Shown: one piece after another, positions 1 through 64,000 of the stretch
How the letters are laid out: every line of letters starts with the position of its first letter
How positions within the stretch are numbered: the first letter of the stretch is position 1
Origin: Moniliella sp. 'wahieum'
Taxonomy: Eukaryota; Basidiomycota; Moniliellomycetes; Moniliellales; Moniliellaceae
Assembly (NCBI GenBank): GCA_003971905.1
Contig: RSEE01000061.1
Span: forward strand, 124,001 to 188,000
Reading direction: 5' to 3'
DNA length: 64,000 nucleotides
Notes under the pieces: model-generated
The model's database searches: none
Told to the model about the DNA's origin: nothing
What the model saw: only the letters and a program-made list of their open reading frames with translations
Position numbers and translations under genes: made by a program

Positions 1-838
1 CTCCTCGCCTGGCCGCCAACGTGGAACGCCGACGCGCAGAGCCTTAGCGCTGCGCGCCTGAGCCGCAAGCGCAGACATGTGACCGCCAGCTAGTCATTGC
101 TCGCTTGACTCGTGGGCTGGCCTCCCGGCCTGGGCAAGGCGCCGAGGGCTTCAGCTGTAGCTGGAAAAGCTGATCCATCCACTTCAATCCCATCCAACTG
201 CCCATCCATTCCAGCCAACCATTCCACGGCCACTCCTCCATTCCAATCCAACCCACCATTCCATCCAATTCATCTCAACTCATCCAATTCATCTCAACCC
301 GTCCCATCCCATCCATCCCATCCCATCCATCCCATCCCATCCATCCCATCCCATCCCATCCATCCCATCCCATCCATCCCATCCCATCCATCCCATCCCA
401 TCCATCCCATCCCATCCATCCCATCCCATTCCTTCCATCCAATCCACCAACACAGCTATCTTCTCTGGCAGGCATTTCCAATTCTATTCTCACATAGCAC
501 AGCCCACAAAAACAAAAGGAACTCGTAACAGCGTCGTCCATTAAGATCATCAACAGATCATCCCATCGTTCCATGCGCAAGATACACAGTGCACATGAAG
601 TTAGGTGCAGGCACAGCGAGCAAACCCGCCCGCTCTGTGCGTATAAAGTCGGAGATGAAGTACAGTCCACAGCTCTACAATGGGCGAATAAGGACGACCA
701 TCGCATCGGTAGAAAATAGACAGGGTGGGAAAGGTGCGGTGTGGGTAAAGGTATCGGACCCATTCTCTGCTTCGCATGAGCATGAGCCAAGTCCACAGCT
801 AAATGTAGTTGAGTTGCGGGGACTGTGCGTTGCCTCCG
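1..838. other. Intergenic region at left edge, with a minisatellite
   Basis: No gene is supported here. The left half is dominated by CCATC/CCAATC-type repeats (separate entry). The rest is unstructured sequence downstream of the amino acid transporter, which ends at 839. Open frames through the repeat encode only Ser/Pro/His or Trp/Gly/Met periodic peptides, as expected for a translated simple repeat. Confidence 0.7.
301..432. repeat. CCATC/CCATCCCATC minisatellite
   Basis: The unit CCATC alternates with CCCATC to give a near-perfect 10-11 bp period across about 130 bp. Degenerate CCAATC/TCATC versions extend to about 170 on the left and 450 on the right. It lies in the gap 3' of the amino acid transporter. 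No reading frame through it looks like a protein. Confidence 0.9.
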
Positions 839-2400
839 TTACACCGAGTTGTCGGCGCAGGAAAAGGCATGGCCCACATCCCCAGTATCGTAGCTAACAA
901 TGATAGACTTGATCGTAGCGTACGTCCCTGACACGGCAATGAACACGCCGAGCACCAGGAGGAAGAGCGCGACGACCAATTGGATCTGGTCAATGAGAGA
1001 ACCCTGTGTGCCGCGGCGCCACGCCTGGCTGACCCAGTTCGACCTGCCAGAAGCCTTGATGGATGGGTCCTTCTCCTCCGAGGCATCACTCGCCCCCGTC
1101 GGGTCATCCGAAAGGTCGTAAAGCATCAGCAGCGAGGTCAAAACGACCACAAGCAGTCCGCCCGTCAGAGCGCCCACCAGCGACACGATTTGACCGAAAA
1201 TAGGAATGGCCATGGCGAGGATGAAGCCGAGAACGAGGACGGTGAAGAAGCACAACGTCCAGACCACTTGATGCGTCTTGGTCCGGTGAGCCACGTGCCG
1301 CGACCCACGCAGAAGACGGACAAACATGTACTTGGCGCCCAAGTGGGTGAGCAAAAGACACGAGACAAAGAGGCCGAACAGAGAGATGGCATAGCAGATG
1401 ATACGGAACGTGTGCCCGGCCGTGTTGAACGCTGGGCTGGCAAGTACTTACCAGCGCGGGCGTACATGCAGCAACCAATGATAAGGTAGTTGGCAATGAG
1501 GAAGGTGTTGCCGATCAACGTGCTGCGGACAAACTGTTCTGGGCGCTTCATCTCGGCCGAGATGGAAAAGAACATTGGGGAGCCAGTGCAGGCAAATAGC
1601 TGGCTGCACACCGCATTCATCGCCTGCCAGAAGGGAACGGAAGTGGTGGCCGACACTCCAAGCGAGGCGCCTGCGGGACGGTCGGGGGGGTGTCCCTTGA
1701 CCAGCACTGCAATCGTCAAAACCCAGTTTGCGAAGAAAATGCAGCCCAGGCCGATCCATGAAATGAATGCGACGCGCTCCATATCGGGCATGGCAGAACC
1801 AGCAATCAAGACGATGGCACACGCAATCCCAGCCCAGGCGACCGTGCAGATAGCGTGGGAAGACACGGCATTAAGAGCAATCGTGACCGTCGAAATGGAA
1901 GCGCCAGCGACAAGGATCATGAGGATAATGTAGATCGCCCCGAAAGCCTCTCCCATTGCCGGGCCACCGAGAATGGCGCCAAAGTCGGCAATGCTGTGGA
2001 TTTGAGGGTGACGCACCCGTACCTGGGCCACATAGACAGCGCTGAGTGTACTGATGCCCCAGAGCACCAGGAGACAGATGACACCACCCACAAAGCCAAG
2101 GGTAGCGAAGGTGGCGGGAATGCCCATAACGCCAATACCATAGGCCACCTTGACAACGAGGACCGAGGCATACTTCCAGCCCATCAATTTCACGCCGTCT
2201 TGATCGCCTTCGTCAACCTCGAATACGCCGCGCTCCTCGACAGGCTTGGACAAGGCAGGGAGCTTGTCAAACCCCGAAGACTCAATATCCCCTTCTCGTT
2301 CATCTTGCTGTCCGGGTCGGAGCGAATGCTGGTCCCATTCATGCGGGCGGGAGATGGTGTGCGTGCTCGTCCCAACATGATGAAGCAGGTGGTAGGTCAA
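839..2400 (-). CDS. AAAP-family amino acid transporter (frameshifted)
   Basis: Integral membrane transporter of the amino acid/auxin permease family (Aa_trans), expected to move amino acids across the plasma or vacuolar membrane by proton coupling. After an acidic N-terminal tail of about 75 residues, about 11 hydrophobic segments follow. The first begins near VKVAYGIGVMGIPATFATLG, the usual helix-1 signature. The C-terminus ends in GHAFSCADNSV, like other basidiomycete members. The frame breaks near 1443: YARAGKYL is followed, one base out, by SPAFNTAGHTFRIICY. One missing G in TTG(G)CC restores the family motif, so I treat it as a sequencing deletion. The start at 2400 gives the usual acidic tail. 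A TATATA at 2433-2438 lies about 35 bp upstream. Family assignment is firm; substrate is unknown. Confidence 0.85.
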
Positions 2401-5400
2401 AAAGAACGCAGACGGTAACAGCCCAGCAAGAGTATATATCCTCGCCCTCGCTGAAGCTCGCCCGCGCGAAAATAAGTCCGTGTCTTGCTATCACCCCCTT
2501 CTCAGACCTCACGCCCTGCTCAGGCCTCAGGGCCTCTTCAGGCTGCAAGCTTCAGGGGGATGGAGGGCTGGAGGGGGCGATGGATGATCGATGACTGCCT
2601 AGTAGAGGCACAAGCCCTCACTAGCTCAGTAGTCACTGTGCGCACATTGAACCAGCTCTGGCACTAGCTTGCTTGGAGACCTGTGGGGTTGCCGGTTAGC
2701 GCTAGCGCCCATGCTGCCCAGGATGCGTGCAGCAGTTGCATGTGGCCACACTTCACGTGTCACAGAACACAGAGCAAATGGGAAACGAGAAAAAATCGCT
2801 TCTGCACACTTGCAAGCTGCACTACGCCAGCCTGAGCTCGTGTGAGACAATTCTGCCAGCCCCCGCACGGCGACAGCCTGAGCCCATCCCAACAGGGGAA
2901 GGTACACTGGTACTGGGCCCATGCCCAGCCGAATTATGCCGACGACGTTGTCCCGTCCGTGGCCCATTTGTCCGTGTGGGCGCAACGCCACAGAACGCCG
3001 TCGGGCAGGGTGCCAGCCAATTCCCCGCACGCGGGGAAAAGCACGGCGCCCACGTGCTGTGTCCCTGTGCCTAACGCCCCTGCCCATCAGGAAGAGGACG
3101 TGGGTGGCGTGGTATGTGGCGCTCCTTTTCTCCGTGTATTTTTTGGAGGGATCTCTCCTGGATCCCACGGACCACCTATCCAGTTTTGCAGGGAGCCGTG
3201 TGTCTATGCATGTCCAAAACCCTCTATGACATGTGACATGTGAGATCTAAGGCCTCCACCACCATCTCACCCGCTTATTCCCTGCTGAGCGACGACCGAC
3301 CTCCATTTGCATGTTGCCAAGAGCTCACTCACATTCGTCTCATGTGTTTTTTTGTGTGTGCTCCTCGTATTTCACTTCCCTCATACAGCTGTCGGGCTGG
3401 AAAAGCCACCTTTTTTTCCACCATTGCAGTGCAGCCGACTTCGGAGAAGTGTAGCAGCTGGCGCTGGGGAGGGGGTCAAGGCACGTGCGGCGTACCTGTG
3501 GACGGCATTGACTACTATTTTAGCACAAGAGACAGGTACCACTAGTCATTGGCGGACTGGCCAGCGGAGATTTCGAACGACGCCAGGCCAGGCGGGGCCT
3601 CGCCAGCTTCGCCCTTATATCGATTATATCGATTATCGATTATCCTGCGCCAGTATCTACTCTCGAAGGGAATCCCCGCGGCTAGATCCGAGAAAGGGGG
3701 CTCGAGAACATGGGTACTTGCATGGGAAAAGAGGTGGCAGATGAGAATTATTGACGAACTGTGGCTTCGGAACAAGGCGTGTCAGGGAATTGAGGCTCAG
3801 TACTCAGTATACTCAGTTCTGAGGCCTGAGGCCTGAGGCCGGATATGCCCCGGCAAGTTGATGGCATCTCACCTTCGGGGAGGACGCCTGTAATTATTGC
3901 CGCTATAGTGTACTTTGGAGGCAAGACTTTGCCACCTGCTTCGCTGCATGCAGCTTTGGACGGCAATAAGCTGGACGAACTGCTATCTGAGACTGACGCT
4001 TTCCTCCGTATGGCGTTTCGACGGACGGATGCGGGAGGATGAGGACCTCCCAGGGTAGGAAGGACGATTACCTTGACGCCCATGTGCATGAGAGCCTGCC
4101 CTTTCGGAGATTATGTGGGATCATGTGGCCGTCCACCATCTCGTACATTGATTGTGTGCCCTATTATGCGCGTATACTCCGCCGGACAATGAGGTCAATT
4201 CCTATCTTTTACCGCTTTGTTGCCTTCACTGTATGGCCGGTGTACATGGCGAGAGAGTGTTTGCGATGCAGTGTCAGCGCTGGGAGGATGTGGGAGATGA
4301 GTTAGTTGGAGCTACCCCAGAACCTCGGAGAAGAGTCGGTAGGAACTACTAATCAAGAACCTCAAGGGGGTGATCGCCGCAACGTATCCCAGCACGGTAG
4401 TGCGTTTAACTATACTTGTCTCTTCGGTGCCCGCGCCTTGTTGTGCTTTTCTACCTCATACCGAATCAGTTCCACATTGGTATACAGCTCCGTACCCACT
4501 CCTGTTCCCCCGCGCACAGAGCAGAGTGCTACCATTATGGCCTGTGGTGCCATCATTGGCGCATCCAAACTGGCACCCGAACCGAATCCAAGGCGGGGCG
4601 TTGCACGATGCTGGATGTGGGATTAGTTCATCTTTAGGCGTGTGTCCTCCATCCAGGACACCCATTAAATCTCAATGACTCGCGCTGAAGAGGAAAAAGG
4701 GGAAATGTGCGCGGAGGGGGATATAGGACCAAGTGCACGCTCTACCGGATAACGGAGCGGAGGCGTTTGTAGAATCAGAGAGACGGAAGTGGACAACACT
4801 CCTAACTACTCGGGAACTAATGTGGAGGGTCAAAAAGCAGCAACGTTTGTGGAACCGTAGGAGAAGAGACTGCATCCACTGTTGCAGCGAAAGGAATGCG
4901 ATAGGAACATCAAGCACCTGGGACTCACTCAAGAGTCTTTCTTCGCCCCATGTGGTCATGAGGACATTATGCGGGTATATTATGAGTCTCTCAATGGGAA
5001 AAAATGGTTCATCGCTGTGGCATATCTCTTCCGCGCTCTTTCGTATCCAATCTTGTTTGAAAGTGAATGACGGCAGCCAGAAAGACTTGGGCTCTGCTAC
5101 GGTTACTCCACTGGCGTTTCTCTTGATTACTGTTACTTTCAGCCATTGTCTCTCAATAGACCACCAACAGCTTGGCCAGTTACATATTGTTGCATAGGTC
5201 GTGGCCCATTGCCTGTCTAGTACATAAGAAAGACCTGCTAAGGGCCACACCTGGCCTTAGGACTCTTCCCTTGGTCTTGTCTTCAGCATTATATTGCAAC
5301 GGAATTAAACAGGAGAGGAGCAAAATCTGTAAAGCCCATTATGAGTAAGTGGCTCCGTTGTGGTCCTTGGGTGAACGAGCGGCTGGGATACATATGCGGT

Positions 5401-7538
5401 AAGGATATATAGCCAACAGATAACAAGATTGGATGTCAGTTAAAGCGTGCCACCCGATATACATATCTTATTGCCTCTGTTAGAATCTCATCGAGTTTTT
5501 TCAGCACATGCTGGCGTAACGTTGCTCTCGCATATCCGCTGTTACAAAGCCATATCTGAGACTTTTTTGAATCCGCACGAGAGGCATGATGACGTGCAAG
5601 AGGGCCACAATATGGGGGTGTAAGTACAAGTATATAACGCAAAGGGATAAGTTATCTTCGCTCCAGCTCAGGGATCATACATCGATAAGCCTGGACCGGA
5701 GGTGTGGGCGCATTTTGTGAATGAATCTGTGGTTGGTAGCCGAATTCACCGAGGTAAAAACGGCATGTATGTATATGAGGAACTGGAATGGTGTTTGTCT
5801 TGAGCTCACCACACCCCACGGACATCAATAAAGGTATAATGATATGCCTTTTAGGAAAAAGTACCACGGATTGGTCCCACTCAAACTCTTTTTCTTCTCC
5901 CGTCCTTGGTATGCATGGAGCGAAGCAATGAAGTTCTTTTGGGAAAAATTGAGGCACACTGGGAAAATGCATTAAGGGTGAGGCCTGAGGAGGCGACTTA
6001 GGAGGGAAATGCTGTCTTCGTCAAACATACCCCTCTCCCCCTCACATTCCCTCCGAAAGTTGTTGCACGCAACTGTGACACTCATAGCCGACTTGTTACG
6101 GTGACATATACCTCCATTGACCATTCAAGCTTCAAGCCTCAAGCATCTCATTCATGCGCGTGCTATTATACGCCACTGGTTGGAGACATACTTCTACTTT
6201 TTGCCCTCCGCACCGCGCAATGTGGGCACATGATGCTCTCCACCGCTTTGCGCGACTCGCATGTGTTACACGTCAAGCTTTCAAGTTGTCTCCTACTTTA
6301 GTTATACCTCCAATGGTTGCTTTTCTATACCATAAAACCTCTTCTGCCTTCTGCTTCTATTATTGTAGGGGGGAGAAAGAGGTCCGACGATGGAAGAGAT
6401 GGGTCACAATGTCTTCGGGAAGATGATCCACACCAACAAGAGCAGCCGACAGGGAAGGCCGGCAGGGTGGGTGACCCGTGGAACCTTTCGTGCACACCGC
6501 AAAACGATAAAAGAGTCAGGCCGTCAGGGAATAGAGCCAACGAGTATATGATCTCGATAGATATCAGATCTCACCCCGCGGTCACCATCGCCCAGCCGGA
6601 AGGGTTGGTACACGCCAGCGCCCCCGTGCTTTGGCGGCACAGGACCACTGTCAGGCTCCAATCCTGCAACCTAGCTCTGGTTTCGGCAGGCCTCCAAGAC
6701 AATTTCTGGCATGGGGGAAGGGTACGAGCAGGTCACAGGTGTCATCGATCATCACGCGTCATGCATCATGCAATGTCGCACATCACATTCACATGTCACA
6801 TCACAATGGCTCCTTCGGTTGTTGCCACATGCATTTCCCTATTGTTACGACAACTCTACATTCCCATCGGGCTGCGCGAGGGGATGGAAAAGCATGTTGC
6901 AGATCGAGTAGGACTAGATGGCTAGTGCTAGTAGTGGCTTTGTTGGCATGGGCAACGTCAACATCAACGTTCAGTACATCCAACGTTCCATAGAATCCAT
7001 GTTGTGTGCGTTTCATGGTTTGCTGTACAAATCCAGCCTCATACAACAGCAATTCACAACACCACGGAAGAATGCATCGCCAGCATCGCTTGGAGCCGGC
7101 AGCGTAAGGCGCGCCGACATATGCAGGTCATGCATAGTATGGTGCTCGCTCTATGGCCTTCTACTGGCCACATGGAGTCGGGCTGACACAAATGGAATAA
7201 GAAATTCGTTCCGCGTCATGACCCGACAAAAGCGCCAGCAACGAAGGACCTACAGGCAGAAGGTGTCGGGGAGTAAATGTGATGAAATAGCCGTGACGGC
7301 AGCGAGAGAGTAAAGAAAACACAAAATGGAGGTGGAAACAGGGAAGCAACATCGTTCAAGCAGAGTGACGATATAGGTATTGGTAGCAACCGGTCGCACA
7401 CGGTTACACGCGCAGCGCACGACAACCGTACCCGACCAGTATTGCATTGCTACTCGACGGCGAAGAGTGTAAAGGTGGGGTTTGGCACAAAGAACGTCTT
7501 CATCCCGTCAACAACGAAAGCGCGAAGGAGTGCTCCAC
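2401..7538. other. 5.1-kb gene-poor region with an AT-richer core
   Basis: No convincing gene. Open frames at 2626-3168 (-), 4672-5250 (-) and 4733-5197 (+) have no recognisable domain and no splice-supported extension. From about 3240 to about 6420 the GC content drops clearly below the flanks (roughly 42-50% by eye). Small motifs present are TCGATTATA repeats at about 3617-3650, CTGAGGC repeats at about 3822-3842, GTGACATGTGACATG-type sequence near 3225 and ATGCATCATGCA near 6760. The left end serves as promoter of the transporter and the right end as 3' flank of the GPI protein. Confidence 0.5.
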
Positions 7539-8430
7539 TCAAAGGAGGACAGCGGCGGCAAGACCAACGAAACCAGCCACAGCGGCGGGCACACGAAGGG
7601 AGCCGGCAGCCGAGCTGCTGCTGGATTGAGAGCTGCTGCCCGAAGCGGCAGGGCCAGAAGAGGGGGCCGAGCTCGAGTGAGGGGCCGACGAAGAGGCAGC
7701 AGCCGAGGACGAGTGAGCAGCCGACGAAGAGGCAGCAGCCGAGGACGAGTGAGCAGCCGACGAAGACGAGGGAGCAGCCGACGAGGACGAAGGAGCAGCC
7801 GACGAGGACGAAGGAGCCGCCGACGAGACGAATGACTGGCAGCCGACGAAGACGAATGGCTAGCAGCCGACGAAGACGGGGAGGCGGACGACGACGCAGC
7901 CGAGGACGACGCAGCCGACGAGGAAGGAGCAGCAGCGCCGCTGGAGCTGCCAGCCGACGACGATGCGCCACTAACAACAAGAATCGATTAGAATAATGAA
8001 TCAGAGAGAAGAGAGTTGAAACGTACCATTGGTCGTTGGAAAGCACGGCGTTGGGGGTGCCACCAGTCTGAGCAAGGGCACCGGTAGAGTCAGTCAGGTC
8101 GAACTGAAGCTCCTGGCCCGCAACAGCAGAGGTAGGGGTCCAGGTGTAGCTAGTGCCAGAGAGGTTCTGGAGCGTGTCGACAACGGGGCCAGCAGAACCA
8201 CTGTAGGTGTGAATCACCAGTGTGTACGGGCCGGAACCGCCTTGCCACGTAAGAAGGACAGGCACGCACTGGATACGGCAAACGAAGTCAGCGCTGTGGA
8301 TGGTGGCGGAGGGGAAAACATGGAGAGCCAACGTACGGCAATCAGGGTCTGGGTGGGGGTGTTCATGGTGAACTGCTGGGCCCGGCGGCGCGGCGGCGGC
8401 GAGGAGGGTAAGGGCGACCTTGAGCTGCAT
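7539..8430 (-). CDS. Kre9/Knh1-like Ser/Ala-rich GPI-anchored protein
   Basis: Cell-wall or membrane protein of the Ser-Thr-rich GPI-anchored (Kre9/Knh1 N-terminal-like) type. The start at 8430 opens with the signal peptide MQLKVALTLLAAAA. After a short intron (8269-8336, with CTGAC branch) comes the family block: VPVLLTW, GGSGPYTLVI, LQNLSGTSYTW, AGQELQFDLTDSTG. A second intron (7971-8026, acceptor TTGTTGTTAG) leads into a tail of about 140 residues of Ser/Ala repeats, likely O-mannosylated. The end, AAGSLRVPAAVAGFVGLAAAVLL, is a GPI-attachment hydrophobic tail; the stop is at 7539. Three bases appear lost: two in the G/C runs of the signal peptide (about 8385-8395) and one in the repeat (about 7832). 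All restore the frame when added. Exact repeat number is uncertain. Confidence 0.8.
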
Positions 8431-10184
8431 TGCGACGAACAGGAGAAGGAGGTGGTGGGGGGAGGGAAGACGAGAGGAAGCGCTGATGGGCGTAGAAAAA
8501 GGATTCTGATGGTGCACGGCGCCTGTGTGCCATGCTGCTCGCACGGCGGCAGCCGTTTGCGATGCGCGCGTCTTGGCACTGCGAATTGAGCCTGGGGCGG
8601 AGTGGTACTGAGTAAGTGAGCGCTGACGCGTGACACCGTCGCACGGACTGGGTTGGTGTGGGCGCAACGGACCAACCAGCCAGCGCTGGCGCAGCTGCGT
8701 GTGTCGGCCGGACACCGGCGCACGCGGAGAGACGCACGGCTCGGCAGTGGCCAGTGGCAAGAAGCCTGGGCGCTGGGCTGCAGTGCCTCGCGCGTGTGCC
8801 GCCCGGTGACCGGCACCATGCGTCGGCCTGTGGCAAGCAGTGGCGCAGAGGCACTCAGCCCACCGTACGTACTGCGTGCAACGCTCAATTCATCGATGCA
8901 GTCGAACGGTACGTTGAACGCACTTTGAGCGCGCAGATGCGGCCCGCAGTTTCCAACCTGGTCCAACTGCCGGTAGCAGCGCCACGGACATGCGAGCTGC
9001 GCAGGCAGACCTGTGACCAGTGACCGGTGACCTGGTGATGGTGACTGTGACATGAACATGACATGTCGGTGACGGCTACGACCATGGCGCATGGCTGCAC
9101 AAGTGCCCAGTGCCTAGTGCCTGGTGACTGGGTGACGGTGGGTATTCGTGACAGTGACCTGCAGACAATGGTGACATGCACTGTGACATGGTGACTTGTC
9201 CTGCGCCGGGACGCACCAGCGGAGGCAGTGCGCCAGCCTGCGCTGGCTGGCCAAACGCCGCGCAGCGCCTCCTCGGCTGTTGCACTGCGTGGTTCAGCGC
9301 TGCGGCGCTGAGGCTTAGCCGCACTGCTCGCATGGGGCTGCTAGCACAGTCTGCTGCAGTGCCGCGCCTGGCAGCAGCGGGGGAAGGGTGCGCAGGTGCC
9401 GCTGCCGGCGATCGCAGATCCCCTTTCGAACAGGCCATTGCATCCATGGCTGTATTCCAGGTGGTTCTTGGATGGTCGATGGCTCAGCCGCTGAGGCGCT
9501 GAGAGCCCATGCTCCATGGCCGATCTGAAATCTGATCGATGATCTGTGTCATCTGCGCAGCAAATCATTGCGTAGGAACATGGTAAACGATCTCCATCGT
9601 ATGCTTCGCATCAAAGTTTCGACTCGGGGGAAACCGGCCGATCCTCCTCCTTACCGGCTACCCCTCCTCTGGCCTTGCTCGGCTTACCGGGCACTGGGTA
9701 ATCAGCACCTGCTCAGCCTGCTGGTTGAACCTGCCGAACCTGCTGAGCGCGCCGAGCCTGCCTTCTTCGCTGTTCCTCTCCCAGGTCCCAGTCTCTCCTA
9801 GACCAGAGATGTACTTGGGCCGAAGATCATCGAGATCGTCATGCACATCGGCATCAGACATCAGTTGCACAGTGCCTCACACCCATCAGACATCACACCC
9901 CAGGGCCCTCAGCAGGAACAGTGCAGCCTTCATCGATCTGGAGGGTCAGCCGGTGGGTCCAGCGGGGCTCAGCGCGCGCCCAGCGCTGAGCCTCAGCAGC
10001 TCAGCAGGTTAAAATGTAAGCGCCTCATGCGCTCAGCTTCAAATTGTAGAAGACCAGAGAACAGGCACTTGACGGTGTATTGCATTGCACATGAGCTACA
10101 CAGAGGCCAGGGAATATTTCTGTCCTTCAGGACGGATTTTGCAAGGAATGAACCGGAAGGTTCCGGTTTTGGGCTCCCGACGTC

Positions 10185-10244
10185 ACGCGTCACGCGTCAC
10201 TAGACACGAGTCACTACACCAGTGTGGCGTCACGCGTCACGCGT
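10185..10244. promoter_or_regulatory. Cluster of four ACGCGT (MCB-like) sites
   Basis: ACGCGT occurs at 10185, 10192, 10232 and 10239. These are two pairs with 7-bp spacing, each embedded in repeats of TCACGCG. ACGCGT is the MluI cell-cycle box bound by MBF-type APSES factors in fungi. Just upstream (10151-10168) lies a near-palindrome built on CCGGAAGGTTCCGG. The nearest downstream promoter-like feature is the TATATA at 10704. Function is inferred from the motif only; the cluster may be another of this genome's palindromic repeats. Confidence 0.35.
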
Positions 10245-10567
10245 CACACACACTTCAAATGGCATGCATGTCATGCATCATGCATGTCATAGGTTCTGCC
10301 GGCTTCTTCATTCATTCAAGGGCTAGAGCTGGTTGCTTTTTGCAGTTTGCTTCCGCCTCCATCGATTTGCTAGGTTATGTATTTTGCTGTCGGCAGCCCA
10401 TGCACCGGGGCTTGCAGAAGTCCATCTTGTCCTCGCGCACACGATCACGGACAGGACATCCACCGTCCAATGTAGATGGGGGGATGCTTCAAGTCAACGT
10501 TCACGCGTTCACATTGAATAACACGTTGAACCAATAATGAGAGCTCACTGAACGTCTCGGCCTGAGC

Positions 10568-10701
10568 TTGAGGCCGTCGAACGTTGGTTGAACGTTGGTT
10601 GAACGTTGAACTCAACACGTTGAACCGGTTGAGGTCTCTGAGGTTCAGGCCTGAGTTCCTGAGAGGGCTCGCGCGTGCTCAACGTGTTGAACGTTCAACG
10701 C
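10568..10701. repeat. GTTGAACGTT motif cluster
   Basis: At 10568-10630 the units GAACGTTG, GTTGAACGTTG and CAACACGTTGAACC repeat at least five times. A further copy at 10679-10701 reads as CAACGTGTTGAACGTTCAACG and includes a palindrome. The TATATA at 10704-10709 follows immediately. The same motif family recurs at about 13570, 26942, 27355, 34285, 35640, 36290 and 46264. Confidence 0.8.
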
Positions 10702-11255
10702 GGTATATACACTGCGCGTCTTGGAACTGGTCTCCCCGCGGGCCAACTGAAAGACGCCCCCCCTGCGCCCAGGTGCAGCTGCCAGTCTCTCTCTCTCGTG
10801 TATACAGTCCCACTTGCAATTTATTGTTTGTGTACAACCCACCAGCACCGCTACCTTCCAACAACGCCTCTGCAGACGAGAACCAAAACTTCATCGTTAC
10901 CTAGCACCTCCACTGCTTCACCCATCAAGCCCATAATAATAATTCATGGAGAGCCTTGGTGTTATCACCTCGACCTCCTGTATACACCCACCAGGTCTAT
11001 ACTAAAAGCCTGGGCGGGGTCTGTGCTGGGAGCCCCTACAACACGCACCCAGACCGACTGAGTGTTTTGACAACCTGCAGGCCATCTCCAGCTTACTTCC
11101 GTTCGGTTAGGGCCCTGCTGAGCGGGAGGTACGGCATCGCTTTGGGAATACGGAGGCATTCCTCCCGCGCATCGGCGGATCGCCCCTGGAATTGGAGGGA
11201 GATAAGCGAGTCAATGTTGGCGAGCACAGTCGTGATCTGGTCATGGTGCTGCCCC

Positions 11256-13414
11256 TCAAATGGAAGGAGGCTTAGCCAAGGCCAGATGTTTTCGACAAGC
11301 AAGATGACTTGGATTCCATGGGAACTTGAAATGCGACTGCACAGTAGCCAACTTCAAGGCATCGACCCACGAGCCCACCTGCTCCAACGCAATGAGCGCC
11401 AGGGCGTGCACGTCCTCCTCCGCTGCCCCCGCTTGGAGCAGGCCCTTCATCAGCAGGGCAAGATGCGGGTTGGACTTCTCGTCCCAAGGATTCCATCCCC
11501 TAGGCGGCGTGTCCTCGTTCTCGTTCGGTACATGGCCCGAGATGAGATTGGCCAGGGGACCAAGATGGCCTCCCGAATCAGACCTGCACCAATTCTTCGT
11601 CCCCCCCGATATTCTGGTCTGAAAACCCGCTGGGCCAGGCGCGGGAGGCGTACGCCCGTGCCTGCTGCAGCCAAGGCAGGGAAATCAATTTCTGCACCGA
11701 GGGCAGCTCAGGGGATTCCATTAGCAAGGCCAGCACTTCCGATCGAGCCAGAAGGACCATGCTTGGGCCAACGAAAGTCCGCCCCAGGCAGCCGTGTACT
11801 CCTCTGGGTACCGTTCCCGCCAGGCGGGAAGCGACCAACCAACGATTGCATTCCTTTGTCGTCCGGCGAGCTGGGCTTGGGAGGCAGGCAGGCAGGCGCG
11901 GGCCGAACGAAACTCAAGGGAGTCCAGTCCGACCAAATTGCTTCCAGCGCTTTGAAAGATACTTGTAATCGGGGTAAGAGTCGTTCGGTAGGTATGCCAA
12001 TCAAAAAACATGGGGCCAGACCGGCCGGCCAGCAGCTGCAGTGTACATATCGAACAAACTGGCCTGGGCTTCCCGCTGCCTCGACCCGTTGCCGAGAGCG
12101 ATGTTCACAATTTCCCGCTCAAGTTCGAGCAAGGAAGGGAACTTGGCTGCTAGGAAACTGTCCAAGTCCTTGACAAACGTATTAAGTTCAGAGAACCAGG
12201 CACTCTTCTTCGCCGCTGCTTCGACCGCCACGCGATTCGCCTCTTGCTCTTCCTTCAGCTCCTCGGACAGTTGTTGGGAATCATGGATGAGGTTTTGCCG
12301 GTGTGAAACGCTTGTCTTCACTTCATCCAGTTTGGCCCGGAGGGCTGTATGCGGGGTGGAAAGTGCCGGCACAGGCCGCTCCTCGGGCAAGGGCGCAGGT
12401 ACATACTCGTCCGGTTTGGATTGGGCACGCTTGGGCATGGGAACGGAATCCTGAAACTTGGCCAATTGAGCAGCCTCCCATGCCAATTCCTCCTCATTAT
12501 CCCCCTCATTGTCTCCACCCTCTGCCCCACTGACACTGGGACCGAGATGAACATTCTCCAAGGCCTGGGATATTTTTTTGCGTTCCTCCTCGGCGTTGTG
12601 CCGTCGGGCCTGTCGACTCAACCCCAACGCTTGTTCGTCCGCCACAAATGTATCATACTCATCCGAATCGGATCCCGTTCGCGCACCAGACGGCTGCCTT
12701 CCGCCCCTGAGCCAAGAGACGAAGTCGTCCCCTTCCCCAACCGCGTTTCCTCGACTCAGCGCTTGTGCTCGCTGTTGCTTGGCCGCCTCGACCGCCCGGT
12801 CCGAGGGGATAACCGTTTGTGCCTGGGGTTCCCCATGCTTGGCAACATCATCGTGTGGGGTGCCCGTATCGCTCTGGTGCAAAGAAGGAGTAGAGGCCTT
12901 CAAATTGGCCAGGTAGGCGCTCGTGTACTGGACTCCCCCCTCCTTGGGCGCGTCGCCTGAGGCCTCTGGTGTCACATCCGGCGTGGTCACCGACACACCC
13001 GCTGTCCGATCCCGCACAGCTTGAGAGAGCTTGGACCTGCGCAACTGGAACGTATCCCCTTCCTCCTGCACAAAAACAGAGTCAGTTCTTATTTCCGCCA
13101 TCAAAGAGGGTACGCACCTCCTCCAGCGACGCATGATTCAACAGCGCGTGTAGCATGGGCCGCCTCCTGGAGGCTAGGCTTGGAGGTGGCGTCGTGGGAA
13201 GCAGCAAGCACGCGCTCCTTGCGCGAGCTCCCTGTTGCGCCGTGCTTGCCGCCGCGCCGGACCACGGCCGGTCCTGCAGCGGCTTCATCCTCGTCCGACT
13301 CGGGAGGAGCGGTCTTGGGCTCCCCTGCGCCAGCTCCGAGGCTGGCGGGGCAGCAGCCCCTGATGCGGAGCCAGGGCCGCCGCGGCGCTTTTTCTTGAAC
13401 AGAACCGATGACAT
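11256..13414 (-). CDS. GCFC-domain / NTR2-type spliceosome disassembly factor homolog (frameshifted)
   Basis: Probable homolog of PAXBP1/GCFC2 and yeast Ntr2, nuclear proteins linked to spliceosome disassembly with Prp43. The start at 13414 gives MSSVLFKKKRRGG, a basic beginning typical of the family. An intron (13066-13117, CTGAC branch) joins NHASLEE to EGDTFQLRRSKLSQ. The middle has SDSDEYDTFVADEQALGLSR, an acidic EGGDNEEELAWEAAQLAKFQ stretch and a coiled coil (ELKEEQEANRVAVEAAAKK) leading into FVKDLDSFLAAKFPSLLELE, as in the family. The C-terminal GCFC-like part lies in several frames: WHTYRTTLTPIT, YPEEYTAAWGGLSLAQAWSFW, then GWNPWDEKSNPHLALLMKGL to about 11256. At least five single-base shifts separate the pieces. 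Assignment rests on overall layout and short motifs, so paralogue-level identity is uncertain. Confidence 0.6.
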
Positions 13415-14668
13415 GAGGAGGTGGTGGAGTGTGTTCGGAGGCGAGGCAAGTGTTGTCGGCCTTTTATGGCATTCACTGTTCATACGTTCATCGATGGTGG
13501 TCCTCTGTAGTACCTGCAGCGTTTTTCATCGTCCAGGACGTTCAGGCTCGCATTCGCCCCACCTCAGGCTTTGCTGGTTGAACGTTGAACGTTGAGTACT
13601 CCGACTGAGCGCCACACCAGTGTCCGCACCATCATGCATGCAACATGAGATCACACACCACCTTCGACGCTGTTCTGGAATGCTAGGGTTTCAGCGCACG
13701 GCCCTCAGGTGATCGGTGAGCGGTGGCAGCTGGGCAGAAGAGGTCTGCTCGCATCCCCCTGCTTGCCCATCTCGCTCTTCTGTATCTTCCCTCCAGGCAT
13801 TGCTTGAAGACTTGTGGCCCACCACTTACCTTCACGACTTGTCTGAAGACTGCTTTACAGCTGTTCCCGTAGGATAGATCCCCGAGTGCTTCCAACTGAA
13901 GTCGCACTTATAGCACAGCTATGCTCTACCTCTATACGGTAACCACATATCATTGACCGAACTTAAGGCTGGGACAAGAAACGCTCCGCCTAAACAGACC
14001 CGTTCATCCGGTATGCGTTGTTTGTTAGCGCTAACCCCGTTTAAGAAATCAGGGGAATCGCCAGGAAATCAGGACCCTTCTATACAGGGCGCGCCCCCCC
14101 CTCTCTGCCAACTTGACCGTTGATCTGGCAGTTAGTGCATCCATATTGCCTGGACCATTGCAATTGTGTACGCAAGTCTTAACCCGGCGCGCTCAACTTG
14201 GTCGGGGATGTGCACCTCCCTCCCTCCATGCACATAACCTTGATCAAACAGCGTTGGCGGTGGATTGGGGATGCAAGCAAACAAGATGTATGTCTTGCTC
14301 CCTTCGATCTATTCCTTCAAAGCCAAGAGCAAGAGGCACCTTTATCGCCCTCGGCGGTACTAACATTCGCATCATGCAATGGCCGTCTGTGGGAGTCTCA
14401 ATCGGTTTGACCGTATTGTACTGGCTGGCTCTTGCTCCATTTCCAATAATCCTTTCTGATCCGGGCAGGCAAAAGGTTAATGAGTCTCTACTGTTGTCAC
14501 TTTCCACTACGACACTACCACCATGACTGCGTTACCGACGGGCTGGTATGGTTCTGAACGCTCTTTTCACCTTGTCTGTCGAACGACAAGGCATTGCTCC
14601 TCACAACAGGAATTACCAACATGGTATGCTTTCCCTTGAAAGGTATCAATCGTACTGAGAGGGAAAAG

Positions 14669-14695
14669 CACTTTATAGTCGAGAACTATAAAGTG
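14669..14695. repeat. Perfect inverted repeat (hairpin)
   Basis: The arm CACTTTATAGT (14669-14679) is exactly complementary to ACTATAAAGTG (14685-14695), with a 5-nt loop CGAGA. It lies in an AT-rich gap, so it could be a palindromic protein site or a transcript-end hairpin. No gene ends directly next to it. Confidence 0.8.
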
Positions 14696-14910
14696 TGATA
14701 CTAGTAATGACGATCATGCATCCGACAATCGGGGGGAGAAAGTTTATACCCCCCTAGCATCTGGCCAAGACGGTGACGATCGTCAACATCACTTAGTGGG
14801 AAGACTGCCACTTTTGACCCATGCCATACCCAGTGTGCTGAGGATGGCAAGACGCCCCCTTTGACAGGAGCAGGGCAACCTACGGGAGTGTAGAGGACTA
14901 CTAGTTACTC

Positions 14911-14940
14911 TTTGCTTTGCTTTGCTTTGTTTTGCTTTGC
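14911..14940. repeat. (TTTGC)n microsatellite
   Basis: Six tandem pentanucleotide units of TTTGC, one with a C-to-T change (TTTGT). They lie in the gap 3' of the kinase gene. Confidence 0.9.
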
Positions 14941-15085
14941 AGCTGGTATTGAACACATAAATGCCTTTCATTGGAAGCGTAGTGGCTTTGAGGCATAAGA
15001 TCTAGAAGGAACATGCATCATGGGTATGATCCGAAACGTAGTGGCAGAGGCTCAGAGGCGAGGCGTGGCAGGGTATCACTCCAGC

Positions 15086-18000
15086 TTAGCTCGAACTATC
15101 AGGGTCTCGCTTGCGCTGGGCCACAGAGGTAAATCGGCGCTGGGGAAGGGCGCGAGCGGTACCCAAGACAGGGTGCGACGGCATGCGCGGCAGACCCGAG
15201 ACGTGGGAGGCAAACAAACGTGAGGAAGCTAAAATGGGCCGGCGAGAAGGGTCGGGAGACGAGGACCCAGTCCCGGGCCGATCACTGGGTTTAAACGCTC
15301 CACCATCCGAATGGGGACGATCCCATATTAGACGAGTGGGGGGAGCCCAAACGAGAGGGGGGTTGACCATCAGCCCGCCCCCCGCGTAAAGCAGAACCAG
15401 TCGGGTGAATGGGCATGCTCCGTCGGGCGCGTTTCCATCTGACGAGCGAGCAGTAGGCGACCCCGCGGTGGCACGGCGAGCCCCCACACCATTTATCAAA
15501 GACACCTTGCTCGTCTTAGGGACAGGTAGAGAGGATCGTGCTTGGGCTGGCGTGTGTGACGAGGGGCGACGCGCAGGTGGAGCCGCGGCGCTCTCGGATA
15601 CCTCCCTCTCGGTGCTAAGGGTGGGGGAATATTCAGACCCGGAGCGTGCACGGGCATGTTGCGTGGACAGCTGAACCGAAGCTCATCACCTCCTCACGGC
15701 GAGTCGTCAAGTCGGCGCTGGCACCGTGGCGGGAACGCGCATGAGGTGATGGTTGGACGGGAAGCGTGCGGAGCACTCGCCTCCCATGGACGCCGGATCC
15801 AATCGCCGGGCTCGACTTGGACGAGGGCAGGCCACTGAGGGGTCGTTCTTCCCTCGTCGGAGAGACAGGGAGACGGGGACTTGGAAGGGGGCGGGGCGAG
15901 GCAATGGGGTTGTGATCACCCGGTGCGCGGGAGATAGAGGCAATGCGGGTAACAAGGGCGAAGGAGGAGAGCGCGTTCCCTCCCTTCTCTTTCGGTTTAC
16001 GTTATTGATGGAGAGTTGGGTTGGTCGCCGAGTACCAAGGGGTGGGACAATGGACTGGCGTGGGGAGGCAAGAGAGCTAGTAGCAAACCTCGACTGGCTT
16101 GACACCCTCGGACGGAAGTCGCCGATCTCCGATGAGGCCTGCCTGGTATGGTTGCGCGGAAACATCTCGGCTCCATCGTCTTGAGGCGGGAGGGGCGAAG
16201 ATTCGGGCGACTGAGCACGGAGGATCTCGGTTGCTAAGCCTTTGACGATGACTGCCCCTTCGTCCGTACTGACCTCAGAGCTCGTAGAGTGGATAACAAG
16301 TTGGTCTTGTGGAGGACATATCGCCCCTGGGGGTGAGCTTCGACCATGGCCCGCACCAAGCGAAGAAGGTTGAGTCGGGTATCGTTCTTTCGTTGTGTGT
16401 TGCATTAGATTTCTCGTGTAAGCCGGACTCGATACAGCGGATCACGCTGTCATAAGAAACCAGGGCCGCGATGACTTTGGGTGCCAGTCGAGTGAGGCGG
16501 AGGAAAGGAGAGAGCAAGTCAGACGAGGCCCCGGTCGAGGCGCATCCACACCCGATTGGATGTACTGGGCCAAACGTTCAAGGTTGGCGGGTTTGAGGAG
16601 AACATGCTCGATTCGTGCAAAGTCAGCCTGAAGCCAAGCACAGATCGAGGTCATGGCCTGAGCTTGAGAATGGTAGTCAGACGTTTGGCTTACGCCTTTG
16701 GCCAGAGGAATGTCGCTTTGTTGCCGGGCCCAGTAATCCGTCGAAATCATTTCCAGGTACTGCTCCAATGCTTTGGGCCACAATTTTTGCCGCGTTGCAT
16801 TCCCAGCTTGCGCCATATCGCACAACATTGACACAGCAAACGGTTTGACCACACTCTGACGACTAGAGAGTGAGTTGGCCACATTTAGTAGCACGGGTAC
16901 CACCCCCGCCTCTGCCGCTTCTTCCAAGGGGGCATCTCGGGACTCCCTTTGCCCCAGGGGAGGGAGGCGGCACAAATAGTATAAAGCCGTGATGATTTCG
17001 TCGGCGGCACGGTGATCCTCGTCGCTCAAGTGACGAATTAAGAGATGGGTCAGGATCTCGACAGCATTTCCATTCTTGCGCAGACCATCTGCACACTCAG
17101 GTGTCATACTCAAGTTCTTGACACATTGGAGAGCTGTGTACAGTAAATCGGGTTCGGATGAAAGATGATCCGAATCAATCACTCGAAGTAGACGACGGGG
17201 GACAGATCCCTTGGCCAACTGGACTCGCACCTGGGTATCCGAACGAGAGAGGATATTAAGCGTTTTAAAGATATGCTTCCTAGCCGAGCTGGCCTCTGGT
17301 GAGACTGCATCACTCGTCACATTCTGCATCGCGATCGAAAGGGGGTCGAGTACCGCTTGCCGGACGAGCAAGTTGCAGAAAGTACTTTTGCGGCCCTGAA
17401 ATGAGGTCAGACAATGTGGGCTGTGAGAGAATAAGCAGAACGGGAAGAAGGTTACATACGGGGAGGCCAAGAACGCTGTGCACGCACGCTGCACCAAACC
17501 AAACCAGTTCCTTTCCTTCATCGGAGTAGTTTTCTGCCAGCATATCAGCGATGGCCTTGAGCCCACCACATGATAAGATGGTCCGAGGGGCAAAGAAGCT
17601 AGCCCGGGCGTTCGGGAATCGGATCTGCTCTCCCTTCGACAGACACATGGTAGTGAACAAGCGGCCAGCCTCGAGGCGAAGGGAATAGTCGCAATGCGAT
17701 TCAGTGAATGGTTTGATGGCGGGGATAGTCCCAATAACGCAGAGGACTTCCTGGGCCTCGACATCATTCGACGCCAAAACATTAAGCACCCGCAGCACCG
17801 CCAAGGGGAGAATCTCCTTTTCAATCAACTCGAGCAGGGAGAAGGCCCCCTGGGCCGAGAAGAATGTGTGTTTTTGCCTTGCGTCTTCCTGAAATAGCTC
17901 CTGAAGGCGGAAGAGGCTGTCCTCCAATGCGTCAAGCGAGGGGAATACGTTGATGTCTTCCACCAATTGAATGACTTCCTCCCTTCGTCGCTCCGCCTCC

Positions 18001-19697
18001 TCCCGTGCCCTACTCCAGGCTTCCATCTCCTCTGCATCTTCCTCGTCTTCAAGGAGGCGGCGCTCGAGGTCATCTATGCCTTCTTCCGAGCCTGTGTCCC
18101 CCGAGTCAGAGAGAGGATCTGAAAGTTCAGCCGTGTCAGGACGGTGGAGGGAAAGCCGGCGCGAATCCAGCATGTCGATGCCTTGGTCCCATGGCTCCTC
18201 AGTAGATACCGAACATGTTTTACTTGGTGCCCCACGGCTGGCCGCAGCCGCACTGATCGATCCCACTGATGGACGGCCACGTGCTTCCGTTTCTGAGACC
18301 AGCACCACATTGGGGTTGAACGTTTGCGGATGATCGAGGCGTACAAGGTCCGAAACTTCCAAACCAAATTCATCCCCCTCATCCCAGTTTTCCTCCTCCT
18401 CTGATCGGGGAGGTGATGCGGGCATTGCGGGTGAGCTGGATGGGGTAGCCGATTCCTCGTAGAACCCCTTCGGCTGGCCATCCTTCGAGTTGAGGATCCA
18501 CCGGTGGCGACCAAGCATGTCGGCATCATGTCGCAAGGCCTGATCGGTTTGGAAACAGACCCGCAAAAAGTCACGTCCCAGCTCAGTAATTTCAGGAGGA
18601 AAGGCAGGGTGCTGGCCATTGAGCGCACGATAGGAGGCGTTGATATCCGTCAAGAGGTGCCATGGGTGTTGGCCGTGTTGCATCAACTCAATCACCACAC
18701 ATCCTACACTCCAAATGTCCGATTTGGGAGTCGGCTTGGACATGAGTGCCTCGGGTGCCATCCAGTACGGCGTCCCCTGGACCTTGTCCCCCTGGACTGC
18801 TGCAACAGCCGTCGCAATACCAAAGTCGGCGAGTTTGACGCGGGCATTCTTAACCAGCAGAATATTGTCCCCTTGATGTCGCGGTGGATCACACCCTGGT
18901 GGTGAAGGTAGGAGAGGCCATCGAGAACCTGCCCCATAAACTTGGCAATCAAGCGCTCGCGATTATCCAACCCTGGTTGCTTGAACCAACGGTGCAGCGA
19001 ACCGATCTCACAATACTCAAGTACAATGTAGAGCGACTCATGCTGCTCTTGTGGGTCGCGCTGCTCAAACGCATCGAAGTATTTAACAATGTTTTCGTGT
19101 TGAAGAGGCTTCATAATGCGAATCTCGTCTCTAGCTTGACGCATCCCATCCTCCCGTTCCTCGGGCGTCGAGGTGTAGCCCACCGAATTAATCTTCTTGA
19201 TCGCCACGGCTTCCCCTGTTTTGAGGTTGAATCCCTTCCACACCGTCCCGAATGCACCTGATCCTAGGCGGGTCTCGAGCGAATATTGGCGAACGACCAC
19301 AGGTTGCTCTTTGGGGCGCCCGGAGCGTACTTGCGAAAGGTCTGCAACAGGGCGGGAAGGGAAGGGCGTCTGTCTCGGCCCAAGTTCGGATGCAGGTCGC
19401 TGCGCTGCACTGGTGGTGGGTGCAGCAGTGGGAATTGCACGGCGTATACGGGGTACGACGCGCGACGAAACGGTTCGGTCGCCATCCTGAATGTCCATAT
19501 CAGGATCGGAAGCTCCGGGCGGGACTTGGTCCAGACGTAAGGGGGCAGCGAGGAGGGTGGGCGCGCCTTGCTCCGACTCGTCAAGGTCAGAGGGGTAGGC
19601 GTCGGAAAGGGAGCGGGTGAAGCGGCGGTGGAGCGGCGCAGCTGGGTCGGGCGTGCTGGAGGGCGCTGTGGTGGGCGGGGGAGAGGGGCATGGACAT
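15086..19697 (-). CDS. sepH: SepH/Cdc7-type septation kinase (frameshifted)
   Basis: Ste20/MAP3K-like Ser/Thr kinase of the septation initiation network, like S. pombe Cdc7 and Aspergillus SepH. The kinase domain (about 19270-18490) shows LGSGAFGTVWKG, the VAIKKI lysine, HRDIKGDN (one G missing near 18873), the DFG region LADFGIATAV and APE in GTPYWMAPEALMSK. An acidic Glu-rich linker follows, then long armadillo-like helical repeats (LFRLQELFQEDARQK, LRVLNVLASNDVEAQEVL, PDLLYTALQCVKNLSM), as in SepH. An intron (17396-17459, GTATGT donor, CTGAC branch) joins SVLGLP to GRKSTF. Ser/Pro-rich low-complexity frames continue to a stop at 15086, so the tail is tentative. The start near 19697 is inferred across one frameshift; the next in-frame Met is at 19498. 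At least six single-base shifts are present. Confidence 0.8.
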
Positions 19698-21146
19698 GGG
19701 CATGGGCATGTGCACTGCGCATGTGGTGGTGGCCGCCAGTCCAGCCGCGGTGGCTCCGACGGGCGGCGCTTGCTTGGCTTGCTGGCCGCCTACTGCCTCT
19801 TCAGGCTTCAAGCTCTTGAAGCGTGATGCACATGGTGTGTGACATGCGATGTGTGATGCGCGCCACAAAAATCCTTGGATCATCGATCAAGTCACTCTGT
19901 ACCCCATGGGCACTTACCTCAGCGCCCCACAACCAAGGCCAACGTCCAACCCAGCCAACGTCCAACCCAGGCCGCCCAACCCCAAGCCGCCTCGCTTCGC
20001 CCCTTGAAGAGGAAGGGACAGAGGGGGGGGGAAGCATGCCTCATCTGCATCCTTGTTCTGTGCTGAGCCGATAGAGATGAAAGCAGTACCCGTCCCAGTG
20101 AAGGCGCGGCAGGTGGTCCGCCACTCACTGTGTATCATAATTAGGTGCCAAGCCCATGAATCATGTGTGTGTATCAGGATGGCCATAGCCCCGCCCTTTG
20201 GGACAGGCGTTTACTTCGTCTAAACTGGCCTCGATGCAAACTGCAACCGCAATGGCCACCAATCGATGTGACGCGGCTAGTGCTGAAGATTCAATTGCTG
20301 CCGTTGAGCGTGTGGGGCGTTGCCGACTCGTCCTATTTGGCATATGGTGTGACAGGGGGGGGCGCGTCGCACTTCGTTTCCTTCACACTGCGGCCCCCGC
20401 CCACCACACAGCGGGGGTGCCGGCTCCACGCATACTAATCACGTCCAAGCTGACTCCGCAATACAGCAACTGGGAAATTGGAGCAAAATCTTGTCCCACG
20501 TCGATGCACTCCTCGGCCTTACGATTGAGGTGGTGTTGCTGGGCTTGAGAAGGGCCTCGAAAGACTATGGTTAGAAGGATTAGGAAGAGGGTTTTTAGCG
20601 GCACAAAACGTACTTCTCAGTGACCACACAGCTGGTGTACGAGACATGCACGCTCTCGTTTATTAGAAGACGTCGCACCCTTCCCGGGTCACAGCGAGGG
20701 AGCGTGCAGACCGCTAGGATGTGGACAGAGAGACGGACCACGTGAGGCGCGTGAGGTGAGGGTGTCGAAGTGTTGGTTGCGTTGTGGCTCTGTCAAGTTA
20801 CCTCGAACGTGCATGTTGAACTTCAACTTTCAAGTTGATGCGCTTTGCAATTTGAATGGCCGATCTCTCAGAGCGGAACTGAGACGTGTACGTAATCCAG
20901 GTGCTGGCAGCGATCATGAAAATCATCGAAATCATCGCCCATGGGTTCATCAACCATCAATTCCCGGATCATGCATCAGGGGCGCGGCGTGAGGCTTGGG
21001 CTCGCTTGGGGCGGCAGGCAAGGCGGGGCACAGTGCATCCATTTCCCCCATCCTGGTTTTCACTTCCAGCCTCCTGCTCTGGCATCCAGACACCCGACGA
21101 CCACACCCACCCCCTCCACCCCGCCCTTCTTACCCTGGCCACCGTC
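19698..21146. other. Divergent intergenic region: kinase (-) and small GPI protein (+)
   Basis: No gene is seen in these 1.4 kb. It contains GTGACATGCGATGTGTGATG-like repeats at about 19837-19860, GGATCATCGATCAAG near 19877, repeats of CCAACGTCCAACCCAG at about 19940-19975, and GTTGAACTTCAAC near 20813. The part near 21100 is pyrimidine-rich and likely holds the start site for the GPI-protein gene. Confidence 0.55.
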
Positions 21147-21664
21147 ATGCACGACATCATCCGCAGGGCGACTGTGTGTGCTGCGCTTCTTGTTGCGCTC
21201 TTGGCCGCCCTCCTGCCCCTCGTGGCAGGACAGACGACCAACCCAGCTGCCACGCCCAACAACAGCTATGGTGGTGCTCCCTTCGTCCCACCCGTGACCT
21301 GGACCCCCGTCACAACATACAGCAGTGCAATCGGCGCCGTTCCCACCGCCTTGACCGGCGTCGGTCCCTCGCTCCAGCCAGGCCCAGCGAGTTTCAGCTA
21401 CGACATTCCCGTCGCCACAGTGCTCGGGCTGGTCCCCACGGCAGCCTACGCATCCCTAGCTTCTGCCGGTATGCCTACCAATGCTCTTGGGCCCATCCAG
21501 CCTGGATACGACCCGAATCGGATGGTGCGTCTCCCCCCCCCCACCCCTTTCTTGTCCTGGGCTAACCTGATGAGTAGCTCGTCAACCCAAACGCTGGCGC
21601 GCGCGCGCGGGTACCACTCGCCTCCCTTACTTTGGTGGTGGGCACGGCCCTGTTCTTGTGGTGA
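21147..21664 (+). CDS. Small GPI-anchored secreted protein
   Basis: Predicted 154-residue cell-surface protein, complete and without frameshift. Residues 1-29 (MHDIIRRATVCAALLVALLA and following) form a signal peptide with likely cleavage after VAG. The mature part is rich in Pro, Thr, Ala and Gly (APFVPPVTWTPVTTYSSAIG), and no domain is recognised. One intron (21525-21577, donor GTGCGT, branch CTAAC, acceptor GTAG) joins YDPNRM to LVNPNAG. The last 20 residues, RVPLASLTLVVGTALFLW, are a GPI-attachment or membrane tail, and the stop is at 21662. A signal peptide plus hydrophobic tail on a short Pro/Thr-rich body suggests a wall protein; the role is unknown. Confidence 0.75.
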
Positions 21665-21971
21665 AGAAGACGACCATACTCCCACTTACCTGGGTCCTTC
21701 ACAGGACTCCACCCTGGCGCATACGTTGTCTTTTCAGTCTGCTCGTATACTGGAGCTTTGACATACCTCTTCTTATCTTCGTTCCCTCTTGGTTCCAACG
21801 CATTTGCTCTACGTTCCCTACCCACTTTGTTTTTTTTTCTGCCTTGAAATGTGTAACGATTGTTGCGTGAGCTGGGGAGATGATGCATTCGATGCAAGTT
21901 GTGCGGTTGGACGAGGCGGTCACGCTGAATGGAGCGAAGAACCAGCACGTAGTTAGGGCGTTGCAGGGATT

Positions 21972-21978
21972 AAAAAAA
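21972..21978 (-). terminator. Pol III terminator of tRNA-Arg
   Basis: On the minus strand a T7 run, with a second T run just beyond at 21980-21984, lies about 28 nt past the tRNA 3' end at 22006. Confidence 0.75.
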
Positions 21979-22005
21979 TAAAAAGGAAGGGACGCCTTGT
22001 CGGGT

Positions 22006-22086
22006 CGAACGACGCAGGGGTCGAACCTGCAACCTCCTGATTACAAAGATTCGTAGTCAGACGCGCTACCATTGCGCCAGCCGTCC
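22006..22086 (-). tRNA. tRNA-Arg(ACG) with a very short intron
   Basis: The acceptor stem GGACGGC pairs with GTCGTTC (two G-U pairs), and the discriminator is G. The D arm reads TGGCGCAATGGTAGCGC. The anticodon stem TCTGA/TCAGG encloses a 16-nt loop. With an intron after position 37, the mature loop is CTACGAA, giving anticodon ACG. The T arm is GCAGG-TTCGACC-CCTGC. The inferred intron is 9 nt (about ATCTTTGTA). A T7 terminator follows. The fold was done by hand; the intron edges could shift by a base. Confidence 0.85.
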
Positions 22087-22304
22087 TTCGATAGCTAACG
22101 AACGACCATATCAGTTGTGGTTCCAATAGTATGTAGCCTTTGAGTGAGTAAGGGTAACAGCCTCGCTCCCTCTCCACCCCTCTAGAGTCGCCTCGATTCA
22201 CCTGAACTATTGCCCCAATTCCCAAGCCCAACCCACAAGGACGTTCTGACCATGGCCAATGAATGAATTGGCGTACCATCGCTGATTTTGCACAAAAAGC
22301 GTTT

Positions 22305-24171
22305 TTAGGCTAGCAGCAAAGACTCGAAACGGGTCTCAGTCTTGATGGCCTCGATGGCTTGTTGCACCTCGAGTCGGGACCGGGCAGCAGCGAGCCAGTC
22401 TTGTGCGATCAGAGCAGGCCAGCCCTCGAGCCCGGTAAGCGCAGCAGTGGCGGTCGCGAGCTGGTTGTGCTCGAGAGCGTTGCGGGCAATGGCAACGGCG
22501 GCAGCAGTCTTGTTGTTACGCGTGAACGCAGCGTTGTACGACAGCAGTGGTCCAAGCACCGCCGATGTAGCATGCGCAATCGGCCCGGCCTCGGGTGGCA
22601 CCAAGGAGGCACTGAGCAACGCTGGCGCAACGCGGTCAACAAACCACACGTTCAGGTAGGGCGCCGAGGCTACACCAGTGTCCGGGGCCGATTGACCATC
22701 AAGCCAGTCTAGCAGTGAAGCAGGGCGCATCCGTCTTGTGTGCCTCTCCATTGGTCTTTCCCACCGACAACACGGCCCCCTTGAGAGCGCGCAGCTCCTC
22801 GCGGAACGGCTGAGGGGAAGCAGCGGCTGATTCGCCAGGAGCGAGGGTGGCATGCTCCAAAGCGCTTGTTGCGTTTTGCAGTTGACGCAGGCGCGCTGCA
22901 TCGTCCCGCCTTTGGCCTCAGCAGCCGTGGCATCCTGCAGGCTCGAGACTTGCTTGGCCAACTGGTCAAGGCGAGCGAGACGTCCACCACGCTCTTGCTC
23001 GACCCGTTGGCCGATCTCATCGATCCACCGCTTCTGAAGCGCCACACCCTGGGCGACCACCTCGTTGTAGAGGCGCTCGTGGATCAGCGCTGCTTGGCTC
23101 GTCAGTTCCGCATTGAGCTTTTTCTCTGCCTCGGACTGCAGAGCCTTGGACTGGGCCTGGAGACGCGTCTCCCATGCTGTATCGCTCTCTCCGGCCTGGC
23201 GGACAGCCTTGTCATGCTGCATCTTGAGTTGCGCCTCGTACTTAGACTGGAGATTCTTGAGCTCCTTGTCCAGCCGGGCTTGCTCCGCCGCCTTGATCTC
23301 ATCCACACGGGCCGTGAGCTTCTGCAGGTCGGCTTGAGCCTCGCGCAGCGCACCCGCTGCGCGGGTGCTACCCGCTTCCCCGGCTGGGTGGCAGCTACAA
23401 CCGCAGCAAGCTCGTCAATCGTCTTAGCCAACTCGCGGATGATTGGCTCGGCCGGGCCCGAAGTCACACTGCCTGCCAGGGACGGAAGCTTGATCCCTCC
23501 TGGCGGGGGGCGAAGTGTGCCAGCCGGAGCCTCCTCAGGATTGAGACGACGATCACTGGGGCCAGGAGAGTGAGAAACCAAACCAACAGGCTTATCCTTC
23601 TTCTCGGGCTTATCTACTCCCAACTGCGCCTTGGCTTCGGCGGCCGCCTCCTGGGCCTTGGTCGCGAGCGCCTCCACCTTGGAGGGTGCAGGCTCCTCCT
23701 TAGGTGCCGGGGGAGGGGGCGGCTCGACGCGCAGGTCACCCTTGGCAACATCCTGCTTGGGCACCGCAGGACCCTTGACCTTGGCAGGAGCGATTACGAC
23801 GGCATCCTTGTCATCCTCAGCATGCTCGCCAGTGAGATATGCATACACGTCCTTGCCTTTGTTGTAGATGGACTGGGCGCCATCGGCGACGGCCCGTGCG
23901 GCTGCCACAGCATCATCAATGTTGTGGGTCTCGAAAAAGTCCAGGGTGCGTCCGCCATAAGGTACATTCTCCGCAAAGAAGTCAGCGTAGCGCTCGCTTT
24001 GCCCACTAGCCACGACCGACAGCCGTAAAACCCAGCGACAGCGGTCAGGGAGTAGAATACGACCCGGCGACCCGTCCTGCGCGGTTTGGGAGCACCAGGT
24101 GAGGAGTATGCGCGCACACCGGCACGCAAGGCAGGCGCAGCACCGCGCGCGCGCAACAGGGCAGCACTCAT
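22305..24171 (-). CDS. MIC60: MICOS subunit Mic60/mitofilin (frameshifted)
   Basis: Inner mitochondrial membrane protein that organises crista junctions in the MICOS complex. The start at 24171 gives a mitochondrial presequence (MSAALLRARGAAPALRAGVR) and then one membrane helix (RVVFYSLTAVAGFYG). The next frame holds ERYADFFAENVPYGGRTLDFFE, typical of fungal Mic60. A Pro/Ala/Lys-rich linker, a long coiled coil (EQARLDKELKNLQSKYEAQL to QRVEQERGGRLARLDQLAKQ) and the C-terminal mitofilin signature (ATSAVLGPLLSYNAAF; ALTGLEGWPALIAQDWL) follow. The stop is at 22305. Four single-base shifts are inferred, near 24015, 23370, 22895 and 22740; each restores a continuous family-like reading. Confidence 0.85.
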
Positions 24172-25699
24172 CGTCGGCGGTAATGTCGTCGAAGGCGTCG
24201 TCGGGGCAGGCTCCACCACTTCCAACGTTGCGTTCGGGTGGCAGTCGCTGGCCAGCTCGGCCAAGGCGGGGATACTGCCCCCATGCCAAGTCCAAAGCTG
24301 ATGTAATACGATGAGAAATCCAATTCGGTCTTGGGAGCAAATTCATTTTTGCCCATTGAAGGTCTGGCTTGCAATAAATAACACGCTTGCGGTAGTTAAC
24401 TGTACGATGCCCACATCGACAGGCTCCTACATCTCCGTTCCCTACACCGAACCCACTGCCATTGGAGGTAGATACTTAGTTACTAGTCATCTAGGATGAA
24501 CCAATGGCATCCGTCCAATTTACCATCCAATTAACCGCGCCGTCGCGCCAGGCTGTGAGCCCAAGCAGATGGTGGGCAAAAATTGTTTGGCCTTCGTGCT
24601 CACGGAAAAGTCAGGCCCCCCGCGCGGTGGGTTGGCCGGATCTGAGAACCATAAACAGGGGGTTGCCCCTGCTCTCCCCCTATCTGGTCGACCTGAACCC
24701 CTCTGATGTGGATTGTTGGTAGAGTTCTTAACAGCAAAAAGTGAGAGGAAAAAGGTGCGTGAATATTCCCTTTTTCTTGCAAGTAAAACCGCAATGCTTG
24801 TTACAGATTGAAGGACAGAGAGGGAGAGGGACACTATCGCTAACAATACGAAGGGGGAAGAGCGGAGCCCGAGCGCATCAGACACAATTGCTGCAATCAA
24901 TCGTATCCAGTATGACGCTTTAAGAGTCAACCCAGAGCCTGCTCAAGAATGTCAGACTTTACTGCGCTCGGGTCGCCGTGGGTACCGTCGAACGGTTACA
25001 ACAGCTTCTGGCTAGTAGCTTGTAATTAACACGAGATCGGCTGCGTGGATTTGGGGATGGAACTATGATGGGCATAGGCCACTGCAACATCGATGTGTTT
25101 GACAGTTCCGCGTGCAATGTCTGTTTCTACTCGTACCAGACATGTACTCGTCGGCTCCGTAAATGTTGGTCGGTTGAACAATGGTTGTATAGGTCCACGG
25201 GCATGCCGCTCCTTCCCGGAACAATTTCTGCATACAATTCATTGCTCGCGGCCTTGATTCCCCCAAGTCTGCTAACAGAAAAGCAAGCGACTATAACCCC
25301 TTGTAGAATGTCAATGGCGGTGAACTGCAGACGAAAATGATCTACATCTTTGATGTCGATCGCTCCCGCACTCTTCCAACGCCCAAACCTGGAACTATGT
25401 CAAGGGAACTGCATCGGCACTGCTTCCGCAAACCAGTGTGACGTACCCTAGTGCGTATATATGAGCTGGTCAAAGCCCTCGTCACGCTGCATTATGTCTT
25501 CGCACACAAATAGAGCCAGGGTAAACTCATTTCATTGTTGCATACATGTTCGAGCCACATCATGTAAGACCCTTCTTTCTTGTCTTTTCTTGGGCTGCTC
25601 TCCACTATACCGCCCAGCATCTCGCCTCGATCACCTAAGGGAAAGCCAAAAGGAAAGCACATGATTGATGTACAGATGGTGTGGTAGGAAGAGGATGCG
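24172..25699. other. Intergenic region between MIC60 and SNU23
   Basis: No convincing gene. GC content drops to about 45% around 24300-25500. A short minus frame (25063-25266) and its neighbours show peptide-like stretches but no recognisable domain or splice continuation, so I do not call it. Confidence 0.5.
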
Positions 25700-26354
25700 T
25701 CACCTCTTCTTTGTTGAGCCAAACGAACCGAAGCCCAACATGGCCATCGCATCCTGATCCTCTCTCCTTTTTGGCAGTTTCTGCGGCCTTCCGGGCCTCG
25801 ATTTTAGCTTGATGCCGAGCCTCGCGTCGCTTGCGTTTCTGATTCGCATACTGCTCGGCAATGGCCTGAATGCGTTTGTCAAAGTCGTACCGCTGGGACT
25901 TGGTGAGGAGTCGGCGCGTGACGCCTTGCGCCTCAGCTGGTGCCAATCGGTCCCTGAGCACGGCCAATTTTGCTCGTACATCCTCCAACGTTGCCCTGCG
26001 CACCTGGGTCGTCTGCCCCAGCTGCCGAAGATGGTGCCGCCCATTGACGTGGTCCAACCACCGGGCTGAATCTTTGCACTGCACATTGCACATCGCACAG
26101 TGCCATCCAGCCCCGCCCTTGCACCATCATCGTCCGTCCCTCGTTCGCGTCCAGGTTCAGCCGCCCGCCGCTGCTGCAACGCTTCGCTCGCTTTAGGCAG
26201 TTTGGCGCGCGGACGCTTGCGCGGGCCGCCCGTCCTCCCCCTCCTTTGCATCTCGTCTCCCCTTGGACCCAGCTTCGGCTGTGCCTTTGGCGGGGGAGGC
26301 TGATCGTTTCTTGCTCAAAGGATCCTCAGGCCCAACAGGGCGTTGGTTTCCCAT
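25700..26354 (-). CDS. SNU23: Tri-snRNP zinc-finger protein Snu23 (ZMAT2) homolog (frameshifted)
   Basis: Component of the U4/U6.U5 tri-snRNP needed for spliceosome activation. The diagnostic U1-type C2H2 finger is present: CAMCNVQCKDSARWLDHVNGRHH, with Cys-X2-Cys and paired His (25990-26100). It is followed by LRQLGQTTQVRRATLEDVRAK, then YDFDKRIQAIAEQYANQKRKRREARHQ. The ending GFGSFGSTKKR before a stop at 25700 is the characteristic GFxxFGSTKK tail. A frameshift near 25755 separates the coiled region from that tail, and another lies near 26115. The N-terminus is uncertain: 26354 (MGNQRPVGPEDPLSKKRSAS) is the best Met, but the conserved family N-terminal block is not clearly seen and an upstream exon is possible. 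Confidence 0.75.
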
Positions 26355-26567
26355 TCGGGTTGGACAGGCAGTTGGCGAGGTGGTTCTAGCATTTCGCCAC
26401 ATCGGCACTGGCTTTGGCCTCTGAATCTGAGGCCCAGACTCTGACGTAACGAGGTTGTGTGCATTCAACTTGAACAATGAAACGTACAAAAGCATCAGAG
26501 GTGATGCGTGATTACAAGGTGATGTAAAATCAGGGCCGGCACCCCCAAAAATCATGATTGGTGCATC

Positions 26568-26572
26568 AAAAA
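26568..26572 (-). terminator. Pol III terminator of tRNA-His
   Basis: On the minus strand a T5 run begins one base past the tRNA discriminator (26574). Confidence 0.6.
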
Positions 26573-26573
26573 G

Positions 26574-26669
26574 TGACTGCGCCCAGAATCGAACTGAGAA
26601 TAACAGACCTTGTGAAGCCGTATGATCGTGTTGCCACAATCTGTCGTGATACCTTTTCACCACGCAATC
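26574..26669 (-). tRNA. tRNA-His(GTG) with 25-nt intron
   Basis: The acceptor stem GATTGCG pairs with CGCAGTC, and the discriminator is A. The D arm has GTGAAAAGGTATCAC. The anticodon stem ACAGA/TCTGT encloses a 32-nt loop starting TTGTGG, so with a 25-nt intron the anticodon is GTG. The intron contains CACAA, which can pair with TTGTG of the anticodon loop as in eukaryotic pre-tRNAs. The T arm is CTCAG-TTCGATT-CTGGG. A T5 terminator follows. It lies upstream of SNU23 on the same strand. Hand-folded. Confidence 0.85.
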
Positions 26670-26941
26670 TTCTGCTGCGAACGGTCCCATAGCTCGTCCG
26701 GTCATATTTTCGATTCAAAACGACAACTACGACCGCTTTGAGATTTGATTCATCTCAGAGCTTGAGCCACAGCACTCTCGCGAAATGAAGCGAAATTGTT
26801 GGGACCATCCCCGCAGGCCCCAGCAGTGACCCAGCCCGTCCCTCCGCAAACTGTGTGCGCAACCGCAGGCGTAATCAGATACAGGGAGGATGCAGATGTT
26901 CCATCATACCGTCAGCAATAATCAATTTCCCTCGACCTCAT

Positions 26942-26966
26942 CAACGTTCACGTTCAACGTTCAACT
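26942..26966. repeat. AACGTTCAAC motif cluster
   Basis: CAACGTTCACGTTCAACG followed by TTCAACTGAAC: overlapping copies of the GTTGAACGTT family in reverse orientation. The next variant (AAACGTTAAACGTTAAAGG) is at about 27354. Confidence 0.75.
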
Positions 26967-29900
26967 GAACAGTACGCACCCCTCCGCAAGTTGATGATAG
27001 TACTAGTAGGTTAGACCTTTTAGATCTTACTGACGAAAGAGTGGTGCCCACGGAATATCTCACACACACATCTGGATCTGTCACAACTCTTGCCCCGCAC
27101 GATAGTGCTGTGTCGCTACTATGCGGTCGCCAGCTCATTCCCTCTCTCTGCCCGCTTCTACGTGGCTCTGATATCTCCTCGTCTCCGCGTCCGGCTTAGA
27201 GCTACCTTGCAACCCTCCTCTGCACGTCACTGACGGGGGCTGAGGCGCTGAGGGCGCTGAGGCCGGAGGTCTCGTCTCGTCTGTACCCACACAGAAAAGA
27301 TAGATCCCATGCACACACTCTGTCTCAATCCATCTCCTCCGAACATTAACCGTAAACGTTAAACGTTAAAGGTTGAACCGCCGAGCTAGTGAGCGCTGAG
27401 CGCGCGCTGAGCAGACCTGGACTGAGCACCGCTCTATCCTTCTCTAGTATACACACAAAGTACTAAGTCTTTCGGGCAGTACTATTACAAGTAGTAACTA
27501 GTAACTACTTACCGGAGAAACGCGGTAACCGGTAACCAGTCAAGCTACAAGAGCTTCAAGCTTCGGGGCTTCAACCTATGGTTCGACGTTCAAGCAAGCC
27601 TCAGTCCTCAGAGACCTCACATCCTCAGAGACCTCTCAAGCCTCAATCAAGCCTCAGGCCTCAGGCTTCAGGGCCTCAGGGTGTCCTCTCTGGTCTGAGT
27701 TCCTAAGCCAGCCTCTGAGCTCTTGAAGCTGAAGGACATCTTAGGCATTGAACGCAATCGAAACCGGGTATATCTTTTTAGGCAGTACCTGGCGTCTGGG
27801 ATGGTCGATGGACTGCTGTGTGTCCATCAGATATGGCTCCCATTTGGACTCCTCGCCTCTGGTCCCTAGCCTGCCTTGGATTTAGCGTTATGCGTGACGA
27901 CGCCCCCCCGCCCTGCCGGGTTCCTAAGAGCGGCTTACGCGCTTACGTGGCACCCATTACGCGTTGATGAGTACACGCAGCAGTGGCAAACGCCTGGCTA
28001 CTACCGCAGACTATACCAACGCTGCGAACACCCTGGTTACATTGTTTCAGAAATCGCGGGGCAATGCGGGGATGAAACACAGAGCCAATGCGGCGGGTGT
28101 TCGACCAGGCCCTGCCGGCGACCAGGCTTTACCGGTACCTGCTCGTCCCTGCTCGCCCGGGCCTACCCTTCTCTACCCCCTACCCCCCCCCCAACCGCCG
28201 CAGCGGGGCCGCGGGATCGCCGGAGGCTGAGCGCCGAGGGGCGCTTGCTCAGATGATCGAGGAGCCTCATTGGCTGAGCCTCAAGCCTCAGTACCTCCGT
28301 GCCTCACCTCAGCGCCTCAGCGCTAAGATCGCTGCGAGGCCCTGCTGTGTGTTTTAACGCGGCGGGATGGCCGGGCCGGCGGTGGTGCACGCATGCACAG
28401 CAGCGCCCTCCCTGGCCGCCATTGGCGCCTCGGCGCCTCAACGCCGCAACTCTCATCAACTCCTGATCGCCTCATCGCCGCATCGCCTCTCTCCCTCACC
28501 GGCCACGCCCTCCGTATGACTATCGTCATGACCACAGCCAAATGTCCACTTGCTATTAGGATGGTGAAGTCGTGAGATATGAGCGCGTGGTTAGATCAGC
28601 CTTCGTGCCTCGGCTCCCCTGGGCCGCCGTCTGAGTTGGCTGGTGCAAGCCCGCCGTAGCACGAGCAGGCACTGCACCATTGTCGGAGACAGGTGTACGT
28701 ACATGGCCAGCTCGTACGCATGTGCTTTTGTGCAACGCGCACCCCCACACCTCCCCTCTCACATGCCACGTGTCACATGTCACACCCCCGCGCGGCCCCA
28801 TCTTAACCCGTCGTCTGCTGTCCAGCGGGTGCCTCGGCGGCCATAAAATGTTGGGAGGTTCCTGTATATCGCACACAGGCCCCCTGCCGCGTCGTCTGGG
28901 AGCGGTGGCCGATCATCGATCATCGACCATGGTGCCGATGATCGAAGAGGACCGGGGACCCCACAGCCGTCACCGCGTCACCATTATAGTTGCAACAGGA
29001 TGCATGATGCATGATATCGATATGCAATTCCTCCGGCCCCACGGCATCCTATCTTGTTTGGAGCATCTGCATTGTTTACGTGGTGGACCTCTTGCCTCTC
29101 CTGCAGATGGATGGAAGAGCCTAGCATCTCTATCGTCATAGAACCGGTGCGAGCTTCAAAGGCGCAAAGGCGGGAATATAGTCAGTTGGTCCTCCTTGGG
29201 TGGAAGGGGGTGCCAGGGGGCGCCAAGAAGGCGCGGCGGGCAGCGCGTTTCAGATGGAGTTCTAGCGGCGAACGCGGCTCCGCATCTTACTCTGGCCCGT
29301 AGGCAGGGCGCCAGTGGAGCTTAGAGGCCGGAGGGAAGGCGGGAGGTGTGTGTGCGGAAACGAGGCGACGTGGGGGCATGTGGGGAAAGGGGGTGCAAGG
29401 CAGAGTGTGTGAACACCAAGGGGCCTTGCAATCATCGATCCGCTGTTGTTCTGTGCAAGTGACTTGAGGCAGTGACATGTGGCATGTGAGGTGAATATAA
29501 TGCTCCCGGGGGGCTTACTGGACTCATATCGACCCTACGATTGCGGTGGCGGCGCCTGTCCCCACGAGCTGCTACCCCGCGGGGGTTCCTGTTTGAACTC
29601 GTCGTCCGCCGATGGGCTGGGATCTGCTGGCACTGGCTACTGCTGGGGCCCCGTGCGGATATAGGATGTGCATGGTTTGCGTGATGGTTTGGGGCCGGGG
29701 TGATCGATCTATGGCCTCGATGATTGCTACTCTTCGCCGATCGATGAGTTCGATGGTGCCCTGTGCTGCGTGATGCATGATGCGGGGGCAGGGGCTGGGG
29801 CTGGGACTGGGGCGGCCGGGACCCGCTGTGGCATGCATGACAGGCTGTAGCCTGCGGTGGCACTGCTGTGGCAGGCTGTGGCCCCTCTGGAGAGCGCAGA

Positions 29901-30210
29901 AGGCACGCGGTCTGGCGCAATCTGTGAGTGCGGGGATTAGGCCTGGCCTTAGGCCTTAGGGCTTAGGGAGGGGGCGATTGAGCCAGGAGGGTGGCGTGGG
30001 GTGGCGATGGCTACGATGGAGAGAGGAACTGCTAGGAACCAGCGTTGGACCCGTGGGGGCCTTTAGCCGGGCCGGACACGAGGTGGCAAACGGGCAGTAG
30101 CGCACGAGAGTGGAGTGATTCATGGTGACTTGGCGCATCGCCCTGCCTACCGCCTACGTCCCCTAACGACAGCGGGGGGTGCGGCGTGTGCTGGGGCTGC
30201 TGCCGACCGG

Positions 30211-30248
30211 GTCGATGGTCGATGGTCGATGATCGATGATCGATGATC
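30211..30248. repeat. Tandem TCGATGG/TCGATGA repeat
   Basis: GTCGATG repeats at 7-bp steps and then becomes ATCGATG at 7-bp steps, ending in ATCGATGATCC: five tandem units with overlapping self-complementary ATCGAT cores. Related clusters lie near 28908, 55487 and 62634. Confidence 0.85.
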
Positions 30249-30700
30249 CCGGCCCCCGCGTCGGCGCGCGTATCGATTCTGCCGCGTTGGCCCTGGCGGG
30301 GCATGGGGCACGGGGCGTGTGTGCTGAGCGCGGGAGCTGGGCTGGGGCAGCGTCGCGTGCGAGGCGGAAGAGAGCGCTATCCTGCGCTTCGCCCCGCACG
30401 AGTGGGTCAGACTGGTGCCAGGCGGCGGATGTGTTGGTGCGAGACAGCCGCCGTGCGCCGGCGGATGCATGAGGCACGATGCATGATGCGCGTCCAAGCG
30501 GGCGCCGCTAGCACGACGGCCAGGATGCCTGCCTCGTCGCCGCCGGCGAGTCGTGTGCTGCGTGCTGCTGCGGCGGACCGCGTCCTCCGTCGGCGTCCTC
30601 CACGCCCCCGAGGCTGTGTCTGCCCAATCCCACAGTTCGCCCGCCTCGGCCCGACGGCGCATGCGGGCAGGCCGCTGCGGAGATGCGTCGGCCGCAGGCA

Positions 30701-30707
30701 TATATAA
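30701..30707 (+). promoter_or_regulatory. TATA box of MFS transporter
   Basis: TATATAAA lies about 160 bp upstream of the ATG at 30868. It is followed by a C/T-rich leader, the usual arrangement of strongly expressed fungal genes. Confidence 0.6.
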
Positions 30708-30867
30708 ACTCAATGCGCCCGCCGCCAGGGTGCTCGCCCCCTCCACCCACCCGCCTCTCTCCCATCTCGATCCTGCGAGCCTCTGTTCTTTACCCCACCC
30801 CTCTCTCGGCTCCAGCAGCCCACCTTCGTGAACCCTCTCGCAACCCCCCTCCTCCGTCCTGCCCGTC

Positions 30868-33007
30868 ATGTTTGGGTTTGGCAGCAAGAAGTCTGCCCCT
30901 CCTGCTGAGGAGTGGACAGGCCGCAAGTACATGGGCCTCTCCGGCCCCAAGCTCAGCCGCATGATTGGAGTTGCCAGTGGCGCTGGCTTCCTACTCTTTG
31001 GCTACGATCAGGGTGTGATGGGATCCCTCCTCACCCTCAATGTCTTTAGGCACCAGTTTCCCCAAATCGATACACTGGTCCACTCTACAACGAGCACAAG
31101 GCGGTTATGCAAGGCGTACGTATCAGCTTCATTCCGTGCCAAGATGGGTGGGCTAACGCTGTGTGGTTTTGCAGACGGTCATTAGTATTTACGAGATTGG
31201 GTGCATGGTGGGCGCGCTCCGTGCATGTACCTCGGTGACAAGCTTGGGCGGCGCAAGGTTATCTACATTGGCGTCATCTGGATGGTTATTGGCACTATTC
31301 TACAGTGTACCTCCTTTGGCATCACTCAGCTGGCCATCGCCCGAGTCGTAACGGGCATTGGTAACGGCATGAATACGGCGACTATTCCAACTTGGCAATC
31401 CGAATGTTCCCCAGCTCACTTGCGGGGCAAACTCATCATGGTCGAGGGCGCCCTCATCACGGGAGGAATCATGACCAGTGCGTCTTCCTCCCAGTGTTAC
31501 GGGTCTTTGGATTGATACTGACGTCCTCCGCAGGCTACTGGATCGACTTTGCCTTTACTGGATTGAAAGGAATGGCGCGCCTCATCCCCAAGCAGCTTGG
31601 CGTGTGCCCATTGCGCTCCAGATTCTGCTCTGCATCCCGACTGCGGTTTGACGATCAGATGTCCCGAAAGTCCTCGTTGGCTCATGCTACGCGGTCGGGA
31701 ATCCGAGGCCAGGGAGGTGATGAGTTTTGGAGGAGCTGCCTCCCGACCACCCTGATATCACGCTCAAAGTGAATGAGATGAAGGAATCGCTGGCCGCAGT
31801 GCAGAAAACAACTCTCGCCGACCTGTTTACCAATGGCCACAATCGTAACTTCCACCGTGTGTGCCTCGGTGCTTGGTCTCAATGGGCCCAACAGGTGTGT
31901 AACCCGCTCTTTGTTTACTACCGATTTTGATCTGTGGTGATTCATGGTTTTCATGAGTCACTAGACCATCAATTGGCACTCCCATCCTAAGGCGCACTCT
32001 GACCTTCTCTCTTTTTCTGTTCGTAGCTGACGGGGATCAACCTCATCACATACTACGCTGGCACGATCTTCCAAAACAACTTGGGCTTCCATTCCATGGT
32101 TGCGCGTGTTATGGCTGCTGCCAACGGAACCGAGTACTTTGCTGCTTCGTGGATTGCTGTCTGGCTCGTGGAGCGTGCCGGACGTCGCCCCTCATGCTCT
32201 TCGGTGCCGCTGGCCAGTGCTTGACCATGATGGTCCTGACCATCACCAATGCGCCCAGTGTAACCCATGAAAAAATGAAGAGTGATGGTGTTAAGGGAGG
32301 CACCAACACCGGCGCCGCCGTAGTAGCCACGGTCTGCCTCTTCCTTTTCAATACTTCTTTGCCATTGGTTGGCTGGGTATGACCTGGCTTACTCCAGCCG
32401 AGATGACGCCTCTTAACATTCGTGCAGCGGCAAATGGAGTATGTATCTCTTGTTTTCTGTTCGGAATGCTTGAAAAGCCAAAGCATGGTGAGCATGTACT
32501 GACTCGTGCTCCCACAGATCTCCACAGCGTCCAACTGGGTCAGCAACTTCCTCATTGTTATGGTATGTCCTCATCTCCCTTCTCTCGTCCATTCAGCATA
32601 GTGACTAACTATGTCTTTCTTAGATCACGCCCATTGCGTTCCACAACATCAAAAATTACACTTACACCATCTTTGTGGCACTCAACGCCGTTATCTTCAT
32701 CGTGACCTACTTCACCATCCCCGAGACGGCGGGTCGCTCTCTGGAGGAGATGGATGACATTTTCGCCGCCTCGTCCAAGACGAATCCATTTGATGTGGTA
32801 CTGGTGGAGCGTCGCACGCCGCGTCGGTACGATGCACATGGCAATATCATTGCCCTTCACCCTACCGACCCCGAGACGGCTTTGGGGACGGAAGGGCTGG
32901 GCACCAGGAGCTTGGAGGATGAAGCCCAACGCGCCTCGCTGCCTGATGAGAAGACCAAGCCGGAGGCGGTGCAGCTTCACACGGAGACGAGTCCGGTGTT
33001 GGACTAA
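30868..33007 (+). CDS. MFS sugar transporter (frameshifted)
   Basis: Twelve-helix major facilitator of the fungal sugar porter family, plasma membrane. Helix 1 is ASGAGFLLFGYDQGVMGSLL. The signature loop reads YLGDKLGRRKVIYIG. The central RVVTGIGNGMNTATIPTWQSE and the C-terminal PETAGRSLEEMDDIF are diagnostic. Five canonical introns: 31116-31174, 31478-31533, 31895-32026, 32439-32517 and 32563-32623. They join MQG/TVISIYE, MT/SYWIDF, WAQQ/LTGINLITYY, AANG/ISTASNW and LIVM/ITPIAF. Single-base losses are inferred near 31083, 31216, 31565-31700 and 32190-32370. Each lies between frames that together give a continuous family protein. The stop is at 33005. Substrate (hexose or disaccharide) cannot be told. 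Confidence 0.88.
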
Positions 33008-34466
33008 ATCTCCCTTTTGGTCCATATAAGGTTCCCCAAAATCCACGCCCGTCCCATCTTTTCCCTTCATCTCTGATCCATCACTCCGACAGCCTGCGCT
33101 GACGGGTACGGTGAAGAGATGGAGGATGCCCATACCCTATCGTTTCCCTTTACGTCCCTGATCACTCTCTTCTTTCCTCCTGTAATTAGCTACGGCTCGA
33201 AACGTATTGAGTGCGTACAGCTTCGTTTACGCACCCTAATCATCTTGTTCGCAATAGGAGTAGCGGGAGAGGCCTCACCCTCTGCTTGTTGCTCCCATAT
33301 CTTCATCAAGTTGTCTTTTTTCTTGTATCTCCACCACCTCTAGTACATATATGGTGTGGCTGGTTCTTCCACACAGATCATTTTTGACGGCAAGGATGTC
33401 CCACGGACTACTCCTGCTTGATTGGCCTATCGCATGCATATGCCCACCTGATGGAAGAGGGAGTAGCTTGAGCGGATATGGACGTTGCAGTGACGCGTAG
33501 ACGATTGCTTTTCTCTATAGTTTTTTTTATGGAACAGACCCCGTTGGGGCAACTGAGTTATAGCCGCAAGCCACTGTATTTCCAGTGCATCTACGCCTTC
33601 CTTTTTGAGCTCTTGTGTTTGCTTCCTCCTCGTGTCTTCTCTCCACGTCCTACACCGTATTGGGACCCGCGGTCCCGTACATATAGGCCAAGGCGCCTGA
33701 TCACCCTTCGCCCCTGATTTGACTCCGAAGCCTCCACGTGTACTCAGGCTTGTTTGAACCTCTGTCTCCTCTAGATGTGGCATATGGCTTAGACTTAACG
33801 ACCACCATCGCGAGGCATTGCTCTCATTTCCAGAGAGGTTCTTGATGAGGAGACCTGGAGACCAGATGGTCCTCGAGGGTGATGCAATCGCACTGGTGGT
33901 GGTGGTGGTCTAAGCCAACCAGCAACGCCTACTCAGAGGAACATCAAGCAGCGAGTCGCCACCAGGGGCTAAGCTGCGGAACAAGGAAGAACAGGAGAGA
34001 AAACAACGGGGAACTCCCAGGCCTGAGGAGGAACTAAAGGGACATTGGCCAAAGCACGAGCCACCTGATGGCTCAACAGCTCCACCCAACCCCTTGGGTT
34101 CCTCCGGTCTTACACACCGTTTCCCCTCGATACTCATTCGTTCAACTGTGGGTGTTCACTGATGTTCACCTCCGTCGTCGTGATCATCGATCAGCGCCCT
34201 ACTAGGTCTATTCTTTTCCACAGCGGGGCGTGCCATCTGTTATGGCGGCCGGTGTTGGGTCTCTGCGCAACAAGGCACCTTCATTCGAACGTTCAATATC
34301 AATTGAACTTAACTCGAACGAACAGCGATTGTCCGGGTGCTTACGTACTACCGGTCGTACGGCGGAGACAGCAGACACAGCTCGCATGCGCCACAGGCAG
34401 ACGATCTCCCGCACTTGAGACAATCCGCCACTCGTTCCCCGTCACCACCACCTCTGCCTCTGCGCC
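33008..34466. other. Intergenic region downstream of MFS transporter
   Basis: No gene is supported. The first 500 bp are AT-richer, as in other 3' flanks of this window. It contains a block (33661-33740) related to one at 43378-43463, a GGT/TGG trinucleotide run near 33892-33912, GATCATCGATC near 34182 and a GAACGTTCAATATCAATTGAA palindromic stretch near 34288. Confidence 0.5.
33661..33740. repeat. Dispersed repeat copy A
   Basis: Starts TGGGACCCGCGG, contains GGCCAAGGCGCCT and ends GAAGCCTCCACGTG. The same ordered blocks occur at 43378-43463 with small gaps between them. Both copies are noncoding and lie in 3' intergenic DNA. Confidence 0.6.
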
Positions 34467-35543
34467 ATGTCCGCCGACCCCCGACGCTGGCTAGTCCCGA
34501 CTCAGTTCAGGGCGAGGCGCCCAGAGCGACACGCAACACGGGTGCCAAGGGCGTACTGGCCGACCAACGTGCCGCAGCACTGGCTGCTCGCCAGGCCCAC
34601 GCTGCGGCTGTGGCCCAGGAAACCGACCGCCTGGAGCGAGCTGCGCTGAACACCCAAACATGGGATCAGGAGGAGCGGCAGCGTGCTGCAGAGGATGCAC
34701 TTGCTGCTCCCCGGAGGAGATCTTCGTCGCTGCCTCGGGCTGACTCCTCGGACGAGGAGAACGAGGACGTAGATTTTCTCTTGGCCCGAGAGGCGCATCG
34801 GTCCCAACGATTGGCTGAGCTTCGTGGTCAGGAAGGCGGTCCCTCGACCCGGTCCTCGCTTTGGTTTGGCCATTTGAGGGAAATCGAACCGCTGAGCTAT
34901 GCGGATACGATCGACAATACCCACCCGGATGTGACAGTGGTCATTCATCTCTACTCAAGGGTACGTTACTCCCTACTCGCATCGCAACGTGCTCCAAACA
35001 GTACGATATTACCTTGCTCGACAGCGCGCTCCACTCTGTCGACACCTCTCTGCCGTTCTTGCCTCGCTTGCACGGCAGTACCCCACCGTCCGATTCCTCC
35101 AGGTCAATGCGGCCGGTTGGGATTTGGGTTTCCTCCACCTCGGGCTGCTGCACGACCGGCCGGACCCAGCGGGTGAAGACGAGGAAGGGGACGACTACGA
35201 CGACTTGATACCCGCCTGCTCAAGGCCGAGCAGGAGTCGGCCGATGTGACCCCCACCATGCTTGTCTACCGTGCCGGCGAGCTGATCCAACCTCGTCCGT
35301 GTCGATTTGGAGCCCGATTGGGGGATGGGGAAAGAATCGGACGTACGGACACTGTTACTCAAGTGGGTCCACCCTTCCTAGAGGTTGGAGGACAAGTAGC
35401 TGACCTTCCCTTTTGATCATCAGTCGAGATGTCTTGCGCGACCCAGACGAGGCAGAGGGGATCAACCTTGAACTGAACAGACCAGGGCCGGGACTGCAAG
35501 GAGCGGATGTGCAATGTCGTCGACTGTGCGTGTCTGGGCAGTG
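34467..35543 (+). CDS. Phosducin-like protein (thioredoxin-fold; frameshifted)
   Basis: Phosducin-like protein of the PhLP1 class, a cytosolic co-chaperone for G-beta-gamma assembly with CCT. The N-terminal half is helical and charged (LADQRAAALAARQAHAAAVA; PRADSSDEENEDVDFLLARE). The thioredoxin-like domain shows HPDVTVVIHLYS, LASLARQYPTVRFLQVNA and VTPTMLVYRAGELIQ, then VRVDLEPDWG and DVRTLLL. Two introns: 34962-35002 (41 nt) and 35363-35423 (GCTGAC branch). The final exon begins RDVLRDPDEAEGINLELNRP and stops at 35541. Single-base losses are inferred near 34480, 35040, 35200 and 35293. The start at 34467 sits in another frame for the first few codons, so it is provisional. Confidence 0.75.
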
Positions 35544-35638
35544 ACTTCTCAGTCTCCGTGTGACCCTCTACACTCGACTCTTAAGCGCCAGGGAGTTGGT
35601 ACCTTTTTTGTCGGGAGGTGGGGCGCGGGGGTGGGGTG

Positions 35639-35686
35639 TGAACGTTGAACGTTAAACGGTGAACGGGTGAACGTTGAACCGGGTCA
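35639..35686. repeat. GTTGAACGTT motif cluster
   Basis: GTGAACGTTGAACGTTAAAC, then GGTGAACGGGTGAACG and TTGAACCGGG: five tandem or near-tandem copies of the (G)TGAACG(T) unit. Confidence 0.8.
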
Positions 35687-37144
35687 TAAGTGAACGTGGC
35701 AAACCAATGTGCCATCTTTCATGCACTCCCCCAGCTAACACGATCTCTTGGCTCGTATGTGATACCAGCCGCCTGACGTCACATTCACATGGCAACACGT
35801 CGCGGTGCATTTCCTGGGGTCGATCTTCAAGCTCTTCAAGCTTCCAGCTTCGACCTGCAACCTCACTAATCTAATTTGTACACACTCGGAGCAGGCTGCA
35901 GACGCGAAAGTCCCATTGTCGATAGGCCGGCCGGCCAGTAACCCACCACAAACCCAAGCGAAAAAGATTCGGAATGATTAATTAGGCGTTGGACGATCAA
36001 TCTACCCTGCGCCCTGTTCTACCTCCCTGGCCTGCTGCCCCCGTCCCCTCTCCCCGTCCTGTGCTACGCGTGCGACATTAAGGATGTATGTACGTGGAGA
36101 CGACGAGTCCGGAGGCGCACCAAGAATGCTGAGCATCAGAGATTGAGAGGACGGTTTGCCTTCGTAGTCATAAAAAAAACTCGGAGATTAAGAGGTGCCA
36201 GTTGAAGCTGTGGAGTGTAGTAGCGCGTGTGTGGAGCGGAAGAGGCGAAGAGGCGGAGAGGCGCGCACGCTCGCTTTGGCTGAACCTGAACGTTCAGCTG
36301 AACCAATGTTTTTGAGTTGACCGACCCACGACGTCATCATGACGCATGCCGTGCGGCCAGTGTCGTGAAGCCAGCCTGGGGCCTGCGGACAGTAGAAGTA
36401 TGGAATCCTGATTGCTCTTAGAGCTTTGCGGTTCCAGAGCTTTCTCGATCCTCAAACTTCGATCCCCCGAAGATGAAATCGGTGATGTCGATCATGATCG
36501 ATGGATGAGATCTCCAACCAGATCGAGCAGGTTTTATTGTAATGCCCACACACCACAGCTGCTGCTTTTGGCCGCAGGCAGGCTTGCATGGGCGACAAGG
36601 AAATGTGGATGGGGGGAGTGAAGCCCAACAACCCGACTGATGGCATTCTTTGTGAGAGAAGGCGAGTGGGAGGACTGTGGAGGGACAGACAGACAGAAAG
36701 GCACCAGGTCGTATGTCGGAGAGGTTTTTTAATCTGAGAACCTCTTCTGCTGATGGAGAAAGGGCCCATGTGTGCATCGCGATCGAATAGCGACAATACT
36801 GAGAAACGTGTTCGACGCTGCGTTGTGGTGGCGGCTCGTGCCATGTCGATCCCGAGACGCCTGCACAGAGCTGCGTACGCAGCTGCTTCACACACAGGAT
36901 GGCCCTTCTGATCTCGGGTCCTCTGTTGTGCCTCGATGAGACCGAAACGAGACGATGACGGGGATGCCTGGTCTTTATGACCACATCTAGTAGGTGTGAA
37001 GTAAACGAGGCCTTGGATGCACTGACGTCATGGCCATCCAACACCGAAACGGAGCGGATGGCGATGCGGTCGATTGTGTGGGTGTGCTTCCGGATCGAAC
37101 ACGGGCAGGCGGTGAGGCGGGTGGCAACGCACAGGTTCTTTGTG

Positions 37145-37152
37145 TATAAATA
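37145..37152 (+). promoter_or_regulatory. TATA box of small hydrophilic protein gene
   Basis: TATAAATA lies 79 bp upstream of the ATG at 37224, followed by a pyrimidine-rich leader. This compact strong-promoter layout suggests high or stress-induced expression. Confidence 0.65.
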
Positions 37153-37223
37153 TCCTCCCTGCTACTCTTGCCGTCTTGCTACCGACCTACCCAGCACCCT
37201 TCTTCATCTTTACTCCTTGCATC

Positions 37224-37635
37224 ATGTCCACCATCGCACACGCCGAAGCTGGCCTCACTGGGGCCGACCAGCTGCCCAAGGGCGACGACCAGTACGCTGG
37301 CAAGGCGCCGCAGCACGCGGGCCAGGTGCACTCGCACGAAACGCTCGACTCGCGCGACGGCAAGTCGCTCAAGGTACGAACGCCGTCCTGCGCCTTATTT
37401 TATGGCTACTGTGATGTGATCGAATGCGTACTGACCAGGGCTCCGTGGTGGTGCAGAACAAGCTGGACCAGGCGCGCGGAGGACAAGGCCGAGAACAGCG
37501 AGCAACCAACCGGACGAGGCGCCTACCGAGCATGCTCGCAAGCACGGCAATGAGCCCTCCAAGGGCGCCAAGATCGACGAGCAAATCGAGAAGGAGGAGG
37601 CTGAGATGCTCAAGAAAAAGGGGATCCAACCGTAA
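37224..37635 (+). CDS. Small hydrophilic conserved fungal protein (frameshifted)
   Basis: Protein of about 109 residues, very hydrophilic and free of Cys and Trp in the reconstructed reading. Exon 1 encodes MSTIAHAEAGLTGADQLPKG and then GKAPQHAGQVHSHETLDSRD. An intron (37374-37456, donor GTACGA, branch CTGAC) is followed by NKLDQAR and, after two inferred single-base losses, EHARKHGNEPSKGAKIDEQI and EKEEAEMLKKKGIQP, with the stop at 37633. The GNEPSKGAKID-KKKG ending resembles a family of small unannotated fungal proteins I have seen before but cannot name. Composition suggests an intrinsically disordered, possibly stress-protective protein; that is inference. Confidence 0.7.
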
Positions 37636-38147
37636 AAAGGAGACTTGGGACTAATCTATGGTGTTTTCCTCCTCGGGTATAAATTCACCCGCCCCCATTA
37701 GTGGTGCTATTTCGTTGTCCGTTGCGCCTGTACGGTGGTTTGCTCCAACGCAGTGGACAAGCGACCTGTCCGAGAAGCGATTTCATATTCCAGTTTTGCT
37801 ACATCTTTATTCTCACCTCTGTTGCCCATGTTGCATCGGGACCCAAGTCGTATGAGTTTAGAGCAGAGACAATAAGGTGCTGTTGCTCTAGCTCCTGATA
37901 TAGTTTGCGAGGTCAATGAGTGTTTTCTAGGAGGAGGGAAGCTGTAATGGCTTAGAACGTTCAGCAAGAAGGATGCATATTGTTGGCACATAACATAAAG
38001 GAAAGCAAAGGAAACGCAACAGAAAAAAAGAGACAAAAATGCACTGTACAGTTTGTAGGATCGGGGTGGCAAAGGGAAGGAGTGGTGATACACTTTACTG
38101 GCTCGGCGGGTCCAGCTTGAACAGCGTGCCTTGGCGCATCATTTGGA
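37636..38147. other. AT-richer gap between convergent genes
   Basis: It separates the small protein (+, ends 37635) from the MGA2-like gene (-, ends 38148). No gene is seen. It probably contains both 3' UTRs; the composition matches other 3' flanks in the window. Confidence 0.6.
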
Positions 38148-41100
38148 TCAGGCGCCCCATGGGCCCCCCGACGAGTAAAAGAATAAGAGCGAGGCGATGA
38201 TCAGAGCCGGCAGCCAGAACAGCATCAGCATCCGGTCCTCCTGCCACGTTCGCAGCCAACGTCCTTCCTCCACCTTGCCCCGGCGACGGCGACGTCCATC
38301 TCCCCCCGTTGAAGCCGATGCCGAGGTTGAAGTAGACGAAGTGGAAGTAGACAGAGCAGAAGCAGAAGGGGAGGAGGAGGCGACGGCCGTTTCATAGGCC
38401 GGAGGTGCCACCTCGTCCAATCCCAAGTCGCGCCCTTTTCTTTCTTTTTGGTAGATTGGAGCTGTTCTTCAGAGAACGCCGGAACCGTTTGCTCCACCCT
38501 GTACACCGACAGGGGAGCAGCAATACTGTTCAGCACGGCCGGGAAGAAGAACCGATTGAGGCCTCCGAGATGGAACCTTCTCTTCTTCTCCCCCTTGAGC
38601 GAGGCGGTCAAGAGCCTTCTCATCCGGCTCGGCACATTCCCGCTACGGATCCTTGTCTGGCAACGACTCCATTTTCTCCGACACTGGCTCCTTCTCCAGC
38701 AGCAGCTCCTTGTTTTCGGAAGCAAGCTTCTCTGGTAGGACAACCTTGACAGGCAGTTGAGACGTAGGAGATGATCCCTCTTCGCTCTCCGACTCGGACA
38801 GTGTCTCAGAGGAAATGTTGTCCTCGTCAATGGAGGCTGCCGGGCGGTGACTTGACCCGAGAGAAGCACGAGGAACGCACTCGCCCTCTTCCACTTCTTC
38901 CTCGTCCTCCTCTTCCTCCTCTTCCCCTTCCACGTCCTCGTCTTTTCTTCCGTCTCTTCGTCCCACTCTTCGTCCCACGCCTCCGCATCTGACGATGCCA
39001 TGGTGCACGCAAGGAGGTCAAAGTGTTGCAAAAGAAGTTCCACCGTGTCTTCCTGGCCCGCCATGCGCGCCAGTTGGAGCGGGGTAAGCCCCGAGCGTTT
39101 CGGCACGCGGATCCGCAAACGCACGGAGCAACCGCCTGGTCACCCGCGTCCGGCCATGCAGGGCAGCAAAGTGCAACGGTGTCATGCCACTGTTGTCACG
39201 CGCATTAACCGGCGCTCCCCGACGCAACAGCTCCTCCACCAACCGGGAAAAGCCAAGAACGACAGCTAGGTGCAGTACCGTTTGCCCAGCGCGGTTGGTC
39301 AGGCGGAAGGCGTCCTGCTTCCGCTCGGGGGGAGGAAGGTGGCGCTTGTCGGGGGCGGGCGTGGCACTTCCTCGTCCGATAAGGCAAGCAGAGAGACGAG
39401 GGTGTCTTGGAAATTGAGCGGCTTGTGCGCCCCGTCGGATGCGACACGAGAGAGCAGGGAAAAGTGGGACATGGAACGCTCCAGAGGACGCTCGGCAGAT
39501 TCGTTCGCTGCGCCCTCTGCTGGAGTCGACGAGGAAGGCTCTTGTTTGTCTTGCCCCACCACGCGCATCGCAACATCCCGTGCCGAATGCACTTGTCCCG
39601 TCATCTTGAGTCCCACGACCTGCAGCGCAAGCTCCATCAAGCCCCGATCCGTTTGTTCAACGTAGGTAAAGAACGCCAAGGGCGAGCTTTCTTGCGTATC
39701 GGGAGCAGGAGAGCGAGGGGTTCGAGCGCTCACAATCACTGGGCCCGGGGAGGCGGCCGGAGGCAGGACACAGACCAACGTATTGCTCGCCCACACTTTG
39801 GTGCTGATAGCTGGATGGTCCCCAAAAAGGACCGAGATACCCTGAACAAAGTTTTCTCCCAGAACCGTCACTTCCGTCCCGCCTGTCGTCGGGCCCTCGC
39901 GTGGGATGAGCTGCGTGACTTTCGCCACAGGCTGAGCGGGCGGGGTGAGGGGCGTCATCGAGTTGAGCATCCCCGGTGTCCCGGCATTGGAGCCAAAGAA
40001 GAACATGTTCGACTCGTTCGGACTGGGCAGAGCGTCCATAGGGCTGGGTGGGAAGGAACCGGATGATGGATTGGGCCATTGACCTTGGTTCATCCTCTGC
40101 ATCATCGACATCATAGCCGCATACATTTGCGGAGGCGGCTGCGCATGGTCTTGGAACATGAGGGAATTGCCCGTCGCAGCCTCAGTTTGGGACCGGGCAA
40201 ACATGTAGGCTTGCATTAGCATGGCCGGATCCACCCCGCCGGACGGCTGTGTCGTTTCTTCCGTGGCAAGGGGTTGCAGCGTCTCAGATGACAAGCCCCC
40301 CTGCAGCGCCGAAAGCGGCGCGGTCCCCGTTGGTATCGTTCCCTTGCTTGGAGAGGGAGAGATAGCTTCCTGAGGAGATACAGAGTCACTTATACTCCCA
40401 TGGCGGTGATGCGGCAAGGGAGAAGCACGCTGGGCAGCTGGCGTATGGAAATCACCAGACAACCCTTCCATCGGCGCAGGAGATGAGCTACCGGTTGACA
40501 CTTGCGAGAAGGAACGCTGGGTGCGCATCGCACTTGAGCTGAGCTGCCTGGCATACGGCTTAGGACGAATGATCGTGTTCTTGTGTCGCTGCTGACCGAC
40601 GCGACCAGCCGTGCTGTCCTGAACGGGAGCCGCACCGCCTTCCTCCAGACTGGGAGGGGACGGCGAGGCGGTGCCACGTTGGCCGCTTGACTGAGGCGGT
40701 GGGGTGAACATCTGGTGGTGCAAGTGTGCTGCATTGGCAGCATTCGCACGCGAGAGAGCCTCAGTCAAAGCATCGGCTTGGGCCTGCATCAGGGCCTGGG
40801 CCTGCGGTGTTTGGGACGTCTTGTGGTCGTCGGTAATCATGATTGGCGGTGTGGTACCCGTGGCAAGAAGTTGTCCCGTCCAATCCCGCAGGGTAAAGAT
40901 AATGCAGAACCCCAGCTTCTCCTTATGGTGACGGCAGTAACACGTAATCCGGGTCGGAAGGACCGCTCCCCATTCCGGAACTCAACATAGTCGTGTTGAA
41001 CACACCACTCGGGCCTTTGCCCGTCGTTCCCGCATCTGCACAGCCAGGTCGACCGCCCCTGGGACGGATGGATCGATTCCCAAAGCTTGTATCTCTTCAG

Positions 41101-42294
41101 GGGTGGGAATATCCTCCTTGTCAACCGTACCAGCCTCGCTGTCCTTTCGCTTTCCTCGCCCCTTCATGCGCAAGGTGCGCTTGCGCTCCCGGACTCGGCA
41201 TCCGTCGCATACCTTGATTTGGGAATGGGGTGGGGTGGCGGTGACGACGGTTGCATCAAGGAAGAGCGTGTTTTGCGGGTCAACGTCGGGGGCCTTGTGT
41301 TTGCGGCTCTTGCGTCTCGTGCCTGTGCCGGGGGGCAATTTGATGTGGGAGAAGCTTCCGATCCGCTGCCACAACTCTGTCGGCCCAAAGCGAGCCCGGG
41401 CTGTGGTGAGCGCTTGGGAGGAGGTGATTCCCATGTCGGGAACGGCTTCTTCGCCGGCATGGGGATCCGGACCACCAGGATATGATGGTGGGGTGTTGCG
41501 TACCAATTCGATCCGCATCCGGATCTGAGTCTCCACCCGGCTTTTGGCTCCATAAGCGAGACTCCATGCACGTGGACTTGCAGCTTGTCCACTGTTCCTT
41601 GGGCGGACGGACGATGGTGGTGGCCGTGTACCCTAGGTCAGCGTCGCTTGTGTGGCTATAGTGCGATCCAATACCAAATTGAGCAGGATTGGGCTGCAGG
41701 TCGATCGGCAGTGCCATTTGAGCGGGGTGGACCGCCATAGCTTCGTCTTCCGAGGCCTGCGAGGACAACTTGACGATGGATTCAAGCTCGTTTTCCCTGG
41801 GTCTGATGGGTAGCCGTAGAAATAGTCAGTATAGGCCGCCAAGGCCAGAGACGGACAAGGGACATACGCGATGCTGTCGGAACAAATCATCTCAGCAAAT
41901 GTGGCCTCTACGGCAGCTTCGTCCGAGGTAGGCAGCGGGGCGTTCCAAGCAGACAGGGCCTGTGGCTCGACCGTGTGCGGATTGAAGCCGGAGGAGGAAG
42001 GGGGTGGGAAAGTCGGTGGGCGGGGGGCCGAAAGCTGGCTTGAGGGGTTGGCCATGCTGGGGGTGATGCGGGTGGTCGTGTTCGCTGGATGGGCCCTCGC
42101 TGGTGAGCGGGGCGGAGCTGGAAGGCGAGGGGGTGTTGAGGGAGAGGTCGGGAGGCGAGTCGAGGGTGGCGGAGGGCGGGGAGGTTGGAGGCAGAGGAGT
42201 CGAAGGATGCGTCGAGGTCATGCTCGCGCGCGTATGAATGCAAGGCGGCGGCAGCGACAGCCGACTGGGCGACGGCGTTGGCAGAGCCAGACAT
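38148..42294 (-). CDS. MGA2: Mga2/Spt23-like membrane-tethered transcription factor (frameshifted)
   Basis: Homolog of ER-bound factors that are freed by ubiquitin-proteasome processing to activate fatty-acid desaturase and sterol genes. The order is diagnostic. The N-terminus starts at MSGSANAVAQSAVAAAALHS (42294). The conserved p90-type region follows: KLQVHVHGVS, SRVETQIRMRIELV, IGSFSHIKLPPGTGTRRKSR, LFLDATVVTATPP, KVCDGCRVRERKR. An IPT/TIG domain covers about 39700-39950 (VTQLIPREGPTTGGTEVTVL, VLFGDHPAISTKVWASNTLV). Two ankyrin repeats follow (GQTVLHLAVVLGFSRLVEEL; NARDNSGMTPLHFAALHGRT), then an acidic linker and a single C-terminal membrane helix (LMLFWLPALIIASLLFFYSS), with the stop at 38148. 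At least seven single-base shifts are needed, for example near 41805, 41540, 40985, 39305 and 39090. Confidence 0.85.
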
Positions 42295-42452
42295 GGCGGC
42301 GGGGAGGAGGAAGGTGTGAGGGAGGAGGGAGTGGTGAGGGTGGTGAGTGCCGAGCAAGGCCAACGAGAGCGGATGCGCTGGCTGGGGCATCCAGTCCAAC
42401 GCAGGCACGCGCGTGTGCTTTGGGGGCCCAACCAATGCTTTTTTGCACCATC

Positions 42453-42524
42453 ACTCGATCACTCGATCACTCGATCACTCGATCACTCGATCACTCGATC
42501 ACTCGATCACTCGATCACTCGATC
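42453..42524. repeat. Nine tandem copies of ACTCGATC
   Basis: Exactly nine uninterrupted 8-bp units (72 bp) without a mismatch. Read circularly, the unit contains CGATCACTCG. It is placed 159 bp upstream of the MGA2-like start codon at 42294. There are no spacers, so it is not a CRISPR-type array. Confidence 0.95.
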
Positions 42525-43377
42525 ACCACCAGCACCCGCCGCTGCTCCGACGCAGCCCATGTTGCGCAGCGTGGCATGGCGCGTGTGGGATCGGCCGCTG
42601 CAGCACCCTGCCTCCGCCAGCCAGCGCACGCGCCCCGCACGGCGCCAGTGTTGCCCCGCGCACCCCATTCCGATTTGTTGGGAGCCAGCCCCCCAACTTG
42701 GCTTCGTCTCGTTGGGGCTCGGGCTTCGGCCTTTCCCGCTGCAACTTTCAACCGCACGCGCCAGTCCGCTTAGTCCGCTTTCCTGCGTCCGCATACGCGG
42801 TGCGCGCCACTCAAAGTGCACTCCCCCACGCGCCCCCCACCCGCGCTTCCGTTCCTCGCCTCCCCTGCTGCTGCTCCCCCCCCCACGAATCGGGCGCAAG
42901 CTATGCGGCTACCAGCGGCCAACACACGCGTCCAAGTAAGCCACTGACGTCAGTCGTCCCGTAGAGACACACCTAGTACTCCTTCCGAGTCCTCCCACTA
43001 CCAAGGCGCAGAATTGCTTCGCCCCTTTGCCCCGCACGCGCGCTGATTCGCCGCTCCCTCGCTCCACGGCCGTGCGGGCCGCCATTTCCGCACACACCGC
43101 AATGGGGAATCAAAACGTGTCATGCATCGTCCCATCCACCACCTTCCGGCGCTCATCTTGAATGCACAACGGCCCTCTATTATAACCTTCCGAGTCACCT
43201 TTGATTTGGTCTATCCCTCTCCAGCCCCAAAAGACAGACGCGCTGATGCACTGCGATCACACAGTAACTCCCTCGAGCAGAACCCTTCGCTTCAGATGGT
43301 AGTGCTTGTGAAAGAAGACTTGTGGCTCGTCACTAGTCATTAGCAGGACGGGGTTGGCTCCTACAGCTTCACTGTGT

Positions 43378-43463
43378 TGGGACCCGGGTGCCCCCCTGCA
43401 TGGGCCAAGGCGCCTTATCGATTGTCGTCCTTTGCCCCTTACTTGATCTCTGAAGCCTCCACG
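43378..43463. repeat. Dispersed repeat copy B
   Basis: Begins TGGGACCCGGG, contains GGGCCAAGGCGCCT and ends CTGAAGCCTCCACGTG, in the same order and spacing (within a few bases) as 33661-33740. Minus-strand peptides across both copies share RGGF and FHK stretches, so an old mobile-element fragment is possible. Confidence 0.6.
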
Positions 43464-43550
43464 TGGATCCTCCGGTTGCTGTCCCTCTGGTCTATGCACC
43501 ACATCGTCGCCAATGTAGGCAGGGCGGTGGAGACGATATCCCCTTGATTC

Positions 43551-44565
43551 TCATCCCAGTACGGCGCGTGCCAGGAGCAGGAACCCCGCGGCCGTGACAC
43601 AGGAGGCGCACAAGTTGACCGAATTGTTCGACAGTACATCGTGGCCCGTGACCACGACCCACTCCTCCTCCTTGGGCGGCGACCGAGGAGGACCTGTCCT
43701 CCCCCTCCCGGAGCAGGTCGGAACCAAGTCCGCTGCAAGGTGGCACCCAGGACCGAATCAAGCATGCTGCCCCCTAGCCCAGCCAGCGTAGTGAGCGCCA
43801 CCAGCGCCGCTCCTCGCCCCCAAGCGGCTGCCGCGCACGGAATGCTTCCACGGCACGAGGAGGAGACCGATGGTAGTGCCGCCTACGGCAGAACAGAGTG
43901 TCCCCCAGGCAGATACCCCGCCGTTGGTGCCGGGAGGAACGGTGCGTGTGGGGTGGGTGACGAGCCGGGGACGACGTTGGCTAAGAATGCCCAGTTCGCT
44001 GGCCAACGTGTCGCCGAGACAGCACGCGTAGTGGCCTGTGGCAAGAAAGAGGAGGGAAGAAGCGAGAAGCGTGGCGGGGTCGGACCCCCCCACCATCCAA
44101 GAAACCGGGTACCAATGCGTGTCTGGTCCAGGATCGGCTCAGGGAGAGGAAGAAGCGGTAGGTGAGCGCAGCGAGTGCGGCTGCGCGGTGCCATTGCATC
44201 GGGGTCAGAGCATAACTATACAGCTACAGCATCGTTGGACACGGGTGACATACGGAGAAAGGAATTGCAGAGGACTTGGTAGGCGTCCCTTTTGCCGCCA
44301 GAGGAGGACTTGTGTTCCCCTCCCAGCTCGGTTTCGAGCTGCGCCTTGCGCTCGGCCTTGACTTTGGTGGCACGCGAGCCGGCAAAGTAGAACCCGAGGA
44401 GCAGGACACCAAACGCGGGGTGGGGGTTGGCGAGGTGCGCATACCCGACGCCGGCCGCGGCCAGGCCGCCCGAGGCAGACAGACTACCCTTGCGCCATCC
44501 GTGATAGCCGAGCGCGACGGCGAGAGAGAGCGTGCCCAGATGCGGATCAAGGCCGTGGATGAGCA
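43551..44565 (-). CDS. TMEM19/DUF92-family membrane protein (frameshifted)
   Basis: Multi-pass membrane protein of the DUF92 family (TMEM19; related to VTE6-type CTP-dependent polyprenyl-phosphate kinases). The start at 44565 begins [20 protein letters not shown], then [20 protein letters not shown]. The family core is unmistakable: [40 protein letters not shown] (near 43930-44010) and [18 protein letters not shown]. The end is [28 protein letters not shown] and a stop at 43551. Shifts occur near 44215, 44090, 43790 and 43700. It is divergent from the next gene, with 432 bp between start codons. Biochemical role in fungi is not established. Confidence 0.85.
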
Positions 44566-44997
44566 TGGCGGTGTTGCTGTGTTGCGAGTGTGGAATTGGG
44601 CCGAGGCAGGGAGCGCAACGCCACGCAGCACGAGAGAATGAACGTTTCAGAGCAGGGCGGTGGCTGCAGGGCAGCTGACATGTGGCATGCGACGGCAGGC
44701 CGAGGGATCTGCCGGATGGCTGCGTCGTGGAGATGATCTCCAGCCAGCGCCGACTGCGGGGGGGGCTGGTAGGGTTGGCTGGCTGCGAGCGGTGGTGACG
44801 TCGTAGGCCGAGGGGTGATGCTCGATGCATGGTGATGCTGATGGCTGCATGGTGATGTGATGTGTGACATGCTGGGCAAAACAGGTTGTTGCACAGGAGC
44901 AGCAACCGCCAGCCCGCAGGCCAGACACGCCCGACCGCACCGCGTCCAGCTGGGCCCTCCCCTCCACCTCCCGCCCTCCCCCCGCCCCCTCGCCGCC
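44566..44997. promoter_or_regulatory. 432-bp divergent promoter
   Basis: This space lies between the TMEM19-like start (44565, -) and the Sds3-like start (44998, +). It contains GCTGACATGTGGCATGCG (44669), repeated ATGCATGGTGATG units (44823-44860) and GTGATGTGATGTGTGACATG (44853-44872), the same motif families seen in other gaps. No obvious TATA box. Confidence 0.6.
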
Positions 44998-47157
44998 ATG
45001 GCCGAAGCGTACGGCCGCCGGCCACGCACTACGTTCCCCCTCCGCCCCCCCCCGCCGCCCCTCGTCTACCCTACCCGCCCGCCTCCAGGCCCAACGAGCC
45101 CATGGCATCATACCGTCCCCATCCCCGCCTCCCCCCACACCCTTCCCCTTCTCCGTCGCAGCCCTTGCCGCAGCCTCAGGCCCAGCCCCAGCGGCCGCCG
45201 CCACCCCTCACCACCACCATCACCACCACCACCACCACCACCCCTTCCCACCCGCACATGCACAGCGAGGGCATGCCCCGGGTTCCGCCTAATGAGGTAC
45301 CCACTCCCTACTCCCAGCTTCCGCCGCCCAACTACCCCGACTACCTCTCGTCTCAGCTGCCTGCCTGGTCCGTACCCGCCAGCAACTCTGCTTCCAACAC
45401 AGTCCCCGGCCCCGACCCAATGTATCGCCCCCTCCCCATAGAGGGCATGTCGGCACCTACGCCGATGGGGGCACATCTCGTCTCGGTCCCCATGCCCTCC
45501 GGCTTGCGCCACCCTTCCAAGGCCCTGTTGCCTCTGCCTCTGCTGCTGCCGTTCCTGCAACGACACAGACCCCTCAGGTGCACCTTCCCCGGCCCCGAAC
45601 CGGAATCGGTCGAGCAAGCCGCGCGGCCGGAGTGGGCCTGCCAAGGCCCCGCGCCGCCAAGAAGCCGAGGAACGCGAGCCACGCCGCCGCCGCACGAAGG
45701 GAACAGGTGGAAGAGCCTGCGGGTGAGTCGCGTTTCGCTGCTTCCAACGCCGCGCTGCCTTCGGTCACGGGCGAGAGCAAGAAGGACAAGAAACGAAGGG
45801 AGGTACTGGAACGGATCGAGCGGCAGTACCGTGAATCGTGCGAAAATCGCGAACTGTATGTCCTATCATGGTTTGGGGATACGGGAAACAGAAATTGTGT
45901 AACATTGCGCAACTTGGTCAACTGACGTTCCTATTAGGTTTGCCACGGAGCTCCTGAAAAAAACGGGGAGACCCATACGCGGTTAATGGAGACCCCAACG
46001 TCCGAACGGGAATATCAGTTGGCAGCGGCGCAGTTGACAGTGGAGCGCGACACGTTGCTCACTAAGGTCCAATTGTTCCACCAGTATCTGCTGAAGCAGG
46101 CCCACGCTCGCTTTGAGGCCGACCTGGCGCGGTGGGACGAGGAGGCACAACAGGCCCACCAGCGGATCCGGGACAAGCTCCTCTTTCGGTCGAGCAAAAA
46201 CGAGGGCAGCTCAAGGCGGAAAAGGAGAATGGGGAGGCTGTTTTGAGTACGTATCTTGACTGATCAACGTTCAACGTGGGGAGACGGGACCGCTGACAAT
46301 GGATCGTTCGACCACAGCCGAATCGCTTATGGAGCAACAACGGCAATCCACTCGCAAATTGCGCAACAAACATTCTGGTCGTCCGACACGTGGCTCCTTG
46401 TTGGACGACGATCTGGAAGCGCCCTCGTCCAGCGCGCCAACACGGGGGGACCCTCAGGGTACCCAGGGCGGGAACGCAGGACATCACGGTCTAACCTCTG
46501 GCACCGGAGCATTGGGCCTCAACTTGTCTGGCAGCCTGGTGCAGAGCATGGGCTTTTCCCCCTCGGACTTGTTGGTGCTCACATCTGCAGGTCGCTTGGG
46601 CATCGAGTTTGCACCGCCTCAGTCCGAGGTGAGAGGAACCAAACGCCGCGCAGCGGAGGAGGACGAGTCGATCTCGGATCTGCTTGCAGGGCCGCTGCAT
46701 CTGCGCCTTGACCCTGCCACCGTGCTCGATCTGCTCGGCTTAGGGGGGAGCGCGACCGCTCCCTTTGGTGGCGGCGGGATTATGACCGGTCTTGTTGATG
46801 GGGGCGCAGGGAGCGAACAGGGCGTGGTAATTGTTGGCCCGGGTGCCAACAAGGGCAGGAAAAAGGCACGGCAGGGTCCCGGGGCTGCAGCTGCTGCTGC
46901 TGCTGCGGCGGCGGCTACGGCAAGTGCGCTAGGGGATGTGGAGAGTCCTGTGAGCCACTTGGCGGCTGGCACGGCTGTCCCAGCATCTGTTTTGTCAGCC
47001 ACCATTGGGGCTGGACCAGCAGGCCGGCTCAAGTGGGACCAGGGCAAGTCCCTCCAAGCCCTTACGCGCGGCTGCCCCCGCCGAGGTAGAGGCGGATCTG
47101 GCGCGCATCCGCAAAGCGCTTGGCGCTGGCAACAAGTCACCCGCCAAGCCCATCTGA
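44998..47157 (+). CDS. Putative Sds3/Dep1-like chromatin corepressor subunit (frameshifted)
   Basis: Nuclear, low-complexity protein. The start at 44998 has a strong Kozak context (GCCGCCATGG). The N-terminal third is Pro/Ser/Thr/His-rich and includes a Thr run from an ACC repeat at 45208-45242. A coiled-coil core follows: KKDKKRREVLERIERQYRES, SEREYQLAAAQLTVERDTLL, LKQAHARFEADLARWDEEAQ. Two introns: 45856-45937 (ACTGAC branch) and 46247-46317 (GCTGAC branch), the second joining EAVL to TESLMEQQRQSTRKLRNK. An Ala run is near 46890-46920. The C-terminus returns in another frame as VEADLARIRKALGAGNKSPA before a stop at 47155. The core resembles Sds3-like/Dep1 subunits of the Rpd3-Sin3 deacetylase complex. 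I judge this from the charged coiled-coil pattern, so it is tentative. Confidence 0.5.
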
Positions 47158-47796
47158 TTCGTATACTGGCAAGTGTCTGCGTCATGTACATCATGTTGTT
47201 TCTATTCGTTCTGTTCTTGAGGGTAGGGCAGCTGAGCGCGGGCTCGAGTTGGTTCTTGGGCTTTTAGGCTAGCAAGGTGTCCCTTGGCGTCTGGCCCAGC
47301 GCACCACATCACGTGCACACACATTTCAAGTTCCAGCGCAGAACATCGATCGACCAGGGAAACTCCGGCGGCAATAGTGGCTGGTTCGGTGCAATTCCCC
47401 CCCCCCCCCCTCGGCCGTGTGATAGATGCGGACAACCCTATTGGCGCTGGTGCGTGGTTCGAACGAGGAGCACGGGGGCAGTCTCCGGCCGGCAGTGTTG
47501 GGGACAAGGGGCACGTTTCAAATGAAACCGCACGGCCGCTGTGGGCATGGCTGCAAAATTTTTTTTCTTCTTCGCCATCGCACCCCGCCAGTGTGAGCCG
47601 CGCGGGCCCAGCTTCCCGTCCAACGCTACCCTCCGTATTTGGTGCTCGCCGTTGGCCGCCTTCGCTTCTCGGTTCGCCACCACCACTGCTCCGTCAGCTG
47701 GAGCCTTTGTACTACTCTGGTACGCTCTCTTCCTTCTCCGTCCCCTCCCCCCGCCCCTGGCCTGCTCATCCCCCTGACACCCGCCCCCAGCCCAGC
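47158..47796. promoter_or_regulatory. EF-3 promoter and leader
   Basis: No gene is seen. It contains a long C run (about 47398-47410) and a T run near 47561-47569. A pyrimidine-rich leader carries GTACGCTCTCTTCC (from about 47719) and, just before the ATG, CCCCTGACACCCGCCCCCAG, a plausible 5'-UTR intron with CTGAC branch ending at about 47790. Confidence 0.45.
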
Positions 47797-50700
47797 ATGT
47801 CTGTCAACGAGGCGCTTTCACCGACTCGTCTGCCGTTCAGGCCTTGTGGCCGCCGCCAAGGCTGAAGGCCCAAGGCGCTCGCCGGCTTCCCCGAGCTCGT
47901 CCAGAAGGGCTTGACCGACAAGAAGGATGTTGCCCGTGTTGGCGCTGCCGCCCTTGTCAAGGCCATCTGCGACGATGGCACTGGCAAGACGCTGAGGTCT
48001 ACATGTTCCCCGCCACCTACCGTGCTTTGGTTGACGCCATGGGCGACAGGACAAGACTGTTCGCGAGGCTGCGACCAACGCCCTGGTTGCCTTCTCCAGC
48101 GTGCACAGCTCCTGGGCTGTCCCCAAGCCCTCGAGGTGATCCTTGACCAGATCCGCACCGCCGGCAATGGCAAGTCAAGACGGGCCTCGTCAAGGTTCTG
48201 CTCCAGCTTGTCAAGTCAGCCCTGACCGCATTGCTGCGGCCATGCCCGACATTATCCCCGTCATTCGGAGGTCATCTGGACACCAAGCCCGACGTGCAGA
48301 AGGCGTCGCGCGCTGCTCTGACGGACCTTTGCACGCTCATTTCCAACAAGGACATTGAGCGTTTCATTCTGCTCTGATCAAGTCGCTCATCTTCCCGTCG
48401 AGAGGTTCCCAAGACCATTGGTGTGCTTCTCGGCCACTACCTTTGTCCGGAGGTCGACTCGCCCACTCTGGCCCATGGCCCCCCTTCTCCAGCGTGGTTT
48501 GAACGAGCGCCCTACGCCCATCAAGCGTAAGGTAGCCGTCATCATTGACAACATGGCCAAGCTCGTCGACAACGAGCGCACCGTCCGTCCCTTCCTGCCC
48601 AAGCTTCTTCCCGGCTTGATCAAGGTTGAGTCGACCATGGCCGACCCTGAGGCCCGCTCCGTTGTTCAGCGCGCCATCAAGACCCTGCGTGACATTGGCC
48701 ACGTTTCGGGCGACGGCTCGGACATCAAGCCGCTGGAGGACGTGGACTACCCCACCGTTCTCAAGCTCGTTACCGAGCAGTTTGCCGAGAAGAAGCTCGA
48801 CTCGGACAAGGCGCTTGTTGCCTACGTTTCCACCCTCACGGCCAACCTCACCAACGCGCGTGAGTTTGAGCCCTCGGAGTGGGAGGCGGCTCTCCACTCG
48901 TACATCCAGCTCGACAAGAAGGCTACCAAGGAGACCTCTCACGAGATCATCATGGCGCTCCTCAAGTCTCTTGCCAAGTCGTTCGGCGGCGAGGTTGAGG
49001 TCTTTGACGATGAGGAAGAGGGTGTCGACCTCTGCAACTGCCAGTTCTCGCTTGCCTACGGTGCCAAGATTCTGCTCAACACCGCCACCCTCCGTCTTAA
49101 GCGTGGCCACCGCTACGGTCTGCTTGGCCGCAACGGTTCGGGCAAGTCTACCCTGATGCGCGCCATCCAAAACGGCCAGGTCGAGGGCTTCCCTTCGCCC
49201 GAGGAGGTCAAGACGTGGTACGTCGAGCACGACCTTGACGGTTCCGAGGGTACCACCTCGGTTGTCGACTTTATTGTTGCGGACCAGCGCCTCCAGATCA
49301 CCAAGGAGGAGGCCTCCAAGACCCTCAACGAGATGGGCTTTGACCAGGAGCGCCAGGACTCGCCTGTCGCCGGTCTGTCTGGTGGTTGGAAGATGAAGCT
49401 CGCGCTCGCGCGTGCTATCCTCTTCAAGGCCGACATTCTGCTGCTCGACGAGCCGACGAACCACTTGGACGTGGTGAACGTCAAGTGGATCACGGACTAC
49501 CTCAACAGCCTTACCGAGACCACCTCGATCATTGTCTCGCACGACTCGAAGTTCCTCAACGACGTGACGACCGACATTCTCCACCTCAACCGCTTCAAGA
49601 TCAAGCGTTACCCGGGCAACCTCGATGCGTTTGTCAAGCGTGTCCCCGAGGCGCGCTCGTACGTTGAAATCAACTCGGGCGAGGACTACTCGTTCAAGTT
49701 CCCTGAGCCTCCTCTGTTGGACGGTGTCAAGACCAAGGAGAAGTCGCTGCTCAAGATGCGTGATGTGACGTTCCAGTACCCCGGCACGCCCAAGCCCCAG
49801 CTGCTCGGTATCTCGATGCAAGTCTCGCTGTCTTCGCGTGTTGCCATTCTGGGTCCCAACGGTTCGGGCAAGTCGACGCTGGTGAAGCTCATGGTTGGTG
49901 ACACGGAGGCTGCGACGGGTGAGGTGTGGAAGCACCCCAACTTGGTCATTGGTTACGTGGCCCAGCACGCGTTCCACCACATTGACCAGCACTTGGACAA
50001 GACGCCTCTGGAGTACATGCTGTGGCGGTACCAGACCGGTGAGGACTTGGAGGAGTTCCTCAAGAACTCGTCCAAGGAGCTGTCGGAGGAGGAGAAGAAG
50101 ATGCAGAAGCAGGGTGAGGTGTACATTGTGGAGGGTGTCAAGCGCCTGATTGAGTCGATTGTCGGTCGTAAGAAGTTGAAGAACTCGTTCCAATACGAGG
50201 TGTCGTTCAAGAACATGTCGTCGGCCGACAATGTGTGGATTCCGCGTGACGAGCTGATCAAGCGTGGGTTTGAGAAGAAGGTGCTCGAGTTTGACTCGAA
50301 GGAGGCCCAGCGTCTGGGTATGAACCGCCCGCTGGTCCGCAAGGAGATTGAGCAGCACTTTGAGGACTTTGGTCTGGAGCGCGAGTTCACTTCGCACAAC
50401 ACGATGCGTGGCCTGTCGGGTGGCCAGAAGGTCAAGGTCGTGCTGGCTGCCGCTACCTGGCGCCGTCCCCACATCATCATTCTGGATGAGCCGTCCAACT
50501 TCTTGGACCGTGAGTCGCTTGCTGCGCTGATCAATGCGCTCAAGGTGTTTGAGGGTGGTGTGTGCTTGATCACCCACTCGATCGAGGTGTCGGAGGGGGT
50601 GTGCTCGGAAGTCTGGGCCATGGACGGCGGTGTGCTGCGTGCGTCGGGCCACAACTGGGTCGAGGGCCAGGGCTCGGGCCCGCGTATCGACAAGAAGAAG

Positions 50701-50862
50701 GACGAGGAGGAGGAGAAGTTTGATGCGATGGGCAACAAGATTGAGGTGGCCAAGAAGAAGAAGGCGCTCACCTCCAAGGAGGCCCGTAAGGCCAAGAAGG
50801 ACCGTCTGGCCAAGAAGAAGGCTGGCACGTACGACTCGGCTGACGAGCTGGACGACCTCTAA
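47797..50862 (+). CDS. TEF3: Translation elongation factor 3 (EF-3), N-terminus heavily frameshifted
   Basis: Fungal-specific ribosome-bound ATPase that helps release deacylated tRNA from the E site. The start at 47797 reads MSVNEAL. The N-terminal HEAT repeats (47797-48480) are split among frames by about a dozen one-base losses but are readable throughout: LVQKGLTDKKDVARVGAAAL, FPATYRALVDAMGD, PDIIPVI, KASRAALTDLCTLISNKDIE. From 48484 to 50862 the frame is intact. ABC1 has GRNGSGKST (49127), LSGGWKMKLALARA (49375) and ILLLDEPTNHLD (49436). ABC2 has GPNGSGKST (49852), the chromodomain-like insert (about 50170-50380), LSGGQKVKV (50413) and HIIILDEPSNFLD (50470). A Lys-rich C-terminal tail follows. 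Total length fits the usual 1040-1055 residues. The 762-residue antisense frame is a codon-bias shadow. Confidence 0.95.
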
Positions 50863-51563
50863 AGCGTTTAGCGTTCCCTCCTGCTGCTGCTTTGCTGTCC
50901 CCCTTGCTCTTACATGCCGCTATGCGTCCCATGTACCCAAAACTGTGCCGAGTGCTCCGCTGTTAGGTCACCCTAACCTGACCGTACCCACTTTTGCATC
51001 CTGTTCGTTCTGCGAATTCACTGGTCTTCCATATCCATTTCCGTGGGCATTGTAGCTAGACTGCTATTAGATGTAGGAGGTGTCACGTCATACTCGAGGG
51101 CGCTAAGTCGAAGAAGACCACAGTCCGAGAAATGTAGCAATCGTCCGTGGGGAAGAAGCAATCGCATAGAGGGTATAGATCAAAGCCGAAAAAGCAGAAA
51201 AGCAGGGAAAGAGCAAGACTGTTAGTGCGCTTTCCAACCAAATGGACAAGCAATCGGAAATGGGAGCAATCAGCCAAACTAATATGACAACAGGCACATC
51301 TATCTCTCTACTCGGTGCGCCGACCACATCAGGGTTCCAGCTTGAACCGGGTGCGATGGTTGGGCAAAAAAATGAGTGGGAATGGTATGGCACAATCCGA
51401 CGGGTAAAGGGGGCCAGCCCCGTCCCAGTACATGGCAACACAGGAAAAGTACACGAGGCAAGAGGCAAAAGGCAAGAGGCAAGAGGCAAGCGTTGCTTGG
51501 CCCGCAAGGGCAGATCTGAACGAGAGATTGAGGGATATCGGGGCCCGAAGCGCTCTTGGGAGC
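50863..51563. other. Gap between convergent EF-3 and an unrecognised gene
   Basis: No gene. AT-richer near 51130-51310; holds a tandem CAAGAGG/CAAAAGG repeat (about 51458-51490). Likely contains both 3' UTRs. Confidence 0.55.
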
Positions 51564-54500
51564 CTAATGCATCGCAGCCTTGCGGGGGAACACGTACGAA
51601 TCCAATTCCTTCTGCGCAGGCGTACGGCGGCGGGTGGTATAGGTCGACAGCGGGCGCTTCACCCCCGCCCGGATCGGAGACGGTCGTGCTAGAGCTGACG
51701 CTCGACAGGTCCTGCTGCACCGGAGGGGAGAAGGCGACGTAGGCACGTGAGACTGCGACGAGGTGGAGGCTCGGGTCCCAGGAACGGGTGCGCCGTTGGC
51801 CCCACCTGAAGTGGGTGACGCGGGCCCCGGCCCACCAGTGGGCTGGACGAGCGAGCCCTTGCCCTGCGCAGGAGAATAGGCTGTGCCTGGAGTTGGATTG
51901 GCAACACGGTGGACCGAGGCGGCTGATCTCATACTCGACCGACGAGACGAGCGAGAGGAAGGGCGCGAGGCGGGGTGAGAGGCTCGAATCGGGGTAACGA
52001 TGGGTGCACTGGGCTGCAGCGACTGCGCAGCCGGCCGACGGGAACTGAGCGCGGCGCAGACGTCGGAGCGGGAGGTTGAAGAGGAAGAGAACTGGGGCGG
52101 GGCGCCGCAGAGTCTTGGGAAGACTTGCCCTGATGCAACCCCGGGAAAAGAAAGCATCGTCTTTCTCTTCCACGCCTTGAACTTTCCATTTTCCACCTTG
52201 TTCCCCTCCCTCCCTTGCTTGGCATCGTGAGCGCGCACCATCTTATCCACCCGCTCAAGGTCCTTGAGCAGCGCAACCTCGGCCTTGAGCTTGGCCTTCT
52301 CCGTCTTGGCCGCAGCCTTAGACGCCTGCCACGCCGCTCTGCGGTCCGCTAGACTGCGTCTCCTCTTTCCTAGGGGATTCGTCACACCCTTTAGACTGTC
52401 AGGCAAGCTCTCCAACACTCCGGAACCCGACCCGGACCCGGACCCGGACCCGGAACCCTTGGATGCACCAGAAGAGTGAGGTGCGACAACCGGTGCCACC
52501 TTGACCCTGAATGGGATCGAGGGGGTAGGCACAACAAACGTAGGAGACTTGCCATCCTTCGTATCACTCTGCCGGGACGTGGGGAAAGGAGATGCCGCCC
52601 GGAAAGCTTGAAGAGGAGCCTTCACGAGTGGGGGTGACCGGTGCTCCCGCAGACGAAGAAGGAGCCCGGAGAATTCCTCCAGAAAGGGGACGGGTCCCTG
52701 TCATAGTCGGGGCAGAGGGTGTCGAGGCAGGCGGGGAAGAGGCTCAGTCGACAAAGATCTCTCCCTCAAAGAATGGGGAGATTGCATGCCGTTTGGTCTC
52801 GTGCCTTCAAGAGGAACTCCAGGGCGCAACCCCGGTGTAGGAGCATGGAGGACGGCGTGGGAGATCTCAGGACTGCCCAACGTGTCAGCGAGAGAGAAGT
52901 TGCTGTGAGAGTCGAAACCGTCCAGATCAGGGAAGGGCCCATGTTCCTCTGCTGAGGCCGAGGGAGCCGGCACCGGCGGTCGAACAGGCGGAGGGGAATG
53001 CGGAGAAGGAACTGGAATCTCTCGGCCTGACGGCCCGATCGGGCCTGGCACGTCTTTTTGCTCCCGAACGGGAGGTTCTTGCTCTCCGGGAAAAGCGGTC
53101 AGGGATTCGACAGGCGTGTCAATGATCCAAGGACAATCATCGAGCAAATCCGAGGAGACTAGGTAGGACAGCCGTCGTTTGTCGGTTGCTTCGGGAGGGG
53201 GCATCATGTCTTCTGCCATTGCGGTTGGGACTCGCCGCATGCTCCTTTCCAAGCAGTTTTGATGGCCGCTGAGAAGACGGCAGTGTGTTGTTCGAGACGA
53301 GAGAGCGGACGCAGGCGGAGAGAGCGGGTGGGACGGTAAAGAAGGGACGGAAGGTGGGGAAACAACGGAAGAGGAGCGGCGGGAGAGTAGCAGATGTCAA
53401 GGATATCTCCAAATCGTGCGATGTACTCTGAGAGGGGAATTCAGGAGAAGTAGCCCGGATGGCCATGAGTCTGCCATCGGAGCAGAAGGAGGATACCTCT
53501 TGACTGGGTTGTCTGGATCAGACACAACTTTCCCTAGGGGTACGCCTTCTCCCCTAAAGAGTTCCGGCGCAAGACGTGAGATAGATCAGGGGCTAATTCA
53601 CCTTTTATTCCCATCTCGGGGCCTTGCTTGCGGGACGGAACCATTTTTTTCTCGGAAGCGGTATAGGCCATGGCGTTCCGTTCAAGACGTGCTTGCACCG
53701 AGGAGGCCGAAGAAAGCACCATGCGTGCGGTGTTGCTCATGAATTTTTCCTCCTCCACCCTTCCCTGGTTCACCGAAGGCAATAAGCTTTCCTCCGTCGG
53801 CGGCGGGCTCATCAGCGGAGACGACTGTGGCGTCATCCACGTATCCGTATGAGAGCTGAGGGAGGACTGGGTTGTGCTTTGGCGCTGATGAGGATGCGCC
53901 TGTAGATCCATAATCGGAATCGCTTCCTCATCCGAGATCTCAGGGGCAATGGTTGGGGAGGAACTATTGTCATGGTGGAAGAGCATGGAACGCCGCTTGC
54001 TTGCGGGGACTGTCACTTGCTGGGTCGTCTCGCCTCCTCGTCGGGATCGGCGGTGACTGTAACGTCAGGAATGGAAAAGTGGGCTCGGCGACGATGGGAT
54101 CGGAGAACGGCATTGGAGGCGTCCCTCTGTGCCATATGAAGCAGCAACGAGCCTTCTGCCGCCAGCTCACAGGGAAGACTCAGTTGATGGATGCCAGGCA
54201 CAACAGGGGCACCATTGGCCCAGGTGGGGGGGCTTGCATGCCTGAGGAAGAGGCCAACCGACTTGCAAGGCCTCTGTAAGAAGGGCGGCACCGTGTTCGG
54301 GGGATAGGGCACGGGATACCCAGCTCGGCACCAGGAGGGATATACGGCCACGGCTCTTGCTCGTAATACTCGTCAGGCAGCTCCTGCCCGTCTCGTCATC
54401 GTACATTGCCACCTCCATCTCTCCAGGCAGGGTAGGGGGAAGAGGCTGGGGACGGGGACGGAGGGTGGATATGGGTCGCCGATGTCTTGGGCTTGCGTCT

Positions 54501-54597
54501 GATGGGCACAGGCCGCCACAGCTGCGGCACTGATGGCGGGGTCCATGCCCCGCTCTGCTAGGACAGTGGCGATGGCGGACGCCGTGTTGTCGGCCAT
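51564..54597 (-). CDS. Unrecognised large Ser/Pro-rich protein (frameshifted)
   Basis: I do not recognise this protein. The candidate start at 54597 (MADNTASAIATVLAERGMDP) is followed, after a shift, by MYDDETGQELPDEYYEQEPW and PYIPPGAELGIPCPIPR (about 54400-54310). Later segments are VLSSASSVQARLERNAMAYT, RLSYLVSSDLLDDCPWIIDT and FPDLDGFDSHSNFSLADTLG, then a Gly-Ser repeat (52428-52456). A basic coiled stretch (RSLADRRAAWQASKAAAKTE) precedes a Ser/Arg-rich tail ending ELDSYVFPRKAAMH, with the stop at 51564. Pieces lie in all three frames with several inferred single-base losses and perhaps an intron near 53350-53500. It could be one gene or two; the composition suggests a disordered regulatory or cytoskeletal protein. 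Confidence 0.45.
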
Positions 54598-55935
54598 GTG
54601 GGGGTGGGAGATGAGGGCGATGGTGGTGGTGGCGGCGACGGCGCGGAGAAGAGGGGGTGTATGCTAAGCACCCTGTTTTCCCGGTGGGTGCCAGGGGAGA
54701 TTGCGGCGGCGTGGAGCCCAGAGCGGCGCCTGACGCGCTGGACGTTTCATCAAGCTTTGGAGGGCAGCCTGAGGTAAGGCGAGCGGATAGCTAAGCGAAG
54801 CGCTCTGGAGATGCACTCGCACGCAGTCGGAGCCATCCGCCAGCAATCAGCTGCTCAGCCTGAGGCTGCTGAGCCTCAGCAGCACGCCGGGCTGCCTCGC
54901 TGCCTCGCGGCCTGCGGGGCGCGCGGGTGGAGCAACACTGCTGCCGTGCGCTGCCAGGCGACGCGACGCCTCCGCCTTGGGGCCAGTCCTCCGACGCGGC
55001 GCTCAGTGCCCCCCTGCGCCTGTCTGCGCCCCCACGCCAAGAAAGCGAACCGCACATGATGCATGATGCATGACGCCACACGTCACGTGTGACAGATGGG
55101 ACCAGCCGCAACCCTAGCCTGACTACTCCGTCACACATCCTCTGGGCCAAGGTGACATGGCGACAATTGAATCACTGATTAATGATGCCTGCTGGGACCA
55201 ACGCAGGCCAGCGCACGAACACCTCTGCCAATAGCCCTCGGGGGGAACTCGCTTTTTCCGTCGCCGTTCCCAGGAGAAGAAGGATGCGTCAGACGTCAGA
55301 TCTTAGATGCCACTCTTTCTTCACCTCCGGCTTGACCGCAGGCCTCATGACCTCATGGCCTCATGCGCCTCACGCACATGCACCGCATGCACCTCATGCA
55401 GATGATCATGCTGCGCTATACAAGTGTGCACGTAATTCTTATTTGGAGAGTTCTGCACCATCCAGCCCGCCTCTCACAGATCGCATCGATCATCGACCAT
55501 CGCAGCCTCCATCCCCTTTCCATCTGGCATGCCCTCCACGTACAGATGTCGATGAATCATCTGCCTCAAAACGAAGGCTCACTAGTCACTGTAGTCACTG
55601 TTCTTACGCCCACTGTAAGACCCCTGCCGCCGCTCATTCAAATAGAAATCGTTTATTACCCTTCTACAGGCAAAAACGCAAGAGACAAGATATTGTTGTG
55701 GTAATGCAAAACTACTGCAACTACTGCTGAGAAAGAAGAGTAAAGAATGAAAACGCAGGCCTGTTCGTGAAGTGCATACGGTAAGATGGGGTTGAAGTTG
55801 TTTGAAGGAATTTCGGAAAGCGAGATGAATGAAGATGGGCATCCAAAAAGTAGTTGGCAGAGGTGATGACAGTTGAAAGTGATTATAAAGTATCCCAACC
55901 AAAAATGGAAAAGCTCTCATATAGGGGTTAGAGAG
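54598..55935. other. Intergenic region with motif clusters
   Basis: No gene is supported. Motifs: CTGCTCAGCCTGAGGCTGCTGAGCC-type palindromes (54850-54885), CATGATGCATGATGCATGA (55056-55074), ACACGTCACGTGTGAC (55077-55092), CCTCATG/CATGCGCCTCA repeats (55343-55400) and GCATCGATCATCGACCATCG (55484-55503). The right end (55680-55930) is AT-rich 3' flank of the RRM gene. Confidence 0.55.
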
Positions 55936-56771
55936 TTACCGGAACTCGACAGGGAGGTGGTACTCTTTGGGCAGTCGTTCGTCAAACCGGAACGGCGGCG
56001 GGCTCAATGGTCCAGGGGTAATTGGGGACAGAGGGTCAGTACCCAGGCTGGATCCCATCTCACCCAACGAGCCCTGTCCCATGGGCAATCCCAAGCTCGA
56101 AAGGTGACGCGCCCTTTCGACCAGGAAGCGTTCCCTGGCGTCGCGGTACCCGGGGGGACGGGACGACTTGGTGTGCAGGTTTTTCTTGGCCATCTCGGTT
56201 TTGAGTACGCATCCTCGGTCTGCATCAACAAGGCGTCCATTGAGGAAGTCCTTGGCATTGGCGGCATCAGCACGGGAACGGAACTTGGCAAACCCAATGA
56301 TCTGCTCATTCTTTTTTCTTTCCTCGGACGAGGGAAATTTCAAGGACGATGCCTCAAAGCCACGAGCAAACACAAAGTAGTTGCTGAATTCGCGCTCCGT
56401 GATGTCTTCCGGGAAGCCAGCGAGAAAGATGGTGGTGATCTCCTCATTAGGATCTTGCTTGAGCCGGTTGGGGATTCCTCGCAGGCCACGATAGCGGGCA
56501 TTGAAATCGTACTCTGCAGGGGACCCGGGCATGCCCAGGCTCGGTCGTCGTTCTGACGGGGGGCCGAAGAGGCGGAGGAGAATGAGAGATGGCCCAGGAG
56601 ATGGCTCAGGTCCTCCGGTGGATCGAAGGAGCGGGACCGAGGCGCCCACGCCTCATCCATGACGTCCTTACGCGAGTAGATCGGCCAGTCGCCCCCCCAA
56701 GCAGCCTGGGAAGGCGAAGAGGCCACCTCGTATGTTGGAACGGTCTCGTCGTAGGGGGAGCGCAGTGCCAT
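55936..56771 (-). CDS. Whi3/Mde7-type RRM protein (frameshifted)
   Basis: Cytoplasmic RNA-binding protein of the fungal Whi3/Mde7 type, linked in yeasts to mRNA control of cell cycle and differentiation. The start at 56771 reads MALRSPYDETVPTYEVASSP. After a shift near 56545 comes YDFNARYRGLRGIPNRLKQD and one RRM (about 56440-56190). RNP2 is TIFLAGFPEDI and RNP1 is IIGFAKFR. The family-specific DPNEEITTIF lead and GCVLKTEMAKKNLHTK end are present. A Pro-rich tail runs to a stop at 55936. Only one RRM is present, at the usual N-terminal Whi3 type. The assignment rests on the RRM and its flanks. Confidence 0.75.
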
Positions 56772-57941
56772 TGCGACTGGGCGGAGAGGTGCAGATGATG
56801 GCGAAGTGGGAAAGGTAGGCGGCGAACGTGGGGCAGATAGATGGTGGTGAAGAGTTGTAGCTCACAGTAGTGGGCTTGGGCCCTGACGAGCTTGTACAAC
56901 GCCGGCTTGAAGCTTGGAGGTTGCACACGTAGGTTGAACCCGTCGAGTCTCGAGATCTGAGATCTGAGTTTCTGAGAGCTTGAGAGCTTGAGCTCGAATC
57001 AAATTACTCACATTAATCAAGCTTAATCAAGTCAAGCTCAAGCTTCCATCCTGCGCACTCAGTAACTCAGTACTCGGGAGACCCCAGAACTCGGTCGTCG
57101 GCCTCAACGTACCGGGTATTTCAGCGAGAACCTACTCAGGACTCTTAGATTTTAGATCGTATGGGCACCTGCACGCTTTCGCGCGGCAAAGCACACGTCG
57201 AGCCCAGACAACACGCGAAGCCAGTATGGTGCCGCGGCCAACCGGTTAGGTCACCGGTCAGCAGGTCAGTACGTCAGTGCTCTGTACTCAGTGCCGGGTG
57301 GTACTGGCCGCACGACCGGTGACTGTGCCTTAGACCCTGCCCCACGTGGCCGCAGCGGGTGCAGAGGACGCACGGGACAGTGTGTGTGTGCCCCGCATTT
57401 GCCACACCCTGGCACACCCTGGCCACGACCCCCTGTCGCTCGTCGATCTTGCTCCGTGTTGCCCCGCTGAGCGGACCAGTGTGCTGATGCGCCCAGGCGC
57501 CCTTGCCACTCCACTTGCTGGACGCGTTGCTTCGGCGGGGCACCCGGGGCCGTATGAGGCCGTAGGCTGTAGGCCGCACCAGTGCCGTGCCAGGCCGCGC
57601 CTTGGACCGACAGCAGTCCAGCCAGTCCAGCCTAGCACACTGACTCTGTGCGGCCAACGCACTGCCCCCTGTCCTTCTGCGCTACGTACTCCGCACCACC
57701 CTGTCCAATTAACCGCTCAAACCGTCTTACATAACGCGTAACGCATAACGCGCGCGCTGTCTGCACCTGACTAGCTTGCCTCGCCAGGCATGCCCGCCAC
57801 CCCAATTCCGCCCATCTACTTCCGCTGGCTCGACCCTGGGCGCGTGCACTGACGTCACGATGTGGGCGAGGGTGCGAGACCTGCGTGGCTAGTCTGGCCA
57901 GGACTTTTGGCACCACCGCTGTTAGATCACACCACCAACGA
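56772..57941. other. Divergent intergenic region: RRM gene (-) and UCH gene (+)
   Basis: No gene is supported. It contains GAGATCTGAGATCTGAG and AGCTTGAGAGCTTGAGCTCG repeats (56948-56996), AATCAAGCTTAATCAAG (57015-57031), ACTCAGTAACTCAGTACTCGG (57058-57078) and ACATAACGCGTAACGCATAACGCG (57730-57753). These are more short self-complementary tandem motifs. Confidence 0.55.
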
Positions 57942-58634
57942 TGCAACACTGGGTGCCCCTCGAATCGGACCCCGAGGTCTTCAATGCGTACACCCATAAA
58001 CTGGGCTTGCCCTCATCGTGGCAGTTCCACGATGTGTACGGTTTGGACCCCGATTTGCCATGGTACCGCAGCCTGTGGGCGCAGTGATTCTCATCTTCCC
58101 GCTCACCAAAGCCATTGAGGAGGGCCTCGCTCAAATGCACAGCACCCCTGCCAAGCAACAGGACTCCGTTTTGTGGCTCAAGCAGACCATTCCTAATGCG
58201 TGTGGGACGATCGCGATGCTGCATGCAATCGCCAATTCTCCTGCGCGGGCAGCACTTCCGGCCAACTCGGCCTTGGCTACCCTGCTCACTACAGCGCAGA
58301 CGGAGCCCCCCTCAAAGAGGGCCGAGGTGCTCGAGGCTAGTTCGGCCTTGGCCTCGGCGCATGCCGAAGCCGCGCAGGAGGGTCAAACTCAAGCCCCTGC
58401 TGCGACCGATCCAGTCGATCTTCACTTCATTGCGTTTGTGCGGGACCCCGAGGAAAAGGTGTTGGTGCATCTCGATGGGCGGCTGGACGGGCCTATGCGC
58501 TGCAAGATGCACCTGTTGAAACGCAGGAGGACTTGCTTCCAGTGGCAGCAAAGTGGATCCAGGAAAAGATGCTCAAGCCCTTCCCGTCCGAAACCAACTT
58601 CAATCTGATTGCCCTTGCACCAGTCGAGGGCTAA
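57942..58634 (+). CDS. YUH1: Ubiquitin C-terminal hydrolase, UCH/C12 family (frameshifted)
   Basis: Cytosolic cysteine protease that cleaves small adducts or precursors from ubiquitin, like yeast Yuh1 and human UCHL3. It begins MQHWVPLESDPEVFNAYTHK, a classic UCH start. The active-site motif QTIPNACGTIAMLHAIAN holds the catalytic Cys (about 58202). The catalytic His is in DPVDLHFIAFV (58427) and the Asp in LDGRLDGP (58480). Glu-rich helix LAQMHSTPAKQQ and C-terminal FPSETNFNLIALAPVEG lead to a stop at 58632. Two single-base losses are inferred, near 58055 and 58500. Length is about 230 residues, as usual. Confidence 0.9.
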
Positions 58635-59324
58635 ACGGCTACCCTTTGGGGAATCTCCAAATGGTGGACTGGACAATGTCTGATGTGTTTTTGGCTGCTT
58701 CTGTGCCACATCACATCTCATTTGAAGTGCACATGTAGGTGTCGACCGCGAGGGAGAGTGATCACTAGGTCACTAGCTATTCAATGCCCCTAGAGCAGGG
58801 TGGAGATGGCCAACAACTTCACCTGAGCCAAATCGATCGAGCACTGATGGTATCATATATCAACTCCGATCGCTTGTTTTCCGGTACGCAATTGTGGTCT
58901 CCTTTTTTGCCCCATTCCCTCAGTGCGTGGTCCACCACCCCGTTCCTTATCCTCCGAACGCCCCTGGTTCCCATCACTTGGTAGTCTGTACACCTAGCCA
59001 TCCTCCCTCGCCGCGTCCCGTCCTCTTCCATGTCAGTAGCGGCTCATGTGTACTGGGAATGCTGTGAATTCAGAAAGCTCCGCGCTGCGCCATTTTGGCG
59101 CATGGGGTGGGTGCATGGGATGGTGTCTGGGGGGCTAACCCGCTAATCGGTAAACTGACTGACGTGATATTGATGTGTGGCCGAGTAGCAGCCACCGTTT
59201 GGGGCAATGTGATGCGTGATGCATGATGGGTTGCATGGGGGCAGGATCGAGGCGCTTGGGCTGGCACAGATATCGACGTCAGCGCACCTCGTTTACCCAC
59301 CATCACCGAAACCAGCTCTACCCC
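58635..59324. other. Intergenic region between UCH and GRR1
   Basis: No gene is seen. It includes GTGATGCGTGATGCATGATGGG at about 59213-59231 and GACGTGATATTGATGTG near 59161. The right end is the GRR1 leader. Confidence 0.6.
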
Positions 59325-61785
59325 ATGTCCAACACCAAGATGCGGGAGCGGAGTGCGTCGCAGGCGTCCACCTCATCTTTGTCTACGGCGCATGAACCAC
59401 TGGCCATGACGCGCACGCCGCCCCAATCATCATCGACACCTGCGTCGCCGCGCTCCGTTGTACCAGCTTGGCTTGGTGCGGGCACGTCTTGGGACTGGGA
59501 GCATGTGCCACATGAGATCCTTTTGCAGATCATGCGTACCCTCCAGCAGTTGGGTGGACCCCTCTTTCCGTGCACGACAGTATGTCGCGCCTGGGGCGCA
59601 GGCTGCGGTAGCGCTTCTTTGGTTGCGCCCTGTTTTCCACCACACTTCCAGCTTCCACCGTATGGCTCATGTCCTTTCCCAGGCCATGACCGGAAATACA
59701 ACCCACCCGTATCCCTTGCTGGTTCGGCGACTCAATTTTGTTGCCCTCGGACCAACGCTTGATGGGGAATTGTTTGAGCGCATCGCAGCTTGCACTCGGC
59801 TTGAGCGCCTGATTCTATCCGGATGCACAGGCTTGACCGACTCACACCTGGGTACTGTGATTGGGGCCTGCCCTAACCTGGTCTCCGTGGACTTGACGGG
59901 TATCGAAGAGGTCGGGCCACTCACAATTACGGCACTGGGTAAGGCGCACCGGCTCCAAGCGGTTGTGTTTAGTGGTTGTCCTCGCGTCACGGGGGGGATG
60001 GTATTGGCAATCGCCCGAAACTGCCCGCTTTTGAAGCGGGTCAAACTCGAACGAGCCGAGTGGGTGACCGACCCGGGCGTAATTGCACTTGCCCACAATT
60101 GCCCGCAGCTCGTTGAACTCGATTTGGATGATGTCAAGTACATCACTGATGCAGCGTTGAGAGAGCTATGGGTGCACGCTGAAAACTTACGAGAACTCCG
60201 ACTGGCACAATGTAAGAACCTGACGCCCTCTGCCTTCCCCGACGCGAGCACACTGGAACTCCCCCAGCCAGAGGATGTCCTCCTCCCTCCCCCACCTGAT
60301 ATCCAATCCCGGGGCTGTGAACCGGACATGTCGCCTTCCCCCCCTCTGCTCGACGCTGGCCTCGGGGTCGGGGTGAATTTCGCTGCTTCCCTACGCTTGG
60401 AGAGGGAACGAACGGCCAAGTCACTTTTGATGGTGACCAACTTCGCATGGTGGATCTCACAGGGTGCGAGCAGGTAACTGATGCGGCCATTCAGGGGCTT
60501 ATCGCAGCCGCGCCGCGATTACACAACGTCACGCTAAGCAAGTGTGTGCGGCTAACAGATGTAGCGCTGGAAGCGCTAGGCAAACTCGGACGTGTTCTTC
60601 ACCTCTTGCATCTGGGTCGCCTGGAGCAGATCACGGACACGGGCGTGATCCAACTGACACGTAAATGCACGCGACTGCGCTATCTCGACCTCGCCTACTG
60701 CTCCCGGTTGACGGACCGTGCAGTGGCGGCCGTTGCCAGCAACCTTCCCAAGCTCAAGCGAATCGGGTTGGTCAAGGTACCCAACCTTACACCCGAGGGC
60801 GTTTATACACTTACCGCTCGTTTCCACAGTCTGGAGCGGGTTCATCTATCCTACTGCGAACACCTCACCATTCCAGCCATATTTGACCTACTCGTTTCCC
60901 TCCCCATCTGACCCACCTAAGCCTGACAGGCATCCCTGCATTTCGGCGTACGGACTTGCAGCAATTTTGCCGGCCTCCACCCAAGGATTGACCTCGGCCC
61001 AGCGGGCCATCTTCTGCGTTTACTCTGGCCGCGGCATCCCCGCCCTCAAGGAGTACATGAAGACCCACTTTTTCCCCGCGGGTACGGAAGCCCTTCTTCG
61101 CTCGCTCTCGATCGACGAGAAGAGCACATTCCTGGACCTAGCTATGGCTTCAGTCAGCCACCCGTTTGTTCAGGACGCGCTGCGCCAAAACCTGGCTGGC
61201 ACACTAACCCCCCACTCCAGCCTGTTCCCGGCAACTTGGGCATCGGCATCGAGTGGCGCCCTCCGGGGGAAGATGAGGATGGGCGCATGTGCTTGCCGTC
61301 GAAGCAGCTCAGCGAAACCAAGGGATCTACAACCCACTTGAGCGACCATGGTCCGCTGCTCGGAGTGGTGAAACTGTCGCTTCGCGGGAAGTCTGGACGC
61401 TCCCCCTTTGGCAGATGCGGATGACAACCCACCTGCGCCTGAGGTTCTGGGATGACCGACAACCCGGCCCCCTCCTTGTCCACTTTCCACCCCCACCGGA
61501 ACCTAGCCGCAGTGATGGTCAAGCCCATGTTGGGGGTCAGCAGGCCTTCGTTGGGTTTTAATCTGTCTGCCCCGCTGATCGGGAGGATGGGCAACGGGCA
61601 GACATACGCTAGCTCAACTTGGTCCGTCTATCGAACCTGGCGCATCCGGCTCTGAGGCGGGGACGAAACGGAGCGCGTCCAGTACTGGGGACGTTGGCTC
61701 TCCACCACGCAAGTCTCCTCGGCGGCGCGCATCGCTTCTGGACCGGAGGGATCAGTGGCGATTTCCTCAGAAGCCTCAGGGATGA
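59325..61785 (+). CDS. GRR1: F-box/LRR protein Grr1 homolog (frameshifted)
   Basis: Substrate-recognition subunit of an SCF ubiquitin ligase, involved in glucose signalling and cyclin turnover in yeasts. The start at 59325 is followed by a Ser/Thr-rich N-terminus. An F-box starts at about 59488 (WEHVPHEILLQIMRTLQQLG, then TVCRAW). LRRs from about 59780 have the CxxLTDxxL pattern (LERLILSGCTGLTDSHLGTV; GCPRVTGGMVLAIARNCPLL; YLDLAYCSRLTDRAVAAVAS), with a Pro-rich insertion at about 60220-60400. The Grr1-type end HLSLTGIPAFRRTDLQQFCR, QRAIFCVYSGRGIPALKEYM is present. A Ser/Arg-rich tail ends at 61783. Single-base shifts are inferred near 59610, 60410, 60910, 60985 and several in 61200-61620, so the C-terminal tail is tentative. 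Confidence 0.88.
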
Positions 61786-62862
61786 GAGAGGGAAGAGTAC
61801 CGGAGCAGGGAGCTGACTGGATACTATGGATCTAGAAGATGTTTATCGCCCCGTTCGTTGGCTCGGGAAAAAACTTTGAGCCTATATTTGATGTAGGTCG
61901 AAAGGAGGAGCCCACGGTTCTGTTGGGAGGATCTATTGAGAAGATGAATGGATCAGTGGGTGGCGCCCTTCCTAATCAGCGATCGGGTCTCCATTTGCAT
62001 CCAACACGTAGGCGGCGATCTTCGCCATGTAGTTTTTTCTTAAGGAGCAACGAGGCCACAAGATGCACGTGACATTTAGAGGTCGCGTACTGTTGCACGC
62101 CTTTCACAACAATCTGCATGGCGGATCATGGGGAACCAAACCTCGTCGCGGGCATTGTCTCCTGCCAGGCTGAGAAGCAAGCGGATTGTGTCAATATACT
62201 CCACACTCGTATACTCAGTTGCGCACTTTTTCCGTCAAGAAGGTGATATGAGTAAACCAGCAACTCTTGCTGCTTTGCCATTCAGCTGAAGGGAGAGAGA
62301 AGAACGGTTTAGCGACAGCTGGTTAGTGCTGCCTTCAGTTCTTCTTGAAAAAGCTCCGTGACGTGGGGGAAATCAGCCTACGAGAGCCACACAGGTTTTC
62401 TTCATCTCAACGTCTCGGCCATCTCCTTTTACAATCCTGTTGGTAATCGTGGCGTGCAAGGCGGGTATTGACGTCATCCACGTCTTCAAGACGCTTGCGC
62501 ATGAAGTTGGTAACCGAAAAGTCAGCCAGGTTGGACGTGGCGGGGAGACATAGTAGGAAGAGAGGAGAGGTGGAAGTTATATCAGACTGACTCTCGCCAG
62601 AGCACAGATGACGTCGATCGTTCGGATGTGCATCATCGATCATCGATGATTTCGACGATCCCTTGCAAGTTTCAACTGCAATGTGCCCGCTTGCCCGATC
62701 TCTCCACTTGGGCCCTGGCAGCCCCGACGCTGGTCTGGCGGGCATGGTCTCTCATTCCGCCTCGGGCATTCCGCCAGTCTGGCATCGTTTGCTCTCCATC
62801 TGCCGACAACATGCCTGCCCTTGCCTCCCTCCCCGCCGCCCACGCCACGCACCACCACTCCT
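61786..62862. other. Intergenic region between GRR1 and SmF
   Basis: No gene is supported. AT-richer from about 61800 to 62600. ATCATCGATCATCGATGATT at 62632-62651 is a copy of the ATCATCGAT family about 210 bp upstream of the SmF start. Confidence 0.55.
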
Positions 62863-63181
62863 ATGGCCTTTACGCCACTCACACCCAAGCCCTTCTTGGC
62901 GCAGATGGTGGGAAAGAAGGTGGTTGTGAAGCTTAAGTGGGGCCTCGAGTACAGTGGGTACCTGGTCAGCACTGACAGCTACATGAACGTCCAGGTACGT
63001 CTTCTTTTTACAACGTCGCGTGGCTAGCTGTTGTTGCTAATCCTTGTGCCTCTCTCAGTTGACCAACACAGAGGAGATTCAAGACGGCGTATCGAACGGC
63101 ATGTTGGGCGAGGTGTTTGTCCGCTGCAACAATGTACTCTACTTCCGTGAAGTCGAAGAGCCAGAAGCACAAGTACCCTAA
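62863..63181 (+). CDS. SMX3: Small nuclear ribonucleoprotein SmF
   Basis: Core Sm-ring protein of spliceosomal snRNPs. Complete and without frameshift, 84 residues, the normal SmF size. Exon 1 (62863-62994) holds the N-terminal [20 protein letters not shown] and the Sm1 motif [18 protein letters not shown] 64-bp intron (62995-63058, donor GTACGT, branch GCTAAT, acceptor CTCTCAG) follows. Exon 2 holds [20 protein letters not shown] and the Sm2 motif [14 protein letters not shown], with the stop at 63179. It converges on the 14-3-3 gene with 115 bp between stops. Confidence 0.95.
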
Positions 63182-63296
63182 AACCCTATGGACGTGCTGC
63201 TACCGCGGCATGTGAAACATGTCAACATCAAGGAAACAGATGTAGAACCTAGGTCAGAACAGGTGGTCCGGAGCAGGGAGAGGGCGCCAGCAGGGC

Positions 63297-63995
63297 TTAG
63301 GCCGCCTCTTCGGCGGGAGGCTCGGCTGCGGGCTCGGCGGGCTTCTCAGCCTCCTGCATGTCCGACGTCCAGAGCGTCAGGTTATCCCGGAGCAGCTGCA
63401 TAATGAGCGTCGAGTCCTTGTACGATTCCTCCGAAAGCGTGTCGAGCTCGGCAATGGCATCGTCAAACGCCTGCTTGGCCAGGTGGCAGGCACGGTCGGG
63501 CGAGTTGAGAATCTCGTAGTAGAAGACGGAGAAGTTGAGCGCCAGGCCGAGGCGGATGGGGGGGTGGGAGCCAAGTCGGCGGTAGCCACCTCGGAAGCCT
63601 TCTGGTACGCCTCCAGCGACTGGTTGGCGCTTTCCTCGCGCGTCGCGCCCGTAGCAAACTCGGCGAGGTAGCGGTGGTAGTCGCCCTTCATCTTGTAGTA
63701 GAACACCTTGCTCTCCCGGAAGCAGCCGAGGGGATGAGGTGGGTGTCGAGAACGTTGAGGATGTCCTGGCAAATCTTGGCCAGTTCCGTCTCAATCTTCT
63801 CGCGGTAGGTCTTGACCAGACCGGCCTGGGAAGTATGGCCCTTGCTCTCCTCCTTCTGCTCGATGGATGACACGATCCGCCACGAGGCACGGCGAGCACC
63901 AATCACGTTCTTGTACGCAACCGACAGCAGGTTGCGCTCCTCAACCGTCAGCTCCTCGCCAGTGGAGGCAACGAGCTTCATGTGTTCCACCATTT
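63297..63995 (-). CDS. BMH1: 14-3-3 protein (partial at window edge, frameshifted)
   Basis: Phosphoserine-binding adaptor. The visible exon begins [11 protein letters not shown], preceded by GTTAG at 64000-63996. That looks like an intron acceptor splitting the Glu codon, so exon 1 lies outside the window. Family signatures: [20 protein letters not shown] (signature 1), [40 protein letters not shown] (signature 2). The tail is Ala/Glu/Pro-rich ([17 protein letters not shown]) with the stop at 63297. Single-base losses are inferred near 63728 and 63570. Confidence 0.95.
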
Positions 63996-64000
63996 CTAAC

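Follow-up and report, generated by a model that had tools for sequence, protein, structure and literature searches.

Which process gives rise to the TTGAACG/CGTTCAA repeats scattered through this locus? A sequence-only reading had proposed a genome-wide protein-binding site, a hairpin-forming miniature repeat or slippage at self-complementary cores. The window, that is, the whole 64-kb stretch of DNA analysed here, is fungal, with an elongation-factor-3-like protein at 48322-50859 and an SPT23/MGA2-type domain at 39302-40981; EF3 marks fungi. The family is far above chance, as had been claimed. GTTGAACGTT occurs 10 times in the window against a mean of 0.11 and a maximum of 1 in 100 dinucleotide-preserving shuffles, and TTGAACG occurs 23 times against 7.08 expected, with 15 in the highest shuffle. 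The excess also holds under the genome-wide count that had been offered as its refutation: the whole 69.5-Mb assembly contains 1723 + 1680 = 3403 copies of GTTGAACGTT, compared with 89 + 87 = 176 of the pattern read backwards. The 14-mer palindrome GTTGAACGTTCAAC is found at 65 places in the assembly, versus 1 for its control. All of the positions listed earlier exist on direct reading, but the copy near 34285 is a decayed one (CGA-ACGT-TCA, 34286..34295, plus strand), and an exact copy at 18315 was missing from the list.

Identical triplets around four-base palindromes

A scan of over-represented words revealed that the TTGAACG/CGTTCAA repeats are one case of a wider rule, in which a TNA triplet is followed by any 4-bp palindrome (P) and then by the same TNA. 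Such TNA-P-TNA sites, with TNA mostly TCA or TGA, stand 34-40 times above a Markov model. The window contains 54 TCA-P-TCA sites where an order-3 Markov model predicts 1.9; for TCA pairs around non-palindromic spacers the count is 40 against 26.6. In a wider sample of 20 stretches of 10 kb (200 kb) chosen by fixed coordinates, the corresponding figures are 145 against 4.3 and 117 against 64.4, and TTA-P-TTA occurs 19 times against 0.5. All 16 palindromic 4-bp cores are found in these stretches, the AACGTT reported earlier being only one case. The repeats described by the sequence-only reading are thus real, but their unit was mis-stated: the constant part is the flanking TCA/TGA, and the core is one of 16 interchangeable ones. 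Assembly-wide, TCAAGCTTCA occurs 7850 times against 37 for its backward control and TCAACGTTCA 3661 times against 125, compared with 279 against 45 for TCAAGCATCA, whose core is not palindromic.

The rule is specific in both word and size. Among the best 40 of 4096 scored flanking-triplet pairs, CAT/CAT (5.0) comes next after TCA/TCA and TTA/TTA. Taking L as the two bases to the left of a trinucleotide X, and a prime as the reverse complement, the share of L-X-L'-L-X among direct repeats in the window and the 20 stretches is 115/156 for TCA, 107/141 for TGA, 15/28 for TAA and 17/28 for TTA. The next-best trinucleotides are ATC (16/91), ATG (16/111), CAT (14/91) and TGG (12/55), and the scores of the first three may include overlap with TNA sites; among the 64 trinucleotides, only TNA shows the pattern this strongly. 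When core lengths of 1-5 were combined with arms of 1-4, TNA stood out at core 3 and arm 2, and arms of 1, 3 or 4 gave no comparable TNA excess. Other self-complementary words gave nothing (ANT 1/298, CNG 4/820 and GNC 7/964, versus 72/488 for TNA, strand-counted per product type), and other gap lengths between TNA copies gave little signal. AT-only cores (12 against 0.42) and GC-only cores (30 against 1.5; both summed over the 20 stretches) are about equally enriched, therefore stem strength is without effect. In 50 kb of E. coli run through the pipeline as a control, 14 strand-counted TNA-P-TNA sites were present, 0 with a flank match (defined below). The 200-kb sample contains 328 strand-counted, that is, 164 TNA-P-TNA sites, which extrapolates to ~57,000 in an assembly that holds two haplotypes at least at the window region.

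The motif scan places TGA-ACGT-TGA in the first cluster of the earlier list (10600..10609, minus strand), two overlapping copies of it as an array (13579..13595, minus strand) and two TCA-ACGT-TCA at 26941 and 26954 (26941..26963, plus strand). The haplotype listing adds the array TAA-ACGT-TAA-ACGT-TAA (27353..27369, plus strand) and two TGA-ACGT-TGA at 35639 and 35668 (35639..35677, minus strand), both on both haplotypes. The inverted forms TCA-P-TGA and TGA-P-TCA are merely ~2- to 3-fold enriched in the window and samples. Two cases of the minority TGA-P-TCA form, GT-TGA-AC-GT-TCA-AC (10686..10699, from the motif count) and TGA-ACGT-TCA (36287..36296, read directly), have complementary middle bases in their two TNA copies and may reflect later mutation or an inverted insertion. 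Ordinary short tandem arrays are also present near 42525 and near 299 (ATCACTCG, 8 bp, and CATCC/CATCCC).

Flank-derived spacers and alleles 7 bp apart

With R denoting the two bases to the right of TNA, two products account for the sites: type I, in which L-TNA-R becomes L-TNA-L'L-TNA-R, and type II, in which it becomes L-TNA-RR'-TNA-R. Single copies, those lacking another same-strand copy inside 30 bp, make up 106 of 199 TCA copies. A flank match, in which the left flank equals the second half of P and/or the right flank equals the first half, extends to at least two bases in 82 of these 106, leaving 24 without, and match lengths stop sharply at two bases. When TNA copies are oriented by N = C/T, one-sided matches fall to the left (type I only) in 41 cases and to the right (type II only) in 37. 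Among 260 strand-counted sites with two sources that disagree at every one of the four bases, the spacer is wholly one-sided in 48 + 48 = 96; the plain tandem form accounts for 12, and other mixtures are rarer. Neither the L'R' joint nor plain tandem duplicates are in excess at TNA. In the compatible case R = L', the expected spacer is found in 38 of 76 strand-counted pairs, versus 32 of 708 for other words. In the reconstructed empty targets TNA alone is strongly conserved, with C or G as the middle base in 89% versus ~75% of all TNA words; a weak bias appears at 1 of 30 flanking positions (chi-square 12.7). The hairpin L-TNA-L' kept as the primary unit was rejected because TCA-P-TCA (54) exceeds P-TCA-P (22) and neighbouring cores can differ.

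The two haplotypes carry the corresponding empty and filled alleles. A first partner locus proved 92% identical to part of the window, and the segment C3:216001-286000 runs colinear with the entire window in the opposite orientation, with seven main blocks of 88-96% identity and one short 78% match. The 69.5-Mb assembly therefore probably includes the copies of both nuclei, at least in part. The 62,202 aligned bp contain 2214 mismatches and 1026 indels, of which 23 have a length of 7 bp. Five single sites and two array steps (at 10183 and 27502) form exact pairs of empty and filled alleles that differ by 7 bp, all from the haplotype alignment and on the plus strand. Three single sites are empty in the window and filled, as type I, in the partner: CT-TCA-CG (2751..2757; partner CT-TCA-AG-CT-TCA-CG), AT-TGA-CT (3507..3513; partner AT-TGA-AT-AT-TGA-CT) and AT-TCA-TT (10310..10316; partner AT-TCA-AT-AT-TCA-TT). 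Two are filled in the window: the previously named GA-TCA-AC-GT-TCA-AC (TCA-ACGT-TCA, 46264..46273; partner GA-TCA-AC, type II) and TA-TCA-TA-TA-TCA-AC (TCA-TATA-TCA, 58853..58862; partner TA-TCA-AC, type I). As for the arrays, TCA-CGCG-TCA-CGCG-TCA (10183..10199) has one 7-bp unit fewer in the partner, and TAA-CTAG-TAA (27495..27504) one more. Further 7-bp indels, for example those at 9699, 25557 and 27526, fit with at least one changed base, and the remainder of the 23 do not fit.

Filled alleles are present on both haplotypes, and an identical counterpart on the other one exists for 34 of the 62 copies in the window and for 34 of the 69 in the partner. Since about half are thus shared, an assembly fault does not account for the marks, and they did not newly arise in one nucleus. 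The seven exact cases amount to at least one such difference per ~320 mismatches, which is a lower bound. The TNA-P-TNA structure itself requires a gain; at single sites, an outgroup is needed to separate gain from loss. Because empty and filled alleles lie 7 bp apart, the TNA-P-TNA copies record 7-bp insertions at TNA and represent neither a binding word nor a miniature element. In a second allele classification, 25 of 131 TNA copies came out as empty in the partner, against 11 for the other 60 words, and 74 were left without a class. This classification was not used for counts because it calls too many empty sites inside arrays: several of its 'empty' copies, 10230, 27495, 35639 and 57732 among them, are listed in both haplotypes elsewhere.

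The haplotypes also differ by five indels of ~87-117 bp (window positions 6330, 14706, 20738, 43041 and 51057), of which that at 14706 resembles a mariner-type MITE in its inverted ends and TA duplication. A ~450-bp insertion at about 33658-34110 is absent from the other haplotype; by eye, ACACCGT stands at both of its edges, and related pieces occur at loci L008 and L005.

How the marks may arise

To account for the data, an agent must recognise TNA symmetrically and insert 7 bp, four of which form a palindrome from two bases of one side. The best explanation, to which we give somewhat less than an even chance, is a hairpin-capped break at TNA with a 7-bp duplication, followed by opening of the hairpins 2 nt beyond the tip and by rejoining. 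The break, made by an agent that acts symmetrically on TNA, would duplicate the 7 bp L-TNA-R, and each end would be sealed covalently into a hairpin, which is how hAT and RAG-type transposases treat the DNA next to an excised element. A nuclease would then nick each hairpin 2 nt 3' of the tip, the side and distance preferred by Artemis. The left end would then carry RR' and the right end L'L as a self-complementary 3' overhang of 4 nt, and both overhangs would fit one 4-nt gap. If both were ligated as a mismatched bubble, one round of replication would resolve it into type I and type II. As to what makes the break, the candidates are a low-copy cut-and-paste element and a domesticated transposase. 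Target word, insertion size, base source, the two products and the allele pairs are direct observations, from which we infer the break, the hairpins, the opening point, the bubble ligation and any transposase.

Components of this kind have been described. The hAT-derived fungal protein Kat1 produces breaks capped by hairpins (PMC4763223), Ac/Ds footprints are palindromes derived from flanking DNA (PMC4561436), rust fungi have hAT families with 7-bp duplications (PMC12730594), Artemis opens hairpins (PMC8450076) and, when cutting 3' overhangs, typically leaves 4 nt (PMC9303282), and yeast Sae2/Mre11 and Pso2 are named as hairpin-acting (PMC12216023). The products observed here are compatible with a 7-bp duplication in which 2 bp at one end have been replaced, and intact 7-bp tandem copies are not in excess. 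Against the break-and-join view stands the near uniformity of the TNA junctions, with one product almost alone; end joining usually yields a spectrum of junctions. The searches detailed below, which found no transposase (seven Pfam families) and no fitting element (334 kb), also count against it.

The main and serious rival, although unlikely on balance, is fold-back copying during replication, in which the growing strand would fold back with TNA as a 3-nt loop, copy L' and resume at L, adding a 7-nt mini-hairpin L-TNA-L'; the same event on the other strand would give type II. Such an error is a known kind of mutation (template switching), yields exactly both products, equally on both strands and free of any break, and accounts for the lack of other junctions. 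It leaves unexplained, however, why the loop is only TNA and why exactly two bases are copied, and AT-only stems do as well as GC-only ones.

Another possibility, which we regard as quite unlikely, is a host enzyme working in the absence of a mobile element, such as a domesticated transposase, recombinase or topoisomerase-like protein, that makes the mark at TNA by a fixed reaction. The uniform product and the symmetric 3-bp target favour it, as do the negative searches for an element (334 kb) and for a transposase (seven Pfam families). PF13359 (DDE_Tnp_4), PF10551 and PF13358 gave 0 matches each in the whole assembly, with positive controls (for PF13359 in 1 genome) and with search power in this genome unproven; PF18759, PF05699, PF18758 and PF14372 also gave 0 matches each, their controls being silent. 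The same searches weigh against a host enzyme, as they yielded no candidate gene among the seven families, none of which is a positive control here. In 334 kb, 14 weak candidates for inverted-end elements were found (8, 2 and 4 with 6-, 7- and 8-bp duplications), neither of the 7-bp ones being TNA-centred. A MITE was rejected as the source, since 0 of the 14 have a TNA-centred 7-bp duplication, and the earlier proposal of a hairpin-forming miniature repeat finds no such element in the 334 kb. By eye, none of six large haplotype indels combines inverted ends with such a duplication. 

A bolder reading, possible but with clearly less than an even chance, is that an element-free, enzyme-driven process places 7-bp marks on TNA words through an invariable hairpin reaction, and that this would be a germline mode of mutation which has turned unique DNA into palindromes and 7-bp arrays, leaving tens of thousands of marks.

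Ordinary 7-bp tandem-repeat slippage is very improbable as the origin. Arrays with a 7-bp period do exist and differ by 7 bp, but more than half of the TCA copies are single (106/199), exact tandem joints are found in 18 of 488 strand-counted cases at TNA versus 512 of 11817 at other words, and slippage does not produce a spacer complementary to the flank. Although disfavoured as the origin, it may add or remove units within arrays. Slippage at self-complementary cores came nearest among the three earlier proposals because a mutational process that uses self-complementarity is indeed at work; its specificity, however, resides in TNA rather than in the core, and TNA shows no excess of plain 7-bp tandem copies.

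A protein-binding site kept by selection is highly improbable despite the strong over-representation and the depletion in long ORFs (7 of 62 window sites, versus 799 of 2521 TNA words, lie in the union of 27 long ORFs; with ORFs as a proxy for exons, the avoidance of exons noted earlier holds weakly), as the sites draw on all 16 cores according to the local flank, and empty alleles exist one 7-bp step away. A transcription-factor site with one preferred core was likewise rejected, since all 16 palindromic cores are in use. Apparent regulatory motifs in such genomes can therefore be mutational marks.

The process has a readable grammar, in that the target word, the size and the source of each inserted base are legible from the sequence, and empty and filled alleles stand together in one assembly. 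If hairpin-end joining is true, thousands of natural junctions would record the way in which hairpin-capped breaks are opened and joined in a fungus. Should the process involve no element, the marks would represent an undescribed route by which genomes gain palindromes and repeat arrays.

Relation to known systems

No earlier description of TNA-palindrome-TNA insertions was found in the literature searched, from which most subscription papers are absent. Template-switch (quasi-palindrome) mutations share the local copying of a reverse complement. Such mutations depend on inverted repeats already present, differ in length from case to case and are not known to require a particular trinucleotide; here, no pre-existing imperfect inverted repeat is apparent, the matches at single copies being mostly one-sided and the target being strongly conserved at TNA alone. 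PIF/Harbinger elements (Tourist, mPing) share the 3-bp T-N-A duplication with a tolerant middle base (PMC4561436), but they excise precisely, a 3-bp duplication predicts no 4-bp palindrome, and PF13359 is without a match. V(D)J P nucleotides are likewise self-complementary additions at a joint, explained by off-centre hairpin opening, whereas the TNA marks have no RAG-type signals or coding segments and no trimming or random additions, and always four one-sided bases.

hAT footprints (Ac/Ds, Hermes) and Kat1 breaks have flank-derived palindromic bases and a target duplication in common with the TNA marks (PMC4561436 and PMC4763223), and the flank-derived spacer expected of a hAT/RAG-type footprint was found in 82/106 single TCA copies. 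The TNA marks differ in their fixed size and spacer and in their TNA centre; the duplication would be 7 bp here against the 8 usual in hAT, and no element or transposase was found. The spectrum of variably trimmed joints expected of hAT/RAG-type excision was not seen either, and for these two reasons membership is not claimed. The insertions point to a break-and-rejoin or copying process that could be matched to no described one, and that appears to work in a manner resembling hAT/RAG footprints with P nucleotides.
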